From Daucus carota subsp. sativus (lineage: Eukaryota; Streptophyta; Magnoliopsida; Apiales; Apiaceae): DNA of 64,000 nt. Below, in pieces: positions 1 through 64,000 of this stretch. The stretch covers positions 28,421,598 to 28,485,597 of the forward strand of contig NC_030385.2 in the NCBI RefSeq assembly GCF_001625215.2, in the 5' to 3' direction. Below the pieces are notes generated by a model. The model was not told the origin of the DNA. It saw only the letters and a list, made by a program, of their open reading frames with translations, and ran no database searches. How positions within the stretch are numbered: position 1 is the stretch's first letter; each line of letters begins with the position of its first letter. A program made the position numbers and the translations under genes.

Positions 1-1101
1 GAGCTTGGTTTGTTTTTTTAGTGTGTTTTGGTGTGATTCGATGTCCGAGACGTTAAATCTGCTGGATTTTCAGAGGTTTGATTCAGTGATTTATATGAAA
101 TAGTGATTACGAGCGATTGATCACACTGATTTTGGCGAAGGAGATACATGTGTATATATCAATTTCAACAAATCACTTGATTACTGATAAAGATCTCATC
201 TTCCCCTCTTCCTCTCTAAACCCTAGCCTCCATTAAAGATTTTTGAGGGGGTTTCAATCGGTTTAAACCGGTGGAAAGCCCCAATTCTTTTTTTTTCTAT
301 TTTCCTGTTTTGCAATCTTATTTTCCATTCAATAAGTTTCCAATATATTTGGGTTTTGTTAGTCTCTCCTTGTGAGAGTTGATTTGTTTTGTTTTGGTGT
401 TCTTCATGACCTGGGTTATAGATCGACATAATTTTTATGGGTTTGATTCAGGCTTGAAGGTTATTATGGAATCGCATTTATGGTCGATTGTTCAAAACAG
501 TCAGGTGAAAACCAATCAGATGGAAACAATGAAACAAGTGTATATATTCATCATCTTCAAATCACTCAGTTGCCTCTCCAAGAAGGAAGGATTCAACATC
601 GATATTCTTCAGCGTCAGTCCAATTTCGATTATATTTGTAGATGCCGTACTGCTTTTAATTAATGAATTGATTCCTTTTTATAAAAAAAAAAATCACTTG
701 ATTGTGTCTTCATAAAGACTACATTAATCAGCGATATGATCTATTTTATATTTGTTCGACTATATTGTTGTTGTAGATGCCGCATGATTTTTTATTATTG
801 AATTAATTCTTATTTTTTCAAAAAAAAAAAAAAACCAAGCACCCCAAATCAAAATCAGATTTCTATTCATTTAATGACTCGATTTCAAAATCGTTATTAC
901 TGATAATTAAGTATTAAACATAGAAATGAAACGAATCTATTAAAAAAATTAATGTGATTGTCAACCGGTTTCCAATTTTAAAAGTACATCGTAAAATTGA
1001 GACCTCGGAACAAAAGCAGCAGAAGTGTCACTGCTTCAAACAAAACCCTCTCAACTCCCTCAATCAAAAGCCCTGAACCCTAGCTCCACTAACTGAATAC
1101 A
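1..1101. other. Intergenic region left of the F-box gene
   Basis: No gene is supported. A stretch near 201-240 resembles a plant 5' leader (pyrimidine-rich, with AAACCCTAG). The reading frame that follows it (379-663) has no recognisable domain. Two poly(A)-ended segments lie at 638-833 and are listed separately. The last 80 bases before the F-box start are CT-rich and contain CCCTAG, which fits the F-box leader. Confidence 0.5.
638..833 (+). repeat. Two related poly(A)-ended segments, possible retroposon 3' tails
   Basis: Segments 638-693 and 774-833 both begin GTAGATGCCG, continue through a similar TTAATTAATGAATTGATT-like stretch and end in a run of 11 or more A. This looks like the 3' end of plant L1 or SINE copies inserted next to each other, or one tail duplicated. 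No coding part of a LINE is recognisable nearby, so the family assignment is a guess. Confidence 0.35.
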
Positions 1102-2433
1102 ATGGTGAAGAATGCAAAAACAAAGAGAAGAAATCATAAACACCCAAGACCCTCAAACCCCCCAGCAATTGAGGACAAGAAACCCACCATTGTAAAGACT
1201 CTCCCAGCAAGTCTTATTCTTGAAATTCTTTGCAGAACCCCTGTAAAATCTCTGGTAAGATTTAAGTGTGTTTCGAAATCTTGGCTTGCTCTGCTTAATC
1301 ACCCCACTTTTATCCACATGCATCTTCGTTTCAATACTATTTCAAGAGACACACGGCTTATATGCAATTGTAATCATTTCATTGCTTTGTTAAGCTTCAG
1401 TCAGCCCCCCATTCCTGTCCTAAACATCAATAGGAACTTCACTACTAGGCCTAATTACCCTAGGAGAATTAACTTCCCTGATTTCTCCAAGAATATGGTA
1501 CTTGCTGGTTCGATTAATGGGGTAGTGTGTCTGACTCATTATAAAGAAATGTTGGGGCGTTATGTGGCATTGTGGAACCCGGCTATAAATCAGTGGAATC
1601 CGATTGAGCTTGGTCGATCCAGGTCATGGCAAAATGTGTCGGTTGGTTTTGGGTTTGATGCAGTGACTTGTGATTACAAGATTATTTGCATTGTTCCGGA
1701 TTATTACACTGTTCCTGTTAGTGCTGTTTCTTTTGATATGTTCATTGGATGGTCTTCGGTTGAGATTTACTCTGCAAACCTGGGTTCTTGGGTAAATGTT
1801 CCTAGAAGGAGAACGATTCCTTTCTCTCCCTATGCTTATTCACAACATTGTAATTTTATTGTTAGAGGTGTTCCATATTGGGCAGGGATAGATGCAGGGG
1901 AGTCAGCGACTCCTCGTCCGCTGGAGGTTTTGGGGAGAATTGATCCCTGCACTGGTTCATATATGAAGGTATTGTATCCCCAGCATATCAAGAATATGAG
2001 TACTAGGGTTCTTCCTGTGAACTTGAGGGGTTCAGTTGCGGCTCTAATTCATTCTCCTGGTGAGCATCCGAACCAGATGGTTGATTTGCATGTGCTGGAT
2101 GAGAGCACTGCTAAGTGGACAAAGTTGTATACTATTGGGCCCCTCATTTTTGAAAACCTGCAGATTCCTCAGTGCTTTAGCACTGGTGAGCTTGTACTTG
2201 AGTCGTGGAGAGGGGGCATAAATCGTGTTTCAGATCTGCTTTCTTGTTTCTGTGACCCTAAAACTAATCTCGTGCTTCCTAACAAAGAAATTGAGGTGTT
2301 ACATCCATTCTGGGGTGATTCCTACAGTCATGTAGAAAGCCTAGTATGTGTCAAGGGAATGGTGCAAATCGGGAAGGAGCAGAATGACAAGAAGACCAAG
2401 TCCAAGACGAGGAACTGGTATTTTCATTTCTAA
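1102..2433 (+). CDS. F-box protein with F-box-associated domain
   Basis: Single-exon 443-residue protein. After a basic N-terminus, residues 34-75 form an F-box (LPASLILEILCRTPVKSLVR, then the F-box signature VSKSWLALL). This part binds SKP1 in SCF E3 ubiquitin ligases. Residues about 130-400 show the F-box-associated pattern: GVVCL, then LWNPAINQW, then GFGFDAVTCDYKI, then an EIYS..LGSW strand, as in the plant CPR1/CPR30-like F-box family. That region is thought to recruit the substrate, which cannot be read from sequence. Length and single-exon structure suit the family. The ATG is preceded by a CT-rich leader. The Helitron boundary lies about 790 bases downstream, so the gene itself is not interrupted. 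Family call is firm; the target is unknown. Confidence 0.9.
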   Translation: MVKNAKTKRRNHKHPRPSNPPAIEDKKPTIVKTLPASLILEILCRTPVKSLVRFKCVSKSWLALLNHPTFIHMHLRFNTISRDTRLICNCNHFIALLSFSQPPIPVLNINRNFTTRPNYPRRINFPDFSKNMVLAGSINGVVCLTHYKEMLGRYVALWNPAINQWNPIELGRSRSWQNVSVGFGFDAVTCDYKIICIVPDYYTVPVSAVSFDMFIGWSSVEIYSANLGSWVNVPRRRTIPFSPYAYSQHCNFIVRGVPYWAGIDAGESATPRPLEVLGRIDPCTGSYMKVLYPQHIKNMSTRVLPVNLRGSVAALIHSPGEHPNQMVDLHVLDESTAKWTKLYTIGPLIFENLQIPQCFSTGELVLESWRGGINRVSDLLSCFCDPKTNLVLPNKEIEVLHPFWGDSYSHVESLVCVKGMVQIGKEQNDKKTKSKTRNWYFHF

Positions 2434-3224
2434 GCTTTGATATTGTTAAATTTCTCTTTTGGTTGTGAAAAATTTTGTTATGAAGCAGAGGAATTACTAT
2501 ATATAGTATTGCACTGCTCTAGTTGCTTTAGTCGACATTTGGCAGTAGCAAATTTGAGTCCTTGGAGTTTTAATAAAAAAAAATACATTTAAAACTTAGT
2601 CATCAAAATTCAAAGTGTTGGGGGCATACTTGTGTTATAAACCAGTTTTAGTCCAATCTGTGCGCTGCTCGCGTATACATCATGTATATATCTAGCCTGT
2701 CTCATTTTTAAATTCATCATGTGTCTGTCTATCGTTATCTTATGAATATGATCTGTTTTGTTGCTTTTTTTAATTGGTAACAGCCTAACTAAGCCTTGTT
2801 AGTTGTTACTTGACTAATTACGTGGGGGTGACTACTTTTTCAGGACTAGATTCTTGCTTCAGTGACTGAATACTGATGTCAATTTTCTTGTTCAGTTTAT
2901 TTTTTTTGACTGAGGTTGTTTTATAGCTTCCTTGCACCGAGGAGGCACATAATGCCTAGGACCTAGGGGTACTGGTGGAGTACCTTGATATTTTGGGTGT
3001 ATATTCTGTATGTACTATGTTGAAGTAGCATAGTTGACAAGATTTGAGTTCAAACAAGTAGCCTGTATGTAGGGTTCATTTACAAAATTTCGATGACTGT
3101 AGCAAAGCTAGCTTGAAGGCTGTGGCGGGGTCATTTATTTAAATTATTTTTGGCAATACGTAGATATGTATATACCCTCCCTTCTTTTTGCCTCTGCTCG
3201 CACCATCTGTCATTATATGTAAAA
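2434..3224. other. F-box 3' region and Helitron left flank
   Basis: AT-rich sequence downstream of the F-box stop, presumably the 3' UTR followed by intergenic DNA. I see no gene and no clear repeat in it. It ends in the host A that abuts the Helitron terminus at 3225. Confidence 0.5.
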
Positions 3225-3252
3225 CTAGTATGTTTGCCCGCTCCGCATGGGC
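3225..3252 (-). other. Helitron 3' terminus: hairpin and CTAG
   Basis: On the minus strand the element ends with GCCCATGCGGAGCGGGC (3236-3252), which can fold as a short stem of 4-5 pairs. It is followed by AAACATACTAG, and the next host base is T. A stem-loop about 11 bases before CTRR is the Helitron 3' signature that stops rolling-circle transfer. Confidence 0.85.
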
Positions 3253-3934
3253 CTAAAAAAATAATGTTTTTATAAAAATTAAGCTCGCTAAAAAATGTAT
3301 TTGAATGGTTAATTTTATTTTTTTGTTTTTTTAATTGTTTTTTTTATGTATGAAGTTAATTATAATTTAAAAATATTCTTTTAATGAAGTGAATATTAAC
3401 GGTTGCATTATTTATTAATTGATAACATGTATTATTAAAAAGCACATAACAAAATTACTGAATTTTCTACTATTGGTATTGAAGTTTTTGAAGAATTTTG
3501 TGTAATATATTACAAAAAATGAGAATAACATTTACTATTAAAAACAACGTAATACGTATTTCGAAGAAAATACGTATTCTTAATGAAGCCATGAAAGAAT
3601 AGTGCAAATTAAAAAAAATTAAAAAGAACATTTATTATTAAAAACAAAATAACAATATTCCTTAAATTTGTACGGTTAATAATGAAGCTATGGAAAAAGA
3701 ATGCAATATGTAAAAAAAATAAAAAACAAAGCCACAGATCCGTTTAGATTTGAACTCTATCATAAACAGCCCGGGAGTTACTCTTAGTATGCCTGTGTAA
3801 ATGTATGTAACTCCCACCTAAGTAGTCATTAACTGCCATTTATTTACTACTCCCCAACCGTTACTTACTTCTCCTTTTGATGTAGAATATTCTGATAATT
3901 CTTATTCTTCTTGTTTACAGTTCTGAATTGAGGG
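3253..3934. other. AT-rich subterminal Helitron DNA with a small palindrome
   Basis: No gene. Long A and T runs lie between the 3' terminus and B3-1. A perfect 11-base inverted repeat, AATACGTATTT, sits at 3551-3561 and 3568-3578 with a 6-base loop. The region from about 3770 to 3960 probably holds the B3-1 promoter and first leader exon. Confidence 0.5.
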
Positions 3935-4056
3935 AATTATCTTCCGATTTTGTCTTTCTCCAGGTAAGGTATTTCATTCTCCCACTTCAGTTCTTTTTGT
4001 CCTTTTTTGTTTTGTTCGTATGTTGTCTAAAGGGATTTTGTAAACCTTGCAGAGCA

Positions 4057-5570
4057 ATGGAGTTTGCAGGCGTCATTGTAGAGAAGTGGGTTAAAGTATT
4101 GACCAATGCTGATCTGGACTCAGATGAGATGGTTTGTGTTTTTTTTGTTCATTGCATGCCATATGTATCTAAGTCTATGTATATTATGTGAAATGGGCTT
4201 GGTATGTTTTTATAATTGCAGCGATTGCCGCCTAAGTTTGTTAAGAAATATGTTAATCGGCTTAAAACAAATTCCCTGTTGAAATTTCGTAATGGTTACG
4301 AAATAGCCACTGTCTTCAACCATGAAACCGGAACATTCAGTGGACTGTCTACTATGTATGAGGACTTTCTCTTTGAAGTGGGTCAGATGCTAGTGTTTGA
4401 GTTTGATGGTTCTTGTGATTTCAATGTTTATGTCATCGACACTGATCTTACAGAGGTTGAGTACCCTCCAGTTCTTCATCATACACAGAGTGGGCATCCT
4501 CGTGTTGGTAAAATTGTCCTCTAACTGTAGTATTTGTAATGTTCATGTTATCTTTTTGTTATATCTTCAAATATCGAGTATTGGCCTAAATTTATACCCT
4601 CTCTGTTGTTTATCTGTATCATAGTTTCTGTGAAAAGAGGTGGCTTGAAATTTGTTTATTTTGTCAAAGAGGAGTCGCCCCTTTATGATGAATTAGTAAG
4701 TTGGGTTTTGCACTTTGCATTCTTAAATGTTTTCTTTGCTTCATCTACGTGCATGACATTACTGTTTTTTGGCAGGAGCCTCCTGCATCGTTTAAAAGAT
4801 CATTTCGTTTTTTTCCTGGTTATCAGAACTATATTTTTAGTAATGGGAAGAAGATTGACGGGGTTTATAATAATGAAAGTGGTAAATTTAAAGGCCTGAG
4901 CAAATTTTGCTCCATTTTAGGCCTTGAGAATTTTAGCCAGTTTAACTTGGTGCTGTTCACTTATGAGGAACATGGGATGAGTTCTGTAGCTTTTTTTGAT
5001 GATCACTTTGTTGAAGTACTATTCCCTGGAACGCCATTGTCTATTGGTATAGTAGTTTATACATTTCATTTCTAACCTGTGAGTTGTTATGTTTATATAC
5101 GTTGCTGAAGACATTTTTATAGCATTGATATGTGCTTGGTTTATAGGTCAAAACTCAGAGAATCCCACAGCTACTGGACGTATTGAGATTGTCGTGAAGC
5201 CTTATCACATGTACCAATACAGCTACGGAGTGGTAATTTTTGGAGTTATCACCTTTTGAACATTGTTTGGGCATTAGATTTTACTGTTGTTCATCACACA
5301 TGTTCAATGTAGGATGTGTCAACAGTGCATAACTCGATTACCGCTTTCTGGAAGAAGACAGACTACATCAACCTCCACTCAGGAGAAAGGTCATGGAAGG
5401 TGCAGGTCAAGTGTCGAGGTGTCAAAAACCGGCGTTCAACAATCAACAATGGATGGATCCAGCTTAGGGAGGATTTGGGATTGGTCGAAGGTGATATTGT
5501 GGTCTTAGAGTGTGCCCACTTTTGTGGTAATCATTTTGCTCTCCATGTTGTCAAGAATGATGGTGCATAG
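4057..5570 (+). CDS. B3-1, three-domain B3-like DNA-binding protein (first copy, intact)
   Basis: Six exons: 4057-4131, 4222-4507, 4625-4695, 4776-5046, 5147-5232 and 5313-5570, all with GT-AG borders and consistent phases. They give 348 residues. Three B3-like units are seen. The first, RLPPKFVKKYV to FDGSCDFNVYVID, is the clearest. The middle one is weaker (FKRSFRFFPGYQNYIF to FPGTP). The last runs from FWKKTDYINL through SWKVQV to LREDLGLVEGDIVVLEC. The layout resembles plant REM proteins, which bind DNA; no target is evident. A leader intron (3964-4050) ends a few bases before the ATG. The gene converges on RPA-2 and lies next to the Helitron 3' end. This copy reads cleanly, unlike the second copy. 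Confidence 0.78.
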
Positions 5571-6180
5571 AGTTGGTTTATTTGTTATTATGCACTGACG
5601 ATATTTCCAATGGGTCATCCTCTTCTCACGTACTTATAATTACCAAACTGGTAGACTTTGCTGTATTGTTAACGTTGGCCCCTTTTGTGTGCAACTGAAT
5701 ATACTCTATTAGGGAGTAGTAAAATTAAGGCTGGTCATTACTTTTGGTTCAACCTTGGTTATTTACTTTGGTTTATGCTTTTATTGTTTATGTTTTTCGT
5801 TTCCCTTGTATTAACATGTATTAAGTTCTCTGCATTTCTGCTATGGCTTGGTATGTATTAAGTTTAAGTAGCTGTGACATAAGAATAAGAGTTGGCATAT
5901 TTTATGCTGTGCAGTTGTGGAATATGATATTTTATGGGGATGCCTAAACAGAGGAAAATAAATATTAACTTAAAAAATATTAAAACAGAGTTGCAGTTGG
6001 ACTTAATATTACAAATCATAAATTGTTTTGGCAAAAGCTCATAACCATACTATATATAAGAAATCTTATATTAGGGAACTTGTTCAACTGGTTCCTTCTC
6101 CAATGGTGCTTATGTTGTCCAAGTGTATGTTGCTTCCAGTGGTTATAGATGTCTAAGCAATAGAATTGTAATTATCAACG
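5571..6180. other. Convergent spacer between B3-1 and RPA-2 (first copy)
   Basis: Holds the 3' ends of two convergent genes. Apart from AT-rich DNA I see nothing else in it. The second copy lies at 20312-20920. Confidence 0.5.
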
Positions 6181-8209
6181 TTAGATTCTGAAACTGTAGC
6201 TGAGCATTATGTAAAGAACATATGGTTTAGTTCTCATTACCTCCCCGGTAGAGAACTCGGTTGGCTGTTGCAGATATTCCTCAGCCTCCATTGGCTCTTG
6301 GAAATCAAATCCTTCATGTATGTCATTTGCAATATACATTTCGTCGGTGTCTTGGATATTGAAACTTGCAACTTCTAGTTTAACAGTATAGTTCCCACCT
6401 TCCATTTTTTTGAAAACAGATGGGAATTTACCATTGTACTATAGCATGTGTTAGTGTTGGTTAGTTGAATTATAATCTAATGTTTAAGAGTTGAATATTG
6501 AATATACCTCTTCCTCCAACTCGAACACATCCTTGTGAAATAAACTCCGTATTGCTCTGTCCATGAGTAATAAATTTATCTCCCCCGTGTTGTCCTTACC
6601 AAGTACACAAATTCCAAACCTGTTTTCCAGTCAAAATATATTACTCTTACAGTGTAATAGTTGAAGTGGTTAAAGTGTTTAGTTGCATGCTATACTTACC
6701 TCTTTTCTGGATGTGGCACAAATCTGTTGTTGCAATTTTTACAAATTAAACGACCACCTTCTTCGTCAATCTGCTTGTAGCATGATGTGCAGACTAAATA
6801 GTACCATGCATCACAAACCTCAACATGTTTTATTTCAACTTGGCATACCACCTCTTGCTGAGTCAAAGGCACATGTCTTGATGTTAGTAAGAAATAGTAT
6901 GATAAAGCAGAATGTAAGTTATTTTGATATTAACGGGGAAAACCTGTATGTAATCCTCTCTGACTTTCTTTATATCTTCAACTGTCATCAACCTCAAACT
7001 CTTTTTCTCTATCGAAGAATCATTGTTGCTTTTCTTCAGTATATCATTAGCACTATAACATGTTGAAATATATTAAAAAAAGAAGAGTAACGTATAAGAT
7101 GAAAATGTGGCATTTGTAGATGTACATTTTACGCAGTTGCACCACACTGTGGTGGTTGTAGTTGATGTAATAGGCTGTAGGTGAGAAGTTGCAAATGTCC
7201 AGTTCCTCTGATGAATAACCACAGTTTAGAATATTTTGTCGGAGCAGTACATATAATTCTGAAATTGCACTGACTTAAGAGAGTATGGGTTCGTGGAATA
7301 CCTCTAAACATGCCAACTTTACCACTTGCAATGATTAGGATGAAAGGCTCTTCATACTTGTTCTTGTGAATATCTCTTGTAAAATCCTCAGCCATTTTGT
7401 CCCAAAGCACAACATTCAGAGTTGATCTGCAAAACAGTTTTATGATATAAGGCAACATATGCCAGAACCTATTTGAATGAGGTACTAAATTATTTAAACA
7501 AACACTTACTTTCCATCGGAAATCATCATTTTGACTTGTAGTTGCTCTTTTCCATGTCTATTGTTTATTTTTCTTAGAGCATCTCTCTTTGTCACAACAC
7601 CAACAACATCTGGTATGTAAAATGAGATAGTAAAAATGAAACAAACATATGTAATGTACGATGTCCTCAAACTTATGTAGTAAAATTTGATACCTGCAAG
7701 TAGAGTAGTTTGTTTTGATAGTTCCTTCATGTCGGCAAGATCGTAGAAATCAAAACTATTCTTTGCAATGAAATAATCTTTCTCTTCGATTTCTTTTGCC
7801 TTGGTCTGATTTGTAAAAAGAATTTGCCGATCAATGTTTATACTTCTCCACTTGTCCTCAGCAGTCAAGGGTTTAACCTGGAAGTTAGAGATGCAGTACA
7901 TTCGGCCAAGGTGCAGCATTTTCTGCATTTTGTCCATGAGAAACACTGGCACAAATGCATGCATTCTGACGTTCTATCACAGTGAATGTCAATTAGCATT
8001 TGAAGACGTAATCGTAAAATGTTAACATAGCCAAAAAAATATATCCATTTTGAACTTACTCGTGCATCAAGTAGTATGATATTATAGCCATTGATATTTC
8101 CCCCTGAAATCTTGTGCCCTGTCCACTCTCTTACTATGCGAACTTTTACTTTCCAATCAGTTCTACCTTGGTGGCATTTACTGAGAAAATCACAGTTTTG
8201 GGAGCTCAT
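6181..8209 (-). CDS. RPA-2, RPA70-like single-strand DNA-binding protein (first copy)
   Basis: Multi-exon gene; see the second copy at 20921-22948 for the reading. Exon 1 begins MSSQNCDFLSKCHQGRTDWK and runs 150 bases to a GTAAGT donor. Later exons carry OB-fold strands (KEIEEKDYFIAKNSFDFYDL, DVVGVVTKRDALRKI, LNVVLWDKMAEDF) and a zinc-ribbon-like stretch with CTSC and CKNC. One homopolymer difference from the second copy is seen near 7000. The exact 3' exon border is uncertain; the last open frame stops at 6181. Confidence 0.7.
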
Positions 8210-8591
8210 TTCTTGAGAAATGCTTAAGAACAGTACCAATGGTGGTTAAAATGAATAGCTTCAAAGAAACTGTTGGGTGCAACTTAATAGCATTAGGAAG
8301 ATTAACATTTGCTGTTGATTTGATAGGAAGCTGTAAACTTTAATACGGGACTATTACAGTTGGAGATAAATTCGTGTCATTCAATACAGTGTAGTTAATA
8401 CTGCAATATATCTTAGAAAACACATTGTGGAAGGAGCTACAATAAGCATATTAGTTACAAAAGGTGACAATGGTGCAGTTCAAACGGCTGACATAAGTTG
8501 CAATTAATGTTCGAGGACCAAAAGTTACATAGAATTCAAATTTTGTCTTCATGCAAGATCAATTCTGCAGATGCAAACAATAAATCTCAAG

Positions 8592-10887
8592 TCAGAATTT
8601 CAAGTACGCATATGTAGGTAAAATCCATTGCATGGGATAACAGGCTACTACCTTGTATTTCTCATTCTTGATGGATTTTCGCTTGCCAAGCGGTATCGCA
8701 TGCTCCAAATCATAGTCAATTGTCTCTGTTGTCTTCCTTGATCTTGTTTTGTTTGAAGATTTGCCAGTTGGTGGACTCTTATCGTGAATATTACTCTCCT
8801 GAGAAAAAGAATGATTAGTACACGTTTTTCTTTCAAAATAAAGTTGTTTAAGTGTAAAGCTCACAATTGTTAATTCAGTAGCTTTCACTGAAAGGGTAGT
8901 ATTCTTGACAGGTGAATGCGTTGCAGATGTCTCAATGCGTTTTTCTTCACTTTTATCTTCACACAGGGTTGTCTCTAAAACCATGTCTGCTTTGTCATTA
9001 ATCAGTTCGACACTCTCAGCATTGTAAACATTGGATCCTTCTACTACATTTTCCTTCTTCAAGATAAGGGTAAATGTACATGAGATTTTTTCAAAAGCCT
9101 TCAGAGGCAATGGGAAGTAAGCCGACTCACCATCCTGCAATTCATCCCTTTAAAAAATAAAATAATTGAAACGAAACAATGAGAGAATAAATAAATTTCC
9201 TGCATTTGCCACCTGAACATCATCAGCGAGAAAGTCATAGACGGTCTTTCCAGTAAGACGCGTAACTTCATCATCACTCCACATGACAGGTATAGTTCCA
9301 CTTTCGTCGGAACATAAAGTGATTAGCTGATACCTAATGAATACAATTTGTCTAAAATCAGATATCACACATTATATTTATCATGGTTGTAACAGGTAAA
9401 CTAATTTATACCTTTTATCAGGGTATGGTTTCATCTTCCCACAATTAGGACATTTGAATTTGTTCCCACTCAATTCTAGATCAACATCGCAGGCGATACA
9501 ATATTCGGCAAACCATTTCACCTTTTGATCAACTTTTTTCACAGTGAGCTTGCATTGGACTTTTTTCTACAGGATAAAACAGTACGTTAAAAGTGCACTA
9601 CTAAACATTAAAAACATTAAGGTGGCAATCACATACGTCGATATAATCTTCCTTCAAGCTGAGTATCTCTTTCACAGTGAACTTGGGTAATCCAGCTCCA
9701 TCCTCAATTTCCATTTCTGTTTTATAAAATGTCCCATCTTGAAGGCTGGAATTTTGACCGTGTCATGTTAGGCAGGAGCTGAACAATGGACGTTTCAATA
9801 TTACAGTGCTGTTACTTACCTTTTCCGTATTGAGCGCACACTGTGGTGTGAGCTATTCAAATAGACACGGGTAGCTGGAAAATTAGTTAGACTAACTTCA
9901 TCTGTGTGTAATAAGAAACAGGTTCATAAATATGATTATCAAGTAAGTTAGAGAATGGATTTATAATATGAGGATGATATGAGTACCCTTCCATTCATGA
10001 ATTTTTGCACTTGCTATGATCATGATGACTGGTTCATCTGATTTAGTATTCATAGCATCAAGTAGACTCTCTCCAATTTGACCAAAAAATGTTACGTTCA
10101 CATATGACCTACAAAGCAGTGTATTACCTGTCAATCTACTTACTATTTAACAGTGTGGAAATATAAGTATTGACATACCTCCCATCTGTTATAGTACACT
10201 TCACATTAAACTTCTCAGCATTGTCCTTTTGATAAAGTGATTTCTTCGGTAACACATCAATCACTCCAACAACATCTAATAAACAGCATTAGGTTATGAT
10301 TAGTTCTTAACAATGCTTAAACAGTATAAGCTTACAGTTTTGATATTATTTGATTTGTTGGAAACATTTTGTACCTATCAAGAACCGATTATCCTTCTTC
10401 ATTTTTTGAACATCCTCCAAGGCAAAGAAATCAAAACTCTGTGGATGAATTCTTAGTCCAGTTCCATTATCTTTAATAAGTTTTGTATCATTGTTGAAAT
10501 AAATGTGCTTTGAATTCCGCACTGCACGGTAAGTTTCATCTCCATTGTATCTTTTGACAGAGAAATTATAAACTCTGTAAAGAGCTCCTTCTTGAAGAGA
10601 GTCCTTATAGTTGTGGGAGATGTTTGAAGCAATGAAGGCATGTATCCTAACATTCTACAGCAACAATAAATATAAAGATACTGAAAGGGTAACATGACCG
10701 ATGGTGTTAATCCAAAAAAATGGTTTGTAGTACTTACAGAATCATCAATGAAGATGACATTAAAGCCCCGAAACTCATTTTTTTCTTTGCTTCTGCTTTC
10801 CCATATTGATTGCGCTCGTACTCGGATGCTCCAGTCATACCTTGAAGGATGTAACTCGGACAGAGGTGAATGCTGATTGAAAGACAT
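8592..10887 (-). CDS. RPA-1, RPA70-like single-strand DNA-binding protein (first copy)
   Basis: Same gene as 23331-25626, offset by 14739 bases and essentially identical. The ATG at 10887 begins MSFNQHSPLSELHPSRYDW, and a leader intron ends just before it. It lies directly behind RPA-2 on the same strand and is divergent from B3-2. Domain reading and exon borders are given under the second copy. Confidence 0.75.
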
Positions 10888-11281
10888 GTTCTCTTCTGAG
10901 GATAATAAATGAAACAAATTAATTATGGACCGAACGAAAAAAGGCTCATATATAGTTAATCCACACTTACCCTTTGGATGATAGTAGGCTGCAGATGATG
11001 AACAGGGGAAAATGAAGGTTAGGTTGAAAGGGGATCCTATGTATATGAATTCAGATCTAAACAGCTGTACGAAGTGTACACAAAGCAGGAATATAATATT
11101 TTAGGATAATAGTAGTGTGTTCCTCTGTCTGTAGTTAGCAATCGGCGGGAGTACAATGTATATTTTTCAAGTTGTTGGGCGGGACATCGATCATTCATTG
11201 ATTTAATTCAGAGATTTTCCTATTTTAATTTTTTAAAAAAAATAATCTGTCATATTATAATTAAAAAAATAATAATTTCTC

Positions 11282-11390
11282 AGAATATTCTTGAGTAGAT
11301 GGTCTTAGTCTAAATATGATTAGTTTATATTTCTAAGAATATTCTTGAGTAGATGGTCTTACTTTAAATATGATGCTCTCATAATATAAT
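11282..11390. repeat. 54-base tandem repeat, two copies
   Basis: The 26-base word starting AGAATATTCTTGAGTAGATG at 11282 recurs at 11336, and the bases after each are similar (AAATATGAT). The second-copy equivalent lies near 26020-26130. Confidence 0.75.
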
Positions 11391-11454
11391 TTAAAAATAA
11401 AGCTTACAAAAACATGCTTAGTTTGTTAAAAGTTTTAAATTAAGAAGAAACCTA

Positions 11455-12735
11455 TTTTATATCAAATAACTTCTCTATGTGTTATGTATGCAAATAATTC
11501 AGGAATTGTATAGATCAAACGGTATTGTTTATATAAGATACCAGTAAGGCACTGTATGGAATATTGTGTTCATTTTATTATAAAGAACTCGTAATATGTT
11601 CGACATAAGTGACTAATATGAGAATATAAGTCTAATTTAGATGAAATGACCTGTGTATGTGTTATGTATGAAGAAAATTAAATTATTGTCTACATGAAAG
11701 GGGATTGTTGTACATTTTTTTTATATTATTCGTAATTCCGTTAAAAAGACGTTTAATGTAAAATACGATCTTTAATGTCAGCAATAAGCCACTATACTAA
11801 TCACTGTGTTAATATTATTATACGAAACTCATAATATGTCCTGCACCATTAATGCGTAATGAAAAGATAATCCTGTATTATGTATTATGTATGCACATGA
11901 TTAAATAATTGTGTACATGAAACGGGATTGTTGTGCATCTTTTATATATTGTTGGTAATTGCGTTAAAAAGGCTTTTTCTGTAAAAGAGGGTCTTTAAAG
12001 TTAGGAGTAAGCCACTATATCAAATACCATGTTCATAATTTATGTATGAAACTCATAATATGTCCGTCACTATAAGCAACAGATACAAAAATAATGAATT
12101 TTAAACTGGGAAAATAGAATGTCTTGAACATTTAGAAATGCGTAATGAAAAGATAATCCTGCTTTATATCAAATAACTTTTCTATGTATTATGTGTCCAC
12201 ATGATTAAATAATTGTCTACATGAAACAGGATTGTTGTGCATGTCTTATATATTGTTGGTAATTGCGTTAAAAAAGGCTTTTTCTGTAAAAGAGGGTCTT
12301 TAACGTTAGGAGTAAGCCACTATATCAAATACCGTGTTCATAATTTTTATATGAAACTCATAATATGTCCGGCAATATAAGCAACAGATACGAAAATAAT
12401 GAATTTTAAAGTGGGAAAATAGAATGTCCTGAACATTTAGAAATGCGTAATGAAAAGATAATCCTGCTTTATATCAAAAAAGTTGTCTATGTATTATGTA
12501 TGCACAGGATTAAATAATTGTCTACATGAAACGGGATTGTTGTGCATTTTTAATATATTGTTGGTAATTGCGTTAAAAAGGTTTTTTGGTAAAAGAGGGT
12601 CTTTAAGGTTAGGAGTAAGCCACTTTATCCAATACCGTGTTCATAAATTCTGTATGAAACTCATAATATGTCCGGCAATATAAGCAACAAATACGAAAAT
12701 AATGATTTTTTAACTGGGAAAATAGAATGTCCCAA
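11455..12735. repeat. Tandem array of about 290-305-base units inside the Helitron (first copy)
   Basis: The word GAAAAGATAATCCTG recurs at 11861, 12147 and 12452, giving periods of 286 and 305 bases. Each unit continues through TGATTAAATAATTGTCTACA, GGATTGTTGTGCAT, TTGGTAATTGCGTTAAAAA, GAGGGTCTTTAA, GGAGTAAGCCACT and AACTCATAATATGTCC. More diverged units extend left to about 11455. So there are three clear and one or two worn copies. Confidence 0.8.
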
Positions 12736-13115
12736 AGAATTTGTTTTCCAAAATAAATATAAATTATTTAATAATAGTTTTCTTTCGCGAACATTTATTT
12801 GAGGACATTTAAGCCCAATAATTTTCAGTACGGTGTTCTGGTCTGGACATGGTCTTCTTATATGTTCAAGTGTTGTCCAGACATATAATTATTATCATTT
12901 CTTCAGTTTGTAAGTAACTAAGTCTAAGACTAAGAGCAATCTAGTTTCACAGTGCAGAATCTCGGAAGTGCAGAATCTCGGAAGTGTACAGCAATTTACT
13001 TACTGAACAGAGCTATGCGGTGAGTATTGGTTCAGATCTAGATATATCATGTGGTGTTTGGCACACTTGTTTATTCATGTATTTTTGTTTTTTGTATTTT
13101 CCTTTCTCCAGATCT

Positions 13116-14596
13116 ATGGAATGTACCGGTCTTGTGGCGGATAAGTTCGCCGTTCTCCTAGCTTATGAAGAAACTTTGTCGAATAGTTTGGTAAAATATG
13201 TAAATCATTATGTTTTATTTTGATGTCGTCTTCTTACATAGCTACTGTCTGAATTCTTAAATTTGTGTCTGAATATGTTTCAGAATATTCCTACAAAATT
13301 CTCGTCAAAGTACAGTAATCTGTTACATAAGGATATGGAACTAAAATTGCGTAATGGCTATACCTTACCTGTTGAGATTGATTTAGTGAATAGCCAGATG
13401 AGGGGCGTTAAATGTTTTTTCAAGCATTTAGAGTTGAGAGGTGGGGAATTAATTCTGTTTGAGTACTTTGGACGTTCGAAGTTCAACGTTTACATAATTG
13501 GTAGTAATGGGTCGGAGATTCAATACCCAGAAATAGCTGGAGGTTTACCTGCAATAGGTGATTATGTCCTTTTCTTAAAGATTTGGACTTCGTCCATCAA
13601 AACTTACAAACTTGTTATTTAACTGGTTTCTGTATCGTAGTTACAATTGGTGATGCTGGGTGGCGTTTTGTCATTGGTCGTTCTGAGGTAGACCCAATCA
13701 TCGATGAAATTGTGAGTTATGGCTAGTTATGAGTAGTTATTCTTTTTGGGAGAATATACATATATATATATATGCAACTATTCTTTTATGTAGGATCCTC
13801 CTGCTGCCTTCATTGCTCGTTGCGGTTTTGCTTTGCCAGAGCGTATCATATTTGTTCTCTGTAATGGAAAGAGATTTGTTGGAGCATATAATTCAGACAC
13901 CGGACGGCTAAGTGGTTTCAGTTCTATGCTTCAGATAATAGGAAAAGATGATTTGAATGCTGTGAAAAGTTTTTATTTACCTATGACGGTACCAAATTTG
14001 TTTCAATATGTGCATTTGATTGTGAAAATGCTGAGATTGTCTTCCCTGGGACACCAGTTTGTATGGGTAAAGAAAGTCATAAATTTGATAGTGCATATTT
14101 CGTAATAAACTGAATTATATGGTAATTTGACATCCTTTCTGCTAAATATCTTACTTCTACAGATGCAGATGGATCCTATCCTATCATTGGCAAATGGTTT
14201 AGAATCACTGTCGAAAGTAAACATATGTTTGATGACTCCTTCATGGTTGTAAGTGCACTGAGGCATTAACTTGTAGTTTGTGACATTACCTTTATCTCAG
14301 ATTCTATGCTGAATTAGTTTGTTTCTTCCTGGCTTTAGGAAATCTCGAATGAGTTCTCAGACTTGTGTCTGCAGTGGGAAGCCTTCCAATGTATTAATGT
14401 TTATTCAGGAAATGGCTGTTGGAGGCTTCTAATCCGCAAAAGGGAAAACCACTATTGCTATACTATTGAAGATGGGTGGCAAAGACTCCGTGATGATTTG
14501 AGATTAAATGTTGGGAATGTTTGTATTTTCCGATGCCCACGCCAATGTTATGACCAATTCCAGATTCTTGTGGCAAGGGCTAATGATGAAGAGTAA
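13116..14596 (+). CDS. B3-2, three-domain B3-like DNA-binding protein (first copy)
   Basis: Same gene as 27857-29339, with the same exon plan (first exon 13116-13190, second from 13284). It differs from the second copy by one-base changes in T runs: one in intron 1 and one in exon 4 near 13970. The exon-4 change shifts the frame here. I take it as a sequence error rather than decay, because the second copy reads through. Stop at 14596. See the second copy for the domain reading. Confidence 0.72.
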
Positions 14597-15226
14597 AATG
14601 TGATTCTGGTTGTTTTCAGCATTTGACAATGTGGGGGACAAATTTATTCTGACATGTATTTTTAACCAAGAACTATGACTCTTTGCGTTGTTCTGTACCT
14701 GATCTTAAGAACTGTGTTAAGTGTGGTTTTCACTACTGTTGAGTATGCAGGAGCATTGATTGCGTACTTTAAGTTTGATATTCCTGACTTGTTTTTGTTA
14801 TTAGTTTTATTGTTTCCTTTTTCTTTTGAAATAACTTTTATATGTGATATTAGTTGCAGTTGGTTTTATTAGGATGATAGTTTTTCTAAGACTCATCATG
14901 GATATTCGGATGGATATTTGGCACTACTTACTAATGTTTAAATTATCTATTATACTCCATATTTTTCGATGAACATAAATGAATTATATTTGACTTTAAA
15001 TCAAGAACAGTGAAGCTCTCTCATTGTAAGTGAATGTCAAAAAATTTCACAGTGAAGACATAATATATATTAGCTTCCAACAATAGACTCTGTGAGAATG
15101 TCAAGTTGGTGCACCAATTCAGAATTGATCTTGCTGAGCATAACAAACTGAAAAGACATCCTGAACATAAAACAAAGTGCTCAGGTTGCGTCACATACTG
15201 ATCAAACAAAAAAGAATGCACACAAA
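14597..15226. other. Convergent spacer between B3-2 and RepHel (first copy)
   Basis: Holds the 3' ends of B3-2 (+) and RepHel (-). AT-rich with no other feature seen. The second copy is 29340-29971. Confidence 0.5.
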
Positions 15227-18200
15227 CTAAGCCCTGGGCAGTCGTTCAAAAACTTCATGGTAGACAACATTCTGGGTGATATTCGTTGTTCCGCCTTTGG
15301 GTGACTCAATGTATATGCGCAAGCCGTCAGGGGAAGTTACACGACTTACTGCGACGTATAACTGTCCATGAGTGAAGACAGGTTTAGGGAGGAACAAACC
15401 AACTGTTTCAAGGGATTGACCTTGCGATTTATTATTGTCATGGCATAGCATATCTGTAAAGGCATCTGTTTCCTTAGAAGCTTGAAAGGAAGTGTGGAAT
15501 CAGTGGGGAACAGTTCCATTCGTGGAATGAAATGCCTTGTACCAACATAACTACCAGAAATCACCTCGCATTGGACACAATGTGGAAGCAGCTTAGTGAC
15601 CATCATCCTTGTACCATTGCATAAACCTAAAGTTTGATTTAGGTTACGCATTAACATGACAACTACACCTTCTTTAAGTTTAAGTTCATGGCTGGGCAAT
15701 CCGGGAACATTCAGGGAGTTTAAATACTCTGGGGGGAAGCTATGTTGTAGCTCAGACTTTGTTCCAGGGAAGTCTTCTCCATGATCCACACTAAAATAGG
15801 ATACGCTATCTCCAGGTATTTGATCAACAATCACAGAATTTACATGACTTACAGTGCAATTCATTGGAGTGAGTATTGCCCTTTCGCTGAGGTATTTCGG
15901 GTCCTTGTACCGAGTTCCCAGATCTGGAAACGTGGTCCTGATCATCTCGTCTATACAACTGTCTTCAGTGATCTTACAGAACTCAGGTGGAATGACAATA
16001 TCATCTTCACATTCGGCTTCAGGAGCTCGCTCTATTTTCCCATCACCAACTTTCAAAACCCATTCACTAAACTCTTTCATACGCTTTGCCTCATCTGGAC
16101 TTGTACCTTTATGTATGCGCATATTTTTGGTGAGACTGTGTAAGTGGACATTAGTCCACAACTTTGATCGTATTATACATGCTGCCAACACCTCAGCCTG
16201 CGAAGCGTTGGGAATCACTGGTAGTATCTGTCTAAAATCCCCACCCAAACAACAGTAATTCCTCCAAAAGGCATTTGAAAACGTTGGCATCCACTGATTT
16301 CATTAAATCACGTAAAGAACGTCAAGACACTCGAAGGCATAACGATGTTGCATTGGTGCTTCATCCCATATTATGAGGCTTGTTTGTTGGATAAGCTTGG
16401 CTATATCAGACTGCTGTGATATGTTACACATTGAATACTCATCCAACACAATAGGAATTTTAAACCTTGAGTGAGCCGTTCTACCTCCAGGCATGAGAGT
16501 GGCTGCAATGCCTGAACTTGCAACTGGCAGAACTATCTTACTCTCAGAACGGACTTTAGAATTAGTGTCTTCAGAGAAAAGTCTTGCCACAACCTCCACT
16601 GCCGTGAACAAAAAACAGACGGCCTTCGTCATTTTCAACGGACTTCATGATGGTGTTGTAGATGTCCAGTTGTTCATCAGTACAGCTTGAAATTAGAGAT
16701 TTATGTAGCTCCGCATTTCTTGGGTGTCATAGCTGTTTCCTTCCTCGATGATCAGATTATTATCAGCAAAGTCAAATACATTGCAGGAGGCTGTGGCAGT
16801 TGCTTAAAATCTTTGATGGATTTCCCCAATTGATTCAGCAATCGTGGATTTCTGCAAGAAGTTTAAAGAAATTAATAACAGTACATATGTGGATTCAAGT
16901 ATTGTTATTACTAATTAGATGAAAAGAATATGATTACCTGCAAGTGCATAGTACTCTAATTGCTTATCATTCCAAATTAAATGAGGATGTCTGAGAAATT
17001 TTCCTGCGCATCATCAGAATGTCATCAGTCATATTATACTGTGATCATTCCACAGCTTATTAACATCACTGACTCTGCAATTTACAATTATGTGGACGAA
17101 GAGCTGACGAATCTGTGGTGCAAACCACAACTTGCAGACTGGCTCAAGACTTGATGCCATTCATTATCATCATCGAGAAGGCCATACTCCTTGCATGCAT
17201 CTTGAAAGGTGGGGAAAGACTCTACCATTCACTGTCCTCAAATGTATAAATGACAATGGTCCACGCACCTTCGTAAGCAACAGACGTACAGTACCAAAGC
17301 TCACCAGTTGAATGATGAGTATAAAATAGTCTGCCAATTTGTGTGCCTCTTTTACGCATGTTCCAAACTGTTTCGGCCTCATTCCAAACATAATGCTTTG
17401 GGATTTCATCAAATGTGTATTTCCTAGCTTCAACATCAGTCTGATTCAGTTGGAAAAATGCTTCTAATTGGCTACGCTTGTGCTTCTCTCTTCTGACTAC
17501 TTTGGGCAGAGGTTCACTTTCTTTGAATGTACAGTTGCGTTCCCAGGCAGGTGAAAAGACAATCGTTGCACGGATGTGGTTCGGTAATGAATGTTGAATC
17601 CAAATATACGATAAGCTGCTTCACAGGCACATATATACCTCCCATCAAAATACTACTGCTTTATCTCATCAACAGGCTTATCAATATCCACATCTGTTCT
17701 CTCTTTTTTTCGTCCTCGAATTTCAACCGTTGCTCGATCATGACCCTTTAAACAGTACTTAAAAAGGTATTTGATACTTCTTGCATGACAGCAGATTTCA
17801 ACATTGATATGGCATTGAAATTTTTACCAATAAATCTCTGTTATAAGGAACAACCCATTTATTGTCCAATTGATGTTTCCCTTTTGTAACGGTGACATTA
17901 GTTTTCCGTCTACGGTAAATGGGGAATCCAGATTCATCAAATGTGGTGCTTGCACAGTACCTATTTGATAAGTTATTATGTAATATTAAACCACAGTGTT
18001 GGTTTTAATGGGTGTGGAGTCATATTAGTGAAAATAAAGCATGGATTAGAATACTTACTTCTTAGGAAAGTGCCGTATACACTTGCCATCTTTCATGCAG
18101 GGAGATTTTGGATTATCCGGACCACATGGACCATGGATCATGAAAGCTTTCACAGCTTCGTATCCAGAAGGATCAACATCTGGATCGGGAATCTCGGCAG

Positions 18201-18571
18201 AAACATATTGGTCAATGTTCTTCTGTAGATGGTGTTTCGCATCAGCTGCTAACCATATAAGCATGTGGACATGAGGGAGTCCACGCTTTTGGAATTCAAC
18301 AACGTACATGACTGTTACAGAAAAAAAAATAAAGAAAGATAAATAACCTACAACATAGACCACACATCACAGGAAATTAAGAAAATAGAGGAACGTCTGA
18401 ATTCTATATTAATTTAGATTTCATACCTCCAAGACATTCTCCAAAGAAGGACTTGTTCTTTATTCATCAATCAATTGTTCAAGCTTTAATTTAAAAACTC
18501 TAGCAATGATGTCCGGGGAATTCTGCGGAAGACAATGTGGTAGTAGTTTCATCATCTGAAATTTCATCCCA
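15227..18571 (-). pseudogene. RepHel 3' part, first copy, cut by the gap and full of small indels
   Basis: This matches the second-copy RepHel from its stop codon up to the exon before the HUH exon. It contains the helicase C-terminal motifs, the YLFKY tyrosine region and the HVH exon near 18.27 kb. Compared with the other copy the frame is broken many times, mostly by losing or gaining one base in short runs, over 15.4-18.5 kb. It ends abruptly at the N run with no terminus. The pattern suits unpolished contig-end sequence better than mutation, so this may not exist as a separate gene. Confidence 0.75.
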
Positions 18572-18671
18572 NNNNNNNNNNNNNNNNNNNNNNNNNNNNN
18601 NNNNNNNNNNNNNNNNNNNNNNNNNNNNNNNNNNNNNNNNNNNNNNNNNNNNNNNNNNNNNNNNNNNNNNN
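18572..18671. other. Assembly gap of exactly 100 N
   Basis: 100 N bases, the usual placeholder for a gap of unknown length. The sequences on either side belong to opposite ends of the same duplicated block, so the gap probably has negative true length (an unmerged overlap). Confidence 0.97.
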
Positions 18672-18798
18672 TGGACTTATCTTCCGATTTTGTTTTCCCA
18701 AGGTAAGGTATTTCATTCTCCCCACTTCAGTTCTTTTTGTCTCTTTTTTGTTTTGTTCGGATGTGTCAAAGGGATTTTGTCTAAAACCTTGCAGAGCA

Positions 18799-20311
18799 AT
18801 GGAGTTTGCAGGCGTCATTGTAGAGAAGTGGGTTAAAGTATTGACCAATGCTGATCTGGACTCAGATGAGATGGTTTGTGTTTTTTTTGTTCATTGCATG
18901 CCATATGTATCTAAGTCTATGTATATTATGTGAAATGGGCTTGGTATGTTTTTATAATTGCAGCGATTGCCGCCTAAGTTTGTTAAGAAATATGTTAATC
19001 GGCTTAAAACAAATTCCCTGTTGAAATTTCGTAATGGTTACGAAATAGCCACTGTCTTCAACCATGAAACCGGAACATTCAGTGGACTGTCTACTATGTA
19101 TGAGGACTTTCTCTTTGAAGTGGGTCAGATGCTAGTGTTTGAGTTTGATGGTTCTTGTGATTTCAATGTTTATGTCATCGACACTGATCTTACAGAGGTT
19201 GAGTACCCTCCAGTTCTTCATCATACACAGAGTGGGCATCCTCGTGTTGGTAAAATTGTCCTCTAACTGTAGTATTTGTAATGTTCATGTTATCTTTTTG
19301 TTATATCTTCAAATATCGAGTATTGGCCTAAATTTATACCCTCTCTGTTGTTTATCTGTATCATAGTTTCTGTGAAAAGAGGTGGCTTGAAATTTGTTTA
19401 TTTTGTCAAAGAGGAGTCGCCCCTTTATGATGATTAGTAAGTTGGGTTTTGCACTTTGCATTCTTAAATGTTTTCTTTGCTTCATCTACGTGCATGACAT
19501 TACTGTTTTTTGGCAGGAGCCTCCTGCATCGTTTAAAAAGATCATTTCGTTTTTTGCCTGGTTATCAGAACTATATTTTTAGTAATGGGAAGAAGATTGA
19601 CGGGGTTTATAATAATGAAAGTGGTAAATTTAAAGGCCTGAGCAAATTTTGCTCCATTTTAGGCCTTGAGAATTTTAGCCAGTTTAACTTGGTGCTGTTC
19701 ACTTATGAGGAACATGGGATGAGTTCTGTAGCTTTTTTTGATGATCACTTTGTTGAAGTACTATTCCCTGGAACGCCATTGTCTATTGGTATAGTAGTTT
19801 ATACATTTCATTTCTAACCTGTGAGTTGTTATGTTTATATACGTTGCTGAAGACATTTTTATAGCATTGATATGTGCTTGGTTTATAGGTCAAAACTCAG
19901 AGAATCCCACAGCTACTGGACGTATTGAGATTGTCGTGAAGCCTTATCACATGTACCAATACAGCTACGGAGTGGTAATTTTTGAGTTATGACCTTTTGA
20001 ACATTGTTTGGGCATTAGATTTTACTGTTGTTCATCACACATGTTCAATGTAGGATGTGTCAACAGTGCATAACTCGATTACCGCTTTCTGGAAGAAGAC
20101 AGACTACATCAACCTCCACTCAGGAGAAAGGTCATGGAAGGTGCAGGTCAAGTGTCGAGGTGTCAAAAACCGGCGTTCAACAATCAACAATGGATGGATC
20201 CAGCTTCGGGAGGATTTGGGATTGGTCGAAGGTGATATTGTGGTCTTAGAGTGTGCCCACTTTTGTGGTAATCATTTTGCTCTCCATGTTGTCAAGAATG
20301 ATGGTGCATAG
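18799..20311 (+). CDS. B3-1, second copy, with small frame differences near the gap
   Basis: Same six-exon gene as 4057-5570. It starts 127 bases right of the gap. Exon 3 has one A fewer before its donor, and exon 4 has homopolymer changes around 19540-19555, so this copy does not read through as printed. The 5' leader (18672-18798) also differs slightly. Exons 2, 5 and 6 match the first copy almost exactly. I regard the first copy as the reliable version. Confidence 0.68.
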
Positions 20312-20920
20312 AGTTGGTTTATTTGTTATTATGCACTGACGATATTTCCAATGGGTCATCCTCTTCTCACGTACTTATAATTACCAAACTGGTAGACTTT
20401 GCTGTATTGTTAACGTTGGCCCCTTTTGTGTGCAACTGAATATACTCTATTAGGGAGTAGTAAAATTAAGGCTGGTCATTACTTTTGGTTCAACCTTGGT
20501 TATTTACTTTGGTTTATGCTTTTATTGTTTATGTTTTTCGTTTCCCTTGTATTAACATGTATTAAGTTCTCTGCATTTCTGCTATGGCTTGGTATGTATT
20601 AAGTTTAAGTAGCTGTGACATAAGAATAAGAGTTGGCATATTTTATGCTGTGCAGTTGTGGAATATGATATTTTATGGGGATGCCTAAACAGAGGAAATA
20701 AATATTAACTTAAAAAATATTAAAACAGAGTTGCAGTTGGACTTAATATTACAAATCATAAATTGTTTTGGCAAAAGCTCATAACCATACTATATATAAG
20801 AAATCTTATATTAGGGAACTTGTTCAACTGGTTCCTTCTCCAATGGTGCTTATGTTGTCCAAGTGTATGTTGCTTCCAGTGGTTATAGATGTCTAAGCAA
20901 TAGAATTGTAATTATCAACG

Positions 20921-22948
20921 TTAGATTCTGAAACTGTAGCTGAGCATTATGTAAAGAACATATGGTTTAGTTCTCATTACCTCCCCGGTAGAGAACTCGG
21001 TTGGCTGTTGCAGATATTCCTCAGCCTCCATTGGCTCTTGGAAATCAAATCCTTCATGTATGTCATTTGCAATATACATTTCGTCGGTGTCTTGGATATT
21101 GAAACTTGCAACTTCTAGTTTAACAGTATAGTTCCCACCTTCCATTTTTTTGAAAACAGATGGGAATTTACCATTGTACTATAGCATGTGTTAGTGTTGG
21201 TTAGTTGAATTATAATCTAATGTTTAAGAGTTGAATATTGAATATACCTCTTCCTCCAACTCGAACACATCCTTGTGAAATAAACTCCGTATTGCTCTGT
21301 CCATGAGTAATAAATTTATCTCCCCCGTGTTGTCCTTACCAAGTACACAAATTCCAAACCTGTTTTCCAGTCAAAATATATTACTCTTACAGTGTAATAG
21401 TTGAAGTGGTTAAAGTGTTTAGTTGCATGCTATACTTACCTCTTTTCTGGATGTGGCACAAATCTGTTGTTGCAATTTTTACAAATTAAACGACCACCTT
21501 CTTCGTCAATCTGCTTGTAGCATGATGTGCAGACTAAATAGTACCATGCATCACAAACCTCAACATGTTTTATTTCAACTTGGCATACCACCTCTTGCTG
21601 AGTCAAAGGCACATGTCTTGATGTTAGTAAGAAATAGTATGATAAAGCAGAATGTAAGTTATTTTGATATTAACGGGGAAAACCTGTATGTAATCCTCTC
21701 TGACTTTCTTTATATCTTCAACTGTCATCAACCTCAACTCTTTTTCTCTATCGAAGAATCATTGTTGCTTTTCTTCAGTATATCATTAGCACTATAACAT
21801 GTTGAAATATATTAAAAAAAGAAGAGTAACGTATAAGATGAAAATGTGGCATTTGTAGATGTACATTTTACGCAGTTGCACCACACTGTGGTGGTTGTAG
21901 TTGATGTAATAGGCTGTAGGTGAGAAGTTGCAAATGTCCAGTTCCTCTGATGAATAACCACAGTTTAGAATATTTTGTCGGAGCAGTACATATAATTCTG
22001 AAATTGCACTGACTTAAGAGAGTATGGGTTCGTGGAATACCTCTAAACATGCCAACTTTACCACTTGCAATGATTAGGATGAAAGGCTCTTCATACTTGT
22101 TCTTGTGAATATCTCTTGTAAAATCCTCAGCCATTTTGTCCCAAAGCACAACATTCAGAGTTGATCTGCAAAACAGTTTTATGATATAAGGCAACATATG
22201 CCAGAACCTATTTGAATGAGGTACTAAATTATTTAAACAAACACTTACTTTCCATCGGAAATCATCATTTTGACTTGTAGTTGCTCTTTTCCATGTCTAT
22301 TGTTTATTTTTCTTAGAGCATCTCTCTTTGTCACAACACCAACAACATCTGGTATGTAAAATGAGATAGTAAAAATGAAACAAACATATGTAATGTACGA
22401 TGTCCTCAAACTTATGTAGTAAAATTTGATACCTGCAAGTAGAGTAGTTTGTTTTGATAGTTCCTTCATGTCGGCAAGATCGTAGAAATCAAAACTATTC
22501 TTTGCAATGAAATAATCTTTCTCTTCGATTTCTTTTGCCTTGGTCTGATTTGTAAAAAGAATTTGCCGATCAATGTTTATACTTCTCCACTTGTCCTCAG
22601 CAGTCAAGGGTTTAACCTGGAAGTTAGAGATGCAGTACATTCGGCCAAGGTGCAGCATTTTCTGCATTTTGTCCATGAGAAACACTGGCACAAATGCATG
22701 CATTCTGACGTTCTATCACAGTGAATGTCAATTAGCATTTGAAGACGTAATCGTAAAATGTTAACATAGCCAAAAAAATATATCCATTTTGAACTTACTC
22801 GTGCATCAAGTAGTATGATATTATAGCCATTGATATTTCCCCCTGAAATCTTGTGCCCTGTCCACTCTCTTACTATGCGAACTTTTACTTTCCAATCAGT
22901 TCTACCTTGGTGGCATTTACTGAGAAAATCACAGTTTTGGGAGCTCAT
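20921..22948 (-). CDS. RPA-2, RPA70-like single-strand DNA-binding protein (second copy)
   Basis: RPA70-like proteins bind single-stranded DNA through OB folds; plant Helitrons often carry them, presumably to protect the displaced strand during rolling-circle transfer. Exon 1 (22948-22799, 150 bases) encodes MSSQNCDFLSKCHQGRTDWK and the first OB strands, then a GTAAGT donor. The next exon starts NVRMHAFVPVFLMDKMQ. A later exon starts DVVGVVTKRDALRKI, followed by LNVVLWDKMAEDF, the typical middle OB fold. A zinc ribbon with CTSC and CKNC pairs follows (about 21470-21600), as in the RPA70 C-terminal domain. The final open frame (MEGGNYTVKLEV onward) stops at 20921; a donor-like GGTAATGAG near 20980 leaves the true end open. 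Exon 1 equals RPA-1 exon 1 in length, so the two are paralogues. Confidence 0.75.
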
Positions 22949-23330
22949 TTCTTGAGAAATGCTTAAGAACAGTACCAATGGTGGTTAAAATGAATAGCTT
23001 CAAAGAAACTGTTGGGTGCAACTTAATAGCATTAGGAAGATTAACATTTGCTGTTGATTTGATAGGAAGCTGTAAACTTTAATACGGGACTATTACAGTT
23101 GGAGATAAATTCGTGTCATTCAATACAGTGTAGTTAATACTGCAATATATCTTAGAAAACACATTGTGGAAGGAGCTACAATAAGCATATTAGTTACAAA
23201 AGGTGACAATGGTGCAGTTCAAACGGCTGACATAAGTTGCAATTAATGTTCGAGGACCAAAAGTTACATAGAATTCAAATTTTGTCTTCATGCAAGATCA
23301 ATTCTGCAGATGCAAACAATAAATCTCAAG

Positions 23331-25626
23331 TCAGAATTTCAAGTACGCATATGTAGGTAAAATCCATTGCATGGGATAACAGGCTACTACCTTGTATTTC
23401 TCATTCTTGATGGATTTTCGCTTGCCAAGCGGTATCGCATGCTCCAAATCATAGTCAATTGTCTCTGTTGTCTTCCTTGATCTTGTTTTGTTTGAAGATT
23501 TGCCAGTTGGTGGACTCTTATCGTGAATATTACTCTCCTGAGAAAAAGAATGATTAGTACACGTTTTTCTTTCAAAATAAAGTTGTTTAAGTGTAAAGCT
23601 CACAATTGTTAATTCAGTAGCTTTCACTGAAAGGGTAGTATTCTTGACAGGTGAATGCGTTGCAGATGTCTCAATGCGTTTTTCTTCACTTTTATCTTCA
23701 CACAGGGTTGTCTCTAAAACCATGTCTGCTTTGTCATTAATCAGTTCGACACTCTCAGCATTGTAAACATTGGATCCTTCTACTACATTTTCCTTCTTCA
23801 AGATAAGGGTAAATGTACATGAGATTTTTTCAAAAGCCTTCAGAGGCAATGGGAAGTAAGCCGACTCACCATCCTGCAATTCATCCCTTTAAAAAATAAA
23901 ATAATTGAAACGAAACAATGAGAGAATAAATAAATTTCCTGCATTTGCCACCTGAACATCATCAGCGAGAAAGTCATAGACGGTCTTTCCAGTAAGACGC
24001 GTAACTTCATCATCACTCCACATGACAGGTATAGTTCCACTTTCGTCGGAACATAAAGTGATTAGCTGATACCTAATGAATACAATTTGTCTAAAATCAG
24101 ATATCACACATTATATTTATCATGGTTGTAACAGGTAAACTAATTTATACCTTTTATCAGGGTATGGTTTCATCTTCCCACAATTAGGACATTTGAATTT
24201 GTTCCCACTCAATTCTAGATCAACATCGCAGGCGATACAATATTCGGCAAACCATTTCACCTTTTGATCAACTTTTTTCACAGTGAGCTTGCATTGGACT
24301 TTTTTCTACAGGATAAAACAGTACGTTAAAAGTGCACTACTAAACATTAAAAACATTAAGGTGGCAATCACATACGTCGATATAATCTTCCTTCAAGCTG
24401 AGTATCTCTTTCACAGTGAACTTGGGTAATCCAGCTCCATCCTCAATTTCCATTTCTGTTTTATAAAATGTCCCATCTTGAAGGCTGGAATTTTGACCGT
24501 GTCATGTTAGGCAGGAGCTGAACAATGGACGTTTCAATATTACAGTGCTGTTACTTACCTTTTCCGTATTGAGCGCACACTGTGGTGTGAGCTATTCAAA
24601 TAGACACGGGTAGCTGGAAAATTAGTTAGACTAACTTCATCTGTGTGTAATAAGAAACAGGTTCATAAATATGATTATCAAGTAAGTTAGAGAATGGATT
24701 TATAATATGAGGATGATATGAGTACCCTTCCATTCATGAATTTTTGCACTTGCTATGATCATGATGACTGGTTCATCTGATTTAGTATTCATAGCATCAA
24801 GTAGACTCTCTCCAATTTGACCAAAAAATGTTACGTTCACATATGACCTACAAAGCAGTGTATTACCTGTCAATCTACTTACTATTTAACAGTGTGGAAA
24901 TATAAGTATTGACATACCTCCCATCTGTTATAGTACACTTCACATTAAACTTCTCAGCATTGTCCTTTTGATAAAGTGATTTCTTCGGTAACACATCAAT
25001 CACTCCAACAACATCTAATAAACAGCATTAGGTTATGATTAGTTCTTAACAATGCTTAAACAGTATAAGCTTACAGTTTTGATATTATTTGATTTGTTGG
25101 AAACATTTTGTACCTATCAAGAACCGATTATCCTTCTTCATTTTTTGAACATCCTCCAAGGCAAAGAAATCAAAACTCTGTGGATGAATTCTTAGTCCAG
25201 TTCCATTATCTTTAATAAGTTTTGTATCATTGTTGAAATAAATGTGCTTTGAATTCCGCACTGCACGGTAAGTTTCATCTCCATTGTATCTTTTGACAGA
25301 GAAATTATAAACTCTGTAAAGAGCTCCTTCTTGAAGAGAGTCCTTATAGTTGTGGGAGATGTTTGAAGCAATGAAGGCATGTATCCTAACATTCTACAGC
25401 AACAATAAATATAAAGATACTGAAAGGGTAACATGACCGATGGTGTTAATCCAAAAAAATGGTTTGTAGTACTTACAGAATCATCAATGAAGATGACATT
25501 AAAGCCCCGAAACTCATTTTTTTCTTTGCTTCTGCTTTCCCATATTGATTGCGCTCGTACTCGGATGCTCCAGTCATACCTTGAAGGATGTAACTCGGAC
25601 AGAGGTGAATGCTGATTGAAAGACAT
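23331..25626 (-). CDS. RPA-1, RPA70-like single-strand DNA-binding protein (second copy)
   Basis: Exons I can place: 25626-25477, 25393-25114, 25014-24918, 24847-24726, 24640-24559, 24484-24376, 24305-24151, 24072-23952 and from 23873 on; an intron near 23607-23537 is likely. The protein starts MSFNQHSPLSELHPSRYDW, the usual start of Helitron and RPA1 DBD-A (ELHPSR.DW). It continues DVVGVIDVLPKKSLY and YVNVTFFGQIGESLLDAM (DBD-B). Next comes a zinc ribbon (CIAC, then CPNCG) with a C-terminal OB fold (GTIPVMWSDDEVTRLTG), matching DBD-C. A lysine/serine-rich tail ends LPTYAYLKF. A leader intron appears to end at CAG about 12 bases before the ATG. Complete domain order suggests a working single-strand-binding protein for the Helitron. 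Confidence 0.8.
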
Positions 25627-27856
25627 GTTCTCTTCTGAGGATAATAAATGAAACAAATTAATTATGGACCGAACGAAAAAAGGCTCATATATAGTTAATC
25701 CACACTTACCCTTTGGATGATAGTAGGCTGCAGATGATGAACAGGGGAAAATGAAGGTTAGGTTGAAAGGGGATCCTATGTATATGAATTCAGATCTAAA
25801 CAGCTGTACGAAGTGTACACAAAGCAGGAATATAATATTTTAGGATAATAGTAGTGTGTTCCTCTGTCTGTAGTTAGCAATCGGCGGGAGTACAATGTAT
25901 ATTTTTCAAGTTGTTGGGCGGGACATCGATCATTCATTGATTTAATTCAGAGATTTTCCTATTTTAATTTTTTAAAAAAAATAATCTGTCATATTATAAT
26001 TAAAAAAATAATAATTTCTCAGAATATTCTTGAGTAGATGGTCTTAGTCTAAATATGATTAGTTTATATTTCTAAGAATATTCTTGAGTAGATGGTCTTA
26101 CTTTAAATATGATGCTCTCATAATATAATTTAAAAATAAAAGCTTACAAAAAACATGCTTAGTTTGTTAAAAGTTTTAAATTAAGAAGAAACCTATTTTA
26201 TATCAAATAACTTCTCTATGTGTTATGTATGCAAATAATTCAGGAATTGTATAGATCAAACGGTATTGTTTATATAAGATACCAGTAAGGCACTGTATGG
26301 AATATTGTGTTCATTTTATTATAAAGAACTCGTAATATGTTCGACATAAGTGACTAATATGAGAATATAAGTCTAATTTAGATGAAATGACCTGTGTATG
26401 TGTTATGTATGAAGAAAATTAAATTATTGTCTACATGAAAGGGGATTGTTGTACATTTTTTTTATATTATTCGTAATTCCGTTAAAAAGACGTTTAATGT
26501 AAAATACGATCTTTAATGTCAGCAATAAGCCACTATACTAATCACTGTGTTAATATTATTATACGAAACTCATAATATGTCCTGCACCATTAATGCGTAA
26601 TGAAAAGATAATCCTGTATTATGTATTATGTATGCACATGATTAAATAATTGTGTACATGAAACGGGATTGTTGTGCATCTTTTATATATTGTTGGTAAT
26701 TGCGTTAAAAAGGCTTTTTCTGTAAAAGAGGGTCTTTAAAGTTAGGAGTAAGCCACTATATCAAATACCATGTTCATAATTTATGTATGAAACTCATAAT
26801 ATGTCCGTCACTATAAGCAACAGATACAAAAATAATGAATTTTAAACTGGGAAAATAGAATGTCTTGAACATTTAGAAATGCGTAATGAAAAGATAATCC
26901 TGCTTTATATCAAATAACTTTTCTATGTATTATGTGTCCACATGATTAAATAATTGTCTACATGAAACAGGATTGTTGTGCATGTCTTATATATTGTTGG
27001 TAATTGCGTTAAAAAGGCTTTTTCTGTAAAAGAGGGTCTTTAACGTTAGGAGTAAGCCACTATATCAAATACCGTGTTCATAATTTTTATATGAAACTCA
27101 TAATATGTCCGGCAATATAAGCAACAGATACGAAAATAATGAATTTTAAAGTGGGAAAATAGAATGTCCTGAACATTTAGAAATGCGTAATGAAAAGATA
27201 ATCCTGCTTTATATCAAAAAAGTTGTCTATGTATTATGTATGCACAGGATTAAATAATTGTCTACATGAAACGGGATTGTTGTGCATTTTTAATATATTG
27301 TTGGTAATTGCGTTAAAAAGGTTTTTTGGTAAAAGAGGGTCTTTAAGGTTAGGAGTAAGCCACTTTATCCAATACCGTGTTCATAAATTCTGTATGAAAC
27401 TCATAATATGTCCGGCAATATAAGCAACAAATACGAAAATAATGATTTTTTAACTGGGAAAATAGAATGTCCCAAAGAATTTGTTTTCCAAAATAAATAT
27501 AAATTATTTAATAATAGTTTTCTTTTCGCGAACATTTATTTGAGGACATTTAAGCCCAATAATTTTCAGTACGGTGTTCTGGTCTGGACATGGTCTTCTT
27601 ATATGTTCAAGTGTTGTCCAGACATATAATTATTATCATTTCTTCAGTTTGTAAGTAACTAAGTCTAAGACTAAGAGCAATCTAGTTTCACAGTGCAGAA
27701 TCTCGGAAGTGCAGAATCTCGGAAGTGTACAGCAATTTACTTACTGAACAGAGCTATGCGGTGAGTATTGGTTCAGATCTAGATATATCATGTGGTGTTT
27801 GGCACACTTGTTTATTCATGTATTTTTGTTTTTTGTATTTTCCTTTCTCCAGATCT
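25627..27856. other. Divergent RPA-1/B3-2 intergenic region (second copy)
   Basis: No gene. Same content as 10888-13115: 54-base repeat, ~300-base tandem array, 16-base direct repeat, and the B3-2 leader intron at 27761-27852. Differences from the first copy are a few single bases in A or T runs. Confidence 0.6.
26195..27475. repeat. Tandem array of about 290-305-base units (second copy)
   Basis: Same array as 11455-12735, shifted by about 14.74 kb, with three clear and one or two worn units. The two copies agree unit by unit, which again points to one real locus. Confidence 0.8.
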
Positions 27857-29339
27857 ATGGAATGTACCGGTCTTGTGGCGGATAAGTTCGCCGTTCTCCT
27901 AGCTTATGAAGAAACTTTGTCGAATAGTTTGGTAAAATATGTAAATCATTATGTTTTATTTTTGATGTCGTCTTCTTACATAGCTACTGTCTGAATTCTT
28001 AAATTTGTGTCTGAATATGTTTCAGAATATTCCTACAAAATTCTCGTCAAAGTACAGTAATCTGTTACATAAGGATATGGAACTAAAATTGCGTAATGGC
28101 TATACCTTACCTGTTGAGATTGATTTAGTGAATAGCCAGATGAGGGGCGTTAAATGTTTTTTCAAGCATTTAGAGTTGAGAGGTGGGGAATTAATTCTGT
28201 TTGAGTACTTTGGACGTTCGAAGTTCAACGTTTACATAATTGGTAGTAATGGGTCGGAGATTCAATACCCAGAAATAGCTGGAGGTTTACCTGCAATAGG
28301 TGATTATGTCCTTTTCTTAAAGATTTGGACTTCGTCCATCAAAACTTACAAACTTGTTATTTAACTGGTTTCTGTATCGTAGTTACAATTGGTGATGCTG
28401 GGTGGCGTTTTGTCATTGGTCGTTCTGAGGTAGACCCAATCATCGATGAAATTGTGAGTTATGGCTAGTTATGAGTAGTTATTCTTTTTGGGAGAATATA
28501 CATATATATATATATGCAACTATTCTTTTATGTAGGATCCTCCTGCTGCCTTCATTGCTCGTTGCGGTTTTGCTTTGCCAGAGCGTATCATATTTGTTCT
28601 CTGTAATGGAAAGAGATTTGTTGGAGCATATAATTCAGACACCGGACGGCTAAGTGGTTTCAGTTCTATGCTTCAGATAATAGGAAAAGATGATTTGAAT
28701 GCTGTGAAAAGTTTTTTATTTACCTATGACGGTACCAAATTTGTTTCAATATGTGCATTTGATTGTGAAAATGCTGAGATTGTCTTCCCTGGGACACCAG
28801 TTTGTATGGGTAAAGAAAGTCATAAATTTGATAGTGCATATTTCGTAATAAACTGAATTATATGGTAATTTGACATCCTTTCTGCTAAATATCTTACTTC
28901 TACAGATGCAGATGGATCCTATCCTATCATTGGCAAATGGTTTAGAATCACTGTCGAAAGTAAACATATGTTTGATGACTCCTTCATGGTTGTAAGTGCA
29001 CTGAGGCATTAACTTGTAGTTTGTGACATTACCTTTATCTCAGATTCTATGCTGAATTAGTTTGTTTCTTCCTGGCTTTAGGAAATCTCGAATGAGTTCT
29101 CAGACTTGTGTCTGCAGTGGGAAGCCTTCCAATGTATTAATGTTTATTCAGGAAATGGCTGTTGGAGGCTTCTAATCCGCAAAAGGGAAAACCACTATTG
29201 CTATACTATTGAAGATGGGTGGCAAAGACTCCGTGATGATTTGAGATTAAATGTTGGGAATGTTTGTATTTTCCGATGCCCACGCCAATGTTATGACCAA
29301 TTCCAGATTCTTGTGGCAAGGGCTAATGATGAAGAGTAA
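27857..29339 (+). CDS. B3-2, three-domain B3-like DNA-binding protein (second copy, intact)
   Basis: Six exons: 27857-27931, 28026-28299, 28383-28453, 28536-28809, 28906-28991 and 29082-29339, giving 345 residues. Exons 1, 3, 5 and 6 have exactly the lengths of B3-1 (75, 71, 86, 258) and all phases agree, so the genes are paralogues. Unit 1 runs IPTKFSSKYSNLL to FEYFGRSKFNVYIIG, a recognisable B3 end. Unit 2 runs ARCGFALPERIIFVL to VFPGTPVCMG. Unit 3 runs CINVYSGNGCWRLLIR to LRDDLRLNVGNVCIF. Similarity to the other protein is moderate, so the duplication is old compared with the present insertion. A leader intron (27761-27852) ends 4 bases before the ATG, as in B3-1. It converges on RepHel. 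DNA binding is expected from the family; the role in the Helitron is unknown. Confidence 0.78.
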
Positions 29340-29971
29340 AATGTGATTCTGGTTGTTTTCAGCATTTGACAATGTGGGGGACAAATTTATTCTGACATGT
29401 ATTTTTAACCAAGAACTATGACTCTTTGCGTTGTTCTGTACCTGATCTTAAGAACTGTGTTAAGTGTGGTTTTCACTACTGTTGAGTATGCAGGAGCATT
29501 GATTGCGTACTTTAAGTTTGATATTCCTGACTTGTTTTTGTTATTAGTTTTATTGTTTCCTTTTTCTTTTGAAATAACTTTTATATGTGATATTAGTTGC
29601 AGTTGGTTTTATTAGGATGATAGTTTTTCTAAGACTCATCATGGATATTCGGATGGATATTTGGCACTACTTACTAATGTTTAAATTATCTATTATACTC
29701 CATATTTTTCGATGAACATAAATGAATTATATTTGACTTTAAATCAAGAACAGTGAAGCTCTCTCATTGTAAGTGAATGTCAAAAAATTTCACAGTGAAG
29801 ACATAATATATATTAGCTTCCAACAATAGACTCTGTGAGAATGTCAAGTTGGTGCACCAATTCAGAATTGATCTTGCTGAGCATAACAAACTGAAAAGAC
29901 ATCCTGAACATAAAACAAAGTGCTCAGGTTGCGTCACATACTGATCAAACAAAAAAAGAATGCAACACAAA
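29340..29971. other. Convergent spacer between B3-2 and RepHel (second copy)
   Basis: AT-rich spacer with the two 3' ends; nothing else seen. Confidence 0.5.
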
Positions 29972-32900
29972 CTAAGCCCTGGGCAGTCGTTCAAAAACTT
30001 CATGGTAGACAACATTCTGGGTGATATTCGTTGTTCCGCCTTTGGGTGACTCAATGTATATGCGCAAGCCGTCAGGGGAAGTTACACGACTTACTGCGAC
30101 GTATAACTGTCCATGAGTGAAGACAGGTTTAGGGAGGAACAAACCAACTGTTTCAAGGGATTGACCTTGCGATTTATTTATTGTCATGGCATAGCATATC
30201 TGTAAAGGCATCTGTTTCCTTAGAAGCTTGAAAGGAAGTGTGGAATCAGTGGGGAACAGTTCCATTCGTGGAATGAAATGCCTTGTACCAACATAACTAC
30301 CAGAAATCACCTCGCATTGGACACAATGTGGAAGCAGCTTAGTGACCATCATCCTTGTACCATTGCATAAACCTAAAGTTTGATTTAGGTTACGCATTAA
30401 CATGACAACTACACCTTCTTTAAGTTTAAGTTCATGGCTGGGCAATCCGGGAACATTCAGGGAGTTTAAATACTCTGGGGGGAAGCTATGTTGTAGCTCA
30501 GACTTTGTTCCAGGGAAGTCTTCTCCATGATCCACACTAAAATAGGATACGCTATCTCCAGGTATTTGATCAACAATCACAGAATTTACATGACTTACAG
30601 TGCAATTCATTGGAGTGAGTATTGCCCTTTCGCTGAGGTATTTCGGGTCCTTGTACCGAGTTCCCAGATCTGGAAACGTGGTCCTGATCATCTCGTCTAT
30701 ACAACTGTCTTCAGTGATCTTACAGAACTCAGGTGGAATGACAATATCATCTTCACATTCGGCTTCAGGAGCTCGCTCTATTTTCCCATCACCAACTTTC
30801 AAAACCCATTCACTAAACTCTTTCATACGCTTTGCCTCATCTGGACTTGTACCTTTATGTATGCGCATATTTTTGGTGAGACTGTGTAAGTGGACATTAG
30901 TCCACAACTTTGATCGTATTATACATGCTGCCAACACCTCAGCCTGCGAAGCTTTGGGAATCACTGGTAGTATCTGTCTAAAATCCCCACCCAAAACAAC
31001 AGTAATTCCTCCAAAAGGCATTTGAAAACGTTTGGCATCCACTGATTTCATTAAATCACGTAAAGAACGATCAAGACACTCGAAGGCATAACGATGTTGC
31101 ATTGGTGCTTCATCCCATATTATGAGGCTTGTTTGTTGGATAAGCTTGGCTATATCAGACTGCTGTGATATGTTACACATTGAATACTCATCCAACACAA
31201 TAGGAATTTTAAACCTTGAGTGAGCCGTTCTACCTCCAGGCATGAGAGTGGCTGCAATGCCTGAACTTGCAACTGGCAGAACTATCTTACTCTCAGAACG
31301 GACTTTAGAAATTAGTGTCTTCCAGAGAAAAGTCTTGCCACAACCTCCACTGCCGTGAACAAAAAACAGACGGCCTTCGTCATTTTCAACGGACTTCATG
31401 ATGGTGTTGTAGATGTCCAGTTGTTCATCAGTACAGCTTGAAATTAGAGATTTATGTAGCTCCGCCATTTCTTGGGTGTCATAGCTGGTTTCCTCGATGA
31501 TCAGATTATTATCAGCAAAGTCAAGATACATTGCAGGAGGCTGTGGCAGTTGCTTAAAATCTTTGATGGATTTCCCAATTGATTTCAGCAATGCGTGGAT
31601 TTCTGCAGAAAGTTTAAAGAAATTAATAACAGTACATATGTGGATTCAAGTATTGTTATTACTAAATTAGATGAAAAGAATATGATTACCTGCAAGTGCA
31701 TAGTACTCTAATTGCTTATCATTCAAAATTAAATGAGGATTCTGAGAAATTTTCCTGCGCATCATCAGAATGTCATCAGTCATATTATTACTGTGATCAT
31801 TCCACAGCTTATTAACATCACTGACTCTGCAATTTACAATTATGTGGACGAAGAGCTGACGAATCTGTGGTGCAAAACCACAACTTGCAGACTGGCTCAA
31901 GACTTGATGCCATTCATTATCATCATCGAGAAGGCCATACTCCTTGCATGCATCTTGAAAGGTGGGGAAGACTCTACCATTCACTGTCCTCAAATGTATA
32001 AATGACAATGGTCCACGCACCTTCGTAAGCAACAGACGTAAGTACCAAAGCTCACCAGTTGAATGATGAGTATAAAATAGTCTGCCAATTTGTGTGCCTC
32101 TTTTACGCATGTTCCAAACTGTTTCGGCCTCATTCCAAACATAATGCTTTGGGATTTCATCAAATGTGTATTTCCTAGCTTCAACATCAGTCTGATTCAG
32201 TTGGAAAAATGCTTCTAATTGGCTACGCTTGTGCTTCTCTCTTCTGACTACTTTGGGCAGAGGTTCACTTTCTTTGAATGTACAGTTGCGTTCCCCAGGC
32301 AGGTGAAAAGACAATCGTTGCACGGATGTGGTTCGGTAATGAATGTTGAATCCAAATATACGATAAGCTGCTTCACAGGCACATATATACCTCCCATCAA
32401 AATACTGCTTTATCTCATCAACAGGCTTATCAATATCCACATCTGTTCTCTCTTTGTTTCGTCCTCGAATTTCAACCGTTGCTCGATCATGACCCTTTAA
32501 ACAGTACTTAAAAAGGTATTTGATACTTCTTGCATGACAGCAGATTTCAACATTGATATGGCATTGAAATTTTACCAATAAATCTCTGTTATAAGGAACA
32601 ACCCATTTATTGTCCAATTGATGTTTCCCTTTTGTAACAGTGACATTAGTTTTCCGTCTACGGTAAATGGGGAATCCAGATTCATCAAATGTGGTGCTTG
32701 CACAGTACCTATTTGATAAGTTATTATGTAATATTAAACCACAGTGTTGGTTTTAATGGGTGTGGAGTCATATTAGTGAAAATAAAGCATGGATTAGAAT
32801 ACTTACTTCTTAGGAAAGTGCCGTATACACTTGCCATCTTTCATGCAGGGAGATTTTGGATTATCCGGACCACATGGACCATGGATCATGAAAGCTTTCA

Positions 32901-35900
32901 CAGCTTCGTATCCAGAAGGATCAACATCTGGATCGGGAATCTCGGCAGAAACATATTGGTCAATGTTCTTCTGTAGATGGTGTTTCGCATCAGCTGCTAA
33001 CCATATAAGCATGTGGACATGAGGGAGTCCACGCTTTTGGAATTCAACAACGTACATGACTGTTACAGAAAAAAATAAAGAAAGATAAATAACCTACAAC
33101 ATAGACCACACATCACAGGAAATTAAGAAAATAGAGGAACGTCTGAATTCTATATTAATTTAGATTTCATACCTCCAAGACATTCTCCAAAAAAGGACTT
33201 GTTCTTTATTTCATCAATCAATTGTTCAAGCTTTAATTTAAAAACTCTAGCAATGATGTCCGGTGAATTCTGCGGAAGACAATGTGGTAGTAGTTTCATC
33301 ATCTGAATGATTTCATCCCAAAGTGGATTTGTGGTCATGGTAAGAAAAATATCTGGATGTCCAATATAGCGGCATACTGCTAGAGCGTCCTGAAAATTCT
33401 GCTGCATATATCTCCGAGAACCAATAAAACCAGCAGGGAGTATGATACCTTTCCCAACTTTGGATGCATCATCATTGCCATTTTTTAGAGAATCACATAT
33501 TTGTGAATAGAGCTCATTACGCAAGGTGGTCTGGTGAGTACGTAGGTACCAAAGACGTGCTTGCTCAATTGTTGAAAATGCATCCACAACATATTGTTGA
33601 TATAAACGTCCACCAAGGCGGGGAGTCATACCTACAAACATGTATATAAATTATCAAAAACACCTGGACTGTGAATCATCAGATTATTGCAGACTGGTCC
33701 AAATAATAAAAAATATAAGCTGGATTTACAGGAAATACCTTCATTATGTCGAACTTGAAACTTATATGAGTAGTATTCTTTCTGAGAAACTAAAGCTCTG
33801 TTCCTCTTTTTTTTCCCGTCTTCACTACCGTAACTCAGGTGTATGTGGAAACCATCATCACCATGAGGAAACAACAGAGGATACTGAAGAGCCATTAGTT
33901 TAGGATGGATATCAGTTATCCTTTCCAAACCTTCTTTTTTGGAGTGAAGCACTATGTCCCGATATTGACAATTGTCATCAAGGTCACCAGCCATAATACC
34001 AGCAACATCATCTGCATTTGAAACATGATTCTCTCGACCATTCTCGGCCCTAGATATTTTCAGTGTGATTTCTAGTTCGGCTACTCTATCTTGCTCAAAA
34101 CGATCACGGTGACTTCTAAATTCTTGTACCAACTCATTTGTATCATCCAACATTTTCATCAGACCTTCAACAATTTCAGCATGTACAGCACTACCATCTT
34201 TCACATTAACCCATTTCATCCTATTTTGTACTTCATTCTGGGTATCATAAATGTAAAGCTGGCAGAATTTGGGGTCTTCCCCTGTATCAGGGATAAGAGA
34301 ACCAAATAGATGATGGTTTACCCCGTTTAACCTATAAATATATGGTGCTCCACCACAGTTGATAGAATGGTCAACTCTTCCACCGGTAGATGTGAAAGCA
34401 AAGAGGCTATTGTATACACGAATGGAATCCTTAAATCTAGGTCCCTTTACTTTGTCATTAAAAAGCTGCCACAGATATGATGGAGTCGGTTTCTCCTTAG
34501 GCAGCTTAATGTGACCATCAGCACAGCACAGACTTCATGATGGTGTTGTAGATGTCCAGTTGTTCATCAGTACAGCTTGAAATTAGAGATTTATGTAGCT
34601 CCGCCATTTCTTGGGTGTCATAGCTGGTTTCCTCGATGATCAGATTATTATCAGCAAAGTCAAGATACATTGCAGGAGGCTGTGGCAGTTGCTTAAAATC
34701 TTTGATGGATTTCCCAATTGATTTCAGCAATGCGTGGATTTCTGCAGAAAGTTTAAAGAAATTAATAACAGTACATATGTGGATTCAAGTATTGTTATTA
34801 CTAAATTAGATGAAAAGAATATGATTACCTGCAAGTGCATAGTACTCTAATTGCTTATCATTCAAAATTAAATGAGGATTCTGAGAAATTTTCCTGCGCA
34901 TCATCAGAATGTCATCAGTCATATTATTACTGTGATCATTCCACAGCTTATTAACATCACTGACTCTGCAATTTACAATTATGTGGACGAAGAGCTGACG
35001 AATCTGTGGTGCAAAACCACAACTTGCAGACTGGCTCAAGACTTGATGCCATTCATTATCATCATCGAGAAGGCCATACTCCTTGCATGCATCTTGAAAG
35101 GTGGGGAAGACTCTACCATTCACTGTCCTCAAATGTATAAATGACAATGGTCCACGCACCTTCGTAAGCAACAGACGTAAGTACCAAAGCTCACCAGTTG
35201 AATGATGAGTATAAAATAGTCTGCCAATTTGTGTGCCTCTTTTACGCATGTTCCAAACTGTTTCGGCCTCATTCCAAACATAATGCTTTGGGATTTCATC
35301 AAATGTGTATTTCCTAGCTTCAACATCAGTCTGATTCAGTTGGAAAAATGCTTCTAATTGGCTACGCTTGTGCTTCTCTCTTCTGACTACTTTGGGCAGA
35401 GGTTCACTTTCTTTGAATGTACAGTTGCGTTCCCCAGGCAGGTGAAAAGACAATCGTTGCACGGATGTGGTTCGGTAATGAATGTTGAATCCAAATATAC
35501 GATAAGCTGCTTCACAGGCACATATATACCTCCCATCAAAATACTGCTTTATCTCATCAACAGGCTTATCAATATCCACATCTGTTCTCTCTTTGTTTCG
35601 TCCTCGAATTTCAACCGTTGCTCGATCATGACCCTTTAAACAGTACTTAAAAAGGTATTTGATACTTCTTGCATGACAGCAGATTTCAACATTGATATGG
35701 CATTGAAATTTTACCAATAAATCTCTGTTATAAGGAACAACCCATTTATTGTCCAATTGATGTTTCCCTTTTGTAACAGTGACATTAGTTTTCCGTCTAC
35801 GGTAAATGGGGAATCCAGATTCATCAAATGTGGTGCTTGCACAGTACCTATTTGATAAGTTATTATGTAATATTAAACCACAGTGTTGGTTTTAATGGGT

Positions 35901-38900
35901 GTGGAGTCATATTAGTGAAAATAAAGCATGGATTAGAATACTTACTTCTTAGGAAAGTGCCGTATACACTTGCCATCTTTCATGCAGGGAGATTTTGGAT
36001 TATCCGGACCACATGGACCATGGATCATGAAAGCTTTCACAGCTTCGTATCCAGAAGGATCAACATCTGGATCGGGAATCTCGGCAGAAACATATTGGTC
36101 AATGTTCTTCTGTAGATGGTGTTTCGCATCAGCTGCTAACCATATAAGCATGTGGACATGAGGGAGTCCACGCTTTTGGAATTCAACAACGTACATGACT
36201 GTTACAGAAAAAAATAAAGAAAGATAAATAACCTACAACATAGACCACACATCACAGGAAATTAAGAAAATAGAGGAACGTCTGAATTCTATATTAATTT
36301 AGATTTCATACCTCCAAGACATTCTCCAAAAAAGGACTTGTTCTTTATTTCATCAATCAATTGTTCAAGCTTTAATTTAAAAACTCTAGCAATGATGTCC
36401 GGTGAATTCTGCGGAAGACAATGTGGTAGTAGTTTCATCATCTGAATGATTTCATCCCAAAGTGGATTTGTGGTCATGGTAAGAAAAATATCTGGATGTC
36501 CAATATAGCGGCATACTGCTAGAGCGTCCTGAAAATTCTGCTGCATATATCTCCGAGAACCAATAAAACCAGCAGGGAGTATGATACCTTTCCCAACTTT
36601 GGATGCATCATCATTGCCATTTTTTAGAGAATCACATATTTGTGAATAGAGCTCATTACGCAAGGTGGTCTGGTGAGTACGTAGGTACCAAAGACGTGCT
36701 TGCTCAATTGTTGAAAATGCATCCACAACATATTGTTGATATAAACGTCCACCAAGGCGGGGAGTCATACCTACAAACATGTATATAAATTATCAAAAAC
36801 ACCTGGACTGTGAATCATCAGATTATTGCAGACTGGTCCAAATAATAAAAAATATAAGCTGGATTTACAGGAAATACCTTCATTATGTCGAACTTGAAAC
36901 TTATATGAGTAGTATTCTTTCTGAGAAACTAAAGCTCTGTTCCTCTTTTTTTTCCCGTCTTCACTACCGTAACTCAGGTGTATGTGGAAACCATCATCAC
37001 CATGAGGAAACAACAGAGGATACTGAAGAGCCATTAGTTTAGGATGGATATCAGTTATCCTTTCCAAACCTTCTTTTTTGGAGTGAAGCACTATGTCCCG
37101 ATATTGACAATTGTCATCAAGGTCACCAGCCATAATACCAGCAACATCATCTGCATTTGAAACATGATTCTCTCGACCATTCTCGGCCCTAGATATTTTC
37201 AGTGTGATTTCTAGTTCGGCTACTCTATCTTGCTCAAAACGATCACGGTGACTTCTAAATTCTTGTACCAACTCATTTGTATCATCCAACATTTTCATCA
37301 GACCTTCAACAATTTCAGCATGTACAGCACTACCATCTTTCACATTAACCCATTTCATCCTATTTTGTACTTCATTCTGGGTATCATAAATGTAAAGCTG
37401 GCAGAATTTGGGGTCTTCCCCTGTATCAGGGATAAGAGAACCAAATAGATGATGGTTTACCCCGTTTAACCTATAAATATATGGTGCTCCACCACAGTTG
37501 ATAGAATGGTCAACTCTTCCACCGGTAGATGTGAAAGCAAAGAGGCTATTGTATACACGAATGGAATCCTTAAATCTAGGTCCCTTTACTTTGTCATTAA
37601 AAAGCTGCCACAGATATGATGGAGTCGGTTTCTCCTTAGGCAGCTTAATGTGACCATCAGCACAGCACAAATTAAACAGGGGTATCCCTTTTTTGTTGTG
37701 TTTGTTTGTACGCTCCTCCTTCCACATCCAAGCTTGGCATTTCGTGCACTTGACATTGGGAGGTCCCAAACTGTCATACTCAGCAGGAACTGCAAAATTG
37801 ATGGTTGTGTCATGAACAGCTTAAATTAATCAGTAAGTGCAAAAAAGGGAATGAAAAATTTTACTTTTTCGAGACTCAGCTTCTCTCAAATTCTGAAATG
37901 AAAAGCAATCTTCTGTCTCTGGGGTCTCTGCATGGTTCATTGATGACAAATTAATCACAGAGGGTGACTTTTTTATTGGCAACATACATCCTAAAACATG
38001 TCACTTACCATCATGCTCATATATATCAGATTCATCGTGGTCATCGAGTACATTCGTAACACGACAGAACTCTAAAAAATCAAACAAACACTACATTAAA
38101 CAAATTACTCTCATATATTTAGAATATTTTAACCTCCGTTAAAGTATACAAACCTGCTTCTTCTATGCTGTTTAGATTTTCATCCGTGGAATCTTTCATC
38201 TCAAAATCCAAAGCAACAGGGGAGGGAACCTCTAAGATATCTTTCAGATTTTTCTTACCATTGTTGGATTCTCTGCAACTTGAATTAACTAATTCAAAAC
38301 ATGGAAACAATTATTTATTGAAAAATAGAAGAAAAAAAATTGAAAAACTTATGTCCAAAGCTTCATCAGATTAAAAATATGAATAACATACATATATCGC
38401 ACAATGTGGAAACAGGAGTCTCATCTGTGCAAACAGATTTACTGTTAGGCCTACTATGACTTGTAGGATCTTGTTCTTTGAACAGGCCTGGAAAGAGAAT
38501 AAAAATAATTGACATATGTTACCCACTGAACAATCCTAGAAAGAAAATACTCTCATAAATCAGTTATGCAAAATTGCAAACCTTTGTTATCCTTTTCGGC
38601 ATTGGCGTAAATATGACGATATGCAGACTTTCTCTTCTTTTTCGTAAGGTCATATGCAGATTCAAATATTCCCGGGGTTTTGCTGTTAATGATATTCTCT
38701 GAAAAACAACAAAGAATGTAATTAGTAATTAGTATACAAAAACAACTTACAAACTGCAGCAAAACGGCTACCACTCATCGGAGACAGTGGTGAATGCAGT
38801 GTGGATGAATCATCCATGACTTTCTTGAAGGGGGGGGACTGCCACATGTTTAAATGCGAGGATCCTACGTTCTCTTTGTTTGAATGTGCTGTATAAGAAA

Positions 38901-39858
38901 ATTAGTCCAATCAGAAATCAGTAAAGCAGGGCATAGTGATTGACTCGACAATATAATCACTGACAACAAAAAAATACTTACAATCACGATTTCCAGTTTT
39001 TCTTTTCCTTTTTGTAACCTCAGTAGACAGTCCACATGTCCCCTGTGTTGTGTGGCTGAGGCAAGTCTCAATACCATCTGCATCCATGAATAATTGAAAA
39101 CATTGTTCCACATCACATCAGAATAAGAAGATGACACATTGTCATCCAACACATTTTTGGGGCTGGTTTGTTCGGCAGGACAAAGATGACCAATGTATGG
39201 AACTGAAGCCAACATTGTTTAGAAACATAACCTCAGAACACATTTAATCTAACACATTTAAACTACTGAAAATAACAAATTTTATAACAAATTTTATGTA
39301 ACAAAATTATCTAACAAATTTACAAAAAAAAGAACACATTTTATGTAACAAAAATCCAAAAAATGAAACAAAGATAGAGACATGTGCACTGGGCATCTCC
39401 AAAAACTGATTATAACAAATTTCATGTAACAAAAATATCTAACAAATTTACAAAAAACAGAACACTTTTTATCTAACAAAAATCCAGAAAATGAAAGAAA
39501 GATGGAGACATGTACACTGGGCAGCTCCAAAAGTTGATTCGTGGTTTCTCATCCTCTCCCTCCTCAACCATGAATCATAATCAACTGAAAAAGGGTCGAT
39601 ACAAATCTATTAAGATTACATAGCTTAGAGATTATATATGCGAAGATGGGGAGGTTTGAAATACTTACAGACATCAAACGGGGAACAGTTGTTAGGCGAG
39701 GAGGAATTTAAGACAGTATCTTTGTCGGAAAACTGAACACCATTAAAATGCATAGTAAATGAACAAATGTGAAATTGATACATACATGTAATAATACAGG
39801 AAGACATCGAATCGAAATGTAAGAATGTAAGAAAGTACATAGAGCGAACCTCTTCCAT
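29972..39858 (-). CDS. RepHel, Helitron replication initiator-helicase, interrupted by a tandem duplication
   Basis: The Helitron transposase nicks and joins DNA with its Rep part and unwinds it with its helicase part. The start is probably the ATG at 39858 (MEE, then a donor). Several short lysine/serine-rich exons follow to about 38.1 kb. A long exon near 37.8-36.9 kb has a CTKC..CC zinc-finger-like start. The next (about 36.76-36.31 kb) is the conserved Helitron_like_N region. The HUH exon reads GLPHVHMLIWL (HVH codons 36152-36160 and again 33013-33021). The next exon has YLFKYCLKG, the tyrosine motif. The last exon, to 29972, is a Pif1-like helicase: GSGGCGKT (31331-31354), LIIWDEAPM, VVLGGDFRQILPV and INKSQGQSLETVG, then VAVSR. 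As printed, the 3139-bp duplication repeats the middle exons and breaks the reading at 34530/34531; one unit removed gives the normal exon order. Confidence 0.85.
31392..34530. repeat. 3139-bp tandem duplication, unit 1
   Basis: Unit 1 of a direct tandem duplication within RepHel. It runs from within the helicase exon (just after IMKSV) to within the zinc-finger-like exon. I see no difference from unit 2. The junction at 34530/34531 joins ...GCACAGCACA to GACTTCATGATGG, with no filler and no more than one base of homology. Confidence 0.92.
34531..37669. repeat. 3139-bp tandem duplication, unit 2
   Basis: Unit 2, directly adjoining unit 1 and followed at 37670 by unique sequence (ATTAAACAGG). 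It contains complete copies of the Helitron_like_N, HUH and tyrosine exons. Either a very recent duplication or an assembly error. Confidence 0.92.
39286..39540. repeat. Two tandem units of about 128 bases in the RepHel 5' region
   Basis: AACAAATTT(T/C)ATGTAAC begins at 39286 and 39414. Both units continue through TATCTAACAAATTTAC, AGAACAC, AAAAATCCA, GAGACATGT.CACTGGGCA and CTCCAAAA. The units are diverged by several bases, so this duplication is older than the 3139-bp one. It probably lies in an intron between early RepHel exons. Confidence 0.75.
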
Positions 39859-40133
39859 GTCGGAGAAAAAGAAAACGAAAGAGCTCCCAAATCTCGTAAA
39901 AGGGGGGCGGAAATAATTGGATCTGAGGCGGGAGAGGTTAGGCCACGGTGTTTTTGAATTTTGGAAGGAGGTACTGGTGTGTACATGGCCTCTGTACATA
40001 CATGACAGATTGTGTGGCTTAGAGATAGCCACCTGTCTATACGGTATAATACGCCTGTATACAGTGGCAAAGTACTGAAGATACAGGAAAAACAAAGGGA
40101 CAAACTGGACTTTTCATACCAAAATATGCAGTA

Positions 40134-40153
40134 GGCTTTATAATTTTAATAGA
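40134..40153 (-). other. Helitron 5' terminus
   Basis: On the minus strand the element begins TCTATTAAAATTATAAAGCC, close to the plant Helitron start TCTATACTAT..AAAGCC. The base before it on that strand is A (T at 40154), as expected for an A^T insertion. Confidence 0.85.
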
Positions 40154-41165
40154 TATACATGTCATCCGCTATTCCGCTCTTTTGAACTACTACTACTTTT
40201 TTTGTGGTATGGCTCATAATTACATTTAAACTTAGTAACGAAGTTCGTGCTAACTTTTCCTTAAACGGCAAGTCATTCACCCCGTATTCAGCTGTTTATC
40301 AATCTTCCCTGCGATAATGCCTGTATATTCTCGTTTTCACGTGCAGGACTGAATTCTTGTCCAAAGAGTTTGAATCAGCACTGCATCTCTAACTAAATCT
40401 GCTGCTGGATTGGAGGTGAAGGCAGGACTGAAGCCGCCATTAGAGGGCTGTCAACTATTATCTGTAGTGCTAGTATTATTTTAAAACCACTTGTAGTGAC
40501 ATTGAAGTTGCATTCTGGTTTGATTTTAATCTATGCTAAGATATGTCTTTGTATGCAACTTTGTTGGTAGTCGGGCATCTCCAACTTGTGATGGAACTGA
40601 TCAGTTAAAGTAGTTGAACATATAAAATGCTTCTTCTTCTTTTTTTTTTTTTTTAATGCTGCATGACTGCATCTTTATCCCTATTCTAGTAACTCTTTTA
40701 AACTCCTTTATTGTGAATATGTTGCAAGTTTGTCAGATTTAAATTGTTACATATGATGTTTTTAAGAGCATCTTCAATGGTATTTGACGAGCCATATACC
40801 TTGCAATTTTGTCAGTTTACATATCTACTGTTCCTTTTGAATTTTTGTGAAGGAGCTTTCAGTTTTTAGTAAAAGATGTATTTTCACCGACATATCTTAA
40901 AGCATAAGTTCTATCAATATGAAAACTGGCCTAGACATAGAAAAGCATCAATTGAACTCCTCCAGCGCAATCAGTAGCATGAAAAAGTAGTCTGTCCAAC
41001 TACAAATATTGCAGATAGAAGTAAATTTTATTGCATCCAACTCTGAAGAAATGTAAAGTTTCTACAGGACATCCTTATAAAACAATAAAACTCATGTCCT
41101 TCCACCCCAAAATTCGTTCAGTCTCAGAGCAGCAATAAAACCCATGAATTCTGTTCAAAACAAGC
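40154..41165. other. Helitron right flank and IQD 3' region
   Basis: No gene seen. AT-rich intergenic DNA with a T run near 40630-40655. The last hundred or so bases probably include the 3' UTR of the IQD gene. Confidence 0.5.
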
Positions 41166-43102
41166 TTAATTGACAGCGATGTCGCTCACATTGTTATCTG
41201 CAATAGAGGGGCTATCCAAACTTGGATGACTAAAGTGCTGCGTAGCCCTGGCAGGTGAAGCTGGGTAGGAAAGCTGCTTCTTTCCATAACCTGCTGATTT
41301 CTTTGCCAGAGTCCCATTCTCCATGCTCAGTAGGCTCTGAGTACGTGACTTTGCCTTGGCAGAGTGAGTAGCTGCCATGTAACGCGGAATTGAGGGGGAG
41401 CTTACTAGACTCTCATCATCTCTCACTGATGATCCAGCAATGGTCTGCCTCCTATTTAGCTCTGAATCTATACTAAACATGCTCTTTGAATCATAATCTA
41501 TGCTCAGAACACTTGCTCCTGGGCTATGAAGCTTAAGTCGTCTAGTTGGTTTTGGCGATGTTACCTTGCATACCGGAGTTGAGGGGGACAGGTGATTACG
41601 AGGACTATAGAGCCTACTGTAACATGCTGGCATAGGTTTCTCACAAATTAGTTGGGGTCTAGCATGAGACTTGGCCATTGCATTTCCAGCAAAGTTCCGT
41701 CTTCCACCCTTAACAGAGGAGTGATCATCAGTAAATTCTTTCTCTGTCTTAGACTCTGGGCGGGCTGCCACCCAGCGGTCTAACCAGCTCCATCCCCATT
41801 GAGGATTAGCAGGGTCCATGAAAAGCTGGTTAGTACTTCTTGCAGATTTCTTCCGTGTTTGCTGTTCATCAGAAAATAGTAAATAAATGCCAAAAATTTC
41901 AGAAGTTGGGCACAACGAAGCTTCCATAATATTAGTAGTATCATCAAAAAAAAAAATTGTAAAATATATGAATCGGTGGTGTAAATTTAGCAACCAAGAG
42001 TTGGGCCAGTAAGCCACTGCTGCAGGTTATGCATCATAAAATCATGCTTTAATCGTTATTTTTCCCCTGTAGAGCTTTTGTTTTGAGCCTATATTGAAGT
42101 GTTAAAGTATGAAAAGCTTACTTGATGCGAAAATGAGTAGGCCATTGCTCTTTCTCTTCGCATGGTGGCCTCGTACTTGCTCAGTAGCTTTGCTTCGATT
42201 TGTTCTTTTGATTGTGAGCTGCGATTCCATTCCCCCTCCATCTGTGCAACATCAGAATACATGAACTTTAATTCAACATAAAAGAATAAAACTATGATGG
42301 ACGATGAAAATAAAACTATAAAAGGCCAGCATAAGAAGGATTTATGAAAATCAGTCCTGGTAAGCAAAGATAAAATACGTGATGAATCCTAGAACACGGT
42401 CACATTGAAAAACTGAGAGCACATTTATGCTTAATTACCTGCAAGCTCTCGAGCTGTTTTGCACGCTTCCGCAGAAGCTGCTTCTGAAGAACTTGATTCT
42501 CCTCGGACATCCTGATCCTCCTAGAGTTAATCTGGTACTGCACACGAGACACGCCTTGCATGGTCTGCAGAGTATTAGTAGTCTGGCGCTTGACAGCAGC
42601 ACTGTTCACTACTGACTTTAACCTCACAAGTCCTCTCAAGGCCCGCAATGTCCTCCTAGCCTGAAAGCAAAACAAATAGATTAAATATATGAAATAATTA
42701 AAGATAGAATGAAAATCTCATCGTGTATACCGTGTATCCCCGGTATGCTGTCTGAATCTTGATAGCTGCCACTTCCTCCCTTGATTTTCCAGCAACGCGA
42801 GAGACTGTAATGGGCCGAACAATTCCAGTAGTATGAATCTGCGGTAGCTGAGCACGGTTTTGAGGTGTGCTACACGCTTCTAAACTGGACTTGCGTTTCA
42901 AGGATGTTTGTTTTCGAAACCATTTCTTCCATTTCTGAAATTGTAAAGGAATATGTTAATAGATCAGTGTAAGAAACACAAGTATACTAAAACAAATACT
43001 ACAAATTAGAAAAACAAAAACCTGGTTTTTCTTTTCCTTGGACTTTGGAGTACTAAAAGCTTTCTTAACCGAAGAAAAGCAAGCGATTCCTTTCCTTCCC
43101 AT
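41166..43102 (-). CDS. IQ67-domain calmodulin-binding protein, IQD2-like
   Basis: Five exons: 43102-43022, 42934-42731, 42660-42439, 42241-42122 and 41861-41166, all in phase, giving 440 residues. The N-terminus MGRKGIACFSSVKKAFSTPK and the basic KWKKWFRK stretch are typical of IQD proteins. Residues about 80-150 hold the IQ67 domain: AAIKIQTAYRGYT, then ARRTLRALRGLVRLKSV, then VKRQTTNTLQTMQ and a QYQINSRRIRMSEENQ end. The exon border inside the IQ repeat (YRGYT/ARR) is the conserved IQD intron. MDPANPQWGWSWLDRW and a C-terminal SSVRDDESL, then LSYPASPA (DUF4005-like), match the Arabidopsis IQD2 group from memory. Family role: calmodulin-binding scaffolds that act at microtubules and the plasma membrane. 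Assignment to the family is firm, to IQD2 likely. Confidence 0.92.
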
Positions 43103-44377
43103 TGTCGCGACAATCACAGACTTGTACTAATTTCAGAACACAGGGAACGAACATCAGCAACATATATCTTCCTCTTCGACGTACATTATTACACTGATGA
43201 CTGAATGTGCAGCAAAGTTTCTTTATTCGTCAAAACATAAATACTGAACACATCGATTCATCAAAATTATATATTTAGTTAAAACACTAGACTGAATGTA
43301 CTGAAAGAAAGCTACAAAAATACCCGGCAAGTGAAGTCACTGGATCTCTCAGAACGTGTGCAGTGTGTCCTGTCACTGTAACTACAACTATATATTAGTG
43401 ACAATGTATTAGGAAGTTGAAGAAAAGTTCAACTAACCAACAGAATATCAAAATGTGGTGATCGGTACTAACAGGTGGAGCTTTGTTGTGGGCTCCTTTA
43501 GCTTATTTATCTCCTTGACCCCTGGGAGTTTTGTAATGCATACTCTCTATTCATATTCTAAAAATCTTCTCTACAGCTATTCGATTAATCCCTGATTAAT
43601 CTTTAAAAACAGTTTATCGATTAGATTTTGATTTAACTAAAAATTCTTGATAAATCCAAAATCGGTAGATCAATCCATATTTCACAACCATACTTTATAT
43701 TTTATTCATTGTTAACGCCGCATGAGCACATCAAATTGCAACCTCTGTTTTTCATTGGACTACAAAACATACAAAGTATTAAATAAATACAATTATTTAT
43801 TTTGAGTAAAGTATACTTTGGCAATAAATCTTACAAACATGACTCTTCAATTTAACATTCATTTCAGTTAACGATCAGTACATCTAAAAGCAAAGTAAGA
43901 TTACAAGGCTCTATATATAAGTTGGATGCAAAAATAGTTTTGAAACAATTTTTTACACAACAATCGTATTCACTGCTTTGGAGAGAAAAAAAATTCATCT
44001 GCTAAAATAGATGTGGAAAAAAATAAAACTATGTGAAAGAATTGAGCAATATATTCATTCAACTAGACCACTCATGCACAGCCTGTCCTTGTTGGCAGTA
44101 TACCTCTGATTACTTTCTTCGTCGTAGTACAGAACAGTGATTTCTTCTCGCGCATTGCAGGTGATTCTTTGCAGCGCATCTGCAGTAGTGTTGCTTATCC
44201 CAGAGGCTCGGTTCATTTTAATTTCTTGGCAATTTGACTTAAAATTCTCCTTGACATTGATCTTGGCTATGCACTGTCCCGTCAAGAAATTACTGATGTA
44301 AATTGAACAGATTGTACAGAAAAGATATGTAATGGAATATTAGTTAAAATTTGAAATCTGAATTTAAGGGTATTATT
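43103..44377. other. IQD upstream region
   Basis: Contains the IQD leader (a CAG acceptor-like site about 30 bases upstream of the ATG suggests a leader intron) and AT-rich intergenic DNA. A short minus-strand frame at 44055-44285 resembles no family I know and is not called. Confidence 0.45.
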
Positions 44378-44745
44378 ATGGAGAAGTATGGCAATGCAGC
44401 CACTGAAGATCCACTTCTAAAGGAGCTCTTACTAGGACAAAGTGAGAATCAAGTTGAATATGATCAGGATTGTGAAAGGCCAGAAAATCGCCCTTCTGAA
44501 GAGCAAGTATGACGAAGATGTTTATGTCAATAACCATACAGCTGTTTGGGGCTCCTGGAGGAATAATCACAAGTAGGGATATAAGTGCTGCAAACAGTTA
44601 ATTCGATATAGTTATTGTACAGGTGCAGCTGGAATTGAAGCTGCAGACGCTGCAGCAGAGATCATCAAGGCCAATATTGCTCCTCCAGGGGATACAGAAG
44701 AGGAAGCTGTCCCAGGAGGAGAAGCGATTTACCACTTAAGGAACT
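44378..44745 (+). pseudogene. Broken partial copy of splicing factor SLU7
   Basis: Reading the plus strand gives EKYGNAATEDPLLKELLLGQ, then SENQVEYDQ. After a frame change come SKYDEDVYVNNHTAVWGSW, GYKCCKQLIRYSYCTGAAG and IEAADAAAEIIKANIA. This is the C-terminal half of plant SLU7, a step-two pre-mRNA splicing factor (plant versions read, from memory, [20 protein letters not shown] and SYCTGAAGIEAAEAAADLMK). At least one frameshift (near 44470-44500) and an in-frame stop (after NNHK) break it, and the first two-thirds of the gene is missing. The pieces run on without an intron, so a truncated retrocopy is possible. No poly(A) tail or target repeat is obvious. Confidence 0.85.
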
Positions 44746-45931
44746 GATTTATTTTGAAAGGCATCTGATTTGTAAGTTAATACCATTGAAACTATTTGCT
44801 TAGTAAAATACTTAACTTATTTAGTAATATAGTTGCTGTATACCAGCTGAGGCATGAGGCAATACCAGAAGCACTAATTTAAGGATTTTGGACTTGTAAA
44901 ATTTGGCAATTAATTGCGTATTTTCAGTCAGATCAATGGGACACCAGGGCACCTTGACTGTGCCTATTTCCTAGTTTATACTTGAGTCTATTTAGCGAGA
45001 AAAAGAGGGTTGTAGTTCCTTCATTAGTTGCATTTTGTCAGCATAGCAATTTAGTGTTAAATATGATATCATTGCCAGGAGTTCCTGAAAGTTCTTGTAG
45101 ACTTGTAGTTGTGTAATTGCAGTCAAGTGTTCTTTTCACTAGTGCAGGAAATATAAAAAGAGGTTGTTGGTTTTGGACTAAACTGATCTTGTAGTTCTCT
45201 GTACAACTGACCTTTGTTCAAGTCTTCAAGGGACCTTTTAATTCCAAGCAAGAAAAATTCAGACATGAATCAAATAGGGAATCCATGGATAATTAATAAC
45301 ATTGAATTGGAGTAGTTTGTGAGGACCGAGAGTCTGAGACTGAACAAGCAAAGCAATGGCTGGACCTTTGATTCACTTCTCATCACATAACAAACAAAAT
45401 AAGAAAACATTTAAGAAAGAAATAATGGACCTTGAATTTGAAATAACATGAGTAAAAGAAAAAGAAAAATAATTAAATCAGAAAATCAATATACTTTATA
45501 TAATAATTCATGTCCATTGTAGATGTTCCCAGTACTGATGTAGGGTTGCACTTAAATTCTGTCATTGAAAAATCAACATGCTTGCATTGTTGGTTGGAGT
45601 CAAGATAACTACATGTCAGACCAACAACTGTACTACCTTATCCCAGATCAAGCCTAACAGAAGATTTGAATTTCGAAAAGAAAAATGTTGAATAAGCAAA
45701 ATTTCAAAATGGACAACTCAACAATACTCTTAATATTATTACAAGAAAGTTATCACTAGACATCTCACTGATCCATTCATTATGTAACAACTAAAATTTA
45801 TCAAAACAGCTACTTATATTGATTACTATATCACTAGTCCTGAAACAGAACTTCCAAGATCAATAAACAACAATAGCTCAAACAAATCCCATCAAAGGGA
45901 ATGATTATTCTGGGATTAATTATAATGTAAA
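44746..45931. other. Intergenic region between the SLU7 relic and the coiled-coil gene
   Basis: No gene or clear repeat seen. AT-rich DNA, with the coiled-coil gene 3' UTR probably at the right edge. Confidence 0.5.
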
Positions 45932-47124
45932 TTAATAACCAGCTCTAATCATACGCCTCGTGTCCATTGAGCTTTGAAGCCCTTCCTTCACATATCGCAA
46001 TGTCTCCAGAACATCTTTTACTCCAGAATCTGCAGCTATAAGTGGTCTGATGGTAGATGTGGTCTGTGTTGATACCGGAATATCAACAGCAACCAGTGCC
46101 ATTGAATTATCAACACTAGTTCCATCCCAATCTTGATGATTCTCTCCATTAGTCTCCTTATCCTCAAATGAAGGTTTTGAACTGTAAAAATTGGACATTT
46201 TAATATCAAGAATTCAAGATCCTTAAAACAGATACCAGTATAAAATAGTTTTATTTTATTATTTTTCCTGCAAAACTAGATGAAAAAATAGCGGAAAATT
46301 GGGTTGCCTTCGACATACCTATGATCATCAAGCTTCTCATCATAGTTGGACTGAGTACATTGGGAATGATCATCAGATTTCTCAGAGATGGTTTTATCAG
46401 AACTGATCTTTCCACTTGAGGTAAAACTTTGATTTTCACCGGATGCACCGCTATCAGTATTACTCTGCTGCACATCCTGTTTAACATGCTCACACTTTGA
46501 GGAGTTTCTGTATGGGGAATTGGGCTTTTTCTTTAGTTTACCAGGGTATGAAAAAGAATAGGCAGTGGATGATGATGATAAAGAGCTTGAATCACTCTTT
46601 TCCAATGGGCTTAAGTTATTAGATGAAGATCCATCTGAAACTACATTTACTAATTTCACGGACTCAACTTTCTTGGTTAGTGATCTCAGCCTCTTTTCAG
46701 CCCTTTTCCTCAACTTCACCTCTTCTTTCAACTTGTTTTCCAGTTCAATCAACTATGTAAACATTATTAAAATACAACCAAATTTAAATCTATTTAATAG
46801 TACATCACAACTAAACCAATAAAAAAGAACACAAAATACACACATTCAAAGATACTTACCTTATTGCCTAATTTATCAGCCTCTTCATTAGCAGCTCTTG
46901 AAACAGCTCTTTCTGCAAGCAATCTCCCTCTCAAACACTCTAAAGTCTTCATCTTATCATCTCCTTCCACTTCTTTTGTACTGAAACCAAACCCCATCTC
47001 AAATTTTCAAGAATTCACCAAACAAATCTTCAAAATATTGAAAAATATTCAAAATTTAAGAAGATGAATCAAAAATAAAGATGACCCACCTTTGTTTTGC
47101 AGCTACATTACCACGAGATGTCAT
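45932..47124 (-). CDS. Unrecognised plant coiled-coil protein
   Basis: Four exons: 47124-47090, 46980-46860, 46752-46319 and 46181-45932, all GT-AG and in phase, giving 279 residues. It starts MTSRGNVAAKQ. Residues about 20-85 are highly charged and heptad-like (ECLRGRLLAERAVSRAANEE, then LIELENKLKEEVKLRKRAEK), so a coiled coil is likely. A serine-rich middle (SSSLSSSSTAYSFSYPG) and polar linker follow. The end is better ordered: DVLETLRYVKEGLQSSMDTR, then RMIRAGY. I recall plant proteins of this layout but no established function, and I assign none. Clean splice sites and in-phase exons make a real gene likely. Confidence 0.78.
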
Positions 47125-48851
47125 AATGCTGGTGACTAGTTGGCCTCACTGCAAATTCTTGATCTTTACCAACAGTACATAAAAGATGCCTGCAGGAACT
47201 GAATAACCCACCTCTAGTAATTGTGAGCTGTGACAATATATGATATAGGTACAGTTGTACGTGTAGATCAGAAGAACTCTACTCAACTAGTGTGGGAAAA
47301 TCTAATGGAAGTGAATCCTAAGTTTTATAAAAATATTTAGTACTCCAATTTACAGAGTATTTCATGTCCTTGCGTGACCACTTATCTACATGTAGTTTTG
47401 CTACAACTTTACCTCATGTAAAGCTATTTATTTATGTCCTGCACACCGTTACACCGTTCTCGAATCAGTTAGATTAAATAATATAAATACAGACTAGATA
47501 AAATTTGTTCAATCTAGTCGGTCGGTTAAAATAATATAAAAAATTCAATCTATATTAATGAGACGGATCATAATACTGATTATATTTTCAAAATAATATA
47601 TTATTATTATTCAAAATTTTATTTATAAATATACCATATTGACATTATGTATGATATCGCATTTCATTGAATATCTCTTGACACTCGACAGATAAAGTCA
47701 TCAGGAAGTTGACAATAATTATAAACAAGACTTTGTCTAAATAAATAAATTTATAAACAAGAATGAAATGTTACAATTCATATATATTATGTAGAATTTT
47801 ATTTTTAGCATTTCGTATAGAGGTTGAGCTGAGGATTTGTGGATATATTTTTCCTTGCTAATGTAAAATGTAGTGATTTCGTGTAATAGAGTAAAACCCA
47901 CTATACTCGAAGAAGATGGAGGAACATTTTCGATCTATGAAGTTGTAAATGAATTACTTGTAAAGTAGAAAAAGAAGAGAAAAAGAAAAGAGTGTGAAAT
48001 CTGCAAGTTCCTTGCATCTAAATCCTAGATCAAGTTCGTAAATTTACATACTTTGTTGTAATCACAAATAGTTAGGTGGGTTGGACATAAACTTTGACAA
48101 GCTTACAAGTTTGTCAAATTTAGAAAAAGTACACGGTGCTAGTAATATGTCACTTAAAAATAATGCAGTTGGTCCATGTACAATTATTATTTTGATATTT
48201 TCTTTCAGCGATCACGAATTTAACAATTTGACGTAAACTACTACTTGAATCTTAAAATTTACTAGTTGTCTACGAGTGTTGGTACATACTTGTTGTAGGT
48301 GTAAGTGGGCGGTTGATATGCTTGGAGGTTCACGTGAAGTTTGAAGCAGTGTGGCCACTGTCTGTAGCGTCCACTCGTTGCTGCTCGTGCTACCTATTTT
48401 GTTTCTTCATTCACTCACCGCCATTATTCATTTTACCATTGCGACAAACTGGGTTGGATAATTCGTCGTCAAGAGTTTATTCTCTGTCGTCCAGATTCTT
48501 GGTGACTCACTCTGAGAATATCTTATTACAACAAATATTCATTTGGAAGAATATAAGCTAACTCCAATCAAATTATAAATTCAGTCTCAAAATCACTACA
48601 GATTTTTTTATTCTTTGTGTGTATAATCGGGTCGGATGCATACAAATAACGTCGGACCCATTTGGTCTCCTTGGGAGTTGGGACTTGGGACAACATATGG
48701 GATCTCTGGTTTTAGTTTCGAATTTCGACATTGTTCCCGCTGTTTATAATCGAACATAATCATGCTTGATTTTTGATTACCAAAATTATATCATATCTCA
48801 ACTATATCAGAATTCTCATACAATAAAATTGTAGGGAGTCGAGCTACAGAT
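47125..48851. other. AT-rich intergenic region
   Basis: Includes the coiled-coil gene leader at the left edge. No gene or recognisable repeat otherwise. Confidence 0.45.
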
Positions 48852-49322
48852 GGGTGTATTCGATTGTGATTTTAATGGATTGTTTTTAATGTATGGATTT
48901 TAATGAATTGTGTTTGATTTTGATTTTGTGCGGATTCTTGAGAGTTTATAAGATTTAAGCACAATGTTTCAAAATCCCATTGATTTTGATGAGATTTCAG
49001 AAAACTTAAAATACATTGAATAATGCCACAAAATCCATCATTTTATGAAATGCAAAAAAATCCATCAGCATATGAATACCATCAGATTTTAATGGATTTT
49101 AAACAATCTCAATTGAATACCATCATATTTTAATAGATTTTAAACAATCTCAATTGAATACCATCATATTTTAATGGATTTTGAACAATCCCAATTGAAT
49201 ATCATCAGATTTTAAAGCATAATTTAAAATCCCAATTGAATACCACCGGATTTTATAGCATAATTTGAAATCTGAACCTCAAAATTTTAATGGATTTCAA
49301 ATGATCTCAATCGAATACTCTC
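48852..49322. mobile_element. Candidate MITE with internal tandem repeats
   Basis: The ends are inverted copies: GGGTGTATTCGATTGTGAT at the left and, on the other strand, GAGAGTATTCGATTGAGAT at the right (16 of 19 match). Inside, words such as CAATTGAATACCATCA and TTTTAATGGATTTTAAACAA recur several times between about 49070 and 49260. No coding capacity. I found no clear target duplication, so the superfamily stays open. Confidence 0.55.
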
Positions 49323-49948
49323 GGATTTCATAAATGCAAAAAAAAATATTTTTTGTGATTCATTTACGTGTAGTGTAGAAGATAGATAGTCTACAAAAAC
49401 AACCGCTAAGAGTTGAGTACTTGAGTTCTATTATCGTATGTGGAAGCCACATTTTTCATATTTCATCGAATTAGTAGTAATAACATCCACATATTTCTAG
49501 TCATAGAAGTTTCTATTCCAGTAATCTCAAAATGATAGACAGCTGTTCACACAAATACCGCAGCATGTTTTTACAGTAAACGTGAAATAACGAAGAACAG
49601 GGCCCACGGACCTATATGGAGTATGTGATATAACATCAAAAATATTAGTACTAGTACCAACATAACGATAAATGTTGTGTCCTGATTTCTAAAAGAGTAA
49701 GATTTACGCTTAGAACGTTCTTGAAACCTAATCCATTGACGTAGAGTATATTGAGAAGGTTTTCGGATGAGTACCAACAACTCAAAAACAACGCTCGAAG
49801 TGAGATTTACAAGACAAAAAAAAAATACTCATTTTACGCAAGATAATGTTACGAACCCCAAATTTTAGTTCCAAAATATTTTTTTTCAAATGACGTGATA
49901 GACAAATGACGAGTTTTAAATGGGCAGTTGATGTGCGTACATGGGTTC

Positions 49949-50025
<77 letters not shown>

Positions 50026-50313
50026 GTGTGAATTGAACCAATCAACAAGTAGATTTGGGAAAAAATTTTGGGAAGAATTTTTAAAGTATCTAGTATTTTC
50101 CCTTACACAATTCATAAGTTTACGGTTTATAGAATTATCTGCGGATTTAATCTCTGGTAAATATGAATAAGTAGATATTTTCGACAGGAAAATCATTATT
50201 GTCAATTTTTTTTTGTAAATATGATATAAAATACTTAGATATTTTCGGCGGTGTGATCATTATTGTATGCCAGAAGACGCTGTATATATATAAATACGTT
50301 AGTGATATATTTT
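49323..50313. other. Intergenic region with a microsatellite
   Basis: No gene seen. It contains the TTA repeat listed next. Minus-strand reading frames through the microsatellite are artefacts of the repeat. Confidence 0.5.
49949..50025. repeat. (TTA)25 microsatellite
   Basis: About 25 uninterrupted TTA units from 49951 to 50025, with a partial unit before. Long perfect arrays of this kind are usually length-variable. Confidence 0.97.
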
Positions 50314-50493
50314 GGGAATTGATAAATAAGCTCCACATTTTATTATGTAAACTCCAATTTCATATTTTATACCACATGTACATGCTTTCTACACATGTTT
50401 CATCCATATTATAGGTGATTATGCTATTTGGGTAAAAGAAAAAATTGAAATGGAGCTTAAATAGTAAAGTTTGGAGTTTATTTATCAATTCCC
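50314..50493. mobile_element. 180-base MITE with 8-base target duplication
   Basis: The left end GGGAATTGATAAATAAGCTC and the right end, on the other strand, GGGAATTGATAAATAAACTC are near-perfect inverted repeats that extend for about 50 bases with some mismatches. The flanks TATATTTT (50306-50313) and TATATTTT (50494-50501) are an exact 8-base direct repeat. Eight-base duplications fit hAT, or less often Mutator. The short length and lack of coding make it a non-autonomous copy. Confidence 0.85.
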
Positions 50494-51431
50494 TATATTT
50501 TTCAGACATTTTAGTATAACTATGCGACGTTGTACCAATTTTATATAACGGAAACAGTTCGATTATCGTAAATAATCCCCTGTATCTGCTAAAGCTCAAA
50601 GTATGCACCTACTTGAACGGTTGAAAATTACAATCAGACAATTTATAGAAGTCGTATCAAATTCTTCCGTGGCGGTTGATAATTATTCTTGCACTTTAAG
50701 AATACAAAAATTAAATGAAACAAATATTTCTTAAGCTACCAAACCCATATAAGTGGACATAAAAATATGCTCAAGATCTGTCCAACTCTGAGGAACAATA
50801 ATCCCGACATACGATATGTGATGGAAGCCCATGACTTGAAGTTTACTCAATCGTCAATACAAATTATTGCAGATGTTGGGTCACTGGGCCACTTTAGAGT
50901 ACCATCTCACCATTTTATTATTAGAGACCCATGGGCTAAGTGGGGATAATCGGATAGGTTTGGTATCCATCTGGAGCTATCCACATCAACTGCTCCTTAT
51001 ATGTTTTTGCCGGGGGCGCACATGTTGTCATGTTCTATCAATCTCAATTCTCAGCCCTCGTACATTTCATATTATTTTAACCATTTTTTTAAATTTATTT
51101 TCAGTTTTTTACAAGATTCTAACTCAAAATTTTTAATTATATTTTCTTCATATTTTGATATTTATGACTACTATGCAAGCAGTAAAAATATAAAATATGA
51201 AATTTGTTCTATTCTTAGAAACGCGAAGTTCTACTCTTAAAAGAGAGATGCTACTGAATATTTTTCTATCAGAAGAAACTTTCTACTGAAAAAAAATAAT
51301 CGAACGCCAAACAATTGTAGAATTTTCCCCAAACATGAACATAGACAGAATTTGTCCTAAATAGAGTGCTGTAGTTCGTAATTTGTGTTCGAGAAGTTGG
51401 TATTGTTCTAATGTGAAGAAGTTTTGATATT
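50494..51431. other. Intergenic region
   Basis: No gene recognised. Frames at 50767-51240 show no known domain. Confidence 0.4.
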
Positions 51432-51835
51432 TTGCACTTGCCTTCTAATATAACAAAAAAATTCCAACCGCGGGAAGCAGAAGCTATAAGTCTCAGAGAA
51501 GCTTTGAGTTGGACAAAGGAATGGAGGAGAACTAAGTGCATTTTTGAATGCGATGCAAAGCTTCTAGTTGATGCAGTTAATGGAGTCGAGGGAAAAACTT
51601 ATTTTCATGCGATGGTTGAAGATTGTATTGATATTCTTAAACACTTTGATGAAGTGTTAGTTGTGTTTGCGCATAAGTCTGCGAATATTGTAACTCATAG
51701 CTTATCACGAGCTGCTTATTCTACGTCAGGTCTTGTGGAGTGGCTGTATACTGCTCCGGATTTTATCATCTGTATGCTTGATTCTGATGAATGTTAATGC
51801 AAGTACGTTTTATCAAAAAAAATAAATAAATAAAA
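51432..51835 (+). mobile_element. LINE 3' fragment with RNase H domain
   Basis: The frame 51432-51797 reads REAEAISLREALSWTKEW, then IFECDAKLLVDAVNG, then FAHKSANIVTHSLSRAAY, ending near SDEC. This is the plant-type RNase H (RVT_3) found at the C-terminus of plant L1 elements and in related proteins: an acidic FECD strand and an H.SANIV.H.LSR.A end. It is followed by an A-rich tail (AAAAAAAATAAATAAATAAA near 51816-51835), as expected for a LINE end. The reverse transcriptase part is absent upstream, so it is a 5'-truncated copy. Confidence 0.75.
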
Positions 51836-52445
51836 ATTCAAGACATATATATGGTCAAAGACAAGCACTTGCTTATGTATAAAGACTCACTCGCTAACAG
51901 CTTGGATATAATAACTGAAACGAGTTTCATGAGTTGGAGGGTTTTGATTTGGCGAAAGAAAACAGCGAGTACTCATTGTAATCCACAGAGATAGGTGTTG
52001 AAGACTTGAAGTGGTGAAATGTTCGTTAAACATAAACCACCAGTCCATATCAACAAAAGCCAAACTTGTTAATCAAGAACTACCAAGTTAACAAAGCCAC
52101 TCGACACAAATTTGTTTTACATTCTGAGCATCTCATATGTGGACTAATAAACTTTAATAACATTTAATAAAAAAACTTACAATACAGCCAATCAATCTGG
52201 CTCCAGCTTCATATGACCACTTGTTTGTTTTACTTTTGAATCACTACATATCCTACTAAAGCCCTCATCATACCAGTTTAGTATCACCCCTGTTCTGTTC
52301 CAGTATTTATCTACATTTATGTGTTAATACATGGAATTTGATGATTCATAGTTGCATTTGTCGAGATTATCAAAATATTTAAAGCTATGCTTATGCAGCG
52401 GCATCACCACTCTACCATGTTACCTGCTAATTACTGTTAATTAAT
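51836..52445. other. Intergenic region and SGR9-like 3' region
   Basis: No gene seen. The last part probably holds the SGR9-like 3' UTR. Confidence 0.45.
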
Positions 52446-53288
52446 TTAATCTCGAGACGAGTCACTGTGATCAGTACCCATATGGAGCAGGACCTCCCAC
52501 AGCTGTTGAATCTCAATGGAAATGTCATCAGACGGTAGGCGATAGCGGCAACAAGGACAAGTGTTGGTCTTTCTCAGCCAAGGAAGTATACACATCCAAT
52601 GAAACAAATGTGCACATGGCAATTCACAAACATCTGTCCCTCGTTTCATTTCATCGTTACATATCACACACTCCTTTTCGCCTCCGCGAATATCCACTGA
52701 TGGCAGTGCCACCACCACTGCTGCTGCAGCTGCTACCTCTCTCCCCTCCTTCCTTTCACTATCATGTTCAATGTCCACCCCAACAAACCGCGAAAATTTT
52801 GTTAACAACTCAACAAACTTGTTTAAAACTTCAACTTCTGATACAACTAGGCCAGAGAGGACCAACATGGTATCATGGAAATAGTAATTACAGAGAACTC
52901 TATGCCATTCAACTGGCGAGGTTTCAAGGGCATTGGGATCATGTTGTCGGAGTTCACAAAAGAGCAGAAGCAGCAAAACAGCATCAAGATCACACAGCTT
53001 AATGTTGGTAGCAGAGTAGGACGGAGAGGAAGTTTTGGTGTGCATAAAATGAACGAGGTGTGTTAAGTTAGACAAGAGGTATTGGGTAATAAGTAAGGAC
53101 TTGTGGTGGAGAGAAAGGTATTTTAGGTGGTGGAGAGTGAGGGAAAAGAGTGTGGGGGAGGAGAGGAGGGCGGTGAGACGTCGGTGGTGGCAGTAGAAGA
53201 GCGCGGAGATAGAGGCTATGAGATCTGAGAGCTGGGGAGGGGTTAAGGTGGAGAGTGCCGCTATGACTACAGAGTAATGGTTGTCCAT
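52446..53288 (-). CDS. SGR9: SGR9-like RING-H2 E3 ubiquitin ligase
   Basis: Single-exon 280-residue protein. The N-terminus ALSTLTPPQLSDLIASISAL, LLSSPTLFSLTLHHLKYL, then LCDLDAVLLLLLFCE match Arabidopsis SGR9 from memory along the whole length. A RING-H2 finger occupies residues 207-247, with ligands C207, C210, C225, H227, H230, C233, C244 and C247, all present, and PCAHLFHWMCILPWL between. An alanine-rich stretch EVAAAAAVVVAL precedes it, as in SGR9. In Arabidopsis SGR9 is an amyloplast-associated E3 ligase that modulates amyloplast-actin interaction in shoot gravity sensing; the same role here is inferred. A Stowaway MITE lies about 270 bases upstream of the start codon. Confidence 0.88.
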   Translation of the reverse strand: MDNHYSVVIAALSTLTPPQLSDLIASISALFYCHHRRLTALLSSPTLFSLTLHHLKYLSLHHKSLLITQYLLSNLTHLVHFMHTKTSSPSYSATNIKLCDLDAVLLLLLFCELRQHDPNALETSPVEWHRVLCNYYFHDTMLVLSGLVVSEVEVLNKFVELLTKFSRFVGVDIEHDSERKEGREVAAAAAVVVALPSVDIRGGEKECVICNDEMKRGTDVCELPCAHLFHWMCILPWLRKTNTCPCCRYRLPSDDISIEIQQLWEVLLHMGTDHSDSSRD

Positions 53289-53559
53289 TTCTGGGCACTA
53301 GCACAAAATTGATTGTTAAAAGAGAATATAAAAGAAAAGGGAATGTTGAAGCTCATCAATCAGAAACAGTGGCTAAGGATTAGGGATCAAATAATTTGGT
53401 GGTAGATAAAACTTTTGTGATTAGATGAAGGATGTATGGGCATTGGGAGGTGCTGTGATGGAGTAGAATGGAGGTGAGTGAATGGAAATGTCGATGATTT
53501 GTCCTCAAGTATATGTCCGGTTCAACCACCTGGGGCATCCCTTTGTTTTCAATATCATA

Positions 53560-53821
53560 CTCCCTCCGTCCCCTTTTACATGTCCCCTTTGGAAAAAAAA
53601 TTTGTCCCAAATTACTTGTCCACTTCTCTTTTCAAAGCAACTTTTTGTATGTTTTTTCAAAAAGTAACAACTTCCAATGTTTGACTAGCATATATATACA
53701 CACAACTCTATCTAATTCATTACATTTATTAGGGATATGTATGAAAACAAGATATCCAACTAACATTTTCTTAAGATGCGTTATTTTTTCAAAAGGGACA
53801 AGTAAAAGGGGACGGAGGGAG
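53560..53821. mobile_element. Stowaway-type (Tc1/Mariner) MITE
   Basis: It starts CTCCCTCCGTCCCCTTTTAC and ends in the inverted GTAAAAGGGGACGGAGGGAG, flanked on both sides by TA (53558-53559 and 53822-53823). The 262-base length and the CTCCCTCCGT ends are typical of plant Stowaway elements. It lies upstream of the SGR9-like gene, so it may form part of its promoter region. Confidence 0.95.
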
Positions 53822-53823
53822 TA

Positions 53824-54821
53824 TCATATCAAAGAGCTAATAAGGCAAACAAAAAAAAAGTAAAGGGGAAAGAACACTTTGGTCCATGAACGATGTATTA
53901 CGTATCTTTTACTTCAGTCCCTACACTAACAATGATGAAGGTGAGGGTGAAAGTTAAACAAACAGCTCGCACCAATATGCGGTTATCAGGGGCTGTTGTT
54001 TCCCTTTTAACTTGCATCCCCTCAAATTCATCTCTGTCCATCTCTTTAGACTGGGGTTTTCAGATGGTAATGAGCATGAATCTGTTGATGTAACCGTTTT
54101 GCTAAATTCATGCAACCCACGTATGTAAACCATTGAAAATCTTTGGCTAAAAGATGAAGTGATATACTTAAAATAAAAAAATTTAACCAACAGTTCGAAA
54201 AACTCAACTCCAACCATACTCAGCTGTAATCCATAAATTTAGCCTTGGCTAAATTTGTCGAACTCTACAGGTTCGTAAAAAATTGTAATAAAATTGCACA
54301 TCATTTATTACCATATTGAACTGATATATTCTTTTTTAACAATCTAAAATATTAATAACATACTATTTTTAAATTATAACCAACCAATATAGTTAATACC
54401 ATTGAAGCAAAATGTTTTGCAGGTTTAGCAAATTTTACATAATGTCTTCCACGTTCAATTTAGCCCATACGCGGTTAACTTATTACAATTTAGAATGACC
54501 CGATTATGTTTGTATGTTTTCTTGAAACCAAAAATAAAATTGACCATTAAATTAAAACAAAATGGATGGTTAGGATTTTAAATTCCAAAAACTCCAAAAA
54601 AAATGTATAATTCATAGAACTTGCTTCTCTGTATATATAATAAAATATTCGTACGAATAATAAATATATTATCATGTTTTAATAATGTATATATAATATG
54701 AAAATCATAATTTTAATCATGTGAAAAATTAATTATATAATATAAAATATTCGCACAAATTATAAGCTATTATCCACGAGTCTAATTTGATAAAAACAGT
54801 CATTTGCGACACTGTAGAAAA
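53824..54821. other. Intergenic region upstream of HSC70
   Basis: AT-rich with no gene recognised. Confidence 0.45.
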
Positions 54822-54942
54822 ATCAGGAATAATCTAGAATAAAACAGAAAGGAGGGAATCCATTAATTAAAATAGAACGTCCCAGAAGCAGTAACCGCAA
54901 TCAGAACATTCTGGACATAAACCCAATATTTGTGTATATATA
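54822..54942 (+). promoter_or_regulatory. HSC70 promoter with heat-shock-element-like motifs and TATA box
   Basis: Two GAA/TTC arrays stand out. GAACGTCCCAGAAG at 54875-54888 has two GAA units ten bases apart with an imperfect middle. GAACATTCTGGA at 54904-54915 has GAA, inverted TTC and a partial third unit. A TATATATA box follows at 54935-54942, about 120 bases before the ATG. TCTAGAA near 54833 is another half match. The arrangement fits heat-shock-factor control. Confidence 0.6.
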
Positions 54943-55060
54943 CCTCCTCCCTCTCCTCTCTTGTCCATTCAGAAAATTACACACACTCAAAACACACAGC
55001 GCTTTCTACAAAACCTCTCATATATTTCTCTTTGTTTGGGAAAGTCAGAGAAGAGTGAAA

Positions 55061-58034
55061 ATGGCGGGAAAAGGCGAAGGTCCGGCGATCGGAATTGATT
55101 TGGGAACGACGTACTCGTGCGTGGGCGTGTGGCAGCATGATAGAGTGGAGATCATAGCGAATGATCAGGGGAACAGAACGACGCCGTCTTACGTGGCTTT
55201 TACTGATACTGAGAGGCTCATCGGTGATGCTGCCAAGAATCAAGTTGCCATGAATCCGATTAACACTGTTTTCGGTATGTTAGCGCTTTCGATGTTTCTC
55301 GATTTTTGAATTTTAATTCACTTTAGTTGATTGCTTGTATGTGTATCCTGTATTGAATAACTCTATAACGATTATGTATAGTGATTATTGATTAAACGTG
55401 TTTATAATGCCTTGCCTTGTTAATCATGATATATATTCTTAATCTTAATTGTGGTTTTGCTATGAGTTAATATTAACTTGTTGAATAAATTAGTTCAGTT
55501 TGTTTGTGCGGTTGTTTGTAATGCCTTGTCTAATAGGGAGGTCAAAGTTATATTTGATCAGTTTCCTGGCTTCTGCTTAGGTGATTTATGTTTATGCTAG
55601 GGTTTTATAATTCCGCAAGCTTGTTCGCTTAGTAAGTTAATTATTTGATATGCTCATGTGTGAACTGAAGAAAATGCTTTAAGCTTTAATTTACATGTGA
55701 TGTTAAGCCCATTTTTAAACTTGATCTAAATTGTCTGTCAGAGTTGGAGTTTATGCATTTACCTTTATTATTTGTTTGATTGGAGAGACCTTGTGATGAT
55801 ATGCATGATTTCTGTGAATTATTTTGTATTATTACTCCTGTAGTAATTTCATTGTTTGAAATTGTGATTAGATTGCTGATTGTTAATTAGAAGGGGCTGA
55901 AGATGCACACCCAACACTTATTCATGCACCCCTAACTTTTGTCCGAAATAGATTGCCCCTGTTCCTCACACATCTTTATTAATTATTCTGATTATGCATA
56001 TAATTATGTGTTTTCAAGCAGTCTTCTCAACATATACATCTGCATTTGTGTAAAACTATAATTTTTTTTGTTTGGAGTTTATTTTCATAATCATAGGTTG
56101 TCTACAGAAAAATAAAATATAGATTTTAATTTAAGGAATTTTAAAAAAAGCTAAATTATTACGATAATCATGTTCAAATATATAGAAAGAGTCATAAATT
56201 TTACACTTAAAAGTGAATGTCAACACTAAATAGTGCTTATAAATTTAAATTATATAAACGTTGTTCTCACTGGTGATGTGTTCTTTTAGATGCCAAGCGG
56301 TTGATTGGAAGGAGGTTTAGTGATGCTTCGGTGCAGAGTGACATGAAGTTGTGGCCATTCAAAGTTGTGCCTGGAGCTGGTGACAAGCCAATGATTGTTG
56401 TCAACTACAAGGGTGAGGAGAAACAATTTGCTGCTGAAGAAATTTCTTCCATGGTTCTTACCAAGATGAGGGAAATTGCTGAGGCTTTCCTTGGCAAGAC
56501 GGTTAAGAATGCCGTGGTTACTGTACCTGCTTACTTTAACGATTCACAGAGGCAGGCAACAAAGGATGCTGGTGTTATTTCTGGCCTTAATGTGATGCGG
56601 ATTATTAATGAGCCTACAGCAGCTGCAATTGCTTATGGGTTGGATAAGAAGTCGAGCAGTGTCGGTGAGAAGAATGTGCTGATCTTCGATCTTGGTGGTG
56701 GCACATTTGATGTGTCTCTCCTCACTATTGAGGAGGGTATTTTTGAGGTGAAATCCACAGCTGGGGATACTCATCTGGGAGGTGAAGATTTTGACAACAG
56801 GATGGTGAATCATTTTGTTCAGGAGTTCAAGAGAAAAAACAAGAAAGATATTGGTGGTAATGCCAGAGCACTGAGGAGGTTGAGGACTGCTTGTGAAAGA
56901 GCAAAGAGAACTCTTTCTTCGACTGCTCAAACAACTATTGAGATTGACTCTTTGTTTGAGGGAATTGACTTCTACACAACAATCACTAGGGCGAGATTTG
57001 AGGAGCTCAACATGGATCTTTTCAGGAAGTGTATGGAGCCAGTAGAAAAATGTTTGAGGGATGCCAAGATGGACAAGAACTCTGTCCATGATGTTGTGCT
57101 TGTTGGTGGTTCTACCAGGATTCCAAAGGTTCAGCAACTATTGCAAGACTTCTTCAATGGAAAGGAGCTTTGCAAGAGCATTAACCCTGACGAGGCTGTT
57201 GCTTATGGTGCTGCTGTCCAGGCTGCAATTTTGAGTGGCGAAGGCAATGAAAAGGTGCAAGACTTGTTGCTGCTGGATGTTACTCCATTGTCGCTTGGGT
57301 TGGAAACTGCTGGTGGGGTTATGACTGTTTTGATCCCGAGAAACACAACCATCCCCACCAAGAAGGAGCAAGTGTTTTCGACCTATTCTGATAATCAACC
57401 TGGTGTTTTAATTCAAGTGTTTGAAGGTGAAAGAACAAGAACAAAGGACAATAATTTGCTGGGCAAGTTCGAGCTTTCTGGTATCCCTCCTGCTCCTAGG
57501 GGTGTGCCACAAATTACAGTGTGCTTTGATATCGATGCAAATGGCATTTTAAATGTTTCTGCTGAGGACAAGACAACTGGGCAAAAGAACAAGATTACCA
57601 TCACCAATGACAAAGGCAGGCTCTCAAAAGACGAAATTGAGAAGATGGTCCAGGAAGCGGAAAGGTACAAATCAGAGGATGAGGAGCACAAGAAGAAGGT
57701 AGAAGCTAAGAATGCCCTGGAGAATTATGCTTACAACATGAGGAACACCATAAAGGATGAGAAGATAAGCTCGAACCTTGGCGCTGAAGACAAGAAGAAA
57801 ATTGAGGATGCAATTGAGCAGGCAATCCAGTGGCTTGATGGTAATCAGCTGGCAGAGGTTGATGAGTTTGAAGACAAAATGAAGGAGCTGGAAGGTATCT
57901 GCAATCCCATTATTGCCAAGATGTACCAAGGAGGTGCTGGCGGTATGGGTGGCATGGGTGCGACAATGGATGAAGACGGTCCTGCTGGAGGAGCTGGTGC
58001 GGGAGCAGGCCCAAAGATTGAAGAAGTTGATTAA
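55061..58034 (+). CDS. HSC70: Cytosolic HSP70/HSC70 chaperone
   Basis: Two exons, 55061-55274 and 56290-58034, giving 652 residues. The intron splits the aspartate codon of [12 protein letters not shown] (residue 72), the conserved site of plant cytosolic HSC70 genes. Nucleotide-binding motifs are all present: [48 protein letters not shown] and [17 protein letters not shown]. The substrate domain starts near [14 protein letters not shown]. The lid ends with a glycine-rich [10 protein letters not shown] stretch and EEVD, the co-chaperone (TPR) docking tail that marks cytosolic and nuclear forms. The role is ATP-driven folding of nascent and damaged proteins. Heat-shock-element-like sites upstream suggest induction by heat. 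No defect is seen. Confidence 0.97.
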
Positions 58035-58454
58035 GCATGAAATTTTCGATTGAGCTTGTATGCTGTTATTTGCTGGTTGTCTAGTTGGTTATCAGTAACA
58101 GTATGTTTCTGGATTTTGATTTTGAATGGAACTTTGTTCTAGTTATTGAGTATTAATCAATTGGGTTTTTTTCTTTTACCTTTTCTGTTTATGCTGGATT
58201 TTAGTCCTTTAGCTGCAGAACCTCTGTAGTCGGGGGTTCTGCGAAGCATATTCTAGTTCTACCGCAAGGAGTTTAATTTTGCAAAAGAACATTTTGGACA
58301 TGCCAACTGTGCAGGAGAAAGAAGAGCCAAAAATATTACTTTAGATAAGAAAGATGAAGATAATAGTGAGACTGGATAAATAAGTATAGTAGAAAAGTCA
58401 CAAAGAGTAGCATGTGCTTATCTAAACAAATCATTTTAATTTTTGGGATTGTTC

Positions 58455-58580
58455 TAGTTATAAATCAACCGAATGATTTGTAATTCACCCAAATTTTTAC
58501 ATCCAGAGAAATAGTTGTAGTTATAAATCAACCGAATGATTTGTAATTCACCCAAATTTTTACATCCAGAGAAATAGTTG
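58455..58580. repeat. 63-base tandem duplication downstream of HSC70
   Basis: TAGTTATAAATCAACCGAAT begins at 58455 and 58518; the two units are almost identical through CATCCAGAGAAATAGTTG. Confidence 0.9.
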
Positions 58581-58700
58581 GAAGATATGGAGTAAATGAT
58601 TACTATACTAGTTGGGAGATATGGAGATATAGAGTAAATAATTACTATACTAGTTGAGAGATATGGAGTAAATGATTACTAGGAGTAAATGATTACTATA
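58581..58700. repeat. Short tandem repeats adjoining the 63-base duplication
   Basis: AGATATGGAGTAAATGATTA and TACTATACTAGTTG words recur three or four times with small changes, a worn minisatellite of about 40-base units. Confidence 0.7.
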
Positions 58701-59689
58701 CTTCCGAAAGTCCAACATAAATTAAAAGACCCACACTATCCTTGACCCAATAAAGAACATCCACACCATCCTTTTGAAAAATTATTAAACGCTGATAAGA
58801 GGGAAGTACTTTTTTGTTTTTATTATAAAAGAGAACATACATGAATAAATGATAAGGGAGGTATTTTAGATTTGTTGATGGATGTCTTGGAGAATTTTTT
58901 TGTTGATTAACACTATTTATTATCATAAGTTCGTTTCTTCTCGAAATTTTAATATTGAGTATGATATATCTAATTTACTAGTAAGAAGAGAATTTGATAA
59001 ATGAATAACTTGTTGTCAAGTAAATATAAGGTCTACTTTAAAAAGTAGATCATCTCTATGAGTAAAATGTTCAATATAATATAACAAAACAAATGCAAGC
59101 CGACGATTGTAAATGGTATAGCCTCAAATTTAAATTTAAATAGTAAAGTAAAATCTAAGGTCCGCCAAGATATTCAATCCTGTTTTGAAAGATTGGAGAG
59201 ATGGAGAATGCTGAGAAATATTTAAATTACGACTAGTAAAATAAAATAAAAATATTGTTACAAGAATAAAAGTTAATATATAAGAAAAAAATAAAAGTTA
59301 TTTACATACTAAAATATTATAAAACAATCTTAAGCATTGTACAAAATATAAGTTGGGTAATACTAAAACGAAAAGTACAAAATATAATGTGGGGTATATG
59401 TTGAGCATGTGTATAAGATTCTAGTATACTTTCAGTATATGAAGCACATAACTGAACAAGGAATAAAACGAAAATCGATTCTCTATGCATTTTTTTGTTA
59501 GAATTTCTCAAATAGTGAATGCAACCTTCTAGAATATTACTAAAACTCAAGAATTTAGTTTATTCAACATATTCCTCTCTTAAACTAACTCTTTTGGATC
59601 CTTCATTCCCATCAACCTTGCTAAATATCAGTGGTTTGGTGAGCACATGCTATCGGGTCAAGATTAACAACATGATGTAAATGCACATT
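58701..59689. other. AT-rich intergenic region
   Basis: No gene or clear repeat recognised. Minus-strand frames here have no known domain. Confidence 0.4.
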
Positions 59690-60425
59690 ATTTCCCTTTA
59701 CATTCTATCGAATAAAATGAATTCGAAGATCAATGTGTTTGCTCCGTTTCGTGATGCATGTATTGATTTCTTGGCAAGCTCAATTGCATTAACTGTCAAT
59801 TTAAATTTCAGTTGAATTTTCCTATGAGATCTTTAATTCGCAAAGTAACCTTCATGACAAACATAATAAGAAGCTGTCACATATATATTCTGCCTCGCAA
59901 GTTCATAATGAAACTGTAGGCTGCTTCTGAGAATACCATGTAAATGTTGTATTTCCGATATAAAAAAAAATCCAGTCGTGCTTTTATGATCATCCACGTC
60001 AACCACTATCAGAATATCCCTGTAGTCCGCGATTCCACAATAAAATAGTCCCAATGATTTTGTTTCTTTAATATATCACAAAATCCTTTTGATTGCTTTC
60101 CAATGTGAGTGTGTTGGATCCTACATGATTCTGCTTATTATCCCAACACTATAGACAATGTCAGGTCTTGTGTATGTTAGATATTTCAATGCCCAACCAA
60201 AATTTGATAAAAAATTTGCTTCCACTGAAGCTCCTTCCTCAAATTTGGAAAGCTTTGTGCCCATTTTTATGAGTGTTGCAACTTGATTGCAGTGCTCGAT
60301 TCTGAATTTCATTAAAATATTATTAGCATATGCTTCATAAGATATTAAAATGTCTGACTTATCTTGCTTCACTTCAATTCCAAGAAAATATCTCATAAGC
60401 CCAAATATGTCATCTCGAACTCTGA
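59690..60425 (-). mobile_element. Ty1/copia polyprotein fossil (reverse transcriptase end and RNase H)
   Basis: On the minus strand, conceptual translation shows the end of a copia reverse transcriptase (YFLGIEVKQ, then LKYLTYTRPDIVYSVG) followed by remains of the copia RNase H (DDHKSTTGFFF) and its C-terminal HIDLR-like strand. No LTRs are seen, and gag, protease and integrase are absent. The copy is truncated and broken several times, so it is old. Confidence 0.85.
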
Positions 60426-61160
60426 TCCTTTTTAAAATTTATAATCATGTCTTCATTGTCCCCCTAGAACACACCTTTTAAAACACACCTTTCTCTTTTA
60501 AAATTTAAACACACCTTTCTCTTTGTCATCCATCAAACAATATAATCAGTTTTATATTCCAATATAATTGTAAAGAATGTCATCTAACAAAATTTCTTAT
60601 CACATCAGATTTTAACAATATTTTAATCTATTTGCAATTGAACATTTTTATATAAAAAGAATTTAACTTTTTACATAAAACAACAACCTTAAACACTGAT
60701 TATTAATCTTGCTTAAATCAATAATACTATGCTTATCGCAGTTTTTTTTACCATTAACCCTCATTCATGATTGGGGAATCCTAATTTCTCAAGCTAAAAT
60801 CAAAATAGAGAACAAAGAATATGATAATGAGTACATAGTGTAACACAAAATTTTAAAATGAGCAATAAATGTTCAATACGTAAACAAAATATCTTTAAAA
60901 GAATACACGATGCATTTCTACTAATTTTTTGAAAATCATTTGAAGGATGATAATATACTTTCTGCCATACATTCCATTTTTTATTGCAACTCTGTCTTGC
61001 ATCCTTTTCTTCCTTCCGTGTTGTAAATTAGTTTTTAAAAGAATCTTCATTTGTCAGTGATATAGAAGGGTAAACTTTTGGTGTTTAATATGATAATTCA
61101 TGGAAGCTTGGTTAATTTTCGCTCTCCTTGCCGTTGTTGATTTACAATTCCATTCCTACT
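60426..61160. other. AT-rich intergenic region
   Basis: Nothing recognised beyond A and T runs. Confidence 0.4.
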
Positions 61161-62400
61161 TGTTGGAGTTTAATCTTCAACATATTATATTATTTATTTG
61201 GTATCAGAGCTATGAGACATCTGGTGAAAATTTACGTTCGTATTGTACAGTTCCCTTTTGTGCACAAAAGGGGCTCAGGGGAGCACAATGTTCAGCAAGT
61301 TTGAAGGGTGTAGCGAAACGCACAAGGTAGCATTGACTTTCGCAAGGCTCAAGGGGGAGGGAAAAGATGCTTTTGGGGACATCTGGGTTCAAATTTTGAC
61401 AGAGATGGCGGCCCTTGTAATGCATTGGCTAGGGGAAAGAGTGGACTGTGTACATCACACAGTGGCTTGGGTCAGGACAAACGAGTTCGCGGAGGTGCTA
61501 CAATGGGTGGTATGCTCCAGGGATTCAAAGACTTCTGACATCATGAATAAAGTTATCATTACTGAGGACACCAGCGGGGACTATATGATGATGGATAACA
61601 CTTGTATGCATACAAGAATCAAGGTTATGACTATGGTGGATATGGTGGAGCGGATGGGTCATATGGAAATCCAGCTGCATTTGGTGCTTTTAGGGTTCGG
61701 CCTCGTGGTGTCTCTAATAATTCATCTCAAATAGTCCGGTCGAAAATAATATATTCGACCGTATGCAGTCGAATTTAAGTATGATCGAAATTAACTGGTC
61801 GAAAATAACCCTCAAATTTTTCCGCCCACGGACTTGGTCGAAAATAATAGCCGGTCGAAAATATCTATGCGGCGGGAATTTTCTCGCAATTTGATTTTTA
61901 AAAATTTTCATGGTTTTTCTGGTCAAAAATGACCGCTTTTCCTGTAGTGCAGGTAGCTGCGAAAGGGTTATTTCTTGCTTACGCTGAGCGGGCTGCAGAA
62001 GCTGCGGCTCGGAATGTAAATGCTTAAGGACAGAAGGAAGAAGGACCTAGTAGCTGGCAGGAAAAGAAAAAGGCAAAGAGGCAGATGTATCTCATGAGTA
62101 ATGAGAAGCAAGTTAGATTAGGTGAAAACCATACGAGTTGAAGGCGAGACGAGGTCAGTTAAAAGCCAAACGGGCTTAGATGGAAGCCATACGAGCTGAT
62201 GAAAAAGTTGCCAAACGGGCAAATAAGACGTGCCACACGGGCAAAGAAGAAATGCCATACGGGTAAAGAAACGACATGCTATACGAGCAAATAAAAAGGC
62301 CAGACTGGCTAAGTTGAAAGCCAAACAGGCTAATGACAAGTTTAAAATTAAGGGGGTGATTGTTGGAATTTAATCTCAAACTTATTATTATATATATTAG
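61161..62400 (+). mobile_element. Small LTR-type relic with primer-binding site and polypurine tract
   Basis: Similar direct repeats of about 40 bases start TGTTGGAGTTTAATCT (61161) and TGTTGGAATTTAATCT (62361). The left one is followed at once by TGGTATCAGAGC (61199-61210), the common plant primer-binding site. The right one is preceded by a purine-rich AATTAAGGGGG tract. The repeats are very short for LTRs, so they may be worn or deleted remnants. The interior lacks recognisable retroviral domains and holds short GCCAAACGGGC-like repeats near 62150-62340 and an inserted CACTA fragment. Broken and old; family undetermined. Confidence 0.55.
61735..61949. mobile_element. CACTA (En/Spm-type) terminal fragment
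   Basis: On the minus strand it begins CACTACAGGAAAAGCGGTCA at 61949, the typical CACTA end. A cluster of the subterminal word TTTTCGACC (GGTCGAAAA on the plus strand) then recurs at least five times. CACTA transposases bind such subterminal repeats. The opposite CACTA end is missing or worn near 61735, so this is a deletion derivative or one end only. It sits inside the LTR-type relic. Confidence 0.75.
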
Positions 62401-64000
62401 TTGTTTTGTGAATCTTTAGTTATCAGTTATCCTTAAATTTTAATTCCTTATAAGTCTACTTAAAAGCAATTGATTTTTCGGTCAAAAAAAAAGCAATTGA
62501 TTTTGGTTGTTTAATGCTTGATCATTTTTAGAATAACTTTTTTTTTTTGCCTTCTAGGATTTTGTTTTTGTGATTTTGAGCCGTGGTTTTTTTACTACAA
62601 TGGATTAGCAGTTTAAGTTTATGTAGTTTAGTTTTGAATCAAGAAAGTTGATACCAACAAATTAAGTTGATGAGAATTTGGGTTTTATTTAAATTGCTAT
62701 ATGGAATAAGTGTAATTAATCAATGTGTGATCCATCTTTATGTCTCAATGTCTTAATTTTTCAACAAAGAAGGGTAAACGATTTAAGGCAGTATAATAAT
62801 CCTTGGCACAAATTATAACGATATACATATGTTTGTAGCCGTTGATGCACTTATGAATTAATCTTTAGATTTCACACAAGATAGCTCTGGTGGTTCATAT
62901 ATCATCTCTATGAATCCGTATATGTATTAATATTATTCTTGATGCTAATCATAAGGACGCCTTCTAATAGTGGGAGCCCTTTCTCCGTTATAATACTTTT
63001 GAGCAACAATTTTCTAAATGTAGCAATTTGATCATTTATGTCGGTGTCGGGTTCACAAAATCATAACTTAATTTATCAAATTGACATGAAAGCCATGATT
63101 TACATACTACTATGTTCAAGAACATCTGAAGATTTGCTAATAAGTATATGTCCTTGCACAGTCTTGTTATTTGAATTACTTCAAGACCTCAGAGTGGCTA
63201 AGAAAAATTTGAGAGGTTTGATTCCAGACTGAAGTTGGCCATCTTTCTCCTGCAGGCTCGGAGACTAAAGGACGCAGAATGATACGTCCGAAAATAACAT
63301 ACAAGATCCACGGAAAAAATATGGTAACTTTTCTTGTAATAAATGCTATTGGGCTTGTCGAAAATATGTAAATGGTATATGCTTGCATGCTTGCGACTAC
63401 AGACTCGTACTTACATTATCACTGTTATCATCCAGGAGTTTCTCTATATAAATAAGTTGGTTAATGAATTTGTCATTATTTTTTCTTTGAACATTTATTG
63501 GTTTGCTTCATGAAGTTAGGCTCATATATGTCATAATTTTTATAGAAGGGAGACATGGCTGATGGTTCTATCGATAAGTATAGGAGATCTATTTGACAAA
63601 ACATATATCAAGTTCCTTTCTAATATATCCTCAAGATCGATATATTAATTTCCATTTAACTTTCACAGTTAAAATTTCCATTGGATTGAAATCTACGTCC
63701 GATTGTAATATCTAAGCATATCTTCTGCGACATTAAAGGGTTCCTATTTTGAAGAAGTAGCTTGTGAAGAAAAAATTTAAAATTACATTATATATATAAG
63801 TATAGCTATATGAAGTTAATTGGTCTGCTGCATTAGCTAGGTTGGGCAGACGACAACTACTGGAGTATCCAATTCATAGGTAGATGTTGCAGACTTAATG
63901 TTAAGACTTTCTAATATGAACAGTCTCAAAAAGATGAACAACTAGCAAATACAAGTAGGGGAAATCGGGATCATCCAAATGGATTATTAAGAAAACAACA
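62401..64000. other. Intergenic region to the window end
   Basis: AT-rich DNA. No gene is recognised; frames at 63038-63388 carry no known domain. Confidence 0.4.

Follow-up and report, generated by a model that had tools for sequence, protein, structure and literature searches.

Two six-exon genes with three B3-type domains each, B3-1 and B3-2, are a stable and selected part of one lineage of carrot Helitrons, a conclusion that we regard as close to certain. The position of the genes within an element, their recurrence, their fixed strand, their dN/dS values and their separate domain clades mark them as a lasting part of this lineage rather than cargo. The best explanation of the whole, with a probability of about three in four, is that these triple-B3 genes are inherited with the lineage and act as element-encoded, sequence-specific regulators. 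The element studied lies in the window, the whole stretch of 64,000 nucleotides that was analysed, with the following features:

3225–40153, minus strand: Helitron as assembled; its limits at 3224/3225 and 40153/40154 are where homology with the C3 insertion ends.
3225–3252, minus strand: 3′ terminus, read from the sequence, with hairpin GCCCATGCGGAGCGGGC (3252–3236), a spacer and CTAG (3228–3225), then T.
4057–5570, plus strand: B3-1, first unit; six coding exons, intact, 348 aa, three B3-type domains.
6184–8209 (limits approximate), minus strand: RPA1, RPA-like, with introns; DUF223; exon matches in C8 and C6.
8595–10887 (limits approximate), minus strand: RPA2, RPA-like, with introns; DUF223; PDB 4gnx at 1.4e-8; exon matches in C8 and C6.
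11656–12733, no strand: tandem array of repeats, each about 304 bp, separating RPA2 and B3-2, which are divergent.
13116–14596 (end approximate), plus strand: B3-2, first unit; one frameshift, in exon 4.
15346–18571, minus strand: RepHel, first unit; cut off by the 100-N gap.
18572–18671, no strand: 100-N assembly gap at the junction between the two units.
18799–20311, plus strand: B3-1, second unit; two frameshifts.
27857–29339, plus strand: B3-2, second unit; intact, 344 or 345 aa.
29972–37820, minus strand: RepHel gene (Helitron_like_N, PIF1), interrupted by a 3139-bp duplication (31389–34527 / 34528–37669).
40152–40153, minus strand: 5′ terminus TC, with A before it, at the end of homology with the C3 insertion.

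The initial annotation had placed two six-exon triple-B3 genes inside a Helitron, which exon models and element ends confirm. The window insertion (C5) and a separate insertion, C3, have both ends in common (A^TC at 40154/40153 and CTAG^T at 3225/3224), differ in their flanks and contain B3 genes. The 3′ hairpin and CTAG^T of the window recur at both C3 ends and are identical at C8:16701899 and C6:28521296. By its ends (A^TC ... hairpin, CTAG^T) and its RepHel, the window element is a canonical Helitron. Its assembled span takes in the 100-N gap, a doubled 14.65-kb unit and a 3.1-kb duplication, and subtracting these leaves a length of about 19 kb. In a simple scan for 3′ hairpins, neither C3x nor C2 showed a clear end, and the energy ranking put the known end of the window element only in fourth place and that of C6 in second; the window and C6 3′ ends therefore rest on the common hairpin sequence. 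RepHel matches Pfam PF14214 (Helitron_like_N) and PF05970 (PIF1), both above cut-offs. Pfam recognized nothing in the RPA exons taken singly; once joined by eye, they gave DUF223 above and REPA_OB_2 below cut-off for both RPA1 and RPA2, second copies of which lie about 14.74 kb rightward. B3-1 and B3-2 are on the plus strand and RepHel, RPA1 and RPA2 on the minus strand, so that the B3 genes are antisense, as had been described.

The exons of B3-1 (4057–4131, 4222–4507, 4625–4695, 4776–5046, 5147–5232 and 5313–5570) have the lengths first proposed, 75/286/71/271/86/258 nt including the stop, with GT-AG introns and an uninterrupted protein. For B3-2, modelled in the right-hand unit (27857–27931, 28026–28299, 28383–28453, 28536–28809, 28906–28988 or –28991, and 29082–29339), the proposed 86 nt of exon 5 become 83 or 86 nt, with both donors leaving the frame open and accounting for the two protein lengths. 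All intact B3 models share the six-exon structure. A leader intron ending just before the ATG had also been proposed: an acceptor AG lies 2–4 nt before the ATG in all eight B3 genes examined (four elements), but a pattern search gave a plausible donor, 90–114 nt upstream, in only six of them; one of the remaining two has a donor candidate only at 227 nt and the other lacks any pattern searched. The Pfam B3 domain (PF02362) is matched by 11/11 intact B3 proteins scanned, with both window proteins above cut-off, and a PDB profile search returned weak B3 matches only (E 0.24–0.57). Apart from B3, which occurs several times, no Pfam domain was found in the proteins.

The interval 4057–29339 covers two near-identical units (3933–18571 and 18673–33320; 99.5% identity, 16 mismatches, 43 gap openings). 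The 14.65-kb repeat stops where the gap starts and resumes no more than 2 bases past its end. Because the repeat bounds are those of the 100-N gap, as in an unmerged contig overlap, the units should not be counted as two insertions; that reading of the window is rejected, and the two copies are probably one insertion seen twice. It had been argued that each B3 gene reads through in at least one copy. This is correct (B3-1 on the left, B3-2 on the right) but unusable as evidence, because the units are probably a single insertion. Tandem Helitrons are known, and C3 also has three consecutive units without N runs, which would suit a true tandem such as a rolling-circle concatemer with no assembly overlap. 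Such a tandem is nevertheless improbable here, given the coincidence of repeat and gap limits, a surplus of gap openings over mismatches that resembles read errors, and a repeat that does not span element end to element end. The use of PacBio and Nanopore reads for the matching carrot assembly, as described in the available part of PMC10581907, also speaks against it.

B3 genes are not confined to one insertion. Further loci were searched in one genome, using tables that hold the best 113 of 275 matches for RepHel and the best 117 of 483, 116 of 464, 150 of 936, 80 of 333 and 150 of 391 in the other tables; neighbour counts mostly used one coordinate per gene. Beyond the window, 59 of 78 B3-1- or B3-2-like loci have a RepHel or RPA relative no more than 40 kb away, in a count that omitted 28 of the 113 RepHel entries (all at most 53% identity) and scored the strand of the nearest match without its side. 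The B3 gene is opposite the nearest match in 44/46 cases for RepHel and 53/55 for RPA, and 19/78 loci have neither within 40 kb among the best-scored candidates. For RepHel alone, 41 of the 78 have it on the expected strand and side, three otherwise and 34 not within 40 kb among the best-scored candidates; the chance that a random point has RepHel on the expected strand and side is 1.9%, computed with rounded sizes for C4 and C8. A Pfam control placed 14/80 B3 loci within 25 kb of RepHel and 17/80 within 40 kb (11 of the 17 pairs antisense and downstream), which is above random partly because some control loci are themselves B3 genes beside RepHel. On strand and side, a chance neighbourhood is rejected. 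The C8 and C6 elements repeat the order RepHel-(B3-2)-RPA2-RPA1-(B3-1)-3′ end, so that the five genes and the 3′ hairpin of the window are kept in place despite identities of 60–72% for RepHel and 46–61% for B3. Other elements have two or three B3 genes placed after the RPA genes, the third being B3-3.

Purifying selection acts on the B3 genes between diverged insertions: seven gene pairs with dS of 0.28–1.08 have dN/dS of 0.24–0.43 (Fisher p 3.2e-6 or lower). Together with recurrence in further loci, these values uphold the initial view of B3 genes as element-encoded, duplicated and kept by selection. The proposed comparison between insertions is less clear for two very recent pairs, in which dN/dS is about 0.7 and not significantly below 1, and the long maintenance suggested at first must be set beside interrupted models for 6/13 B3-1 and 5/16 B3-2 genes. 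The dN/dS set includes genes with frameshifts or stops (B3-1 of C3x and C2r, B3-2 of C7), with affected codons omitted; B3-1 of C5u2, C3A, C1 and C6b and B3-2 of C5u1, C3B, C1 and C6b (seven or eight copies) were left out, and B3-2 of C3C is intact but unpaired. In a wider comparison of B3 identity, dS is saturated in most pairs.

A domain tree groups the Helitron D1 and D2 domains in one clade (100/100) and D3 in another (100/99), both apart from host domains. The host set comprises 20 REM-type domains from five stretches of the same genome, labelled REM from a reading of B3 clusters rather than from annotation, and the tree has few columns and some weak forks. N-terminal and C-terminal domain types of the Helitron genes match host REM-type exons, with long stems in the tree; in this small sample there is no close match to a host REM gene. 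The two separate clades favour a single old capture, and both the tree and the presence of the genes in diverged elements speak against a recent capture from a host REM gene. A plant Helitron lineage with RPA would have captured a REM-type B3 gene long ago. This gene would have become a triple-B3 gene, its second domain derived from the first, and its duplication would have produced B3-1 and B3-2, and B3-3 in some elements, since passed on as standard element parts antisense to RepHel and RPA. The history of B3-1 and B3-2 departs from that of RepHel in places, so the B3 genes may have been exchanged between elements as modules instead of being passed on strictly by descent; C8 and C6, for their part, seem to have swapped B3-1 together with the 3′ end in one block.

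As to function, judged from sequence, the balance tips modestly towards self-acting regulators of element expression or silencing. The B3 proteins would be sequence-specific DNA-binding factors that bind non-coding regions of their own element, set where and how strongly it is expressed, and either activate it or keep silencing off; target sites may be split between the paralogues or used by them in combination. A search for a self-binding motif common to the non-coding parts of C5, C8 and C6 found nothing convincing: these parts have 38 10-mers in common (null mean 16.5, maximum 34), nearly all of them A/T runs. The sole other, AATAGGAAAAT, occurs once per C8 stretch, C6 stretch and window unit, and these single occurrences in inconsistent orientation led us to drop it as a self-binding site. 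More tentatively, and by analogy, the REM-derived B3 pair might be a counter-silencing system that occupies element promoters and blocks or redirects sequence-guided silencing, perhaps bound at the tandem-repeat interval; the repeats are present in the C5 and C6 elements and absent from C8. If true, an unrelated class of transposons would have arrived at a counterpart of VANC by convergence; VANC proteins are not known to have a B3 domain. The possible parallel with the VANDAL/VANC anti-silencing system of Arabidopsis, in the available part of PMC5735166, is a DNA-binding protein encoded by the transposon itself, together with tandem repeats in the non-coding sequence of the element. VANC targets are described there as dense arrays of short motifs; the comparison of C5, C8 and C6 yielded no convincing common motif.

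Self-regulation competes with a role as transposition cofactors, in which B3 proteins would bind subterminal DNA and help RepHel to find or process the ends. In C5, C8 and C6, 832–920 bp separate B3-1 from the 3′ end, which would fit this role, as would the apparent block exchange, but such a role is unlikely: B3-2 sits mid-element in layout A, and 43 of 82 RepHel matches at ≥59% identity have no B3 gene nearby by B3-1/B3-2 queries among the best-scored candidates, so RepHel in general does not require B3. An action on the host is also doubtful. The proteins would then be mimics or decoys that hinder the REM factors guiding Pol IV, or would alter reproductive gene expression in favour of the element; Helitron B3 domains do resemble host REM-type domains, and REM factors recruit Pol IV in Arabidopsis (PMC12270911, available part). 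In the tree, however, the Helitron domains stand apart from the 20 sampled host domains on long stems, so the same sites or partners cannot be assumed. Passive cargo is barely credible: Helitrons often carry host fragments, and both the interrupted models and the recent pairs point that way, but orientation and position are fixed in diverged elements, six-exon genes stay intact at 46–61% identity, dN/dS is low in diverged pairs and the Helitron domains form their own clades.

Helitrons are usually described with RepHel, in plants often with RPA, and otherwise with decaying host fragments. The window element resembles the plant Helitrons with RepHel and RPA considered in the Mothra discussion of PMC4683698 (available part) in its TC/CTAG ends, 3′ hairpin, A^T target, RepHel with PIF1 helicase and RPA-like genes, and its lineage differs from them in carrying triple-B3 genes, two or three in number, that are antisense and under selection. 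The terms “B3 domain” and “transcription factor” each occur 0 times in the available main text of PMC4683698, and “B3 domain” occurs 0 times in that of PMC13317346. A literature search that covered few subscription journals and preprints turned up no publication that connects B3 genes to Helitrons. Like the REM (REPRODUCTIVE MERISTEM) group, the Helitron proteins combine several B3 domains and matching terminal domain types with no other Pfam domain; unlike that group, their genes sit in a transposon and their domains form separate clades. The upkeep of such a gene, duplicated, under selection and coding for a DNA-binding factor, indicates that a rolling-circle transposon is able to gain a regulatory module and keep it. 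In Arabidopsis, REM proteins direct Pol IV silencing to specific sequences (PMC12270911, available part), which makes it testable whether transposons take over host factors of sequence-guided silencing. Some of the B3 or REM genes counted in plant genomes may belong to transposons.

The window Helitron lies on the minus strand, and its limits are placed where homology with a second insertion, on contig C3 (near 44.68-44.74 Mb; C1-C8 denote contigs of the same genome), stops at both sides and the flanks are unlike:

Helitron 5′ limit: A^TC at 40154/40153, minus strand, end of homology with the C3 insertion
Helitron 3′ limit: hairpin then CTAG^T, 3252-3225, minus strand, end of homology with the C3 insertion

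Its Rep-helicase gene (RepHel) has Helitron_like_N and PIF1 domains, and its two RPA-like genes (RPA1 and RPA2) score over cut-off for DUF223, with a PDB 4gnx match for RPA2. The initial annotation described two triple-B3 genes antisense to these genes, and this description holds: between both ends, the opposite strand carries B3-1 and B3-2, each with six coding exons and a Pfam B3 match, as found in 11/11 intact proteins scanned. The B3-1 product is uninterrupted (348 aa), and that of B3-2 in the right-hand of two near-identical units has 344 or 345 aa. The 3′ end (3225-3345) has 24 genome matches, 20 of which are short (51-133 bp, 72-90%), lie outside the window, the C3 array and C3:58.9 Mb, and are probably ends of non-autonomous relatives. 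Neighbouring host reading frames (1093-2433, 52446-53297 and 54833-58034) resemble F-box, RING-finger and HSP70 genes, as named by eye.

The two units (3933-18571 and 18673-33320) are 99.5% equal (16 mismatches, 43 gap openings), and a run of 100 N (18572-18671) separates them. Because the repeat ends at this gap and resumes within 2 bases past its end, we read the doubled layout as a single insertion represented by two contig ends that were left unmerged; one frameshift in the left-hand B3-2 and two in the right-hand B3-1 would then probably be read errors. The carrot DH1 v3 assembly is described as built from PacBio and Nanopore reads (PMC10581907). A 3139-bp direct duplication (31389-37669, 99.97%) that splits RepHel in the window element (on C5) is absent from C3 copy A and may be real or an assembly fault. 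The C3 region (C3:44677675-44738004) has three consecutive units. Units one and three are 99.5% alike and have 10 bp in common past the 3′ end; the middle unit, with 447 gap openings over 10.9 kb, seems to have escaped polishing, so the array was counted as one insertion. The first unit is split by ~14 kb of other DNA flanked by repeats of at least 555 bp, which suggests an LTR retrotransposon.

A search for other Helitrons with B3 genes, proposed in the initial annotation for related genomes, was run in this genome. Its queries were B3-1, B3-2 and the middle region of RepHel; helicase and RPA matches were added afterwards. The matches listed group into 85 B3 loci, or 78 without the window and the C3 array. 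Among these listed matches, 41/78 loci lie antisense to and on the 3′ side of a RepHel relative within 40 kb, 3 are otherwise arranged and 34 have none; a random point would have such a neighbourhood with 1.9% chance. Further loci linked to at least one RepHel, helicase or RPA match number 59/78 among the matches listed, mostly antisense: the nearest RepHel match is antisense in 44 of 46 loci and the nearest RPA match in 53 of 55. This is a lower bound, because two of the 19 listed loci counted as unlinked have traces, namely a weak RPA match adjoining the B3 genes at C1:15.49 Mb and a Rep fragment adjoining B3-1 at C3:58.9 Mb. For two others of the 19, at C5:25.55 and C6:3.48 Mb, neither RPA nor RepHel showed up within the 20 kb examined. 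At C5:24.64-24.68 Mb, a group of B3-like matches shares its strand with the nearest RepHel match and thereby departs from the antisense rule. Among the best 113 of 275 RepHel candidates, 39/82 matches with at least 59% identity have an antisense B3 gene up to 40 kb downstream (34/77 of those listed, by subtraction, without five window and C3-array entries), against 0/31 of the listed matches with at most 56% identity, or 2/31 once general Pfam B3 matches are included. B3 carriage thus distinguishes one RepHel lineage, though no B3 was found for about half of its matches.

Elements at C8:16.70-16.72 and C6:28.50-28.52 Mb have the order RepHel, antisense B3-2, RPA2, RPA1, antisense B3-1, and finish with the window's hairpin and CTAG^T after B3-1; identity to the window is 60-72% for RepHel and 46-61% for the B3 genes. 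Match tables give this order also at C4:17.64, C5:28.40 and C7:41.30 Mb. A second layout, at C2:47.45 Mb, runs RepHel, RPA, B3-3, B3-1, B3-2, and the same B3 trio occurs at C1:15.49 and C7:9.45 Mb. B3-3 is a third triple-B3 gene (30-45% identity to B3-1 and B3-2) that sits between B3-1 and the RPA side:

B3-3 locus: C2:47.45-47.461 Mb
B3-3 locus: C7:9.445-9.452 Mb
B3-3 locus: C1:15.494-15.500 Mb

Each of five equally scoring RepHel matches (554.6 bits; two on C2, two on C6, one on C7) precedes a pair of RPA matches and a pair of B3 matches, spaced much alike in all five, so copying of B3-bearing elements has been recent. Another lineage member (C5:28402706-28416970), which has a RepHel match plus a pair each of RPA and B3 matches, lies left of the window, tail to tail with its element and ~8 kb away.

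Splice-aware alignment gave intact models for 7/13 B3-1 and 11/16 B3-2 genes, and dN/dS was calculated for pairs from different elements with unsaturated synonymous divergence.

dN/dS of B3 gene pairs; the C3x gene and C7 B3-2 are interrupted genes
B3-1, C5/C3x: dS 0.28, dN/dS 0.24
B3-1, C2/C7: dS 0.30, dN/dS 0.31
B3-2, C2/C7: dS 0.32, dN/dS 0.43
B3-2, C8/C6: dS 0.44, dN/dS 0.36
B3-2, C5/C2: dS 0.66, dN/dS 0.30
B3-2, C2/C5b: dS 0.95, dN/dS 0.31
B3-2, C5/C5b: dS 1.08, dN/dS 0.25

The proposed maintenance by selection is borne out by these seven diverged pairs (0.24-0.43; Fisher p ≤3.2e-6 for each) but not by two recent pairs (~0.7, no difference from 1), a value that would fit selection confined to lineages still moving. 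Further pairs within the dS range of the seven give 0.22-0.43. Between the C5 (window) and C3 insertions, 692 codons show 4 synonymous against 3 non-synonymous changes, alone too few to decide. For C8/C6, dN/dS is 0.06-0.14 in Rep and helicase parts and 0.20 and 0.33 in RPA pieces, so the B3 genes are about as loosely constrained as RPA.

Comparison of C8:16701899-16720211 with C6:28503370-28521296 gives dS of 0.33-0.46 for RepHel, 0.44 for B3-2, 0.49 for RPA2 and 0.68 for RPA1. The abrupt jump thereafter to 2.5, close to saturation, in B3-1 argues that this last gene was swapped between elements, probably along with the 3′ end. Window B3-2 likewise points to module exchange: it has 68% amino acid identity to the C2 and C7 copies versus 46-49% to C8 and C6, which have the window's layout. 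A single-domain tree (53 rows; 96 columns, few enough for a program warning), with a host sample of 20 domains from five stretches, resolves two Helitron clades, one of all first and second domains (100/100) and one of all third domains (100/99), whose stems are 1.43 and 1.54 changes per column long. The third-domain clade groups with host domains of matching type (99/85); the first/second-domain clade falls, weakly supported, among host first-type domains. These two separate Helitron clades favour one capture of a REM-type gene, followed by duplication of its first domain and then of the gene.

B3 domains are DNA-binding, and a selected gene pair inside a transposon would most likely act on the transposon itself. 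Self-regulation of expression or silencing would be the likeliest role, followed by action at element ends and then interference with host REM factors; in this proposed mechanism, conservation is the step established by sequence comparison. A motif search of the elements for a B3 target site gave nothing usable. In Arabidopsis, REM factors are described as recruiting Pol IV (PMC12270911), and the plant transposon VANDAL is described as encoding VANC, which binds repeated motifs in VANDAL non-coding DNA (PMC5735166). The window element has ~304-bp tandem repeats between the divergent RPA2 and B3-2; this interval has a 138-bp repeat in C6 and no tandem repeat in C8. Within incomplete literature coverage, we found no publication tying Helitrons to B3 genes. 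The element is otherwise a Helitron by every feature tested, and its new part is the maintained REM-like module.
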